29,348 bases of DNA, from IMG/VR virus record IMGVR_UViG_3300046007_010531, positions 1-29,348 of that record, one strand, 5' to 3'. Positions 1-29,348 of this stretch are shown here, piece after piece (position 1 is the first letter of the stretch; the number at the start of each line of letters is the position of its first letter). A program made the position numbers and the translations under genes. Source of the stretch: a virus. The notes beneath the pieces were generated by a model. That model saw only the letters and a list, made by a program, of their open reading frames with translations. It made no database searches and had not been told where the DNA came from.

Positions 1-1348
1 AAGAAAGCGCCTTGGCCACGCTCCCAGATTGAAGCTTGCCCCATCGCTCTCGCTCCGCCGCTCGCTCCCTTTTTTGCTCGATCTGCTCGGGGGTCAATTG
101 CCGAACCTTGGGCTCTCTCCAGTCATCCTTCTGGCGGCCGTCCTCATCGACCTTGGATTGCCCTACGTCGTTGTCTCGCTTGGGTTTAGGTTCGGGCTTG
201 GGCAATTCACTGGCGAGCCCGTGAATCGGCATCAGCGCACCGCCCTTGAACTGCCCGCCAGTAACTGGACTGACCTCCCCGCCTGCTTTGGCTTTACGCC
301 AAACCGTCCCGTTTGGCGTGGTCCAAGTGCCGTCGCCGTTGTTGGTCCATGCACGAGGGTTATCTTGCTGCTGGCCTGGCTGCTTCATCCCTCTGGTAAT
401 CGCATCAAGCCAACTCAGAACCTGAGGCAAATTCTTGTCCGGAGCGACACCGATAAAGTTGCCATCCATCGTGTCCAACTGCATTCCGTAGTTTGCCATT
501 TCCGCCCGCTTCCAAGAATTGACGCGGCCCATGTGAATCCGCTTGCCCTTGGCTCTCGCCTGCTTGAGCATCTTGGTGAAATCGTCATTGAACCCAGACT
601 TCCTTAGCTGAGCATCAGTTGGGCGAAACACACCGTCAATTGGATTGAATCCGAGCTTCCACGCAGTTGAGCCGCCGATAAAAAGCACGTCGAAATCATC
701 CCACGGGATTTTCTCAGGGTGTTTTTCAATCCCGTCCTGCGCGGCAAACGCGACCGGCAAGCCAGACTTGCGAATCTCAGCAAGCCACGGCTTGGACCGC
801 TCCAGCGTTTTTTCCCAGTCTCCAACAACATCAGGCGCCACAACAAATTGAGTCTTGCCAGCCAATTCCGGCTTGCTGGCGACCTTGGCAATCAACGCCC
901 GAAACCTCTCGGGTGAAAACGGCTGTGTCCCGGTGAACTCCGAATAGACGCCGTTGTCCAGCGCGATGTGCGAATAATCCTCTGCGTGCCCGACGTAATG
1001 CTGCGTATAAGGCGTGATCAGCAAACCCAATCCAGCATTCTTTTTGGCTGCCTCACGGACCGGCGGCGAACTGTGGCCAGTTAAGTAACTGGTCGGCTTG
1101 TCGCCATCCCTTGGATGCCGCTGGCTGTCCCACTCCTGGTATCGCTTGGGAGCAAACTCGCCCGGCTTCTTGCCGTCGTGAGCCTCAGTTTCCCGAGGAT
1201 GGTCATCCTCGACCCAGTCAAAACTTTTTTGCCCCGACATTGGCCGGTGTCGCCCAAAACGCTCAACGCCAACTGCCCAGTGCGCGGCAAACCGCTCAGC
1301 CAATGCGACTGGCTTTGTAGGCTCCTGCCTATGATTCCAGCGAAACAT
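1..1348 (-). CDS. DpdA-like transglycosylase-fold protein (partial, cut at left edge)
   Basis: The frame is open from ATG 1348 to the window edge (449 residues, no stop). The central part reads like a tRNA-guanine transglycosylase (TGT) fold of the phage DpdA type, which places 7-deazaguanines in DNA. The visible motifs are ALDNGVYS (D131, matching the DSGGFQ aspartate of TGT), APDVVGD (D173/D177), FIGGS (225-226), IHMGRVNS (271-278) and LDTMDG (D292/D295, nucleophile region). Residues 40-85 carry two HPR(D/E) segments of the kind that flank domains in phage polyvalent proteins. After residue 330 come a Gly/Thr-rich segment and a charged coil. An AAGGG lies just before the ATG, and a stop precedes it in frame. 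It follows the portal and a small gene in the late operon. A TAGG-N6-CCTA palindrome covers codons 6-10. The fold call rests on motif recall; the substrate is inferred. Confidence 0.72.
   Translation of the reverse strand, partial: MFRWNHRQEPTKPVALAERFAAHWAVGVERFGRHRPMSGQKSFDWVEDDHPRETEAHDGKKPGEFAPKRYQEWDSQRHPRDGDKPTSYLTGHSSPPVREAAKKNAGLGLLITPYTQHYVGHAEDYSHIALDNGVYSEFTGTQPFSPERFRALIAKVASKPELAGKTQFVVAPDVVGDWEKTLERSKPWLAEIRKSGLPVAFAAQDGIEKHPEKIPWDDFDVLFIGGSTAWKLGFNPIDGVFRPTDAQLRKSGFNDDFTKMLKQARAKGKRIHMGRVNSWKRAEMANYGMQLDTMDGNFIGVAPDKNLPQVLSWLDAITRGMKQPGQQQDNPRAWTNNGDGTWTTPNGTVWRKAKAGGEVSPVTGGQFKGGALMPIHGLASELPKPEPKPKRDNDVGQSKVDEDGRQKDDWREPKVRQLTPEQIEQKRERAAERERWGKLQSGSVAKALS
1318..1331. promoter_or_regulatory. 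TAGG-N6-CCTA palindrome (site 1)
   Basis: The spacer is CTCCTG. It covers codons 6-10 of the DpdA-like gene (encoding RQEPT), immediately after the start codon. Confidence 0.65.
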
Positions 1349-1394
1349 AATGCCCTTTCATGCCAAGCCTCCCCCTTGGCTTGAACTGTAATTG

Positions 1395-1637
1395 CTACTG
1401 GTTAGGTTGCTGCGCAAGCGCGGCCGCCAATTTGGCTTGAATCTCCGCCTCCACTTGAGCACGCAGCGGGGCAAGTTTTTCGTCTCGCTGACGCTGTTTT
1501 TCTTCGTGGTCCAACCGATTTTGGTCGCTGTCAGAGGCAAGCCACTGTTCAATTGCGCCCATCATGTGGTCGTGCAGTTGATTTGGCTGATTTTCCAGCA
1601 AATCGTCGTACTGCTGCTGAGTCAGTTTATCAATCAT
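1395..1637 (-). CDS. small charged phage protein, unknown function
   Basis: This 80-residue protein starts with ATG overlapping the portal stop by four bases (ATGA), so it is probably translationally coupled to the portal. It is mostly polar and helical, with a Gln/Asn-rich N-terminus and an E/Q/R/A-rich heptad-like second half that could form a coiled coil. I recognise no family. Its position between the portal and the DpdA-like gene suggests a small head-assembly or accessory protein, which is inference from context only. Confidence 0.65.
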   Translation of the reverse strand: MIDKLTQQQYDDLLENQPNQLHDHMMGAIEQWLASDSDQNRLDHEEKQRQRDEKLAPLRAQVEAEIQAKLAAALAQQPNQ

Positions 1638-4600
1638 AAAACTTGCCTTCCTGCGGCTTTCAGGCGGTTATACAACTCCTCGGCAGCTTGGCCGAAGTCA
1701 ATCCGCTCTGTCGCTCGCTTCTTTCTGTTTGTCGTTGCAATCGGCTGCTCGTCTTCGTCTTCGTCTTCGTCGTCATTATCCGTAGACAAATCGTAGCCGA
1801 GCTTTTCCCAAAGCTCCTTTTCATAATACCACAGCGCCGCTTGAAATTCAGCGTTTGACATGTGCAAACCTTGCTCTTGCAAAATCTGCTGGGCGCGCTG
1901 CACCAAACCCGGGTTGGTCGGGTTTTCCGATTTATCGTTTCGCAGCAAATGCTCCCACTCGGACGAGTCTGGGGCAAGGTTCTGAGCTTTGAAGGACTGG
2001 TCCATTCCCTTTGCGGCGTAATTGATTTCGCTCGCGTCAGAATAGGTTTTTCCAGTTACTCTGTCCATCTTCTTGTAGGCTTTATGGCGCTGGTCAGCCC
2101 ACTGAGCCAACTGCTCGGTTCCCTCCAGATTACCACTGCGGTAAACATGCTTGCACTGCTGAATCAGTTGCCGCCGGTCCATCCCGTGCAGCCGCGGGTC
2201 GTTTCCTCGCATGTTTAGTAGTTCATTGTGAACGCGAACCGCCTGCTTTCTAATTGCATTGACGGAATGCTCGGTCAAGGTTCCGCGGAGCCGGCCCAGC
2301 GACCGCATGAACCACATATCCACCGTCACGGGGTCGTAATTTCCGTGCAAATTGTTGTAGAACGCGCCTATTTTTGGTCCAAAATACTGCGCGCCGAGCA
2401 CCCTGTCGCGGACTTTCAGGTCGCCAACACCCTTGCCCATTTCCTTGGCCAGTTCTTTGTTTTCCATTTCAGTAGACAGGAAGCGGACCATTTTTTCCCG
2501 CCCTTCCGGTGTGTGCCACTGAAACTTGTTCATCATCTTGTTCATCAGGTCTCGGTGCTGGGCCTGAGTTTTCAGCGTCTTGCCCTTGCCGTTGGCCTCG
2601 GTATTAAACTGGCCGTTCTCGACAAAATGGTCGAACTGCTTGACCGCCTCTTCTAGGTTATTAGTGACCTCGGTCGCCGAACTGTGAACGGCAACGCACA
2701 GCTTGAACAGGGCCGCGGCGTGCGGGTCATTTTGAAATCGATTTGGGTACAACTTGTTGAGCCAGCCCATCATTTGCTCAATCGACTTGTCGTACCATCC
2801 AGTTGCACCAGCTGTCTTGGCGTACCGAGAAACCTCGGTTGCCATGTCCTGAGAAATCCGCTCCCGGTGCTCGGGATTGCTCAGGTCCAGTTTGCCGCCC
2901 CGCTGCAAACTCCGGTCGTCCAGCGCTCTGGCCACATGAACGGCCAAAGGGGCGCCGTTCGGGTTGTCGGGGTTGGTCACGCGAAATGGCTCAGACCCTG
3001 AATGAACATCCACAGTATGGCGGTGGTCGGCAGCCTCGGGTGCTACCGGCCGGGCCAAGCCCTCAACCTTCTTCTTGTTCCACGCCTTGAAGAACGGGTT
3101 AATGGCTTCGCGATGAGGTTTTTGCCACGCCGCCTCCTTCTCTGCCCGGCTGACCTTTTTCTCTTTTTTTGCCGCAGCAGGCGGGGCATCCGCGCCAATT
3201 ACGGACGGAGCCCCTGCGGGTGTAGGAACCTGCCTATTGTTGTTCGGTATGACGCTTTGCGGCGCCACAGTTGGTGCGGCGGCCGCTTTCTGTTTTGCCT
3301 GCGCCGCAGCCCGAAGCTCTTTTCCGCTAATTGCCTTCGGAAGGTCAGGCTGAACCGGCATTGCTTGCTGAGTCGCCATCGCTGGCACGGCATCCTTGCC
3401 CACAGGCGCAGGCTTACCCTTGACGGCAGCGGCAGGCTTTGCTGTCGCCGGCACGTCCGCAAAGTCGTCCAGCATTCCAGACGCAAACCGCTCGACCGCA
3501 GCATTGGACTGAAACGCCATTTGACGGTCGTCGAACAGTTGGTCCTCGTCGTCATTAGTCAGCCCGTCGCCGTCGCCATCGCCAGGGACGCCCTGCGCCT
3601 GACCCATATCTGGGAACGGCACAAACTGCTGCGCCTGCCCGCCGCCCATCTGGGCCTGCATCATCATCGCCTGCTGGGCTAACTGCTGCTTCTGTGCCTC
3701 GTTGTTGATGCGGGCCGACTCCAAGCCTGGGTTATCCAAGAACTCTTCGCCATCGACCGGCGGAGAGGCTCCCAGTGCATCGTAAATGTCTTCGGTCCGA
3801 ATCTTGACGCCCATCGCCCACGCTGCTTGGTAGCTTGCGATTCGCTCCTGCGCATCAGGGCTCTCGGTGTCGATGACAAACCGCAAAAACACGTCATCCG
3901 TGCCGGGGAAATTCCACTGCTGAAGTGGCCGCAGCAGGTCGGTCGTGATTGTTTCTTCCAGATTCAACCCGTCGAAGCGGACAATGTCGTGGAAGGTGGC
4001 GAGGTGCGCGTCAGCCACACCCGAGCCCATGCCGGTGGCCTCGGCTTCGCTGGTCAACGTCTGACCGAGAATGTAGCGTTTAATTTTGTGTCCGAAAAAC
4101 GTCTGGAGGACGGACTGTAGCTCGCTGATTCCGCCCAGCCCAGGCTCGACAATCTGCACGCCGTACATATCGCCGTACTCGCCAGTCGGGATAGGGACCA
4201 GCACCACGCTCCGGCCGGGGGCTCCTCGCTCCTGCGCAGCCTTTTCGGTCCTCTCCTTGGCTTTCGGGTCGTGCGCGGGGTACTTCCAGATTTCAATGCC
4301 CAGCGCCGACCGCTCGACGTATTCGAGCAGCAGTTTCAGACTCTCCTGATAAGCCCACCACGTCCAGTAGATGCGGCTGCGAATGCCAACGCCGTTGATG
4401 CTGCCGGCTTTTTCTGGCCGCATGAAATCGCCATCTTCGATGATGTGCTTGTGAAGGCACATCCGACGCCGCTGCTGGCCGTCGAACCAGTAAACGAAGC
4501 CGTGCTGAGTGGCATCGACTCTCGACCGCTCGAAGCCTGCGTAGTCAATCCACTTGTCGTCGTTGGATTGTGTCGTGGGTCCGATGCGGATGCCGACTTG

Positions 4601-5269
4601 GTCTGGGTCGTACTCATACGAATCATCGGCGTACCGGAAAATCAGCTTGTCGCCGTGCCTGGGCTCCCACTTGCGGACAAAGATTCGCCGCTGCCCGCCG
4701 ATTGGCCGAACGCCCATTGTCTGAACGGTTGCTGTTTTGCCGTACCAAATTGCGTCCATCAGCGCGTACCGAAGTTTCATAAACTGCGGCGTGTGCTTGA
4801 GAATAGACGTGAGCTTGTCCGCCATGACCTGCGCATCGCTCTTGGGCTTCTTAAGCGCCGTGCGAATCCGCATCGCCGTTTCTTGGCTGTCAGCCTTGTC
4901 CAACGCATCGCGAAGAACGTCGTTGTCCACCGGCTGAATGTGCCAGTTCAGGAGCGCCACGCACCGCATCCGAGCCTCGACACACTCCATAATCATCGGC
5001 TCGTTGCGCATGATCTCGGCGTTGGCCGAACTGTGCATCAGCGCCTCATCGGCGTGCATGTAGGCGTTGGCCACCATGCCGTAACGGCCGACAAAACTAA
5101 ACATGTGCGGCATGTCAGGCTGGCCGAAATTCGGCGGAGCGCCCGGCCAAGCACTTGCCGGGTCGGTCTTGCTGGCCAGAGCCACGCTTAGCGGTACAGT
5201 CTGCGCCGAGAGGGGGTACTTGCTTGCGCGCCCGTTAAGGCGGCCTTTGACTATCGCTTGGGGGTCCAT
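1634..5269 (-). CDS. portal protein (Mu gp29/DUF935-like) fused to a large C-terminal polyvalent domain
   Basis: The protein has 1211 residues, more than twice the usual portal length. Residues about 56-510 look like a DUF935-type portal, the dodecameric DNA gate at one capsid vertex. Cues are the helical start with HADEALMHSS, the KLRYALMDAIWYGKT and HKHIIE segments, and the IKRYILGQTLTSEAEATG motif. Residues 510-760 are an Ala/Pro/Gln-rich linker with an EF-hand-like loop, DGDGDGLTNDDE, at about 564-575. Residues about 780-1150 form a second domain with GWYDKSIEQMMGWLNKLYP and FGPKIGAFYNNLHGNYDPVT, resembling a domain I recall from large phage polyvalent proteins (DUF7178 type, from memory). 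An acidic run lies near 1164. The ATG overlaps the upstream stop (TGATG). The portal assignment is firm; the role of the extra domain is unknown. Confidence 0.85.
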   Translation of the reverse strand: MDPQAIVKGRLNGRASKYPLSAQTVPLSVALASKTDPASAWPGAPPNFGQPDMPHMFSFVGRYGMVANAYMHADEALMHSSANAEIMRNEPMIMECVEARMRCVALLNWHIQPVDNDVLRDALDKADSQETAMRIRTALKKPKSDAQVMADKLTSILKHTPQFMKLRYALMDAIWYGKTATVQTMGVRPIGGQRRIFVRKWEPRHGDKLIFRYADDSYEYDPDQVGIRIGPTTQSNDDKWIDYAGFERSRVDATQHGFVYWFDGQQRRRMCLHKHIIEDGDFMRPEKAGSINGVGIRSRIYWTWWAYQESLKLLLEYVERSALGIEIWKYPAHDPKAKERTEKAAQERGAPGRSVVLVPIPTGEYGDMYGVQIVEPGLGGISELQSVLQTFFGHKIKRYILGQTLTSEAEATGMGSGVADAHLATFHDIVRFDGLNLEETITTDLLRPLQQWNFPGTDDVFLRFVIDTESPDAQERIASYQAAWAMGVKIRTEDIYDALGASPPVDGEEFLDNPGLESARINNEAQKQQLAQQAMMMQAQMGGGQAQQFVPFPDMGQAQGVPGDGDGDGLTNDDEDQLFDDRQMAFQSNAAVERFASGMLDDFADVPATAKPAAAVKGKPAPVGKDAVPAMATQQAMPVQPDLPKAISGKELRAAAQAKQKAAAAPTVAPQSVIPNNNRQVPTPAGAPSVIGADAPPAAAKKEKKVSRAEKEAAWQKPHREAINPFFKAWNKKKVEGLARPVAPEAADHRHTVDVHSGSEPFRVTNPDNPNGAPLAVHVARALDDRSLQRGGKLDLSNPEHRERISQDMATEVSRYAKTAGATGWYDKSIEQMMGWLNKLYPNRFQNDPHAAALFKLCVAVHSSATEVTNNLEEAVKQFDHFVENGQFNTEANGKGKTLKTQAQHRDLMNKMMNKFQWHTPEGREKMVRFLSTEMENKELAKEMGKGVGDLKVRDRVLGAQYFGPKIGAFYNNLHGNYDPVTVDMWFMRSLGRLRGTLTEHSVNAIRKQAVRVHNELLNMRGNDPRLHGMDRRQLIQQCKHVYRSGNLEGTEQLAQWADQRHKAYKKMDRVTGKTYSDASEINYAAKGMDQSFKAQNLAPDSSEWEHLLRNDKSENPTNPGLVQRAQQILQEQGLHMSNAEFQAALWYYEKELWEKLGYDLSTDNDDEDEDEDEQPIATTNRKKRATERIDFGQAAEELYNRLKAAGRQVL
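3223..3236. promoter_or_regulatory. TAGG-N6-CCTA palindrome (site 2), inside the portal gene
   Basis: The spacer is AACCTG. It lies in the linker of the portal fusion (encoding RQVPT), more than 2 kb from a start, so it would be a stoperator-type site or part of an internal promoter for the C-terminal domain. Confidence 0.55.
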
Positions 5270-5643
5270 CAGACGGTTGCCTTTCCTCTTGGTTCTTCAT
5301 CTCCGCCATCTTCTGGCTGCTCGCCGGCCTGCATTTCCAGCAGCAGCGAGGCGTTTCTTGCGCGGAGTCGCTTAAAAGCGCTGACAAATTTTTCGTCGGC
5401 CTTGCCAATCCGGTTGAACCGCAGGTCCACCATCAGCAGACCACCGCGGCTCAGGCTTAGGAGACAAAACGGGTAGTGGCTGGCAAGCACTTGCAGCGGG
5501 ACGCCGCCAAAGGTTGACAGGTTGCTCTGCGCATTGGCCAGTTGCTGGCTGTGAACAAACACTTCGCCATCGCTTGGCATTTTGCAGGCTTTCACGTCTT
5601 CAATCCGAACCCACATGCCCGACCGAATCTGTTCTGGGTGCAT
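5269..5643 (-). CDS. phage protein of unknown function (124 aa)
   Basis: The start is ATG 5643, fused to the upstream stop as TAATG, with a GGGAG ribosome site a few bases before it. The stop TGA overlaps the portal ATG by one base, so it is translationally coupled on both sides. The N-terminal half (MHPEQIRSGMWVRIEDV) looks like a small beta-rich fold. The C-terminal half is a basic helix followed by an acidic, Gly-rich tail. I recognise no family. The frame stays open further upstream, but that part overlaps two well-supported genes, so the longer version is rejected. Placement just before the portal suggests a late-operon accessory protein. Confidence 0.7.
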   Translation of the reverse strand: MHPEQIRSGMWVRIEDVKACKMPSDGEVFVHSQQLANAQSNLSTFGGVPLQVLASHYPFCLLSLSRGGLLMVDLRFNRIGKADEKFVSAFKRLRARNASLLLEMQAGEQPEDGGDEEPRGKATV

Positions 5644-5840
5644 TATCTCCCCTCCCACTTGTCGCCGTATTTTGCTTGGTAAAAGCCGTTCATCCACGCC
5701 TGTCGCTTTTCGCTTTGATTCACCGGACCAATCGACTTGCTTTTGTAGGGACATTCGCTGTCCGTTTGACCCGCAAGAAAAGCGGCTTTGCCCTGCTGGA
5801 AACAGTAACGCTCGTCCCACCTGCGAATCTGAAGGGTCAC
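5643..5840 (-). CDS. ribosome modulation factor (RMF)-like small protein
   Basis: This 65-residue protein matches the pattern of RMF/CrpP-type phage proteins: an N-terminal helix with GKAAFLAG, a central ECPYKS (the Cys-Pro-Tyr signature), and a C-terminal EKRQAWMNGFYQAKYG (the usual R-x-x-W-x-x-G-[WF] helix). Cellular RMF binds 70S ribosomes and promotes their dimerisation and hibernation. Phage relatives are common and mostly uncharacterised. The ATG overlaps the stop of the KTSC gene upstream (ATGA), and its own stop overlaps the next start. The family call is from motif pattern; a ribosomal role in this phage is inference. Confidence 0.65.
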   Translation of the reverse strand: MTLQIRRWDERYCFQQGKAAFLAGQTDSECPYKSKSIGPVNQSEKRQAWMNGFYQAKYGDKWEGR

Positions 5841-7048
5841 GGCCGCCCCCTGTCAGGCGCTCCTCGGTCTGGCCTTGATGGTCGCCCACGAAAATTCCGC
5901 CGCTCTTCCGGCAACGCGCTGTGTCCGTAGATGCGGCGTCCTGCTCCTTCGATAGCCAGTGTTCGAGAGCGAAAGCCCTGCTGGGTGACCTTGCGCGGGA
6001 TGTAGACGCCCTGCTGTCCGTCGAAGCTAACGACCTGCCCAGCCGCGAGCGTATAGCGAAACCGATGCCCGTAGGCAGTGCCGCGAATTCGCAAATCATC
6101 CCAAACCGCGCCGCCAGCCGATGGCGCGCGCACGATGCGCTCAAAAATTCTTGGGGGTACGTCGTAGTAAGCGTAAAGAGCGCCAGGCCCGCCAGTCTTG
6201 CCGCCAACGGTCCGGCCCAGTTCGCCCTTGACGTGCGTCCGACCGCCTGATTTGCTCATTCTCGCCGCGCGCGGGTTGATAGAATGCTCCTGGAACCGGA
6301 CGTATAGAATCGACCGGCGGTAATCGTACTGAAACGAATACACGTTGCTGCTGGCCGGCGTGCGAATCTCCGGCGTGACCGTAAGCTCTTGTTCTTCGTC
6401 GTCGTCGCCTTCCGGCTGAGTGACTGGACGCCGCGACTCCTCGGTTAGGTCGGGCGCAGCACTGGCCGAGGGCCGACCGGACTGGACGACCGGCTGGCCC
6501 AGCTGGTTGACTTCTGGCCCTTCCTCGCCTTCTTGGGTGTCCCAGAATGGACGCTGAGCAGGTTTAACTTGTCCGCTCGGCGTGATTGTGTAGCCAGCGT
6601 TTTCCAGCACTTCCCTCGCAGCGGTCTCGCCGCGCTGATAGCCGGACCAAGCAGGGTCTTTGCCGAGGATTTCGTACCCGTAACTGCGCAGCAAATCAGC
6701 CGCCATCTGCAACTGGTCGGCAGGTCGCCGCCTTCGGCCGATGGAAGCGCGAATCGCTTGTCCGATGGGGCCGAGGGAGCTGAGCAGCGCATTGACGCCC
6801 TGCATCGCCATGCCGCTGAGACTGTAGCGGTTGACCTCTCGCTGAAAGCGGTTAAGCGCGTTTCTGCCTGTTGCATCCCGCACAGCCCGGTTAAAACGCC
6901 GCTGTAAACCCGCAGGAGAGGCAGAGCTTAAGCCTCGGCGAGCCTTGCCTATCGCCCTGCCAAAGTCAGTCTGCGCAAACGCGCGGCGTGCCTGCGTCCT
7001 GGCGGCGCGGCTGGCTAACTGAAATAGCGGCGACTTTTGCTTGGCCAA
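5837..7048 (-). CDS. KTSC-domain phage protein
   Basis: This 403-residue protein starts at TTG 7048, preceded by a CCGAGG ribosome site about 8 bases away. Residues 1-110 are Arg/Ala-rich and helical. Residues 160-225 are a disordered Pro/Gln/Glu linker with an acidic run (GDDDEEQE). Residues about 232-325 match a KTSC domain: SNVYSFQYDYRRSILYVRF, then YAYYDVPPRIFERIVRAPSAG and a terminal aromatic pair. KTSC domains are short, often attached to nucleases or synthetases, and have no settled function. The tail is Arg/Gly/Pro-rich. It is the first gene of a subcluster behind a TAGG-N6-CCTA site with a TATACT -10-like box and a hairpin leader. It may be a virion or DNA-binding late protein (inference). 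Confidence 0.72.
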   Translation of the reverse strand: MAKQKSPLFQLASRAARTQARRAFAQTDFGRAIGKARRGLSSASPAGLQRRFNRAVRDATGRNALNRFQREVNRYSLSGMAMQGVNALLSSLGPIGQAIRASIGRRRRPADQLQMAADLLRSYGYEILGKDPAWSGYQRGETAAREVLENAGYTITPSGQVKPAQRPFWDTQEGEEGPEVNQLGQPVVQSGRPSASAAPDLTEESRRPVTQPEGDDDEEQELTVTPEIRTPASSNVYSFQYDYRRSILYVRFQEHSINPRAARMSKSGGRTHVKGELGRTVGGKTGGPGALYAYYDVPPRIFERIVRAPSAGGAVWDDLRIRGTAYGHRFRYTLAAGQVVSFDGQQGVYIPRKVTQQGFRSRTLAIEGAGRRIYGHSALPEERRNFRGRPSRPDRGAPDRGRP

Positions 7049-7057
7049 TGACTGTAC

Positions 7058-7078
7058 CTCGGGAAAAAGCTTCCCGAG
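7058..7078 (-). promoter_or_regulatory. leader hairpin partly covering the ribosome site of the KTSC gene
   Basis: CTCGGGAA (7058-7065) and TTCCCGAG (7071-7078) form an 8-bp perfect stem with a 5-base loop in the leader of the 7048 gene. In the transcript the stem's 3' side runs into CCGAGG, the likely ribosome site, so pairing would hide part of it. There is no U-run after the stem, which argues against a terminator. Confidence 0.5.
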
Positions 7079-7083
7079 CAGTA

Positions 7084-7097
7084 TAGGCTGTTTCCTA
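7084..7097. promoter_or_regulatory. TAGG-N6-CCTA palindrome (site 3)
   Basis: The spacer is CTGTTT. It lies 36 bases upstream of the KTSC gene start. Read leftward, the CCTA half runs into TATACT, a good -10 hexamer at 7080-7085, so a bound protein would cover the promoter. Confidence 0.7.
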
Positions 7098-7111
7098 CCA
7101 AGCAGAAACTC

Positions 7112-7390
7112 TCAATTTTGGCCGGGGCCGTAGAGATGCCGGAACCAGTCGGCCGCAGTGCCGGAGTCAATGCTGCCCTGCATCAGTTCACGCAAGCCGA
7201 CGCCCCCTTCGCCGGCCGCGCGACTGACCAGCTGGAGCCAAAGCCGGTGCTGGACCGGGATGACTTTCCAGCACCGCTCGCACACGGGAAACGTAACGTC
7301 AGCCAGCTGCTGGTCGTAGCAGAGCTTGCCGCATCCCCAACAGGCCGCTTGGTCGTCGTCAATATGACTGAACTCGTTTTGCTTGCTCAT
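7112..7390 (-). CDS. small zinc-ribbon phage protein
   Basis: This protein has 92 residues from ATG 7390, which has GGAG nine bases upstream. An in-frame ATG at 7423 would add 11 residues but lies deeper in the preceding gene. CWGCGKLC and, about 20 residues on, CERCWKVIP give a CxxC...CxxC zinc ribbon. The rest is a helical tail with a Trp-rich stretch. Small zinc-ribbon proteins like this are common in phage operons, often binding nucleic acid or a partner protein. It overlaps the end of the nucleotide-metabolism gene. The specific role is unknown. Confidence 0.68.
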   Translation of the reverse strand: MSKQNEFSHIDDDQAACWGCGKLCYDQQLADVTFPVCERCWKVIPVQHRLWLQLVSRAAGEGGVGLRELMQGSIDSGTAADWFRHLYGPGQN

Positions 7391-8108
7391 CACAAACGGC
7401 TCCACAGTGGGCGTAGCCGGCAACGTCTGTCCAATTATCGCGTTTTCGCTGATGCACCTGCCGGCTCGCCTTGAGCAGTATCATAGCAAGCGCAACTTGG
7501 TACGGCTCGAATCTAGTGCCATCTTTCAGTAAATCCGAGAACAGCCCAGTCCACATGTCGGCCGTGCGCCTAAAGTCTTGGTCCGGCGGTCCGTACTGTG
7601 CCTGGCGGTCGCCGCCGGTGATACGGATGGCCTCCTCCAAAACCGACTCCGTCACCACTGGCTCCTCATGCTTACCGCCGCAAAATGGATACGGCTTGCC
7701 ACAATCGTCCGCAAGGTTTGCCGCCGGTTCCCACTCTTGGGGCTCCTCCCAGACCTGCCCATCCAACTCGAAAACGAAATGCAGGCCCAGCCACCGAGCA
7801 GCCCAGTATTCGCAGCGAGCCCCGACCGACTCGGTCCAGCCATCGAGCAGGCAAACGTGCGTGCAGGCCATCAGTGCCATTACGTCGCGCCGGTATGCAG
7901 ACCGCAGGTCAAACCCCTCAGGCGGCTTGCTCCAGTCGTGGTTTGACGGCAATTCCAAAGGGTCGAAATTGCCTTTTTCGCGGTCAAGGTCTGCTGGGCT
8001 GATCACGCAGTAGCCAGCATTCAGCAGCACGCCGCCGACGCGGTCAAACTCGGGGAAATTGTAGTGACGACGCCCTCGCATCGGGCCGGCTAAATACACG
8101 GTTTTCAT
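7359..8108 (-). CDS. DUF4406 + DUF6378 fusion, putative nucleotide-metabolism protein
   Basis: The protein has 249 residues. Residues 1-110 match DUF4406, a nucleoside 2-deoxyribosyltransferase-like Rossmann fold: KTVYLAGPMRGRRHYNFPEF at the start, RRDVMALMACTHVCLLDGW and a Glu in the S-x-G-A-x-x-E segment. Residues about 155-245 match the phage DUF6378 pattern: RQAQYGPPDQDF, YQVALAMILLKASR and RDNWTDVAGYA. The two domains occur together or apart in phages and are thought to act on nucleotides or their derivatives. The ATG overlaps the stop of the methyltransferase (ATGA), and a TAGG-N6-CCTA site sits over its ribosome-binding region. The domain calls are from memory of the families; the substrate is unknown. 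Confidence 0.75.
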   Translation of the reverse strand: MKTVYLAGPMRGRRHYNFPEFDRVGGVLLNAGYCVISPADLDREKGNFDPLELPSNHDWSKPPEGFDLRSAYRRDVMALMACTHVCLLDGWTESVGARCEYWAARWLGLHFVFELDGQVWEEPQEWEPAANLADDCGKPYPFCGGKHEEPVVTESVLEEAIRITGGDRQAQYGPPDQDFRRTADMWTGLFSDLLKDGTRFEPYQVALAMILLKASRQVHQRKRDNWTDVAGYAHCGAVCDEQAKRVQSY

Positions 8109-9175
8109 TGAGTAGGTTCCTGCCTATCGTTTTGAGGTTCAAAAATATTCAGCAATTTATAAGCCACCACTTCGGCCACCTGCGGAACTATGGCGTTTCC
8201 GAGGCATCTAAGGCGGTCCACTCGCTTGGGAACCCCATGAGCCACTCGACCCACGTCGGGTTCAGTTGCCCACCAGTCGGCGAAGGCGAGTCGTACTCGT
8301 TGGATTTCGTCGCTCCCCGCTCGGCTGCGTAGTCCAAGCGGTCTCGAAGGCTGCCCGTCTTGCCCGCGCCCTTCCCGTCTGTCGCTGTTGGTGTCGGGAA
8401 CAGTTTCACCACCATCCCTAAGTCCACATTCTTGCCCCGCTCCAATTCCCGCCTGGACCCTTCCTCTGTCCGGCTTCCCTTTGTGCCGTCCGTGCTTCTT
8501 GGTGTCGGCCACATTGCTACAGATTGCTCTAGTTTGGAAGGAATCGTTCTTCCGGTTTTGCTCAGATGCTTTTTGACTTGCTCTAGTGTCGGAAGCGACT
8601 CCCTGCACATCGCTTCCGCGGCACGAGGTGTTGGCCACATCGCCGCTCGGCAACTGGGCCACTTCTGCATGCTCGGCGAAAGCTGATTCGCCGTTGCGGT
8701 AGGCGAGAATAAAAACCCTGTCCCTGATATGCGGCGCACCAACGGCGGCAGCTGGTATGCAATGCCATTCACCATCAAACCCGAACGAGGCCAGCGTCCC
8801 GAGAACTCGGTCCAGTCCCCGAGTAAGCAGCCCTGCCACGTTTTCCAACACCACAGCTCGGGGTCGTAATTCGCAAACCAAGCGAATGGCCTCGAAGAAA
8901 AGCCCGCTTCTGGCTCCCTCAAGTCCTGCCCCTTTCCCGGCGTAGGAAATGTCCTGACAGGGAAAGCCGCCGATGATGCAATCGACCCGCTCAAGATTGT
9001 GCCTTCCGCACTGCCGGATGTCTCGCTCGCGGTGCACGTCTGGCCAGTGTCGCTTAAGGATTTTGGTTGCGTAGTCATCGATTTCTACCTGCCACTTCGT
9101 TTCAAACTTTCCGGTGCGCTCAAAACCAAGCTCGAACCCGCCAATCCCCGAAAACAGACTGCCTATCGTGTACAT
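8105..9175 (-). CDS. DNA C5-cytosine methyltransferase (Dcm-like)
   Basis: This 356-residue enzyme has the classical m5C motifs in order: LFSGIGGFELGFE (motif I), GGFPCQDIS (motif IV, catalytic C73), ENVAG (motif VI, 111-115), HIRDRVFIL (motif VIII) and GNAIVP (motif X, 326-331). Residues about 165-300 are the target-recognition region, with repeated D-x-A/ADT-type units common in phage Dcm proteins. It would methylate cytosine at position 5, probably protecting phage DNA from host restriction; the target sequence cannot be read here. The ATG lies 13 bases inside the end of the PD-(D/E)XK-like gene. The +1 frame of the same strand holds a second long protein-like frame, described separately. 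No restriction enzyme is evident nearby. Confidence 0.92.
   Translation of the reverse strand: MYTIGSLFSGIGGFELGFERTGKFETKWQVEIDDYATKILKRHWPDVHRERDIRQCGRHNLERVDCIIGGFPCQDISYAGKGAGLEGARSGLFFEAIRLVCELRPRAVVLENVAGLLTRGLDRVLGTLASFGFDGEWHCIPAAAVGAPHIRDRVFILAYRNGESAFAEHAEVAQLPSGDVANTSCRGSDVQGVASDTRASQKASEQNRKNDSFQTRAICSNVADTKKHGRHKGKPDRGRVQAGIGAGQECGLRDGGETVPDTNSDRREGRGQDGQPSRPLGLRSRAGSDEIQRVRLAFADWWATEPDVGRVAHGVPKRVDRLRCLGNAIVPQVAEVVAYKLLNIFEPQNDRQEPTQ
8113..8126. promoter_or_regulatory. TAGG-N6-CCTA palindrome (site 4)
   Basis: The spacer is TTCCTG. It encodes the last codons of the methyltransferase (RQEPT) and overlaps the ribosome-binding region of the next gene, whose ATG is at 8108. Confidence 0.7.
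8188..9078 (-). CDS. possible overprinted frame inside the methyltransferase gene
   Basis: This 296-residue frame lies wholly within the methyltransferase on the same strand. Unlike a random shadow it contains recurrent phrases (MWPTPRAAEAM, MWPTPRSTDG, FPTPTATDGKG) and FSGRWPRSGLMVNGIAYQLP near its middle. It ends with GGQLNPTWVEWLMGFPSEWT. From memory, proteins with exactly these phrases are annotated as stand-alone genes next to phage Dcm genes. No strong ribosome site precedes its ATG. It could be a true second product, a frameshift product, or only the mirror of a conserved gene. Confidence 0.28.
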   Translation of the reverse strand: MTTQPKSLSDTGQTCTASETSGSAEGTILSGSIASSAAFPVRTFPTPGKGQDLREPEAGFSSRPFAWFANYDPELWCWKTWQGCLLGDWTEFSGRWPRSGLMVNGIAYQLPPLVRRISGTGFLFSPTATANQLSPSMQKWPSCRAAMWPTPRAAEAMCRESLPTLEQVKKHLSKTGRTIPSKLEQSVAMWPTPRSTDGTKGSRTEEGSRRELERGKNVDLGMVVKLFPTPTATDGKGAGKTGSLRDRLDYAAERGATKSNEYDSPSPTGGQLNPTWVEWLMGFPSEWTALDASETP

Positions 9176-9519
9176 GCGACACCTCGAAACGATTCACTGG
9201 GCAACACCGCAAATCCGCGGTCCACGCCCGCCAATCCGTCTACGACATGGATGCCGACGCCGTCGAGCCAAGCCACAGCTACGATTCCCGGCTTCCCTGA
9301 AAATCGCCCTAAGTCCAGTAGCCTCATGTACTTACGTCGATTGACCCGCACGGCCGCCAGCGCCGCTATCGGCGCTTTGACTCGCATTGACTCCGCCCAG
9401 CAAATCAGGCAATCGTCGTGAAACAGTGCCGACTCCACGCCGTAAGACCACGGCAGTCGCCTGACCGTGACGCGGTCGGAAAAGGCCTGGGCAACGTACT
9501 GCTCGGCGGCTGACTCCAT
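9163..9519 (-). CDS. PD-(D/E)XK nuclease-fold-like phage protein
   Basis: The protein has 118 residues from ATG 9519, with AAGGAG nine bases upstream. A longer in-frame start exists but would run antisense through a good plus-strand gene. The layout is like small phage resolvase or nuclease folds: an N-terminal helix, FHDDCLICWAES (Asp then Glu on adjacent strands), RRKYMRLLDLGRFSGKPGIV (helix with Lys-Tyr) and a final strand with a DGVGIHVV turn. The expected E-x-K reads E-S-M, so the catalytic lysine is missing or shifted, and activity is doubtful. It is the first gene of the leftward operon and overlaps the methyltransferase start, so the two may work together. Family assignment is tentative. 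Confidence 0.6.
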   Translation of the reverse strand: MESAAEQYVAQAFSDRVTVRRLPWSYGVESALFHDDCLICWAESMRVKAPIAALAAVRVNRRKYMRLLDLGRFSGKPGIVAVAWLDGVGIHVVDGLAGVDRGFAVLPSESFRGVACTR

Positions 9520-9551
9520 TGCACTAGACTCCTTGGGCTGGCAACTTAACA

Positions 9552-9565
9552 TAGGCTGCGCCCTA
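9552..9565. promoter_or_regulatory. TAGG-N6-CCTA palindrome (site 5), leftward side of divergent region
   Basis: The spacer is CTGCGC. It is 33 bases upstream of the leftward gene at 9519. Read leftward, TTGAAA lies just before it, and CCTA continues as TATGTT. It forms a pair with the site at 9628 in the 159-base divergent gap. Confidence 0.75.
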
Positions 9566-9627
9566 TTTTCAATCCCCAGCAAAAATAATTTTTTTTCACT
9601 GCCCCTATTGCGTTTTGTCTGACGATA

Positions 9628-9641
9628 TAGGATGCTACCTA
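9628..9641. promoter_or_regulatory. TAGG-N6-CCTA palindrome (site 6), rightward side of divergent region
   Basis: The spacer is ATGCTA. It is 38 bases upstream of the rightward ATG at 9679, with TTGTCT just before it and CCTA running into TATCTG. The gap otherwise holds A/T runs and no gene. Confidence 0.75.
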
Positions 9642-9678
9642 TCTGTGGTTTTTTGTTGTTTTGCAAGGAGAAACAAAA

Positions 9679-9957
9679 ATGAATTTGAAAACTAGGACTA
9701 TGTTTCAAGACACATTGGCTGCTTTTAAGAAATGCCGCGAAGCAATTGAAGGGCTTTGCAACGACCCAGCAGCCAACCCTTTGAGCGATGCCGAGTGCAA
9801 GGCTGCTCAGCAGTTGGCTGACGAAGCCGCCCGCTTCTTGACCGCTTTGGCGGAATATGACGACACATCCGTCAGCGAAATGCTTGAAAACGACTCGCAG
9901 GCGGGCGTGGTGTGGACGCTGAACTCTAACGTTGAAGCGTTCGTGCAATCCGACTAA
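9679..9957 (+). CDS. small helical phage protein, unknown function
   Basis: The protein has 92 residues. The ATG at 9679 has AAGGAG eight bases upstream, which is preferred to an upstream alternative start. It is mostly alpha-helical and acidic, with amphipathic helices at about 5-25 and 40-60 and no recognised motif. It is the first gene of a short rightward cluster of four small genes placed between two leftward blocks, behind the operator at 9628. Such isolated clusters in temperate phages often carry accessory or regulatory genes (inference). I do not recognise the family. Confidence 0.7.
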   Translation: MNLKTRTMFQDTLAAFKKCREAIEGLCNDPAANPLSDAECKAAQQLADEAARFLTALAEYDDTSVSEMLENDSQAGVVWTLNSNVEAFVQSD

Positions 9958-9963
9958 GCAAAA

Positions 9964-9977
9964 TAGGTTCGTGCCTA
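9964..9977. promoter_or_regulatory. TAGG-N6-CCTA palindrome (site 7)
   Basis: The spacer is TTCGTG. It begins seven bases after the stop of the 9679 gene and lies 37 bases before the ATG at 10014, so it separates two co-directional genes. Confidence 0.7.
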
Positions 9978-10013
9978 CGGTTTTGATTTTTACCATTTAC
10001 AAGGAGATGTGAT

Positions 10014-10247
10014 ATGACGACAGCAGATTTAGCGACCAGACCCTCTAGTATGGCCGGTTATCACCGCCAGCGGGTGATTGCCGAGCTTCGGGAATTGGTT
10101 GAGACCGCAACCGAAATCATCGACGCAGTCGAGCGTGAAGAGCAAACGAACTTAGAGTTTGTTCTTGCCTCAAAGTTTCATCACGCGCTGTTCTGTTTAG
10201 GACAGCTTTCCGCCGCTCAAATCAACGAGAGGATGCACAATGTCTAA
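10014..10247 (+). CDS. small helical phage protein, unknown function
   Basis: This 77-residue protein has a strong ribosome site (AAGGAG) before ATG 10014. It is highly helical, with an acidic central helix (ELRELVETATEIIDAVEREE) of coiled-coil character. No family is recognised. Its last eight bases overlap the start of the next gene, showing translational coupling. An operator-like palindrome lies just upstream. Confidence 0.7.
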   Translation: MTTADLATRPSSMAGYHRQRVIAELRELVETATEIIDAVEREEQTNLEFVLASKFHHALFCLGQLSAAQINERMHNV

Positions 10248-10560
10248 CGACGCAATCACCATTAAACGGCTGGAAACCCTTCTAATTCCGGCAGGCTGGG
10301 ACGGCGACCCGAAGAGCAGTCAACTGGAAAGCGTGCGTTGCTGCGAATGGCAAGACCAAGCAGTGACCTTGTATGGCTCCTACTGGAGAGACCGGCTGAT
10401 TGCGGCGTGGTACGACTTGGATTGTGTTGTGATTGCCAGCTGGCCAAACTATAGGCTAAATCCTACGGGTGAGGTGAATGAGCTTCGCGGGCAGTCAGCC
10501 AAGTTTCGCCGAGAGTTTCGGCCTCGGCAGCTGGCCAGTCTGGGGGTGTCGCATGACTAA
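10240..10560 (+). CDS. small phage protein, unknown function
   Basis: The 106-residue protein starts within the end of the 10014 gene. It is Trp-rich and looks beta-rich (CCEWQDQAVTLYGSYWRDR, LIAAWYDLDCVVIASWPNY), followed by a basic C-terminus. A TAGG-N6-CCTA palindrome is embedded in its codons for NYRLNPT. The stop overlaps the ATG of the ribbon-helix-helix gene. I do not recognise the family. Confidence 0.65.
   Translation: MSNDAITIKRLETLLIPAGWDGDPKSSQLESVRCCEWQDQAVTLYGSYWRDRLIAAWYDLDCVVIASWPNYRLNPTGEVNELRGQSAKFRREFRPRQLASLGVSHD
10452..10465. promoter_or_regulatory. TAGG-N6-CCTA palindrome (site 8), inside a coding region
   Basis: The spacer is CTAAAT. It lies in the 3' third of the 10240 gene, 88 bases upstream of the ribbon-helix-helix gene start, and could control an internal promoter for it. 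Confidence 0.6.
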
Positions 10561-10747
10561 CCCAGGACGGCCGCCGCTCAGCCCTGAAGGGACGGTCATG
10601 CTCAGCTTGCGAGTGCCGCAGTCCATCATGGACCGGCTCGCCGAACTGAAGCCGAAAGGTTTAAGCACAAGCGCTTACGTCAGGCTTCTGCTGGAAGCCG
10701 AGGCGGAGCGAAAAACCAAAAGGCCTAGACGAGCCTTTTTCGATTGA
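10553..10747 (+). CDS. ribbon-helix-helix (CopG-like) putative regulator
   Basis: The protein has 64 residues from ATG 10553, overlapping the previous stop. An in-frame start at 10478 would lie well inside that gene and is not preferred. VMLSLRVPQSIMDRLAELK and STSAYVRLLLEAEAE give the strand-helix-helix plan of Arc/MetJ/CopG DNA-binding proteins, with a Pro-rich N-arm and a basic C-tail. Proteins of this fold bind DNA as dimers and often repress their own operon. It closes the small rightward cluster and ends in a two-way terminator facing the terminase gene. Confidence 0.7.
   Translation: MTNPGRPPLSPEGTVMLSLRVPQSIMDRLAELKPKGLSTSAYVRLLLEAEAERKTKRPRRAFFD
10718..10740. terminator. bidirectional rho-independent terminator
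   Basis: AAAAGGC (10718-10724) pairs with GCCTTTT (10733-10739) around an 8-base loop. T-runs follow on both strands. It lies between the converging ribbon-helix-helix and TerL genes, and the TerL stop codon is in the loop. Confidence 0.75.
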
Positions 10748-12212
10748 GCGCAAGGACGCTCTGCATTTCGAGAATCTTCGAGCCAAAGCCCGGGGGTGGC
10801 TCAAGCCTCTCTGGGCTTTGTGCTTCTCCCTGCCAGTGTATCGCCAGTTTATTGAACGCGCCTGAGCAGGCATCTACTTGGTCGGCGTAACTGGACTCGG
10901 GAAAAGCCGTCGCTTCGTCTAGGTAAGCCTCGTTCCAAGCGCCCTTGCAGATTCCCACGTTGCCCGCTTCAACCTGCGCCGCCAGCCCCATCGCTCTGAC
11001 TACCTTGGCCGGACCCGGCAGGTTGATGCCGTCACGCTTTCGCGTGCGGCTCCCTCCGACCACGTCGAGGAAAACCGGGAAGCCGGCCAGCTTGGCCACG
11101 TCCATCTGCCCAATCTCTTTGCCGCCGCTGCCGCCTTCTTGCTCGATGTAGATGATGACTTCGCCGTCGTACTTCTCGGCATCGCGCTGGGCTGTTTGGA
11201 GCATGACTTTGTCGCGGTCGGCTGGATGCCACTGGCCGCGGACCACGTCCTCGATGATGACTTTGTAAGGCCGAGCATCGTGGGGCATGCAAAGCAACGC
11301 TCCCGCAGTGTAGCAGCCGTCGCCAGCTGTGGCGGCCCGGTCCCAGTACCGGACCCGCATTGCGCCTCGGGGGATTTCGTGGGGCGCAATTAGCTGGAAG
11401 TTTTCCCGGCTAAACATCAAACCGGCAACATCGACGAACTTGCCCGCTAGTTCCTGCTCTCGCATCGCCGAGGTGTAAACGCCGCTGATGAGGTCAACGT
11501 ACTCGGAGGCGACGAAAGGATTCTCGCTGGAGTGAGCCTGAATCAGGCAGGTGTTCTTGCGCTGCCTGTACCAAGAGTCGCCGAATTTCTGCAATCCCTC
11601 GCCGCCCAGGCGTGCCGCTTCGCCGGCGTCCACCATCGTAAAAAATTCCTGAAACGTCCAGTGCTGCCGGCCCCTGGGAGTAAACGTGAGTAAACACTGG
11701 CCCATTTTTCCGCGATAACGCAGGGTCGCAACGCCAATCTTAAACACGTCTTGGTGGGCAATCGATGCTTCATCAATCCATAGCATCGGCTTCGAGGGGC
11801 CGCGAAGCTTGTCTGGGTCTTCGCCGGAGCGAAAGGCAATCTCTGCCCGGCCGCCGTCCTCGGTTCGGAAAAATGCTCGGGGGAAAGGGCTGAGCTTGGT
11901 CCGAATCAGCCGGCCAACACTGCTCGCCGCTTCGCAAAACGTAGGGAACGTGGTGTCCTGCGCAATAACGTAGGTCGGCGAGACCGCCATGATTTCCCAA
12001 CCGTCGCGGGCGTCAAACAGTACCTTCAGCGCGCCAGTGTAACTCTTGCCGCTTGCTCGACCCGCTACAAACCCCGTAATAAAGGCTTGAGAATCGATGA
12101 ACCGAAGCTGCTTGTCGTAGACGCGGTGAACGCACTGAATCGTACCGTCAGCAAGCTTGACTCGCTCAACTGTCTGCTTCTGGCTCTTGCGCGCTTTCGG
12201 TAGAAAGCTCAT
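10725..12212 (-). CDS. terL: terminase large subunit (TerL)
   Basis: The protein has 495 residues from ATG 12212. The frame is open upstream to 12329, but that part overlaps TerS without family-like sequence. ATPase centre: Walker A GRASGKS at about 51-57, Walker B LWIDEA at 144-149, coupling motif LTFTP at about 175. Nuclease centre: YWDRAA (D291), IYIEQE (E357) and SYADQVDA (D444, D447). TerL drives DNA into the prohead by ATP hydrolysis and cuts the concatemer. It starts 47 bases inside the end of TerS. All catalytic acids are visible, so it should be active. Confidence 0.95.
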   Translation of the reverse strand: MSFLPKARKSQKQTVERVKLADGTIQCVHRVYDKQLRFIDSQAFITGFVAGRASGKSYTGALKVLFDARDGWEIMAVSPTYVIAQDTTFPTFCEAASSVGRLIRTKLSPFPRAFFRTEDGGRAEIAFRSGEDPDKLRGPSKPMLWIDEASIAHQDVFKIGVATLRYRGKMGQCLLTFTPRGRQHWTFQEFFTMVDAGEAARLGGEGLQKFGDSWYRQRKNTCLIQAHSSENPFVASEYVDLISGVYTSAMREQELAGKFVDVAGLMFSRENFQLIAPHEIPRGAMRVRYWDRAATAGDGCYTAGALLCMPHDARPYKVIIEDVVRGQWHPADRDKVMLQTAQRDAEKYDGEVIIYIEQEGGSGGKEIGQMDVAKLAGFPVFLDVVGGSRTRKRDGINLPGPAKVVRAMGLAAQVEAGNVGICKGAWNEAYLDEATAFPESSYADQVDACSGAFNKLAIHWQGEAQSPERLEPPPGFGSKILEMQSVLALNRKRLV

Positions 12213-12759
12213 CGTGTAGGACTCGCTGGGCAAATTCTGTGGCGTCGATGATACGAGGCAATTGCTCTCGACTCTTGACCACGACGAGGGAAACGCGGGT
12301 GTCGAGACTGAGGTCTGCGCCTGGGTCAATCTTCTCGATGAGCTTCATGCGGTCGGCATTCAGCGACTGGACCCGCGCGTAAAGCGTGGCAATCGTCTTG
12401 TAGTCTCGATTACCCTCTTTATCGAAGGAATCGGCCTCAGCGCTGCGAATCAGTTTCCAAAGCTTGGCCTCCTGCTGCTCCAGACGCTGCCACTCCATCG
12501 CTACAAGTGACTCGACCGACTCGGCGATCCGCTCCTTGTAAATCGATAATCCGTCTTTGACGTAGTCCCAAACGGAGACTTGGCTGACTCCGATTTCCTT
12601 GGAAATCTCAGCGTAAGTGTAGCCCTGGGCAACTAGCTCAAGTGCTTGCAGCTGCCTTTCGCGGCGGCCGACCTCTTGTTTGACCTGCCTTGAGTTGTGG
12701 CGGGGCTTCCGCTTGTCCGCCTTCTGCTTCGGCTTCGGAATCTTGTTTTCTTGGCTCAA
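12166..12759 (-). CDS. terminase small subunit-like, helix-turn-helix DNA-recognition protein (TerS)
   Basis: The protein has 197 residues and most likely starts at TTG 12759, with GAGG six bases upstream. The N-terminus is very basic (KPKQKADKRKPR). A helix-turn-helix follows at about 36-70 (ALELVAQGYTYAEISKEIGV). The middle is long and helical for oligomerisation, and the tail is acidic. TerS rings recognise the packaging site and load TerL. Position directly before TerL supports this. The start overlaps the upstream gene by 122 bases, unusually long, but no closer in-frame ATG keeps the helix-turn-helix. Confidence 0.8.
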   Translation of the reverse strand: MSQENKIPKPKQKADKRKPRHNSRQVKQEVGRRERQLQALELVAQGYTYAEISKEIGVSQVSVWDYVKDGLSIYKERIAESVESLVAMEWQRLEQQEAKLWKLIRSAEADSFDKEGNRDYKTIATLYARVQSLNADRMKLIEKIDPGADLSLDTRVSLVVVKSREQLPRIIDATEFAQRVLHDELSTESAQEPEADS

Positions 12760-13828
12760 CGACCACCTCAGGCTTTTGCGAAAGATACCGCAGCACGTCC
12801 TCGTAACTCACGCCAACGCCGTGAGCGCGGAGCCCAGCCGCGATTCGGCCAACGCCCCAGCCGTCATCAGACATGGACCACACCCGCTCGTTTGTCTCAA
12901 GCTCGGGATAAGTCTCCATCGTCGCCGCTTGAATCTGCACTCGCCGGGCGAGCTTGGCTGGGTCGATTGTCAGTTTCTCCGAGGCAAGCTCTGCACCCAT
13001 CATTCTTGCAACGTCTGCATTCATAACCGCAATTTCGCGGGCGTGCTCCCTCACCTCTTCAATCGACACCTGCTTCATTCGCGCAACCTGGTCGAGAGTC
13101 ATCCCCTCATAGGAAAGAAGCTCCTCAAACGACTCGGGCGCCGGCGGCTGGTCGTTCTCAGGCCGCTCGGTCGAATCGTCGCCGTCAAACACGCTCGGGT
13201 CATAACCGCCAAACTGCTCGCAGCGCTGTCGCCATCGCTCCTCAATTTGCTTCTCTTTCTTGACTTTTGCTGGGTTGCGCTGGCCGGAGGAATGCTTGCC
13301 TGGGGCCATCCTCTCCTCTTCGACTCGGTCCACGTCAGGGTTGCCTGAAGCGTCATACCAGTCGTAAATCACAGCCACATGCTGCGGCGTCATGTTTCGC
13401 AGGCTGAGTAGGCTGGCTACAGACTCCAAGCGCTCGGGAAGCTTGTCTTCCATCGCCGGCCGGACTTCGCGAAAAGCGTCCCAGACAGCCTTGCTGCCGC
13501 TGGGGTTGCTGCCGCGCGGGTTAATTTTGACCGACTCTGCCCACTCGACGGTCGCAGCGATAAACACGTCAATCGCAAGAACCAGCGCCCAGGCTGACTT
13601 GTCGATCACGGTGTCGTCTTGGAGCGACTCCATTAAATCGACTACCGCCGGCTCCAGCATCTCGAACGAACGGGAAAGCCCCCCTTCCCACTCGACCAGC
13701 ACTGGAGTCTTGCTTTCCTCCCAGTTCGAGACTGCTGCCTCAAGCTTTTGCCAAATAGCAACTACGTTTTCACGAGACAGTCTTGGAGAATCGGTGATCG
13801 ATTCTGCCGCCGCAGCGGATTGAGTCAT
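12638..13828 (-). CDS. phage protein of unknown function upstream of TerS
   Basis: This 396-residue protein starts at ATG 13828 with AGGGAA before it. The first 150 residues are helical. Residues 155-235 are charged and disordered. Residues about 240-345 look like a helical DNA-binding region (YEGMTLDQVARMKQVSIEEV, then SDDGWGVGRIAAGLRAHGV), each segment resembling a helix-turn-helix start. The tail is Glu/Lys/Pro/Arg-rich with GRPPRK, an AT-hook-like motif. It may be a second DNA-recognition protein for packaging or replication (inference). No family is recognised. The leader holds a near-match operator (13904-13917). Confidence 0.7.
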   Translation of the reverse strand: MTQSAAAAESITDSPRLSRENVVAIWQKLEAAVSNWEESKTPVLVEWEGGLSRSFEMLEPAVVDLMESLQDDTVIDKSAWALVLAIDVFIAATVEWAESVKINPRGSNPSGSKAVWDAFREVRPAMEDKLPERLESVASLLSLRNMTPQHVAVIYDWYDASGNPDVDRVEEERMAPGKHSSGQRNPAKVKKEKQIEERWRQRCEQFGGYDPSVFDGDDSTERPENDQPPAPESFEELLSYEGMTLDQVARMKQVSIEEVREHAREIAVMNADVARMMGAELASEKLTIDPAKLARRVQIQAATMETYPELETNERVWSMSDDGWGVGRIAAGLRAHGVGVSYEDVLRYLSQKPEVVVEPRKQDSEAEAEGGQAEAPPQLKAGQTRGRPPRKAAAST

Positions 13829-13903
13829 CGGGTTGTTCCCTTAGCCAGTTTTGCACTGGCCCCAGAGACGCCCCCAATAATGGCCAAATGCAAAAACAAG
13901 CTA

Positions 13904-13917
13904 AAGGCAGCTTCCTA
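13904..13917. promoter_or_regulatory. degenerate operator, AAGG-N6-CCTA
   Basis: One base differs from the palindrome (A for T at the first position); the spacer is CAGCTT. It sits in the 109-base gap upstream of the leftward gene at 13828, where a promoter is expected. Confidence 0.45.
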
Positions 13918-13937
13918 TGACGCAACTCCAAATGTTT

Positions 13938-14129
13938 CTAGGACTTGCGCTCTCCTTCCCTCCACTGAAACGTGATTGGAGGCATTTTTTCATTGGGCCG
14001 GTGCAGCCGCTTTACCTGCGCGCAGGCGCGTCGTTCGGCTTCCTTTCGAGGGCGGCCGCCGTCGTACTCAATAATGGCCGCCCTCTCTTCCCATAGCTCG
14101 ATGATTTCTTTGTCGCTTAGCCGGTCCAC
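13938..14129 (-). CDS. small phage protein with DGG-x-x-R-x-E-A-E motif
   Basis: This 63-residue protein starts at GTG 14129 with AAGGTG close upstream, overlapping the helicase stop by 13 bases. Its core, RAAIIEYDGGRPRKEAERRA, resembles a short motif I recall near phage and plasmid replication genes (from memory). The length and coupling fit a small helicase-associated accessory protein. The function is unknown. Confidence 0.6.
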   Translation of the reverse strand: MDRLSDKEIIELWEERAAIIEYDGGRPRKEAERRACAQVKRLHRPNEKMPPITFQWREGERKS

Positions 14130-15478
14130 GGTTCACCTTCCGGCTTTCCTCTTCCCACTGGACGCCACTGCTTCGTCTTTGGCGCCGCGCGTCCTTGCTC
14201 CGTGGAAACGGCGTACCGCATCCGCGAGCCGTCCCAGTCCACGTCGATGACGCCGCACTGGCCGTGCCGGTTCTTCGCGCAGATTATCTTGCCATCCGTG
14301 GCAATCCGGCTTTCGCGGTGGACGAAGATGACGTGGTCAGCATCCTCTTCGACCGAGCCGGATTCCCGCAGCATCGCCAGCGTGGGAACCTCGCCCTCGG
14401 CTTGCCGGTTTAACTGGCTCAGCACGATGACCGGCACTTTCAGGTCTTTAGCCATCCGCTTTAGGTCTTTGCAGATCTCGCTCACTTGTTCGCGGCGGTC
14501 CATGCGGCCGTTGGGGTGCTTGATAAAGGTCAGGTAATCAATCACGACCAATCCAAGCCCGTGCCGGGCCTGCGTAATACGCGCGGCGGTCCGAATGTCG
14601 GACACAGTTGCCTTACTTGGCGCAAAAATCGACAAAGGCAGGTCGTGAAAACTGGAAACCGAACTGGAAATCTGCTCTAAGTCACGGTCAGATAAAGACT
14701 TACGTCCACTGCGAAGCCTGCTGATACTGATGCTTGTGTCGTTGGCCACTAAACGGTCGAAAATGTCCACGCCGTCCATTTCCAGCGAAACAAACAGCAC
14801 TGGACGGCCGCGGTTCGCGTTATGCTCGGCAAGCTGGAGCGCGAATGCGGTTTTCCCGACCGATGCCCTTGCCGCCAGGACGGTTAAATCTCCGGCATGG
14901 AAGCCGCCAATCAGGTCGTCCAGCGGCGAAAGGCCGGTAAACGCCTCGACCTTGTGCTCAATCTGCTTGGCCGCAATGCTCATTTCGCCGAGCGCCAAGC
15001 AGTCGTAGATTTTTAGCTCTCGGTTAGCCTTGATTTGCTGCAACTCAGCCTCAATCCAATCAACCGTGTCTTTAACCGGCTCCCTGTTCTGCACCATCTG
15101 CGCCGCCTGCTCTACCACATTGGCAATCTTGAGCAAACGACTCGCATCAATCACCCGCCGGACATGCAGGCGAAAATCCAGCCGGTAAACATCTGCCATC
15201 TCCAGCATGGTTACCAAAGTCGCCTTGGAAATGCCTGACTCCTGAATCGCTCTGGCAGTGTTTGACTCTTGCCACTCTTCGCCAGCCATTCGCAGCAGAA
15301 TAAGCCGCTCGTACAACACGCCAAATTCAGGAGTCTGGAAATCCTCCTTGAGCAGTCGCACCGAGTAAGCCTTGTCCAGCAGCGACGGGTCGAGCAGCGC
15401 GGCCGACAAAACCGCAAGCTCTGAATCTACGGTTTGCTGTTTTTCGCTGCGTTTTGAAATTCGCCGTGTAACGTTCAT
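14117..15478 (-). CDS. dnaB: replicative DNA helicase (DnaB family)
   Basis: The protein has 453 residues, the usual DnaB length. The N-terminal helical domain is about 15-150. The RecA-like ATPase carries Walker A ARASVGKT (203-210), FVSLEM (motif H1a), Walker B VVIDYL (311-316), VIVLSQLNR (motif H3) and LRESGSVEEDADHVIF (about 370-386), with the KNRHG arginine-finger region near 402. The hexamer unwinds the phage fork 5' to 3'. TAGGAGG before ATG 15478 is a strong ribosome site. It follows the initiator gene, as expected for a lambda O/P-like replication pair that brings its own helicase. All key residues are present. Confidence 0.95.
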   Translation of the reverse strand: MNVTRRISKRSEKQQTVDSELAVLSAALLDPSLLDKAYSVRLLKEDFQTPEFGVLYERLILLRMAGEEWQESNTARAIQESGISKATLVTMLEMADVYRLDFRLHVRRVIDASRLLKIANVVEQAAQMVQNREPVKDTVDWIEAELQQIKANRELKIYDCLALGEMSIAAKQIEHKVEAFTGLSPLDDLIGGFHAGDLTVLAARASVGKTAFALQLAEHNANRGRPVLFVSLEMDGVDIFDRLVANDTSISISRLRSGRKSLSDRDLEQISSSVSSFHDLPLSIFAPSKATVSDIRTAARITQARHGLGLVVIDYLTFIKHPNGRMDRREQVSEICKDLKRMAKDLKVPVIVLSQLNRQAEGEVPTLAMLRESGSVEEDADHVIFVHRESRIATDGKIICAKNRHGQCGVIDVDWDGSRMRYAVSTEQGRAAPKTKQWRPVGRGKPEGEPWTG

Positions 15479-15572
15479 ATTTGCCTCCTAACGAGTTTCG
15501 TGCTTTCTTGGCCTCATCAGCCAAACTACCCACCAATCACTTCACAGACGCCGTTTAATCGAATCCCAGGAG

Positions 15573-15586
15573 TAGGTAAAAGCCTA
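15573..15586. promoter_or_regulatory. TAGG-N6-CCTA palindrome (site 9)
   Basis: The spacer is TAAAAG. The TAG of one half-site, read on the minus strand, is the stop codon of the initiator gene. The site lies 95 bases upstream of the DnaB start. Confidence 0.65.
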
Positions 15587-16369
15587 TGCCGACTCCGCAG
15601 GTGTAATCTGGGTCCATCCTTGGTACGGGTCGGCTTTGGGTTTATAGCGCCCGTAGTTGCCCTCCAAAACCCTAGCCAGCGAGTCAGGCCGAATGAACCA
15701 GTCTATGTTTGCTCGCCACCCTCGGTCGTTGTCGCCGAGGCAGAAATCGATCTCGGAAACAGCTTGGCATCCCTCGGCAAAATGCTTTTGCCACCAAGGG
15801 TCTCTCAGGCGGGTGGTAATCATGTCCCGCCGCTTCTTCGTCAGTCTTGGCCGCTGACCCGTGTAGTGCCGCCAACAATCGACCACGTCGCAGGGCTTCC
15901 AACCGGGCTCTTCTGCGACTGCATCGCCGCTCGGTGGTGAATCCGAGGAAGCAGGCGGTTTTTCTTTATCTTCTTTTTCTATTGAGTCTGAGTCTGAGAC
16001 TGGGCTTTCGTTTTGCTTACGTTTTAGCTTTGTGTTTAGCTTTTGTTTAGCTTTGCCGTTAGCTTTTCCTCTTCCGCCCTTTTTTCCGTTTTCACTGCGA
16101 ATTCGCTGCTTTTTTCGCTCTTCCTCCAGCCGCTCGTTAATCCACTGGCCGGGCTCAACTTCCTTGAATTTTAGTTTCAAAACTCGTTCGACTAAAGCTG
16201 AATCAATAGCTGAATTGAAAGCTAAACAAAAGCTAAATGAAAGCTGACCGTGAAGCCAAGAAGCAGCCAGCAAACGGATGTAAATTCCGACCTCGGCCGT
16301 GCTCATCGTCAGCGTTCCACCCAGGAACGAGTCGGGGTAAAAGCTAAAAGCGGGCGATTTCCGCGCCAT
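15584..16369 (-). CDS. phage replication initiator (O-like, DUF1376/YdaU-type N-domain)
   Basis: The protein has 261 residues from ATG 16369, with GGAGG upstream. Residues 1-90 follow the DUF1376/YdaU pattern: SPAFSFYPDSFLGGT, then STAEVGIYIRLLAASWLHG. Residues 85-155 are low-complexity, rich in Lys, Ser and Pro. The C-domain (about 155-245) has WRHYTGQRPRLTKKRRD and GWRANIDWFIRPDSLARVLEG, the usual end of phage initiator or helicase-loader proteins. It should bind the origin and recruit DnaB. The codons for residues 40-58 and 100-117 contain short DNA iterons on helical spacing, so the gene seems to contain its own origin, as in lambda. Confidence 0.85.
   Translation of the reverse strand: MARKSPAFSFYPDSFLGGTLTMSTAEVGIYIRLLAASWLHGQLSFSFCLAFNSAIDSALVERVLKLKFKEVEPGQWINERLEEERKKQRIRSENGKKGGRGKANGKAKQKLNTKLKRKQNESPVSDSDSIEKEDKEKPPASSDSPPSGDAVAEEPGWKPCDVVDCWRHYTGQRPRLTKKRRDMITTRLRDPWWQKHFAEGCQAVSEIDFCLGDNDRGWRANIDWFIRPDSLARVLEGNYGRYKPKADPYQGWTQITPAESA
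16024..16066 (+). repeat. iteron array A, four copies of TTAGCTTT
   Basis: Exact copies begin at 16024, 16036, 16047 and 16059, with steps of 12, 11 and 12 bases, about one helical turn. Confidence 0.8.
16194..16247 (-). repeat. iteron array B, five inverted copies (AAAGCTRA on plus)
   Basis: Copies begin at 16194, 16206 (ATAGCTGA, one mismatch), 16218, 16229 and 16240, with steps of 12, 12, 11 and 11 bases. A further AAAGCTAA is at 16340. The orientation is opposite to array A. Confidence 0.8.
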
Positions 16370-16386
16370 GAAAACCTCCGTGCATG

Positions 16387-16430
16387 AAAAAGCCCGCTCC
16401 GAGCTGGTGACAGGCAGACTCGGGCGGGCT
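16387..16430 (-). terminator. intrinsic terminator in the leader of the replication operon
   Basis: AGCCCGC-t-CCGAG (16391-16403) pairs with CTCGG-GCGGGCT (16419-16430) around a 15-base loop. Read leftward, five to six Us follow. It lies only 18 bases upstream of the initiator ATG. A second perfect hairpin, CGCGGC-TAA-GCCGCG (16435-16449), precedes it in the leftward transcript. It may end the transcript of the 17117 regulator, or act as an attenuator. Confidence 0.7.
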
Positions 16431-16520
16431 GAAACGCGGCTAAGCCGCGAAAAAAGATTGAATTAATGCTGGCTGTCACACCGGCGGGAAAAGTCTAGTG
16501 CGACAGGCCTTTCAAATCAA

Positions 16521-16534
16521 TAGCTTTGTTCCTA
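16521..16534. promoter_or_regulatory. degenerate operator, TAGC-N6-CCTA
   Basis: One mismatch from the palindrome; the spacer is TTTGTT. It lies 37 bases before the XRE gene at 16571, and CCTA runs into TATGAT, a good rightward -10 hexamer. Read leftward, TTGCGA and TATTGA flank it at 16-base spacing, so it may serve divergent promoters. Confidence 0.5.
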
Positions 16535-16570
16535 TGATTCGCAAGTCTAAAGGAATCAAGGACTTACGTT

Positions 16571-16867
16571 ATGGATGTAATTGTTCGTGTCGCGAAAAAT
16601 GTCAGGCTCAAGCGGATTTTGGCCGGCATGACGCAGCAAGAATTGGCCACAAGGATGAGCGACCAAACTGGCAGCCGCTGGGCGCAGCCACAGGTCAGCG
16701 ACATTGAGCACGGAAAAGCCGCTGTAACGCTGATGACACTGGAAAAACTGGCGGCCGCTCTAGAAGTTACCGTTGCTGAATTGATTCAAATTCCGCGGGC
16801 CCGCGACATTGCCAAGCTCGGGAAAAAAGCTGAGCTTATCAGCCGTTCCAGCGAGGCTCGCGGGTAA
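16571..16867 (+). CDS. XRE-family transcription regulator
   Basis: The protein has 98 residues. Residues about 8-68 form an HTH_3 domain: NVRLKRILAGMTQQELATRM, then QVSDIEHGKAAVTLMTLEKLAAAL. No peptidase or dimerisation domain follows, only a 30-residue basic tail, so it is not a LexA-like self-cleaving repressor. It is convergent with, and overlaps by 29 bases, the second XRE gene on the opposite strand. A degenerate copy of the TAGG palindrome lies in its promoter region. It is one of two candidates for the protein that binds these palindromes; which of the two is repressor or antirepressor cannot be told. Confidence 0.85.
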   Translation: MDVIVRVAKNVRLKRILAGMTQQELATRMSDQTGSRWAQPQVSDIEHGKAAVTLMTLEKLAAALEVTVAELIQIPRARDIAKLGKKAELISRSSEARG

Positions 16868-17117
16868 ACAGGACCGCCACAGGCTGCTGAAGCAGTTTGG
16901 CGATTTTTTCGAGCGTTTTTAGCTGAATGTCGCACCTGGCTGTCTCAATAGCCGTGTAAGTTGGCTGAGCCATCTTCATCAATTCAGCCATTTTGGTGGC
17001 AGTAAACCCCATTTCGAGGCGAATTTCGCGAATGTTTTGCACTACCCTTTTGTGCAAATCGCTGATTTTAGACGGTTTTGTGGTCCTTCGGTCCAATCGC
17101 CCGTTTCTGACGGTCAT
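16839..17117 (-). CDS. XRE-family transcription regulator (candidate operator-binding repressor)
   Basis: The protein has 92 residues. A basic N-arm (about 1-22) is followed by an HTH_3 fold: VVQNIREIRLEMGFTATKMAELM, then QPTYTAIETARCDIQLKTLEKIAKLL. A perfect TAGG-N6-CCTA palindrome (17117-17130) covers the ATG and the bases just upstream, the expected place for autorepression. Homodimers of this fold bind 4-6-4 palindromes in lambdoid phages (434 type). No cleavable C-domain is present. It is convergent with the 16571 gene, giving a 29-base antisense overlap that could make the two mutually exclusive (inference). Confidence 0.85.
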   Translation of the reverse strand: MTVRNGRLDRRTTKPSKISDLHKRVVQNIREIRLEMGFTATKMAELMKMAQPTYTAIETARCDIQLKTLEKIAKLLQQPVAVLFTREPRWNG

Positions 17118-17130
17118 AGGTGGTTTCCTA
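17117..17130. promoter_or_regulatory. TAGG-N6-CCTA palindrome (site 10), over an XRE start codon
   Basis: The spacer is TGGTTT. Its first T is the first base of the start codon (complement) of the leftward XRE gene, so binding here would block initiation of that gene's expression. Confidence 0.75.
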
Positions 17131-17172
17131 GTCTATTGACGAAAGAAAACCCACCAACTAGGGTGGGGTGAG

Positions 17173-17262
17173 TGCGGATAATAGGAGTCGAACCTACACG
17201 ACCTTGCGGTCACTAGAACCTGAATCTAGCGTAGGTTAATTCCTATCTTCGATACGACCCGC
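17173..17262 (-). tRNA. tRNA-Leu(CAG)-like element; candidate attP
   Basis: The minus strand folds as a class II tRNA: anticodon arm CTAGA-TTCAGGT-TCTAG (anticodon CAG, Leu), variable arm GACC-GCAA-GGTC, T-arm GTAGG-TTCGACT-CCTAT, and acceptor GCGGGT with ATCCGC (pairing extends to 8 bp with GTGCGGGT). The D-arm region is abnormal: it is longer than usual and contains the TAGG-N6-CCTA palindrome in place of a normal GG loop. A canonical 3' half beside an integrase gene is the usual picture of an attP copied from a host tRNA. It could also be a divergent phage tRNA. Confidence 0.6.
17232..17245. promoter_or_regulatory. TAGG-N6-CCTA palindrome (site 11), in the tRNA-like element
   Basis: The spacer is TTAATT. 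It occupies the D-arm of the tRNA-Leu-like element, 118 bases upstream of the integrase ATG. Confidence 0.6.
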
Positions 17263-17362
17263 ACAGATGGACCGAAAGGAAAGGGTTTTAACCCGCCAGC
17301 AGACGGAGAAGATTGCTGTCCCGCCTCACGGATGCCTACCCTGTTTTAGTGGAGGCTTACCA

Positions 17363-18232
17363 ATGCTTTTGTCTCAGTTTTTGGTTTCCTACTCGCTCCA
17401 GCGCGAACTAACGGAATCGTCCGTCGAACAGTACCGTATCGCCATCAATTGTTTTGATTTGTGGATTGGCCACAAAGCATCAATTGAAGAACTGACCGAT
17501 GACGCGGTGAATCAATTTTTGATTGACTATGGCCGGAACCGAAGACCGCACACCGTCACGTCCAAGCGAAGAAGTCTGCTGGTGCTCTGGCGAGCAATCG
17601 CCGACCAGCATGAAATCACCGCGCCGAAGAGAATCCGAAAAATCAAAACGTCACCAACGCCGCGTGACGTTTGGTCGGCCGAAGACGTGAAGCAAATTGT
17701 TTTGCGTCTTCGGTACAAAACCGGACGACTGCCAAAGATTGGCGTCAGGAGCGGAGATTATTTTGCTGGCCTTGTGCTTGCAGCCTGGGAGACCGGGTTG
17801 AGGCTTGCTGACCTCGTCAACCTGACTCGCGACCACTTGAGCAAGCCCGGCTGGTTTGGCATCACGATGCAGAAGACCCAGCTGCCGCACTGGTGCAAGC
17901 TGCACGACCAAACGCGGCATCTGATTCTTGGCACGTTTGACGACGCGCCGCCTCGGGCGCTGTGCTGGCCAGACTGGGACGCTCGCACTGCAAAAGCTGG
18001 CTACAAGCACCTGCGAGCCGAAATTATGCAAGCTGCCGAGGCTGTTGGCCTATCGGCCAGCGACGGTCCCTTCAAAAAACTGAGGCGGTCGTCAGTCACG
18101 GCAGTTGAAATGATTGCCGCCGGGCAGGGTCAATTTCACGCCGGCCACACCAGCGCGGTGACAACGCAGAGATGGTATCTATCGGACGAGACTCGGCTGA
18201 ACCGGCCAATTCCTCAAGAAATTCCAGTTTAA
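17363..18232 (+). CDS. int: tyrosine recombinase / integrase
   Basis: The protein has 289 residues from ATG 17363, which has GGAGG eight bases upstream. The frame is open back to 17267, but that part has no domain signal. The N-terminal SAM-like core-binding domain is at about 1-85. The catalytic domain carries R147 (ETGLRLADL), K171 (QKTQL), R241 in KKLRRS, H262 (HAGHTS) and the nucleophile Y272 (QRWYL). The first His of the usual H-x-x-R box is Lys. It would insert and excise the phage at the tRNA-derived site next to it. The leader between the element and the ATG has no other gene. Confidence 0.88.
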   Translation: MLLSQFLVSYSLQRELTESSVEQYRIAINCFDLWIGHKASIEELTDDAVNQFLIDYGRNRRPHTVTSKRRSLLVLWRAIADQHEITAPKRIRKIKTSPTPRDVWSAEDVKQIVLRLRYKTGRLPKIGVRSGDYFAGLVLAAWETGLRLADLVNLTRDHLSKPGWFGITMQKTQLPHWCKLHDQTRHLILGTFDDAPPRALCWPDWDARTAKAGYKHLRAEIMQAAEAVGLSASDGPFKKLRRSSVTAVEMIAAGQGQFHAGHTSAVTTQRWYLSDETRLNRPIPQEIPV

Positions 18233-18254
18233 GAAAAAAACCAGTCCGTCTATG

Positions 18255-18284
18255 TTGACCTGGCTATAGGTTCCACCCTATCAT
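18255..18284 (+). promoter_or_regulatory. promoter for csrA with operator in its spacer
   Basis: TTGACC (18255-18260), an 18-base spacer, and TATCAT (18279-18284) form a sigma70-like promoter. The TAGG-N6-CCTA palindrome fills the spacer and overlaps the -10, a classical repressor position. CsrA starts 45 bases later. Confidence 0.65.
18267..18280. promoter_or_regulatory. TAGG-N6-CCTA palindrome (site 12), csrA operator
   Basis: The spacer is TTCCAC. It lies between the -35 and -10 boxes of the csrA/recombination operon promoter. Confidence 0.8.
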
Positions 18285-18328
18285 GCCGAAGTTAATCAGG
18301 GATTTGGTTTTCTTAAGGAGGACAAGAA

Positions 18329-18511
18329 ATGTTGGTTCTTGGTCGTGATGTTGGTGAATCGGTTTTTATCGGTGACGTGGAAGTTGTGGTGCTAAAGCAC
18401 AACGGCAAGAAAATGCGACTTGGCATTCGCGCTCCGAAGGACGTGAAAATCCTTCGAGCCGAACTGGTGGCAAATCCCGCGAGCACCGAAAACGCCGACG
18501 ATTCAAAGTAG
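18329..18511 (+). CDS. csrA: CsrA/RsmA-like RNA-binding translational regulator
   Basis: This 60-residue protein is clearly CsrA: MLVLGRDVGESVFIGDVEV at the start, then NGKKMRLGIRAPKDVKILRAEL. The conserved Leu4 and Arg44-equivalent (ILRAEL) RNA-binding positions are kept. CsrA dimers bind GGA in hairpin loops near ribosome sites and block or alter translation and decay. Ser replaces the usual Ile after GE. AAGGAGG before the ATG is strong. It heads the rightward recombination operon (22 bases before the exonuclease gene) under a promoter carrying the phage palindrome. Phage-borne csrA is known but uncommon; it may retune host or phage mRNAs (inference). Confidence 0.93.
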   Translation: MLVLGRDVGESVFIGDVEVVVLKHNGKKMRLGIRAPKDVKILRAELVANPASTENADDSK

Positions 18512-18532
18512 TTTATTTTTGAGGAGAATTTT

Positions 18533-19405
18533 ATGACAGTGACAGTGCGAGATAGAACAAAGCGAATCGGCGCTTCTGATGCCGGCGCAATCTTGGGCCT
18601 GAGCCCCTACAAAAAACCCTACGAGGTCTGGCTGGAGAAAACCAACCAAGTCGAGCCGTGGGAAGGAAACGAGGCGACCCGGGCCGGGAAAAAGCTGGAG
18701 TCGTTGCTTTTGGAGGAGGCAGAGTTAGACCTGGGCGACCTTGCATGGGACGTGTTTTGCCCGTCTCCCTACGGCGAGCCGATTGCGGCAACCCTCGACG
18801 CACAAGTGATTTCAACCGGCGACGTGGTGGAGTGCAAGACCTCGGGCATGACCGGAGGCCCGGTGGTTGGCTACTGGGGCGAAGAGGAGACGGACCACAT
18901 CCCAGAAGAGTATTTGGTTCAGACCCAGATTCAAATGTACTGCTCAGGGGCCGAGCTTGCGCACGTTTATGCCTATCTCGGCAAAGCAATCAAGTCGGTT
19001 TACCAAGTGCGGTATGACCGCCAGCTGGCCGAGTCAATCGCTGAGACGCTTGCCAAGTGGTGGGAGAAGCATATCGTCGGCGGAATTGCGCCTGACTCAA
19101 CGGGCGCTCTGCCGGACCTGCTTAAGCGAGTGCGAAGGCAACCAGAAAAGATTATCGAGGTTGGCCAGGAATCCACGTTTCAGTTGCGGTCGGTCATTGA
19201 CGATATGGCTCAGGCCAAAGACCGTCGCAAGGAGATTGAGGAGCAAATCGAGCTGATGCAGGGCCAGTTGATTCTTGCTCTCGGTGACGCCGAGGCCGCC
19301 AAGCTTGCTGACGGAACAAGCATTACCTACATGCTGACCAATCGTAAAGGCTACACCGTCGAGCCTAAGTCTTACCGGACCCTGCGAATCAAGGAGCGCA
19401 AGTAA
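18533..19405 (+). CDS. YqaJ-family phage recombination exonuclease
   Basis: The protein has 290 residues and AGGAG before its ATG. The lambda-exonuclease-like YqaJ domain carries IGASDAGAILGLSPYKKPYEVW (about 12-33), AATLDA (Asp, about 85), VVECKT (E-x-K catalytic pair, about 100) and EEYLVQTQIQMYCSGAE (about 125-141). The C-terminal third is a coiled, Glu/Lys-rich region. It resects double-stranded ends to give 3' single strands for the annealase encoded next to it. The stop overlaps the RecT start (TAATG), so the two are coupled as in other exo/annealase pairs. Confidence 0.92.
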   Translation: MTVTVRDRTKRIGASDAGAILGLSPYKKPYEVWLEKTNQVEPWEGNEATRAGKKLESLLLEEAELDLGDLAWDVFCPSPYGEPIAATLDAQVISTGDVVECKTSGMTGGPVVGYWGEEETDHIPEEYLVQTQIQMYCSGAELAHVYAYLGKAIKSVYQVRYDRQLAESIAETLAKWWEKHIVGGIAPDSTGALPDLLKRVRRQPEKIIEVGQESTFQLRSVIDDMAQAKDRRKEIEEQIELMQGQLILALGDAEAAKLADGTSITYMLTNRKGYTVEPKSYRTLRIKERK

Positions 19406-20274
19406 TGAATGCAGTAATTGAAAAACCAAAGCTTCTCAGTGTCATGGCCGCAAGGCTCGGTGTAGAGCCCGAGAATATGCTGCGCATCCTAAAAAACACC
19501 TGCATTAAGCCGACTCGTGGTGGCAAGGAGGCCACCAACGAGGAGGTGCAGGCGTTCTTGATTGTGGCGAATCGCTACGATTTGAACCCGATGACTCGCG
19601 AAATTTTCGCGTTCGAGTCTAACGGGGCAATCATCCCGATTGTTTCAATTGACGGCTGGGCAACGCTCGTTAATCGCAACGAGCATTTTGACGGCTGCGA
19701 CTTTGAGACGGCGCACGGGGCCGACGGGAACCTTCTAAGTATCACTTGCCGTATCTACGACAAGCGGCGGACTCGTCCGATTGCTGTCACTGAGTATCTG
19801 GCCGAGTGCCAGCGACCCAGCCAGCCGTGGCGAACCATGCCGCACCGGATGCTGAGGCACAAGGCTTTCATGCAGGCCGCTCGCCTTGCGTTTGGACTGT
19901 CGGGCATTTACGACGAGGAGGAGGGGCTGCAAATCGCCAAAAACGAAATGCAGGTCGAGTCGCCAAGGATAACCACGGCGGGCACTGCGGGCCTGCGGGA
20001 TAGGCTGCTACCTACTCAGGCACGAGAAGAGCCGGCCCAGGAAAAGCAAGACGAAGCCGTTGAACCGATTGTGGAACACGAACCCGAGGCGGCCAACCAA
20101 AGCAGTTTGTGGGGCGACGAGGCTCCCGACTTTAGCCAACTGTTTTCAACCGCGCAGACCGCAAAAGCGGCGGGCGTCTTGGTCAACCAGCTTGCTGCGG
20201 CCCATCCAGACCACGGCGAGGCGATTGAAAAGGCTTACGAAAGCCGCCTGAAAGATTTCAGGAAGGCAAAGTAG
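19405..20274 (+). CDS. recT: RecT-family single-strand annealing protein
   Basis: The protein has 289 residues. The RecT/Bet core spans about 8-180: VEAFLIVANRYDLNPMTREI-like helix (EVQAFLIVANRYDLNPMTRE), VSIDGWATLVNRNEHFDG, and the PHRMLRHKAFMQAARLAFG helix. The C-terminal 100 residues are acidic and variable, with a short end helix. It coats 3' single strands from the YqaJ exonuclease and anneals them. A TAGG-N6-CCTA palindrome is embedded at the end of the core (codons RLLPT). A clear terminator follows. Confidence 0.92.
   Translation: MNAVIEKPKLLSVMAARLGVEPENMLRILKNTCIKPTRGGKEATNEEVQAFLIVANRYDLNPMTREIFAFESNGAIIPIVSIDGWATLVNRNEHFDGCDFETAHGADGNLLSITCRIYDKRRTRPIAVTEYLAECQRPSQPWRTMPHRMLRHKAFMQAARLAFGLSGIYDEEEGLQIAKNEMQVESPRITTAGTAGLRDRLLPTQAREEPAQEKQDEAVEPIVEHEPEAANQSSLWGDEAPDFSQLFSTAQTAKAAGVLVNQLAAAHPDHGEAIEKAYESRLKDFRKAK
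20001..20014. promoter_or_regulatory. TAGG-N6-CCTA palindrome (site 13), inside recT
   Basis: The spacer is CTGCTA. It is in mid-gene, about 260 bases before the recT stop and not near a start, so it would act as a stoperator rather than a promoter operator. Confidence 0.6.
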
Positions 20275-20315
20275 CAACCAACCCTTGGCGGTACTTACTC
20301 CTTAATCCGCCTCAC

Positions 20316-20344
20316 GACTCGTAGGTCAAGCGAGTCTTTTTTTT
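20316..20344 (+). terminator. rho-independent terminator after recT
   Basis: GACTCG (20316-20321) pairs with CGAGTC (20331-20336) around a 9-base loop, followed by eight Ts. It ends the csrA-exo-recT transcript. Confidence 0.85.
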
Positions 20345-20368
20345 GTCACCCGAAGGGAGTCTAGTGCA

Positions 20369-20659
20369 ATGCTCAGGCAAGGTGAAATTGATTTCGACGG
20401 CCAGACTTACGCAAAAGATTTAGACCAGCAGCGACTGAGCGGCCAGCTGCTCGCAGTGCATTCTCTCATGTCAGACCACCAGTGGCGAACATTGGCAGAA
20501 ATCGTCTGCTTGCTTGGCAAGGGAAGCGAAACCGGCGTTTCCGCCAGGCTTAGAGACCTGCGAAAGCCACGTTTCGGATCGCTGACGGTTGAGAGTCGGA
20601 GGCGGCAGCCTAGCGGTCTTTGGGAGTACCGGATTACGGAGAACGGAAATGCAACTTGA
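20369..20659 (+). CDS. winged-helix-like phage protein
   Basis: This 96-residue protein begins 25 bases after the terminator, with GGGAG upstream. HQWRTLAEIVCLLGKGSETGVSARLRDLRKPRFG and the closing LWEYRIT read like a winged helix: two helices with an ARLRDLR recognition helix, then a beta wing. I recall similar small phage proteins in early regions. It probably binds DNA; the target and role are unknown. Since it lies behind a terminator, it needs its own promoter or read-through. Confidence 0.7.
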   Translation: MLRQGEIDFDGQTYAKDLDQQRLSGQLLAVHSLMSDHQWRTLAEIVCLLGKGSETGVSARLRDLRKPRFGSLTVESRRRQPSGLWEYRITENGNAT

Positions 20660-20747
20660 CGAAGTGATGTTTTATTGTTTCGCTGGCTTCGTTGCCGGCG
20701 CGGTGTGTGTTTGGTGCGCTTGGGCGCACGCAGTAACGAAGGACTGA
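20649..20747 (+). CDS. very small membrane protein (32 aa)
   Basis: The ATG at 20649 overlaps the end of the previous gene, with GGAG upstream (ACGGAGAACGGAAATG). It encodes 32 residues with one hydrophobic stretch (MFYCFAGFVAGAVCVWCAWAH) flanked by an acidic N-end and a Lys C-end, fitting a single membrane segment. The next gene starts four bases after its stop, so it fits the operon. Small size makes this uncertain. Confidence 0.5.
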   Translation: MQLDEVMFYCFAGFVAGAVCVWCAWAHAVTKD

Positions 20748-20750
20748 GCG

Positions 20751-21017
20751 ATGGCTAGGCAACAAAAAAAGAAATGGACCGCTGCTGAGTGGATTCGGTT
20801 TGGCAATCGCGTCAAAAGAGTAAGAAACGAATTGGGAAGTTTAGCCCGGGACATACAAGGCGTTTGCCCGAGACGAAACGTAAATGCGCTTTTTAGGATT
20901 CAAGACAAGCTCGACCATTGGAAGCACGAAATGGAGCAGTTTCCGTTTGGTGTCGTTCCTGAAGAAATAATAACTCAGGTGTTCTATGGAGACGAGCTTC
21001 CAGAAGATTATCAATAA
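20751..21017 (+). CDS. small basic phage protein, unknown function
   Basis: The protein has 88 residues. The N-terminus is very basic (MARQQKKKWTAAEW) and the central helices contain several Arg/Lys. The tail is acidic (GDELPEDYQ). No motif is recognised. It follows the 32-residue membrane protein by three bases, as part of the early rightward run. Confidence 0.65.
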   Translation: MARQQKKKWTAAEWIRFGNRVKRVRNELGSLARDIQGVCPRRNVNALFRIQDKLDHWKHEMEQFPFGVVPEEIITQVFYGDELPEDYQ

Positions 21018-21053
21018 GGCGATGGACTGCTGGAAAAGCGATAGTCGAAGTTT

Positions 21054-21123
21054 TGCACCGTGGCGGAATTGGTAGACGCAACCCGACAAGGGGAAAGCTC
21101 TTGGTTCAAGTCCAGGCGGTGCG
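21054..21123 (+). other. tRNA-Leu-like element lacking a normal anticodon arm
   Basis: The acceptor strands (T)GCACCG and CGGTGC(G) pair. The D-arm GGCGGAATTGGTAGACGC is a textbook tRNA-Leu D-arm, and the T-arm CTTGG-TTCAAGT-CCAGG is normal. Between them is only CCC-GACAA-GGG plus a short linker: a 5-base loop, no readable anticodon and no long variable arm. At about 70 bases it is too short for tRNA-Leu. It looks like a deleted or mimic tRNA, not a working one. Confidence 0.6.
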
Positions 21124-21165
21124 GTTGGGTGTCGGGATAAATGTCGGGGAAAAGGAGGTGAACGA

Positions 21166-21507
21166 ATGAGCGAGAAAATTGAACCTGGCGATGGATGGCG
21201 GTTGATTGACAAGCAAAAGGACACAAAGCGACCGGGCGACGAGTATTGGTCCTGCCTTGATGAGTGGGTTACCTCGTCGAATGACGGCATTTTTTATTCC
21301 GAACACGTTTACCGTCGCCGCATCCCGGCCAAGCCGGAGGCGATAGAAATTAACGGTCATCGAGTCAGCCTTGACAGCGGTTTTGTGCGAATTGGGCGTT
21401 TGTCTTCGCACTACTATTTTACGGCTCGGCCGGCGGCGATTCGCCAGCTAGCTGACTGGCTGACACGGTTTGCCGACTGGCGAGAGGCACAAGGAGAGGC
21501 CAAATGA
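21166..21507 (+). CDS. small phage early protein, unknown function
   Basis: This 113-residue protein starts after AAGGAGGTGAACGA, a strong ribosome site. The first half has EPGDGWRLIDKQKDTKRPGDEYW and a VYRRRIP turn, a pattern seen in small accessory proteins of phage early operons. The second half has a strand pair and a Trp-rich helix (ADWLTRFADWREAQGEAK). The C-terminal phrase DWREA-x-GEAK recurs at the end of the next protein, hinting at local duplication of a tail segment. Function unknown. Confidence 0.68.
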   Translation: MSEKIEPGDGWRLIDKQKDTKRPGDEYWSCLDEWVTSSNDGIFYSEHVYRRRIPAKPEAIEINGHRVSLDSGFVRIGRLSSHYYFTARPAAIRQLADWLTRFADWREAQGEAK

Positions 21508-21779
21508 GCGATGACAAAATGCGAGCCGAGTTTGAAGCGTGGGCTGACAAGCAATGCATGTCGCTTGCCCGCATTGGCTGGAAAGACGGAAGCGTCAGCG
21601 AGTATGCCTACACGTCCACCTTTGATGCGTGGCAGGTTTGGCAAGCTGCCTACGCTGCTGGGCGGCTGTCGGTGCAGAAAGAGAAAGAAGATTGGTCGAA
21701 GGCGGTAAACAAGGCATTTATTGACTCCACAAGGAAATCAGTTGATGACTGGCGAGAGGCACGGGAAGGGGCTAAGTAA
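21504..21779 (+). CDS. small phage early protein, unknown function
   Basis: This 91-residue protein overlaps the previous gene by four bases (ATGA). It has MRAEFEAWADKQC at the start and TFDAWQVWQAAYAAGRL in the middle, a composition common in small phage proteins where an E-x-W helix precedes a W-x-A-A-x-x-A-G helix. The end (DDWREAREGAK) mirrors that of the upstream protein. Function unknown. Confidence 0.68.
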   Translation: MSDDKMRAEFEAWADKQCMSLARIGWKDGSVSEYAYTSTFDAWQVWQAAYAAGRLSVQKEKEDWSKAVNKAFIDSTRKSVDDWREAREGAK

Positions 21780-21795
21780 TTAGAACTCTAGCGGT

Positions 21796-21857
21796 AACCG
21801 AGTCGCCGCCAAGGGACTCGGGGTTGAGAACTAGGTGACCGGCGACTTCGGTTCACC
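21796..21857 (+). other. structured non-coding leader with two hairpins
   Basis: AACCGAGTC (21796-21804) pairs with GACTCGG..TT (21815-21825, small bulge). GGTGACC (21834-21840) pairs with GGTTCACC (21850-21857, one-base bulge) and is followed by CTTTGTT. It may be a weak terminator plus leader for the gene at 21878. No gene is seen here. Confidence 0.4.
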
Positions 21858-21877
21858 GCTTTGTTATCGGGTGATTT

Positions 21878-22204
21878 ATGTGGGACCATTCAGTATATAA
21901 CATGGAAGCAAACGCAAGACGCACGGAGCGGCAGAAAAGAACTGTGTGTATTTCTGAGATAGAGCCGCTGTCAGTCAGGGAAAAGCTCTTAGTCGAGAAT
22001 GCATATCGTCGCGGGTTTTTCCAAGGGTGGTATCAGTGTTTAGAGACAATGAAAGATGCGGTCTCTGAACGCACCATGGAGAGATTTTTGTACGGCCCAT
22101 TGTATCGATGGAGGTACAGTAAGCATGGTGGGAAGCTTACAATCCCACCGGAACTGCGTCGAATAAAACCATCGATAACAACAGCTATACAGCCACCTGC
22201 GTAA
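21878..22204 (+). CDS. small phage protein, unknown function
   Basis: The protein has 108 residues. The middle is helical (SVREKLLVENAYRRGFFQGWYQCLE) and resembles the R-x-G-x-x-x-G-W pattern of small phage helical proteins. The C-terminus is basic. Its codon use is less GC-rich than that of its neighbours, so it may be a recent arrival. The ribosome site is weak (GGGTG). No family is recognised. Confidence 0.55.
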   Translation: MWDHSVYNMEANARRTERQKRTVCISEIEPLSVREKLLVENAYRRGFFQGWYQCLETMKDAVSERTMERFLYGPLYRWRYSKHGGKLTIPPELRRIKPSITTAIQPPA

Positions 22205-22265
22205 CGCCAAGCCTGTATCGCCGACAGACGGCTTTTCGCAGCACAGTGAAGCACGGAGGCAAAAA

Positions 22266-23111
22266 ATGAGAATCTTAAACCTTGGAGCCGGCGTCCAGTC
22301 AACGACGCTTTTTCTGATGCTGATTAACGGCGACTTGCCGCCGGTTGACTACGCCATTTTTGCGGACACGGGCGACGAACCGCAGGACGTGTACCAGCAC
22401 CTCGAATTCCTCAAAACGCTTGGCGGGCCGGAAATTGTCGTTTGTCGGGCAAGCGAAACAAGCCTTGGCGATAACCTCAAAAACGGCATGAACGCCACCG
22501 GCCAATGGTTTGTTTCGATTCCGGCTTATACGGCTGACGATGTTGGCAAGCCGCTTGGAATCGGTCGCCGGCAATGCACCGCCGAATACAAGATTAAGCC
22601 AATCGAAAAGGCGATTAGACAACTTGCTGGACTGGAAAAGGGCCAGCGTAAACCGAAGGAACTGGAAATTACGCAGTTGTTTGGATTGTCGTTTGACGAG
22701 CCTCGGCGTGTGGACAGGGTGCGGACGCGGTTCATCGGTCGGGCTGGATGGCGTGCCGAGTTCCCGTTGTTTGACGAATTTATGACCCGCAGTGACTGCT
22801 TGGCGTGGCTTTCAAAGCGACTTCCCGGCTACACAGTGCCACGTTCTGCCTGCGTGTTCTGCCCGTACCGCAGCGACGATGAGTGGCTGAGGCTTAAGGA
22901 GACGGACCGGCAAGGCTGGAATCGAGCGGTCGAGATTGACGAGGCCATGAGAGACGAATCAAGCCGCTGCACAAAAGGCATGGAATCGAAGCAGTATGTG
23001 CATAGAAGCTGCCAGCCGTTGGCCTTGGTGCAGTTGCAGGCCAAACCGCCTGACAAGCAGATGAAGTTTCAGTTTTCGCAGATGGACTGCGAAGGCATGT
23101 GCGGCAACTAA
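22266..23111 (+). CDS. PP-loop (PAPS reductase/adenine nucleotide alpha-hydrolase-like) phage enzyme
   Basis: This 281-residue protein has GGAGG before its ATG. The fold cues are MRILNLGAGVQSTTLFLM (P-loop-like nucleotide site), YAIFADTGDEPQDVYQHLEFL, GRRQCTAEYKIKPIEKAIR and SACVFCPYRSDDEWLRLK (Cys pair). This is a common phage branch of the adenylation superfamily that includes PAPS reductase, DndC and tRNA thiolases. It activates a substrate with ATP; which substrate is unknown. It is not the QueC type that would directly feed 7-deazaguanine synthesis. It lies in the early rightward region before NinG. Confidence 0.8.
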   Translation: MRILNLGAGVQSTTLFLMLINGDLPPVDYAIFADTGDEPQDVYQHLEFLKTLGGPEIVVCRASETSLGDNLKNGMNATGQWFVSIPAYTADDVGKPLGIGRRQCTAEYKIKPIEKAIRQLAGLEKGQRKPKELEITQLFGLSFDEPRRVDRVRTRFIGRAGWRAEFPLFDEFMTRSDCLAWLSKRLPGYTVPRSACVFCPYRSDDEWLRLKETDRQGWNRAVEIDEAMRDESSRCTKGMESKQYVHRSCQPLALVQLQAKPPDKQMKFQFSQMDCEGMCGN

Positions 23112-23186
23112 CAGCCGATGCAGCCTTTAACAACGCAGTAAAACACGATTCAGTAACGAAAATACCCCTTTTTTTATTGCAAACCA

Positions 23187-23200
23187 TAGGTAGGAGCCTA
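23187..23200. promoter_or_regulatory. TAGG-N6-CCTA palindrome (site 14)
   Basis: The spacer is TAGGAG, so the site itself contains the ribosome-binding AGGAG for the NinG-like gene that starts at TTG 23205. Confidence 0.7.
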
Positions 23201-23204
23201 CCGC

Positions 23205-23678
23205 TTGAAACGGACTGCGCTGAAACGAAAGACGCCAATGAAGCGGACGGCGCTGCGCCGCAAACCAGCCAAGAAAAAGTCGCTGCGAGCGTTAAAAAAG
23301 AAAGCCTGGGAACTGCTCAGCAAGGCAATCCGGCTGGAGCGACGAGAAGGGAAAGACTTGCTTGTCTGGTGCGTTAGCTGCCAGCGAAAAATGCCGTGGA
23401 AGCAAATTCAAGCCGGCCATTTCATCGACGGTAGGTTTAACTCAATCCTGTTCGACGAACTTGGCATCCACCCGCAATGCGGCCTTTGCAACGTCGTTCA
23501 TAACGGCCGCAAAGAGGAGTATTTCATTTACATGGAGATGACGTTTGGTCGAGAAGCAATCGACGAGCTTCGTGTCCAGCGGAACAAACAAGTCAATTTC
23601 ACCTCCGAGCAACTGGAGCAGATGATTGCCGGCTACAGGCAGCGAATCAAAGACGAAATCGACCGAAGGGGAGAGTGA
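23205..23678 (+). CDS. ninG: NinG/Rap-type recombination nuclease
   Basis: The protein has 157 residues from TTG 23205 (a stop precedes in frame, and AGGAG is eight bases upstream). A very basic N-terminus (KRTALKRKTPMKRTALRRK) leads to the zinc/HNH-like core: CVSCQRKMPWKQIQAGHFIDGR, then HPQCGLCNVVHNGRKEEY. This is the phage NinG family, which acts on branched recombination intermediates in lambdoid phages. It fits the YqaJ/RecT system upstream. Its stop overlaps the thermonuclease start. Confidence 0.85.
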   Translation: MKRTALKRKTPMKRTALRRKPAKKKSLRALKKKAWELLSKAIRLERREGKDLLVWCVSCQRKMPWKQIQAGHFIDGRFNSILFDELGIHPQCGLCNVVHNGRKEEYFIYMEMTFGREAIDELRVQRNKQVNFTSEQLEQMIAGYRQRIKDEIDRRGE

Positions 23679-24001
23679 TGTACGAGTATCGCGGAGAAGT
23701 GGTCAACGTGGTCGATGGAGACACGGTTGATGTTCGGATTGACCTGGGCCTGGAAATTCAGCGAGAGATTCGGCTACGGCTGTTTGGAATTAACGCCGCC
23801 GAGCGGTTTACCTACCTCGGGAAGATGGCCACCGAGGCCTTGCGGGACACACTGGCGGGCAACCCTAAAGTCACCGTCAAGACATTCAAGGACCGAACCG
23901 AGAAATACGGACGCTACCTCGCGATTCTCACCGCCGAGGACGGCACGAATATCAATGACTGGCTGGTCGAGAGCCACCTTGCAGAAAGACAAACGGGCTG
24001 A
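23678..24001 (+). CDS. thermonuclease (SNase-fold) protein
   Basis: The protein has 107 residues from ATG 23678, coupled to NinG (GTGATG, with GGGGAG before it). The SNase fold is complete: VVNVVDGDTVDVRIDLG, LRLFGINAAE (Arg and Glu matching Arg35 and Glu43), and TEKYGRYLAIL (Arg87 equivalent). It is smaller than most secreted SNases and lacks a signal peptide, so it would act in the cytoplasm on DNA or RNA. It is the last gene of the rightward operon. Confidence 0.88.
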   Translation: MYEYRGEVVNVVDGDTVDVRIDLGLEIQREIRLRLFGINAAERFTYLGKMATEALRDTLAGNPKVTVKTFKDRTEKYGRYLAILTAEDGTNINDWLVESHLAERQTG

Positions 24002-24019
24002 CCAGTTAAGGCCAGCCCG
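23994..24019 (-). terminator. terminator between converging operons
   Basis: CGGGCTG (23994-24000) pairs with CAGCCCG (24013-24019), with an inner mismatch and two further pairs. Read leftward a U-rich tail (TTTGTCTTT) follows, so it mainly ends the leftward 24654 gene; the rightward side lacks Us. Confidence 0.6.
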
Positions 24020-24057
24020 CTTGCGAACTGCAACGGAAGGAAGGTAGCGACCGTGCG

Positions 24058-24654
24058 TTATGCCTTGGTTGCTGCTCGGACTGCCGGCAGCGAGTAAAGA
24101 ACCGTCATGCGGGTCCGGCCGGCATCTCCAGCCGCGCCGACGGTCGTGACCGACCCGCGAATCTTGCGAGCCGTTGCCGAGTACCGATTGTTCCAGTGGG
24201 TATTCGTGCCGCCGTTGTATGCGCCAGCCTTGCCGCCAGCTTGGGCAAAAGACAGCCCTTCGTTGGCAAGCAAGTCAGTTGCCTTGAGGTTGATGCCAGT
24301 GAAGAATCCGTCAAAGTCAATTTCAACGCCTGCTGTGGTCGCATCACCGACAATCATCGTGGCGCTGGTGGTCGCTGTCCACACGGCGGTTTGGTGGACC
24401 ACAATATCAACCACAGTCGCCCCGGCGGGCAGATTAACGTCTCCCGTGTAAGTGCCAGCTCCGGTAGTTTCGGTGAAGGTCACTTCAGCAGAGCAGATTC
24501 CGGTTGCTGGGTTATATGTGTTGGTCGTATCGTTGAACACTTCCAAGACAAGGGTGTCGTTGTTGAGAAACGGCTGCCCGCTGCTGGCGTTAAGGGGGCG
24601 CTGGGCGGTCGTGCCGCTCATCGACAGGCCGTTCATTACGAGTGGGTCGGACAT
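24058..24654 (-). CDS. phage virion-associated protein
   Basis: The protein has 198 residues from ATG 24654 (GGAG seven bases upstream). Upstream in-frame codons fall in the terminator and are not used. It is Thr/Ala/Gly-rich with many short strands (LPAGATVVDIVVHQTAVWTA, SATMIVGDATTAGVEIDFDG, ARKIRGSVTTVGAAGDAG), the pattern of a beta-sandwich structural protein of tailed phages. It has its own terminators on both sides, which suggests an abundant product made from a separate transcript. Decoration, tail or fibre roles cannot be told apart. Confidence 0.68.
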   Translation of the reverse strand: MSDPLVMNGLSMSGTTAQRPLNASSGQPFLNNDTLVLEVFNDTTNTYNPATGICSAEVTFTETTGAGTYTGDVNLPAGATVVDIVVHQTAVWTATTSATMIVGDATTAGVEIDFDGFFTGINLKATDLLANEGLSFAQAGGKAGAYNGGTNTHWNNRYSATARKIRGSVTTVGAAGDAGRTRMTVLYSLPAVRAATKA

Positions 24655-24672
24655 GTATTTTCTCCTAGGAAC

Positions 24673-24713
24673 AAAAAAAGCCGACCGACCCACAATTGGG
24701 TTATCGGCCGGCT
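24673..24713 (-). terminator. intrinsic terminator just upstream of the 24654 virion gene
   Basis: AGCCG..CCGA CCCA (24679-24692) pairs with TGGG..TCGG.CGGCT (24697-24713). Seven Us follow in the leftward transcript. It ends the tail operon at 24760 only 18 bases before the next start codon. Confidence 0.75.
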
Positions 24714-24759
24714 CTGTTGGTCAGTTGCCTTGAATTGTCGAACTATTTTATTGGCATTC

Positions 24760-25302
24760 TCATAACTGCCAAATCCAATTCACTCGAAAATCGAGTGTAA
24801 TGCCCAAAAACGGGTAGGGTTCCAGTTCCTGCGGGCTTGTGCAGCCGGTAATCATCAAATCGTCAGCCAAAAGAGCATACCCATCCTGATTTCGGGGCTG
24901 CCACCGCTGCCGAGTGCCAGTCGTGCCGTTGTAGTCCACCAGCAAAGCCGAGAGTATTTTGGGCTTGATAACGGTGATCAACCCCCTGCTCCGGTCCTCG
25001 GCCAGCGAGATGTTCAAGTTATGAGGCTGCTCGCTTTCCATTCTCACCATTGGCGTGACAAGAACATGGCAGGACTCCATAACGCCGCAGGGCGGCATCG
25101 TTGTCCGATCCGAGCCTTGTGTGCCGTAGACGCTGTTACTCACCGCAATCGAGCAGCACAGGTCAAAATCGGGGGCTTCCCGCGGAAGCGGCTGGTCATC
25201 GAAATAGAGATTGTCAGGCCCAAGCAAATCATCCACTCGGTCCAGCAATCGATTGCGGACAGCCTGGAGAATCTCGACTTGGGTGACTTGTGCAATCTGC
25301 AT
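24760..25302 (-). CDS. putative tail-completion or neck-type phage protein
   Basis: This 180-residue protein overlaps the upstream stop by one base (TGATG). The N-terminus (TQVEILQAVRNRLLDRVDDL) is a helix, followed by alternating strands and a closing LGITLDFRVNWIWQL strand. Tail-terminator proteins have this size and plan, and the genomic place between the virion gene and tail genes agrees. The assignment is from shape and context only. Confidence 0.55.
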   Translation of the reverse strand: MQIAQVTQVEILQAVRNRLLDRVDDLLGPDNLYFDDQPLPREAPDFDLCCSIAVSNSVYGTQGSDRTTMPPCGVMESCHVLVTPMVRMESEQPHNLNISLAEDRSRGLITVIKPKILSALLVDYNGTTGTRQRWQPRNQDGYALLADDLMITGCTSPQELEPYPFLGITLDFRVNWIWQL

Positions 25303-25622
25303 CAGATTTTACCGCCAACTGCGGCATTTTTAGGGGCATCAGCCTTTACCGGGCTTGATTCGCCAATGGCTGGGGAGCTTGGCGACCCGAGGGCTTCCCC
25401 CAGCGGCTTGGGCTCTGCGCTGGTCCAGCTGGTCGCAAACTTTTGAGCAAGCGCCGCAATGTCCGCCAAAACATTATCCCGAAAATCGTCCGAGGCTTTT
25501 TCTAACCTCGCACGGTCTTTCGTGATTGCGTACAAAACCTGAAACGCAGACTCAGCTTGCCAAGCCAGTCTTGGCGAACGTTCAAAAATCGAACCGATTT
25601 CGTTTGTCAAGTTCCATCCCAC
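25302..25622 (-). CDS. small phage protein in tail region, unknown function
   Basis: The protein has 106 residues, most likely from GTG 25622, overlapping the end of the 25978 gene by 16 bases. An in-frame TTG at 25610 is a possible alternative. The N-terminal two-thirds are helical (AESAFQVLYAITKDRARLEKA). The end is Pro/Ser/Ala-rich and flexible. No family is recognised. Confidence 0.6.
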   Translation of the reverse strand: MGWNLTNEIGSIFERSPRLAWQAESAFQVLYAITKDRARLEKASDDFRDNVLADIAALAQKFATSWTSAEPKPLGEALGSPSSPAIGESSPVKADAPKNAAVGGKI

Positions 25623-25978
25623 CCAGAGCCGACATGAACTCGAAAGCTTTGCGCGTCACCGGCCCAACTGACGCTGACAAAGTAGGTTCCAGCAGTAGCA
25701 AAATTCGCTCGGGGAATGACGACCTCCAGATTGAAGCCATCCTTTCCGTCTACGCCTGGGTTCCACCGCGGGTCAGGGTTGCCTGTCGTCCCTTTTACGG
25801 GTGTCACCTTCGCGGCCGTCAATCCGCTAATCGTGACGGCTTCAAAAGGGGTAAAATCCTTACTGAGCTTGACCGTCACAGTTTCTACGTTCGAGCTAGT
25901 CAGCGGGATGCCTGCATTGCTGCGCATCATCATCAGCAAAACGCAGTCTTGTCGCTCAGTCAGTATCTTGGTTCGCAT
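25607..25978 (-). CDS. small beta-rich phage protein, possibly a tail component
   Basis: The protein has 123 residues and its ATG lies 23 bases inside the end of the glycosyltransferase-like gene. It is strand-rich with an Ig-like look (NVETVTVKLSKDFTPFEAVT, GLTAAKVTPVKGTTG, NFATAGTYFVSVSWAGDAQ). Small Ig-like domains are common in phage tails and decorations. No specific family is recognised. Confidence 0.6.
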   Translation of the reverse strand: MRTKILTERQDCVLLMMMRSNAGIPLTSSNVETVTVKLSKDFTPFEAVTISGLTAAKVTPVKGTTGNPDPRWNPGVDGKDGFNLEVVIPRANFATAGTYFVSVSWAGDAQSFRVHVGSGWDGT

Positions 25979-27215
25979 TTATTTGCACCAAACCGGTCAA
26001 GTCGCTACACGTCGAACAGGCCCGTACCTTGCCATTCAAGCAGCTTTCTGGCCGTAAAGAGCACTCGCCGTGCAGTTTGCAGCCCCAAACAGAAATTGGC
26101 CGCTTGACGCAGGGCCGACTGCCGGACTGCATTGTATAGGTAATTCCCTTGCGGTGAACGCAAAATAACTCCTCGGCCGCCGCAGACAATTCCGCCTTGG
26201 ACGGGCCGGGCGCGGTCGGGTTTTCTGCTTGGGCCTGCTTCGGGGCCGGACGAGTAATCTGAACGACCCGGCTGGTCATCGCCCGGTCAGCGCAGGTGAT
26301 ACACCGCTGGGTGTGACTGGAGTTAATTCGTTCCAGTACGCATTCACCATGCTTGGGGCAGTTAAAGACAGGCATCAGCTTGCCGTTAAACGGACTGAAC
26401 TCGAACCGAGAGACTTCGCCCAGGTGCAAACAAGCTTTATTGGTCAGGGTCACCGTCTCGCCAGTGATTTCCGCAATCACGGCATTCTGGCCGGTTTTTT
26501 CCCACGGGCTCGGCTGCGGAAAATGCTCCAGCAGGGCCGCTCGCAAACTACCATCAAAGGCCGCATCGCTCCAATTCACGGCTTTGCGGGATTGAAGAGT
26601 TTTTTCCCAGTAAGCCTGCGTTTTATTTCCACGAACGTAGGCGAAATCATTTACCGCTGGTTCTGTAGAGACCTGGAATCGGTTGGCGTACAAAATCTCA
26701 ATTAACCAATTCCGGCTGGTCAAATCGACTTCCGAAGCCAACTGGAGGAGTTTTTGTTTTTCAAAACACCACGGCCAGTGGGTTGCGGTGTCTTTCGTTG
26801 GCCAGCCCCGCGCCGCGCACTCAGTCAGTGTTGCTTTTCTGGATTCGTGCCACGAAGAACCGCCAATTCGAGCAATGTCCGAATCGGTGTAATTGCCACC
26901 ACCGCGATGCCTGGCGGTCAACAAGTCTTGAATGTCAATTTCGCTGCTGACAACCGTGTCATCACTGAACACCAAAAACCGCTCGGTAACGCAATCGTTC
27001 CAGCAGGCGGTGAGGAGCTTGGACTGCACATCTCGCTCGCGGCTGCCGTTCTCGGTAACGGCAATGCGGTCCCCGGCGTACCACTCAGGCGCGCGGCCAA
27101 CGATTACCGGCATGACAACACAGCCCTTTAGGTTTTGAAGGCTGCGTAGGCTCCACCGCAGTTCATCTCCCCGTGCGGCGTGGTCGAGAAAAGGGTAAAC
27201 AGCGCTGATAATCAT
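25956..27215 (-). CDS. glycosyltransferase-like protein with two C-terminal zinc-binding repeats
   Basis: The protein has 419 residues from ATG 27215, coupled to the upstream stop (ATGA). The N-terminal 230 residues resemble a nucleotide-sugar transferase fold: WSLRSLQN, VVMPVIVGRAPEW, FLVFSDDTVVSSE (an Asp-Asp metal-like pair) and WCFEKQKLL. The C-terminus has two related zinc modules: CPKHGECVLERINSS..CITCADR (about 290-315) and CKLHGECSLRPES..CSTCSDL (about 380-410), each CxxHGxC..CxxC. It may transfer sugar to a virion or host surface target, with the zinc modules binding a partner (inference). Confidence 0.6.
   Translation of the reverse strand: MIISAVYPFLDHAARGDELRWSLRSLQNLKGCVVMPVIVGRAPEWYAGDRIAVTENGSRERDVQSKLLTACWNDCVTERFLVFSDDTVVSSEIDIQDLLTARHRGGGNYTDSDIARIGGSSWHESRKATLTECAARGWPTKDTATHWPWCFEKQKLLQLASEVDLTSRNWLIEILYANRFQVSTEPAVNDFAYVRGNKTQAYWEKTLQSRKAVNWSDAAFDGSLRAALLEHFPQPSPWEKTGQNAVIAEITGETVTLTNKACLHLGEVSRFEFSPFNGKLMPVFNCPKHGECVLERINSSHTQRCITCADRAMTSRVVQITRPAPKQAQAENPTAPGPSKAELSAAAEELFCVHRKGITYTMQSGSRPCVKRPISVWGCKLHGECSLRPESCLNGKVRACSTCSDLTGLVQINANQDTD
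26137..26150. promoter_or_regulatory. near-match palindrome, TAGG-N6-CCTT
   Basis: One mismatch; the spacer is TAATTC. It lies inside the zinc-repeat end of the glycosyltransferase-like gene, far from any start. It could be chance. Confidence 0.25.
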
Positions 27216-27925
27216 TTTTTGCACTTTGCGCTTCGGTCTCGATGTGTCGCGTTGTGATAGCGTCGGGTTTCTTTACGAAACAAGTATGGGTCCAAAGCAC
27301 TTCCTACGTCCAGCGCTTGGATTGCCGGGTTAAACTGCCAAAGCCAATGAACGAAAACTGTAGCAAGAGGACCAGCAGATAGAAGTATCAGCGAATCTTT
27401 CCATGTCGAAGCGATTAACTTCATATCGCGACGCAAACGCTCAAAATCACTCTCAAACACGTTCACGCAGTCCCCTGGCACTAAGTACAACCCGCTGATG
27501 CTGGCCGGCCACGAAATCGGAAAAATGGTTTTTTTGCTTGCAATCAAGAAAATGGGTTTTTGAATTTTGTGGAGGCTGCGGCAAAACTCCGTGTAATTGC
27601 CATTTATGAATACACAAGCAAACGTGGTAACACCTTTGCATTTTTCAACTAAAACGTCATGGAATTTAGGTTGATGGCATCGGCATGAAATGCCCTGTAT
27701 TAACTGGTCGTTTTCGGCAACTTCGTTTAGCGCTTTACCGAGCAAGCTTTGCCCGCCAGGATGTGCCCATCCATCGACTCTTAAGGCTTGGCCGTGAACC
27801 CTGCCCTCTGTCATCAGAAGACACTCTCCGTCGCCAAATCTGGAAACCGCAACCGGCTCTCCCGATTCGACCTTGCCTAAAATGTAGTTCAACGAAGATT
27901 CAAAATCTAAATTTAAGCGGTACAT
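27212..27925 (-). CDS. GT-D-type (DUF1792-like) putative glycosyltransferase
   Basis: The protein has 237 residues from ATG 27925 (AAGG just upstream). A TTG four codons earlier is possible but has no ribosome site. VAVSRFGDGECLLM (about 26-39) matches the R-F-G-D-G-E motif of GT-D fold glycosyltransferases. The later SLILLSAGPLATVFVHWLW and ALDVGSALDPYL fit the nucleotide-sugar domain. It would add a sugar to an acceptor such as a virion or envelope glycan. It is coupled to the next gene, so the two probably act together. Confidence 0.72.
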   Translation of the reverse strand: MYRLNLDFESSLNYILGKVESGEPVAVSRFGDGECLLMTEGRVHGQALRVDGWAHPGGQSLLGKALNEVAENDQLIQGISCRCHQPKFHDVLVEKCKGVTTFACVFINGNYTEFCRSLHKIQKPIFLIASKKTIFPISWPASISGLYLVPGDCVNVFESDFERLRRDMKLIASTWKDSLILLSAGPLATVFVHWLWQFNPAIQALDVGSALDPYLFRKETRRYHNATHRDRSAKCKK

Positions 27926-27949
27926 GATGCCTTGCAAACCATGAACGTT

Positions 27950-28144
27950 TCAGGAGTTGACGATATTCACGTTACTATCCAGCACGAAAATCAAAACAAA
28001 CCAAGTCAAAACAGAATCAGTCCAATCATCATTCCGCCACACCAGCAGGTCGGTCGGCTTCACCGATTGACCGCGCAGAGCTTCCAGTTGCAGGCCGATG
28101 TTCCGCCGCTTGTAAGTGTTGAGAATGACACCAATTTGCTTCAT
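27950..28144 (-). pseudogene. N-terminal fragment of a GT2-type glycosyltransferase
   Basis: The 64-residue frame begins IGVILNTYKRRNIGLQLEAL, then VKPTDLLVWRND, the start of a GT-A/GT2 glycosyltransferase (strand, helix and D of the nucleotide site). It stops after a hydrophobic stretch with no acceptor domain; a full enzyme would be over 200 residues. It overlaps the small membrane frame at 28029 in another frame. It looks like a truncated or decayed member of the cassette. Confidence 0.6.
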
Positions 28145-28292
28145 TCAGCAGACCCCAAAATCCATTCATTTCCTGTTCACGGTCAACTTGCGGACCAAAC
28201 ATAACAGAGGCAGCAACGGCAAAACAAATTGAACAAAAAAGAACGCAACCACAAAACAGCATTGCCTCAAAACAATTGCAGGTATTTTTCAT
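28029..28292 (-). CDS. small Cys-rich membrane protein
   Basis: The frame has 87 residues from ATG 28292. One hydrophobic segment (FEAMLFCGCVLFCSICFAVAASVMF) follows a short Lys/Asn N-end, so it could be a single-span membrane protein or exported peptide. The last 35 residues overlap the GT2 fragment and read like a shadow of it, so the true stop may have shifted by a frameshift. A holin-like role is possible but not supported by neighbours. Confidence 0.45.
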   Translation of the reverse strand: MKNTCNCFEAMLFCGCVLFCSICFAVAASVMFGPQVDREQEMNGFWGLLNEANWCHSQHLQAAEHRPATGSSARSIGEADRPAGVAE

Positions 28293-28295
28293 GTC

Positions 28296-29348
28296 TTAAA
28301 GCGGCGCAACCGAATCACACGGTTCGCAATCAAAGCCCGCAGTCAAAAACGGAATAGCGCCAGTTTTCAAAGAAACAAACCAATTGCTGCAATTTGCAGA
28401 TGTTGGCGGCGTTGAAGTTCCAGTAATCGTGACGGTTTGGCCTTGGCAAAACGGTCCGTTTGTGACCGTAGAATTCCCGAGAGAGCAGTTAGTTACCGCC
28501 GGATTTGATGCAGCATTCGCATTCACGTCGCAAATATAATAAGCGCCGCAAGATGGCGCGACCCCCGCATTCGCGTTTGCCGTAGCGGTGATTGACCAGT
28601 TCCCAGTAGCCATGTCGTAACTTGCCGAGATAATATCCCAAAATGGCCCGCCTGATTGGTAGCCCGTACCAGGAATAGATACCGTGACGCCATCAACGCA
28701 ATCCGGCGGTTCAGGGGCGCCGCTAGATGAACTGGCGGAATTGCCGCTACCGCAATCGCAGCAACCAACAGTCTCGCCAGTCGGCTGCCAGTATTGCAAT
28801 ACTCGGGTGTCTAGGCAGTCTCCGTTCCAGCAGACTTCGTATTGGCGAATCCATCGCTGCAACACACCGTCAACACATCTTAAATCGTAATCTGTAAACT
28901 GTGCGCAACACTCGTCCGTGCCGCTGCTACTACTGGAGCTTGCGTCAGCGCACCAGTGCTTGAGCACGACGTAATCCGCACCCTTGGTCAACACTGTCGT
29001 AAACACGGATGATACGTTGTAAACCTTCTTGCCAGCTGCACATCCAGGCAGGGTAGACTTCAGCCGTCTTCGGTGATAATCGTTGCCGTTCCCAGCCGCA
29101 CCGAGGTCTTCGTACCAGATATTGCAGGCTGCTTTTTCTACCGGCAACCGCCCTGACATTTGCAAAAGCGCAAAATCAATTGCGCATTGGGTTGCCGAGG
29201 GGCTGCACGGCGATGTGCCGCTCGTCCTGCTTGTTTTCTCTTGGGAAAACTCGTGAATGCCGGACAGGTCAATTCCGCAGCCATCGCTTGAATCGCTGTT
29301 TGACAGATAGGCTTTGTAGTCCAGCCAGTAGTCGCCGCCCGTAACCTT
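28296..29348 (-). CDS. Cys- and Ser-rich virion/fibre-like protein (partial, N-terminus beyond right edge)
   Basis: The frame is open to the right edge and gives 350 residues ending at 28296. The TTG/ATG near 29165 are internal. It has poly-Ser spacers (ASSSSSSGTDE, SASSSSGAPE), many paired Cys (CCAQF, GCCDCGSG) suggesting disulfide or metal-stabilised small domains, and a C-terminal beta-rich repeat region (TVSIPGTGYQSG, SITATANANAG, TVTITGTSTPP). This composition fits a tail fibre or other surface protein. Poly-Ser linkers are possible sugar acceptors, which fits the glycosyltransferases just downstream (inference). Confidence 0.62.
   Translation of the reverse strand, partial: KVTGGDYWLDYKAYLSNSDSSDGCGIDLSGIHEFSQEKTSRTSGTSPCSPSATQCAIDFALLQMSGRLPVEKAACNIWYEDLGAAGNGNDYHRRRLKSTLPGCAAGKKVYNVSSVFTTVLTKGADYVVLKHWCADASSSSSSGTDECCAQFTDYDLRCVDGVLQRWIRQYEVCWNGDCLDTRVLQYWQPTGETVGCCDCGSGNSASSSSGAPEPPDCVDGVTVSIPGTGYQSGGPFWDIISASYDMATGNWSITATANANAGVAPSCGAYYICDVNANAASNPAVTNCSLGNSTVTNGPFCQGQTVTITGTSTPPTSANCSNWFVSLKTGAIPFLTAGFDCEPCDSVAPL

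Follow-up and report, generated by a model that had tools for sequence, protein, structure and literature searches.

Dispersed TAGG-N6-CCTA palindromes as probable operators of a phage-encoded regulator in a clade of uncultured temperate phages

Why should one stretch of viral DNA carry fourteen perfect copies of a short palindrome, TAGG-N6-CCTA? The stretch analyzed here (the window, 29,348 nucleotides of an IMG/VR virus record) is part of a temperate phage, with genes for portal, terminase, DnaB, integrase, CsrA, YqaJ exonuclease, RecT and NinG. An earlier note, made from the sequence alone, had listed the palindromes as a probable repressor or stoperator system; the coordinates of its 14 perfect sites proved exact. 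As argued below, the palindromes are very probably operators (RTAGG-N6-CCTAY) of a dimeric, phage-encoded regulator of the Cro/CI type (XRE), with half-sites about one helical turn apart. They most likely dock the phage's own switch protein, which would keep the lytic genes off.

Chance and base composition were considered as the source of the sites. In 100 dinucleotide-preserving shuffles of the window the expectation was 0.08 sites and the largest count was 1, against the 14 observed. The clear excess reported earlier stands and is in fact larger than claimed, because the 0.45 quoted for chance is a uniform-base figure. When TAGG-Nx-CCTA was scanned at spacings 0-30, only N6 was abundant, every other spacing giving 0 or 1 match; the lone match at spacing 7 is, by its coordinates (17182-17196), the T-arm of a tRNA fragment. 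The spacing scan and the shuffles (window, G009, G007 and G022) reject chance and base composition. The flanking preference also held, with a pyrimidine after 13 of the 14 sites as described before and a purine before all 14. Ten of the 14 lie within -100 to +35 of a gene start (background 0.173, p 1e-5) and nine are not wholly within a gene (background 0.107), both tests using an author-chosen list of 39 frames in which some starts are uncertain. The statement that most sites are at starts is correct for these ten and not for 3223, 9552, 15573 and 20001 (4/14). Beyond the 14 perfect sites, near-matches at 13904 and 16521 were picked up by a profile built from the motif-bearing records. A weaker match of this profile lies at 26137.

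The sites outside the region of the regulators, integrase and recombination genes are the following (operators are listed without strand):

1318-1331: perfect operator near a start, at the 5' end of gene 2-1348 (minus strand)
3223-3236: perfect operator, exact match, inside the portal-containing gene 1634-5269 (minus strand)
7084-7097: perfect operator upstream of gene 5837-7048 (minus strand), its last TA common to a -10-like TATACT
8113-8126: perfect operator, exact match, over the ribosome site of gene 7359-8108 (minus strand)
9552-9565: perfect operator, exact match, intergenic
9628-9641: perfect operator near a start, upstream of gene 9679-9957 (plus strand)
9964-9977: perfect operator near a start, upstream of gene 10014-10247 (plus strand)
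10452-10465: perfect operator near a start, just upstream of gene 10478-10747 (plus strand)
13904-13917: near-match operator AAGG-N6-CCTA (profile score 18.9) upstream of gene 12638-13828 (minus strand)
15573-15586: perfect operator, exact match, about 100 bp upstream of the DnaB gene 14117-15478 (minus strand)
23187-23200: perfect operator, exact match, containing the ribosome site of the NinG-like gene 23205-23678

Two short regulators encoded in the window are the candidate binders:

16571-16867, plus strand: XRE98, HTH_3 regulator of 98 aa (Pfam, structure model), the favoured candidate
16839-17117, minus strand: XRE92, HTH_3 regulator of 92 aa (Pfam, structure model), the second candidate

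Terminase and XRE searches produced 25 related records, and TAGG-N6-CCTA is present in 17 of them. The eight motif-free records are G011-G013 (terminase 72%; G011 and G013 only about 5 kb), G014-G015 (distant XRE92-like matches only) and G023-G025 (distant XRE98-like matches only). Several records are at least 99% alike: G001-G003 with the window, G006 and G021 with G009, G005 with G004, G008, G010, G017 and G018 with G016, and G020 with G019. Dereplication at 99% left seven motif-bearing viruses (the window, G009, G004, G016, G019, G007 and G022). Over their longer alignments, G009, G004, G016 and G019 agree to about 82-89%, and they were treated as one lineage; between the four lineages (window, G009, G007, G022) the alignable DNA is 69-74% alike. 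Perfect sites in the stretches of G009, G007 and G022 number 10, 8 and 8, against 0.05-0.10 expected, so the excess over shuffled controls found for the window extends to its relatives. Many copies of one motif, 14 here and recurring in 17/25 records, are what a dispersed phage operator network would present. A genome scan for the host by terminase alignment returned nothing beyond one 27% stretch, in a Helicobacter assembly, and scans by integrase and XRE profiles found no further phage.

Many sites hold their place across the relatives while the spacer letters change. Perfect sites recur at the integrase start, the XRE92 start, upstream of DnaB, at gene 5837-7048, at the NinG start and inside the recombinase gene. 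At the place of 7084 they are also found in G009/G006, G007 and G004, there with TATAAT; at that of 15573 in G009, G007, G022 and G005; and at that of 23187 in G009/G021 and G007. At the place of 13904 the site is perfect in G022 and G007; G009, G005 and G004 have the variant ATAG-N8-CTAT there. One-to-one counterparts in relatives were not found for 1318 (none seen at that place in G009), 8113 (no site there in G009, G007 or G004) and the 9552-10452 group. A near-match in G009, AAAGGAACCTGCCTAT at 22179, lies about 20 bp past the stretch that aligns with the portal-containing gene.

Restriction or methyltransferase sites were rejected as a reading, since the C5 methyltransferase gene 8105-9175 is unmatched in G009 and G007, which keep the motif.

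The relation of the sites to transcription can be seen at three predicted promoters:

18255-18284, plus strand: predicted promoter of the csrA-exonuclease-recT operon, TTGACC-N18-TATCAT
18267-18280: perfect operator, exact match, within the spacer of the csrA promoter
18329-18511, plus strand: CsrA homologue (Pfam), putative regulated gene
16511-16538, plus strand: predicted XRE98 promoter, TTCAAA-N16-TATGAT
16521-16534: imperfect operator TAGC-N6-CCTA (profile match) between two divergent promoters
16492-16520, minus strand: predicted leftward promoter of the replication operon, TTGATT-N17-TAGACT, with its -35 abutting the operator

At csrA, the operator fills the spacer between -35 and -10, as the earlier note had described for one site. 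Imperfect versions are present in G009, G020, G007, G022 and G012, and the promoters read TTGACT-N17-TATATT in G009, TTGACG-N17-TATATT in G007, TTGACA-N18-TATATT in G022 and TTGATG-N17-TATCAT in G012 (hexamers outside the window were read by eye). The window and these four relatives all have the operator, or an imperfect form of it, within the spacer, with its final TA forming the start of the -10. The sharing of the final TA with a -10, also pointed out before, is thus seen at csrA, at XRE98 and at site 7084. The XRE98 operator occupies the same position in its promoter and has one imperfect half in the window, G009, G005, G007, G016 and G019; G022 has the same geometry with only a degenerate ATAC-N8-GTAT, and in none of the TAGG phages compared is this operator a perfect TAGG-N6-CCTA. 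The leftward -35, directed towards DUF1376-DnaB, shares a T with the end of the XRE98 operator element; in 7 of 8 records the two abut at a constant offset. In G022 this -35 abuts the degenerate element, and the site with the best score is 28 bp farther upstream than the shared divergent place. One operator common to divergent promoters beside a regulator gene, at the same offsets in 7/8 records, is the arrangement of CI/434-type switches. With spacers of 16-18, the operator centre falls at about -42 to -44 relative to the expected leftward start, and lambda CI activates from about this distance. Sites at phage promoters, as in dispersed operator networks, are seen here with promoters recognized by consensus only.

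These positions bear on whether the palindromes could work at the RNA level instead, forming hairpins that cover ribosome sites, perhaps together with the CsrA of the phage. The sites over the ribosome sites of NinG, XRE92 and gene 7359-8108 and the presence of a phage csrA gene would suit this idea, but two conserved sites, those of XRE98 and csrA, lie within promoter spacers, upstream of any transcript from these promoters. Moreover, the arms are fixed in sequence and no constant GGA, which CsrA needs, is found in the loop. The RNA reading was rejected on account of the two spacer sites and is scarcely credible.

Binding to DNA is also suggested by a site within a coding sequence:

20001-20014: perfect operator, exact match, within the RecT gene 19405-20274

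The recombinase gene encodes (K/R)(D/N)RLLP in the window, G009, G021, G020, G016, G007 and G022 (six viruses), and in all six the Arg is AGG and the Pro CCT, followed by A. Residues around RLLP vary (D or N; T, K or S) while the site codons stay. At the codon usage of the window, codons would be chosen this way with a probability of about 0.002-0.005 in each gene, the genes being related and not independent. G012 encodes LRAKLLPK by TTG CGG GCA AAG CTG TTG CCC AAG, without the site. The operator in recT therefore looks to be kept by codon choice, that is, maintained at the DNA level, which makes a roadblock role plausible. No -10 was seen by eye downstream of the site, and we infer a roadblock or storage role. 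This codon-constrained operator is relevant to a possible further role of palindromic repressors as roadblocks.

Which protein binds the operators? Exactly two proteins exceed the cut-off for HTH_3 (PF01381) in each of the window, G007, G009, G012 and G022, namely XRE92 and XRE98, and none does so in G006 and G004, both without the region. Being the only such proteins in five records, they lend indirect support to the earlier proposal that an XRE regulator is the binder, and do so for both candidates alike. One sub-threshold PF01381 match each was also listed in G009 and G006, near the small terminase. The structure models confirm the HTH folds only: XRE92 resembles C-proteins, HigA/HipB antitoxins and SinR, and XRE98 resembles NHTF, C-proteins and the lambda and 434 repressors, with weak best Foldseek E-values (2.4e-3 and 9.3e-4) that are usual for small HTH folds. 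The solved repressors and C-proteins matched by the models bind their operators as dimers. Since XRE92 and XRE98 occur together in the records holding the region, presence does not separate them. Within the operator reading, XRE98 is somewhat likelier by its position: its gene has the usual place of CI, on the other side of a shared operator from the divergent replication operon. The XRE (HTH_3) protein of a CI/434-type system is present, without the C-terminal self-cleaving S24 domain; neither Peptidase_S24 nor Peptidase_M78, the metalloprotease partner of ImmR/ImmA-type systems, was found in six possibly incomplete records, of which G006 repeats G009. The product of 10478-10747 was rejected as binder, having no match in G007 or in G022 (a fragment), both of which keep the motif. 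Its RHH label is the author's reading, with no match in Pfam.

The second candidate adjoins the presumed integration site:

17117-17130: perfect operator, exact match, over the ribosome site and start codon of XRE92
17172-17229, minus strand: 58-bp probable attP core, 3' half of a tRNA, exact in 11 stretches
17232-17245: perfect operator, exact match, beside the attP core in the integrase promoter region
17267-18232, plus strand: tyrosine-type integrase (synteny, attP; SAM-like hits in Pfam, weak and under the cut-off)

The last base of site 17117 is the A of the XRE92 ATG, confirming that one site covers an XRE start codon. This site is found in the compared TAGG phages that hold the region, except G007, and in G022 it ends just before the ATG. 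The site at the integrase start is perfect in G009, G007, G022, G005, G016 and G020 and absent in G012. One integrase gene is present. The attP core is probably the 3' half of tRNA-Leu(CAG), read by eye; ARAGORN reported no tRNA at the core, and the sole Rfam match, to tRNA-Sec, was below threshold (E 0.081). In G009/G021 two bases of the core differ, both in the variable arm, with pairing kept by eye.

Operators 17117 and 17232 lie on either side of the core, one of them 1-2 bp away. Together with the many palindromic copies, this flanking pair might indicate centromere, packaging or recombination signals instead of transcription operators. Such a role is extremely improbable in view of the strong ties to promoters and gene starts, of Pfam scans of 30 window proteins (a subset of frames) that revealed no ParB family, and of the distribution in G009 (65 kb), where the first 26 kb hold 12 of the 13 perfect sites. 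The 20-kb tail-side stretch of G009 has 1 perfect site, and the profile also lists some imperfect matches there. Several window products, such as 12638-13828 and 20369-20659, matched nothing in the Pfam scans.

As transcription operators, the flanking pair permits a further reading. A terminator-like hairpin lies at 17167-17150, one of four in 16400-18400 against 2.9 expected. Integration would leave XRE92 directly behind the restored host tRNA gene, on the far side of this hairpin. It is conceivable, though unlikely, that one short protease-free XRE controls both transcription and integration: a bound dimer would gate attP as well as the integrase gene, as the operators on both sides of the core suggest, and read-through from tRNA-Leu past the terminator would supply XRE92 only in the lysogen. 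The switch would then be set by integration rather than by self-cleavage.

Comparison with a sister phage provides a different kind of evidence. G012 is syntenic with the window, has the identical 58-bp attP core and keeps both XREs at 38-41% identity; no perfect TAGG-N6-CCTA was found in it. It contains three ATAG-N8-CTAT (0.01 expected), upstream of csrA, at XRE98 and at 6530, and its XRE98 promoter holds ATAGCC-N4-GGCTAT. Judged by sequence, the operator has changed in G012 while the promoters stayed in place. This favours a phage-encoded binder over a regulator of the host (such as a LexA-type SOS repressor) exploited by the phages. The six records in which no Peptidase_S24 or M78 gene was found would suit the latter, since induction might be sensed by the host. 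Nevertheless it is very unlikely: a host binder would be hard to reconcile with the variant at the same promoters of a phage with the same tRNA attP core, assuming the same or a very similar host; the sites lie at the start codon of XRE92 and the promoter of XRE98 themselves; and an SOS box is not expected inside recT or at NinG. The recognition helices of XRE92 and XRE98 hardly differ between the TAGG phages and G012. Operators of a phage-encoded regulator are strongly supported by the comparison of relatives and by the G012 variant.

A bound regulator would deny RNA polymerase access to the csrA-exonuclease-recT operon, to the integrase and to the regulator's own gene. From the operator shared by XRE98 and the replication operon it would repress XRE98, and at the divergent promoter it would either block polymerase or contact it. 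Where no promoter is visible, as inside recT or over ribosome sites, the sites may serve as elongation roadblocks or looping stores. If XRE98 is the binder, XRE92 could be a Cro-like or Cox-like partner beside attP.

Neither the integrase nor XRE98 found a match among 50,697 annotated phage records, and the motif strings had none in the literature searched. The present work offers a concrete candidate for the lysogeny switch of an uncultured phage clade with these unmatched proteins. Because the operator visibly changed in the sister phage while the promoters stayed, the clade also serves as a natural experiment on the joint shift in specificity of a phage repressor and its numerous scattered sites.

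Among known systems, 434 and lambda CI-Cro immunity also have HTH_3 proteins, a short palindromic operator and one operator common to divergent promoters; as at lambda OR, the operator abuts the -35 of a divergent replication operon. The 4-6-4 geometry appears to fit the 14-bp layout of the 434 operator, as had been suggested. Unlike in 434 and lambda, no clustered OR1-3 were seen, no S24 domain was found and the sites spread over the genome. The conserved inverted repeats of phiC31 and the c1 operators of P1 are dispersed operators of one master repressor; their operator sequences and repressor families differ from those here.

As published, the stoperators of mycobacteriophage L5 (cluster A) number more than 20 copies, at promoters and in short intergenic spaces, for one repressor; each is an asymmetric, orientation-dependent 13-mer for which binding by a monomer is predicted. 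Like these, the present sites occur in many copies across a temperate phage genome, at promoters. They differ from L5 as so described in being palindromic (4-6-4), sometimes in coding sequence, and in having short single-domain XREs as candidate proteins. Since their arms are perfect inverted repeats, not asymmetric sites oriented with transcription, the L5 mechanism as such does not transfer. What survives of the stoperator idea is the roadblock, made plausible by the DNA-level upkeep of the recT site. The SPBRE of SPbeta is a 15-bp element repeated at many phage promoters, first recognized in silico and later found to be the operator of the master repressor MrpR (YopR), a protein of tyrosine-recombinase fold. 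The present element was likewise seen in silico at many phage promoters, while its candidate binders, unlike MrpR, are HTH_3 proteins. By its sequence evidence, this is very probably a real operator network of the dispersed kind represented by L5 and SPbeta, a kind already known, in a family that was not.

A 58-bp block corresponding to the 3' half of a tRNA is placed between the gene of the HTH_3 regulator XRE92 and the integrase gene, where the following elements can be observed:

17150-17167 (-), terminator-like hairpin separating XRE92 from the tRNA fragment
17172-17229, tRNA 3' half
17182-17196, T-arm of the tRNA fragment, containing TAGG-N7-CCTA

The block is identical in 11 stretches of related phages, including the sister phage that lacks perfect operators (TAGG-N6-CCTA), and the copy in the related phage G009 differs at 2 bases. 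By its sequence, the fragment reads as Leu-CAG, and the block is probably the attP core. The T-arm misses the operator spacing by one base; its resemblance to the operator is probably a coincidence.

Among the other genes of the window, a C5 DNA methyltransferase is encoded at 8105-9175, for which no counterpart was matched in G009 or G007, and a PAPS-reductase-like gene (PHROG 424) is located at 22266-23111. The terminase more likely starts at the Met at 12212 (-) than at the listed TTG at 12329, because a stop precedes this Met in one relative.

A phage-encoded CsrA homologue (18329-18511) is the first gene of the recombination operon, as it is in G009, G007, G022, G020 and G012. The recombinase gene of this window (19405-20274) is RecT-like, as in G009. 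In G007, G022 and G012, the N-terminal part differs considerably from that of the window and G009, and the C-terminal LLP linker is common to all five phages.

Follow-up and report, generated by a model that had tools for sequence, protein, structure and literature searches.

A phage C5-cytosine methyltransferase gene with a second, selected protein in its +1 frame, probably the other subunit of the enzyme

Several described methyltransferases bear on the gene analysed here. In EcoHK31I the gene for the small subunit uses an alternative frame within that of the large subunit, as does its counterpart in EaeI. In multispecific C5-methyltransferases of the SPbeta group of Bacillus phages, a tandem array of several exchangeable recognition modules separates motif VIII from motif IX. 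M.AquI, with its alpha and beta chains, is a natural split after motif VIII. The large subunit of M.EcoHK31I holds motifs I-VIII and X and the small subunit motif IX, and the predicted recognition domain was placed in the large subunit (PMC3404938). Phage methylase genes of the ShiLan type contain an out-of-frame HNH gene (PMC11855218).

The locus lies in a virus record of 29,348 bases, called the window here, among genes for a portal-like protein, a terminase, a DnaB-like helicase, and RecE-like and Bet-like proteins. As in M.EcoHK31I, the catalytic chain (alpha) has motifs I-VIII and X, judging by its sequence and an AF2 model, and as in the EcoHK31I layout the small-subunit gene (beta) would sit in an alternative frame inside the large-subunit gene, with selection on the +1 frame and the arrangement counted in 324 loci. 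Unlike in M.EcoHK31I, it is the nested small subunit that carries the variable modules, a region over which the large subunit is near neutral. In contrast to M.EcoHK31I and M.EaeI, the arrangement occurs in phages and prophages of many phyla. The gp32/gp33 pair of Streptomyces phage Vash looks like M.AquI; the window differs from M.AquI in that alpha retains motif X and beta lies nested rather than consecutive. The likeness to the SPbeta-group enzymes is one of module arrangement, since their modules lie in one chain whereas here they are in a second protein in the other frame. The phage methylase genes of the ShiLan type likewise conceal another protein out of frame, but there it is an inserted homing element, while beta is no insertion and is conserved with the enzyme. 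The split itself has precedent in M.EcoHK31I; what is new is how widely the arrangement occurs, that beta is modular, and that selection on it can be shown. We found no description of a nested pair in phages in the open-licence literature. PHROG 1008, which holds beta proteins, is labelled just DNA methyltransferase, without nesting or a subunit role.

Anatomy of the two frames

An earlier note on this DNA had remarked that the +1 frame of the Dcm gene stays open for 296 codons (8188-9078), and had quoted phrases from it that it said also occur as separately annotated phage proteins. The frame, which opens with an ATG inside the Dcm ORF (8105-9175, minus strand), reads as described, with three WPTP/FPTP units, FSGRWPRSGLMVNGIAYQLP and GGQLNPTWVEWLMGFP. 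Separately annotated counterparts do exist: its translation matches PHROG 1008 (3.8e-29), and in Paenibacillus phage Diva the same place is annotated separately as DIVA_50, 'g49 internal gene'. The note gave the second protein no identity; it is likely the motif-IX/recognition subunit of a split C5-methyltransferase. Coordinates are collected in Table 1.

Table 1. Features of the methyltransferase gene in the window
Feature	Position	Strand	Basis or remark
Alpha, predicted C5-cytosine methyltransferase catalytic subunit (Dcm frame), 356 aa	8105..9175	-	PF00145 2.4e-50, TIGR00675
+1-frame ORF of the earlier note, 296 codons from ATG	8188..9078	-	Selection only from about 8922 down
Beta, probable real product, 244 codons from TTG 8922	8188..8922	-	Start 15 codons before FANYD
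Beta conserved N-terminal block, FANYDP...WPRSGLMVNGIAYQLPPLV	8737..8877	-	Third-position freeze from column 261
Beta module 1 (WPTPRAAE...)	8512..8637	-	Module parsing
Beta module 2 (WPTPRSTDGTKG...GKNVDLGMVVKL)	8401..8511	-	Module parsing
Beta module 3 (FPTPTATDGKG...)	8275..8400	-	Module parsing
Beta motif-IX-like segment, GGQLNPTWVEWLMGFPSEWT	8215..8274	-	Near-invariant in 101 betas
Alpha residues 160-284, predicted disordered, near-neutral	8324..8698	-	AF2 pLDDT ~40 and dN/dS
Alpha motif IV, GGFPCQDIS (catalytic Cys)	8945..8971	-	Sequence
Alpha motif X, LGNAIVPQVAEVVAYKLL	8150..8203	-	Beta-frame selection stops here; third-position identity back at background

Alpha has motifs I-VIII in order, with PCQ and ENV (PF00145 match, motif coordinates), and the N-terminal block of beta (8737-8877) overlaps motifs V-VIII. 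In the AF2 model of alpha, residues 1-160 are mostly above pLDDT 85, with a dip near 70-90, and the motif X helix is confident; residues 164-284 are disordered, with no folded recognition domain. The best structural match of the model is M.HhaI (VIA-align Z 23), and the sequence match of alpha to solved methyltransferases (HhaI/HaeIII) runs only through motif VIII. Because of the modelled disorder and the match ending after motif VIII, alpha appears to have neither a folded recognition domain nor a canonical motif IX in its own chain. Searches of Pfam, NCBIfam and PDB sequences with beta returned nothing relevant, and AF2 modelled beta alone at low confidence (mean pLDDT 61, pTM 0.34) with no PDB fold match. 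All 101 betas scanned match PHROG 1008. Immediately downstream, the next ORF on the same strand (7359-8108) overlaps alpha by 4 bases (8105-8108). It matches PHROG 355, nucleoside 2-deoxyribosyltransferase, over its N-terminal half and PHROGs labelled phosphofructokinase over its C-terminal half.

Beta is modular. Its variable region does not align over the full length across relatives. Cut at WPTP starts, the +1 proteins yielded 323 modules with a median of 37 aa; most proteins have between one and five, and the tandem modules are 30-45 residues long. The type of module 2 is also found in five other loci (L016, L113, L098, L107 and L057), at other positions in some, and a type beginning WPTPDANCGNRGPAKDP occurs at positions 1-3 in divergent phages. 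This shuffling resembles that of the exchangeable recognition domains of multispecific phage methyltransferases. The C-terminus of beta, LNPxWVEWLMGFPxGWT (LNPTWVEWLMGFP in the window), sits where motif IX belongs. A profile of this segment had no sequence match among PDB methyltransferase chains, and its identity as motif IX therefore rests on position and on fused forms, in which the phrase shares the alpha frame and immediately precedes motif X (L173, L176 and L003 among them). L173 has ERLNPDWVEWLMGYPISWTD followed by LQSLGNAVVP in a single frame. A Candidatus Megaera plasmid has ERLNPDWVEWLMGYPISWTDGG...LQSLGNAVVP in one chain, motif X right after, and mycobacteriophage RitaG and Gordonia phage CheeseTouch carry fused forms similar to it. 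In Vash (L005), gp32 comprises motifs I-VIII, and gp33, in +1, the modules, IX and X. From their sequences, we read the forms in Vash, Megaera, RitaG and CheeseTouch as probable alternative splits and fusions of one enzyme. The methylase of Vash, and also of Euratis and Samora, is two overlapping genes in different frames, either an AquI-like arrangement or a frameshift site.

We consider it likely that a two-subunit C5-cytosine methyltransferase is encoded whole in this one gene, its subunits in overlapping frames on one strand. Alpha would fold as the SAM-binding catalytic domain, with motifs I-VIII, a long disordered stretch and then motif X. Beta would initiate inside the alpha gene, probably at TTG 8922, and consist of the conserved N-terminal block, one to five tandem WPTP modules and the C-terminal motif-IX-like segment. 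It would bind alpha, supplying motif IX and a target-recognition surface, and complete the small domain and with it the enzyme, while its modules contact DNA; these steps are suggested by the anatomy. We infer that this phage produces beta as a partner that binds alpha and reads DNA, the modules being separate recognition units. The DNA methylated by the completed enzyme would be that of the phage itself, and the simplest purpose would be protection from host restriction. More generally, we lean slightly towards a very widespread class of phage C5-methyltransferases in which a specificity subunit of one to five exchangeable modules lies wholly in the +1 frame of the catalytic subunit, and in which methylation would be reprogrammed by module swaps within a region where the catalytic frame need only avoid stops.

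Beta has neither a sequence nor a structure match to a known recognition domain, which would suit a real protein that works outside the methyltransferase, such as an anti-restriction or regulatory protein overprinted on dcm. We think this unlikely. Eight loci carry the motif-IX-like segment as an in-frame fusion to motif X, and the alpha chain's own recognition region is disordered and neutral. Moreover, the alpha N-terminus lies upstream of beta wherever the contig is long enough; it is absent in two loci only, and there the motif-IX match is 0.4 kb from the end of the available stretch.

The start of beta

Selection on the +1 frame starts near 8877 in the window. The first 52 residues of the ORF that was listed (9078-8923) show no +1-frame selection in the window subfamily, contrary to expectation, although it is present at this place in the second subfamily described below. 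The extent given in the earlier note thus holds from 8922 downward, with constraint from about 8877 at FANYD, and not for 8923-9078. In 17 relatives, a stop shuts the +1 frame at most 26 codons upstream of FA-x-YD. A start codon follows that stop in all 17, in 15 of them at 13-15 codons before FA-x-YD; several show ...aaaggagcaggtttagATG, and the start is often ATG with AAGGAG. The window counterpart is TTG 8922, codon -15 before FANYD, preceded by gggaaaggggcaggac (AAAGGGG upstream, an imperfect SD). Because the starts of the relatives sit where the window has this TTG, beta probably runs from there, 8188-8922, as a protein of 244 residues. Over the whole window subfamily, an SD plus start was not enriched against permutation (0.37 versus 0.32); the internal start therefore rests on the 17 loci in which it is forced, and the exact position is a best estimate. 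The alpha codons for the conserved GKGAGL (about 8923-8940) double as a purine-rich, SD-like stretch before the beta start.

In a second subfamily, of 68 distinct genes starting MNELALFAGAGGG, the +1 protein spans the whole length: at a GC3 of 0.44, 248 of 256 codons are open in +1. In 98% of these genes beta has its ATG 4 nt downstream of the alpha start, and synonymous constraint extends along nearly the entire gene. By its sequences, this subfamily is independent evidence that the +1 protein is probably translated from its own start.

That position, kept so widely, fits poorly with programmed ribosomal frameshifting, by which the Dcm N-terminus would be fused to the beta segment with no internal initiation. 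The halves of the Vash enzyme are in adjacent overlapping frames, and many loci have no stop in either the alpha or the beta frame near the junction, as frameshifting would have it. However, the fusion would drop motifs VI, VIII and X, and the 17 loci have +1 closed just upstream with a start codon next. We regard frameshifting as decidedly improbable and keep to internal initiation of a separate subunit.

Openness and selection in both frames

Related genes were drawn from IMG/VR twice, with a Dcm-frame query and separately with a +1-frame query, and the chance expectation was obtained by shuffling synonymous codons inside each gene. For the window gene alone, the open +1 run is 298 against 161 expected (p=0.004). 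Among 134 distinct genes with the Dcm frame intact, the longest +1 run has a mean length of 257 codons where shuffling gives 125, and the +2 run matches its expectation (70 versus 69). As a guard against bias from the +1-protein query, 52 distinct genes fetched by the Dcm frame only were examined over the overlap, which was taken to begin at the FA-x-YD codon and to finish with the WVEWLMGFP block. The +1 frame is open across it in 51 of the 52, with 1.9 expected, and the +2 frame in none, with 0.1 expected; the sequences are related and the counts are not independent events, and internal controls that share that relatedness (the N-terminal part, the +2 frame and the downstream stretch) show no signal. 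The openness of the +1 frame is far beyond chance.

Third-base identity was compared with codon usage per gene at columns with the same Dcm residue, in pairs of less than 60% protein identity. From motif I to motif IV it is mostly around expectation. Only between motif V and motif X does it climb, at many columns, from a background of 0.25-0.5 to 0.8-1.0. The rise is abrupt at Dcm residues LVRELRPR, which are FAxYDP in +1, and identity remains elevated over motif VIII, the VADT units (which are WPTP in +1) and EPDVGRVAHGVPxRVDRL (LNPTWVEWLMGFPxGWTDL in +1) before returning to background at motif X. One column is fixed as GAC in 120 of 120 sequences. At an Arg column, with 109 CGA and 20 AGA, the third base is invariant in 129 of 129 and the first base free; CGA/AGA and CTG/TTG first-base toggles are silent in both proteins.

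Single differences were then classed in the two frames by the logic of OLGenie, in our own implementation. For the +1 frame, dNN/dNS is 0.25 in the first overlap block and 0.02 in the C-terminal one, and dSN/dSS is 0.27 and 0.07 respectively. The flanking stretches carry no purifying +1 signal (0.60/2.73 and 0.66/7.07), and the +2-frame ratios, about 1 or above, give none either. The Dcm-fetched subset repeats the picture; over both sets, +1 dN/dS spans 0.25-0.31 for the first block and 0.02-0.09 for the C-terminal block. The alpha frame is weakly constrained at the motif-IX-like segment. In the modules, dN/dS is 0.03-0.05 in the +1 frame and 0.75-1.3 in the Dcm frame; clustering by beta similarity could favour beta, but module pairs picked on nucleotide identity alone gave the same ratios, their modules still being cut at beta-frame TP motifs. 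Because the +1 ratio lies so far below the roughly 0.8-1.3 of the Dcm frame, the +1 'shadow' is the protein under selection in the variable region and the Dcm frame is a passenger, which only needs to stay open to reach motif X. An ancient frame swap with the +1 frame as a decaying relic was rejected because +1-frame selection is current between close relatives.

The substitution pattern is that of two proteins, and a second protein is encoded, kept open and selected as protein. The overprinting, or co-encoding with Dcm, that the earlier note had suspected is thereby borne out: all but one of the 52 relatives lack stops in this frame, and the excess conservation at synonymous Dcm sites is strong and confined to the overlap. 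An untranslated shadow, its openness and conservation following from Dcm amino acids and codon bias, could point to the long shadow frames known in GC-rich genes and to the unselected first 52 residues of the listed ORF, but it is refuted by the permutation and substitution tests, with the effect seen at GC3 0.44 as well and the modules pairing a +1 dN/dS far under 1 with a nearly neutral Dcm frame, and we give it hardly any credence. Just as implausible is a constraint acting on the nucleic acid as such, whether as a recombination site, a packaging signal or an RNA structure, for although the shuffling of modules between phages could reflect a recombination role, substitutions show the codon periodicity of the +1 frame, with first-base toggles free and third bases fixed, and in the modules beta codon position 3 varies at 0.49 and position 2 at only 0.14.

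Distribution and consequences

A frame census placed motif IX in +1 of alpha in 324 loci and in the alpha frame in 8. In L162 and L332 the motif-IX phrase is in +2 relative to the alpha N-terminus, possibly because of sequencing errors or a recent frameshift in each. When one genome per species was scanned, 335 relatives turned up in bacterial assemblies, and the matches listed include one archaeal assembly. Of the 80 kept, 76 have motif IX in +1 of alpha. Judged by sequence, the nested arrangement appears to be present in hundreds of phage and prophage genes across many phyla.

If our reading is true, hundreds of phage and prophage 'Dcm' genes are misannotated as single monomeric enzymes, and a codon-optimised synthetic gene made for the Dcm frame would lose the second subunit. 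The locus is a very clear same-strand overlapping gene pair in a bacteriophage, in which selection can be measured in both frames and the annotated frame is the passenger in one region. If the modules are recognition units, they would form a natural, swappable code for DNA-methylation specificity, with a bearing on phage escape from restriction.

Existing annotation touches the nested frame in places. The 'g49 internal gene' of Diva is the beta ORF (L175, 1673-2377), and many of its sister phages list two methyltransferase features at the beta site. E. coli gave a distant match only, the same 98-bp stretch in 2 of 5,426 genomes. In the one E. coli prophage copy that was read (L172, 2874-3635), annotated as a pseudogene, each frame has a stop at about the same place.

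Follow-up and report, generated by a model that had tools for sequence, protein, structure and literature searches.

A probable replication origin with two opposed iteron arrays inside the DUF1376 initiator gene of a phage

In lambda and the Stx lambdoid phages, the replication origin is located within gene O (PMC7466680), where 4 to 6 initiator-binding iterons and an AT-rich tract occupy the middle of the initiator gene and from where the initiator hands over to the helicase-loading step (PMC7466680). Similarly, oriL of the Bacillus phage SPP1 is found within gene 38 (PMC6316719), direct repeats and an AT-rich unwinding region being placed inside the gene of the origin-binding protein, and this phage encodes its own DnaB-type helicase (PMC6316719). 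Repeated sites bound by an initiator are likewise found in the RepA origin of PLE, a phage-related satellite of Vibrio cholerae (PMC7145576). The locus described here has repeats inside an initiator gene and a phage-encoded DnaB-type helicase as well, with a mildly AT-rich candidate unwinding tract; binding of the repeats by the initiator and a handover to helicase loading would be of the same kind. It lies in a linear virus fragment of 29,348 bp from IMG/VR, hereafter the window, by which the whole stretch of DNA analysed is meant. A gene position p of the initiator gene corresponds to window coordinate 16370 - p, and the elements of the locus are as follows.

15584 to 16369, minus strand: gene of a DUF1376 initiator / helicase loader of 261 residues (Pfam, PHROGs, AlphaFold2), with both arrays within its codons
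14117 to 15478, minus strand: gene of a DnaB-like replicative helicase (Pfam DnaB_C, E 5.9e-70), next downstream of the initiator
16571 to 16867 and 16839 to 17117: genes of HTH regulators flanking the initiator
16194 to 16247, minus strand: array 1, with the coding strand reading TYAGCTTT, in winged-helix codons (about residues 41 to 60), inverted with respect to array 2
16024 to 16066, minus strand: array 2, with the coding strand reading AAAGCTAA, where the codons specify the disordered linker
15957 to 16004, minus strand: candidate unwinding tract, made of a 6-nt tandem (ACTCAG)n at 15983-16004 and then an A-rich purine tract at 15957-15982

The N-terminal region of the 261-residue protein matches the Pfam domain DUF1376 (PF07120) over profile positions 4-84 of 86 with an E-value of 9.4e-6, the score of 26.4 bits being a weak match below the gathering score of 30.1, and this same region aligns with many other DUF1376-type relatives. 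PHROGs matches are to a primosomal protein, a DnaD-like helicase loader and an O-like replication initiator, the O-like match covering residues 91-240 only (E 2.8e-10) and the others being primosomal/DnaD-like. The AlphaFold2 model displays a winged helix at residues 24-77 (helices 24-40, 45-51 and 57-67, strands 69-72 and 75-77), followed by a long helix up to residue 97, a disordered linker of low confidence (98-157) and a helical C-terminal domain (159-235). Comparison of this model with known structures returned generic winged helices with Z up to 7.2, Foldseek against the PDB likewise yielding generic winged helices only and zero matches at E<=0.001, and querying the phage collection with the protein sequence gave no match. 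Where the preliminary description put forward an O-like initiator, the protein appears to be a DUF1376 member that combines a winged helix with a DnaD/primosomal-like C-terminal part, and is at most a possible homologue of lambda O.

The gene of the DnaB-like helicase stays beside the initiator gene in relatives, and this helicase is likely the client of the initiator. Genes of the window are directed mostly leftward below ~16.4 kb and rightward from there to ~24 kb. A RecE-like exonuclease and a RecT/Bet-like annealing protein are encoded as a pair at 18533-20274, and an integrase-like gene is located at 17267-18232, which suggests that the phage is temperate and brings its own recombination system.

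The four copies of TTAGCTTT listed in the preliminary description, at 16024, 16036, 16047 and 16059, are confirmed, and the whole 29,348 bp contain no others; these are the copies of array 2, at gene positions 339, 327, 316 and 304, next to which a degenerate fifth copy, TTTTGCTT, is found at 16011-16018. AAAGCTRA is present seven times, at 16194, 16218, 16229, 16240 and 16340 and at the unrelated sites 8679 and 16826. Array 1 comprises the conserved copies at 16240, 16229 and 16218 (gene positions 123, 134 and 145), an imperfect one at 16206 (157) and one at 16194 (169). Four of the five inverted copies first listed are exact, while the site at 16206 reads ATAGCTGA, with one mismatch to AAAGCTRA. 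The additional copy noted at 16340 does exist in the window, as a lone AAAGCTAA at 16340-16347 (plus strand) near the gene start (gene position 23), but is missing from relatives, the copies at gene positions 157 and 169 being window-specific as well. Stepping by 11-12 bases was found as described, the successive steps being 12, 11, 12 in array 2 and (12, 12), 11, 11 in array 1, and both arrays do fall in codons of the initiator gene. No other place in the window has a chain of at least four 8-mers stepped by 10-12 bp, and 50 block shuffles produced none. Besides, an 11-nt direct repeat, AATCAATAGCT, links array 1 (16201-16211) to the intergenic region between the initiator gene and the divergent HTH gene (16515-16525); no matching copy was found upstream of the initiator gene in the related contigs L004 or L008.

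Repeats of this kind could be a by-product of a lysine-rich repetitive linker and of codon bias: array 2 is situated in a low-complexity linker, and most of the 119 matches obtained in an 8-mer pattern scan of viral contigs are in-frame coding repeats, so that the 8-mer pattern alone is non-diagnostic. However, the steps of the two arrays break the codon frame, and array 1 encodes a different peptide, in a folded domain. When synonymous codons were permuted within the gene in 20,000 runs, with protein and codon usage preserved, P was 1e-4 for array 1 and 6.5e-4 for array 2, while the two jointly came up in 0 of the 20,000. Conservation points in the same direction. Two contigs (L002 and L003) are identical to the window in the initiator gene, and five further ones (L004-L008) encode relatives with a protein identity of 55% (L004-L006), 61% (L008) and, for the truncated L007, 84% over 121 residues. 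The possible absence of the repeats from such close relatives was checked, and all five retain array 1 at gene positions 123/134/145. Array 2 is likewise retained by all five, at 304/316/327/339, and in most of them an extra copy follows at 351. A run of 43 nt (gene positions 111-153, array 1) is invariant across the window, L004, L006 and L008. Where amino acids are unchanged, the codons of the window are identical at 11/11 positions in array 1 and at 9-11 of 10-11 in array 2, amounting to a codon identity of 90-100% within the arrays against 0.50-0.56 elsewhere in the gene (Fisher P 5e-5 for L004, 6e-4 for L008). The shuffles and the near-complete synonymous conservation refute, at the sequence level, a protein-repeat or codon-bias origin of the arrays, to which we accord next to no probability. 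As judged from these comparisons, both arrays are under selection as DNA and not as protein, in agreement with what had been proposed.

Such arrays are not confined to this clade. In a family-wide test for off-codon-frame repeats at 10-14 bp steps, 55 non-redundant DUF1376 genes were set against 120 neighbouring control ORFs, and frame-breaking repeats of ~11 bp exceeded codon shuffles (P<0.05) in 64% of the former versus 4% of the latter, about one third of the DUF1376 genes having no significant array by the same test. The linker arrays typically start 27-41 nt past the start of the ENGKKGGRP codons, and their cores are lineage-specific, including AAAGCTAA, AAACCCAA, AAACCGAA, AAACCTAA, AAAGCCAA and CAAGCAAA. 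In addition, a protein-independent scan for AAAGCTRA triplets detected frame-breaking arrays in the linkers of the distant DUF1376 genes L022, L068 and L070. AT-rich, frame-independent AAAGCTAA/TTAGCTTT arrays were also encountered at positions 4943-5050 of L107 and 1652-1681 of L118, with no DUF1376 reading frame over either; they are possibly origins of other replicons with the same core.

These distributions bear on two other explanations. According to the first one, the arrays would be operators of the flanking HTH regulators, which would silence the initiator gene from within, and in the window clade both HTH genes do remain neighbours of the initiator gene. Nevertheless, L022, L068 and L070 possess the linker array although nothing in the stretch examined matches these regulators, arrays with other cores are found throughout DUF1376 genes, and the intergenic promoter region is devoid of conserved copies in relatives, which leaves this explanation quite improbable. 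According to the second one, the two inverted arrays would base-pair within the mRNA, and the resulting long hairpin would control translation or stability. The predicted folding of the mRNA is indeed stronger than for codon shuffles, z ranging from -3.4 to -4.6, and 22-26 of the 32 array-1 bases are predicted to be paired to array 2. Such pairing is however expected from any two inverted arrays, the steps of the two differ (11, 11 versus 12, 11, 12), L022 and others have array 2 but lack array 1, and zero compensatory changes were seen in any pair, the array-2 spacers varying without change of the partner. A hairpin is in our opinion very improbable.

Recurrence of the inverted array was assessed in genes with a linker array: the iteron of each gene was reverse-complemented, and pairs of it spaced by 10-12 bp were looked for in the 210 nt that precede the linker, forward-orientation pairs serving as control. 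Before further recruiting, inverted pairs were found at P<0.05 in 5/33 genes and forward ones in 0/33 (Fisher 0.011 versus 0.9997). In an enlarged set the counts were 11/46 and 0/46 (3.6e-4 versus 0.999), a count biased by recruitment with lineages already showing pairs and to which the window clade contributes three of the eleven. All 11 pairs of the enlarged set lie at -144 to -128 nt, in winged-helix codons, and the lineages concerned include AGCT, CCC and CCT cores. Swapping iterons among genes reduced the match (P=1e-4 with 40 genes, 4.5e-4 with 32 genes under looser clustering), the forward control being non-significant, and many DUF1376 lineages and genes gave no array 1 in this search. 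Array 2 is the general linker-encoded array of DUF1376 genes, and array 1 a recurrent second module.

A tandem tract accompanies these arrays. The (ACTCAG)n tandem of the window, with its 6-nt unit, is retained across its clade. On the 3' side of the linker array, tandem tracts with a unit of 6 or 7 nt recur in the window, L164, L169, L177, L189 and others, those outside the window clade including 7-nt, frame-breaking CAGACTC repeats. Perfect runs with a lag of 6 were detected in 15/46 genes, 13 of these between +60 and +200 relative to the start of the linker, and runs with a lag of 7 in 9 genes, all in that interval. This short-period tract is a candidate unwinding or single-strand loading element. 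As for the pyrimidine/AT-rich neighbour of the preliminary description, the stretch flanking array 2 reaches 58-70% AT in 40-nt windows, a mild enrichment only, and is purine-rich on the coding strand. The cumulative GC skew has its minimum at about 15-16.5 kb, which fits an origin but is confounded, since divergent transcription coincides with it.

A three-part, self-encoded origin common to DUF1376 initiators, made of an inverted iteron pair or triplet in the winged-helix codons, a forward array in the codons of the disordered linker and a tandem tract of 6-7 nt units, with the iteron sequence of both arrays changing together as the protein lineages diverge, can tentatively be drawn from these observations, and we would place it slightly below an even chance. 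If it holds true, a two-array complex, looped or directional, would be a long-standing mode of a large class of phage replicons.

For the window itself, we consider it quite probable that the region is the theta-type replication origin of the phage, located inside its own DUF1376 initiator gene. This reading arises from the frame-breaking steps, the codon shuffles, the conservation at the DNA level and the recurrence in DUF1376 genes, and also from the adjacent helicase gene, the winged-helix N-terminus, the disordered linker, the GC-skew minimum and the parallel with lambda and SPP1. Plasmid iteron arrays can serve both as origins and in regulation. The arrays could consequently bind the initiator mainly to control its own expression or the copy number, with the true origin elsewhere, all the more so as the window is a linear fragment and sites may lie outside it. 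This is unlikely in our view, given that no second such array exists in the 29 kb of the window and that a site inside the initiator gene and beside dnaB fits the known phage origins (PMC7466680, PMC6316719).

With the region taken as an origin, the N-terminal winged helix would bind each iteron, and array 2 would nucleate an O-some-like complex opening the adjacent short-period, A-rich tract, after which the C-terminal domain of the initiator would deliver the adjacent DnaB helicase. Array 1 would act as a second binding platform of opposite orientation, which may hold a looped complex together, set the orientation of a second helicase or allow self-repression of the gene or origin. The layout of the arrays suits looping, directionality and autoregulation alike, so that each of them may apply, and the present data pick none; bidirectional initiation, suggested beside looping in the preliminary description, may apply as well. 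Since array 2 sits in codons of a disordered linker, the sequence is free there, whereas array 1 is written into the winged helix itself: one codon stretch encodes both a DNA-binding fold and the DNA that it likely binds. A widespread domain of unknown function would thereby gain a concrete, testable role and a binding site, and the origins of many uncultured phages could be predicted from the initiator gene alone. The matched inverted arrays would also offer a natural system in which to study how the direction of helicase loading depends on the geometry of the iterons.

Compared to the known systems, the layout is best explained, as far as sequence can tell, as an initiator-encoded origin of the lambda/SPP1 style with two opposed AAAGCTAA arrays stepped by one helical turn. 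Other DUF1376 initiators, such as that of Rac ydaU (annotated as primosomal protein I), possess the same N-terminal domain and lie beside replication genes, but carry arrays with other cores or none; ydaU, inspected as a possible known example, displays no clear array. A literature search, covering few subscription journals, found no published DUF1376 origin. The PLE iterons contain internal inverted repeats and are non-coding (PMC7145576), unlike those of the window, which lie within codons. In SPP1, a second origin, oriR, is situated ~13 kb away and loading is ensured by a separate protein, gp39 (PMC6316719), whereas in the window a single gene holds both arrays and a loader gene of its own was not found. 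In lambda and the Stx phages, there is one array, made of iterons that are each an inverted repeat (PMC7466680); those of the window are asymmetric 8-bp units at 11-12 bp steps in two opposed arrays, as the preliminary description had stressed against the single lambda array, and the initiator belongs to a different family with a phage dnaB adjacent to it. What is new with respect to lambda and SPP1 is therefore the other initiator family, the asymmetric 8-bp iteron, the two opposed arrays in one gene and the 6-7-nt tandem tract.
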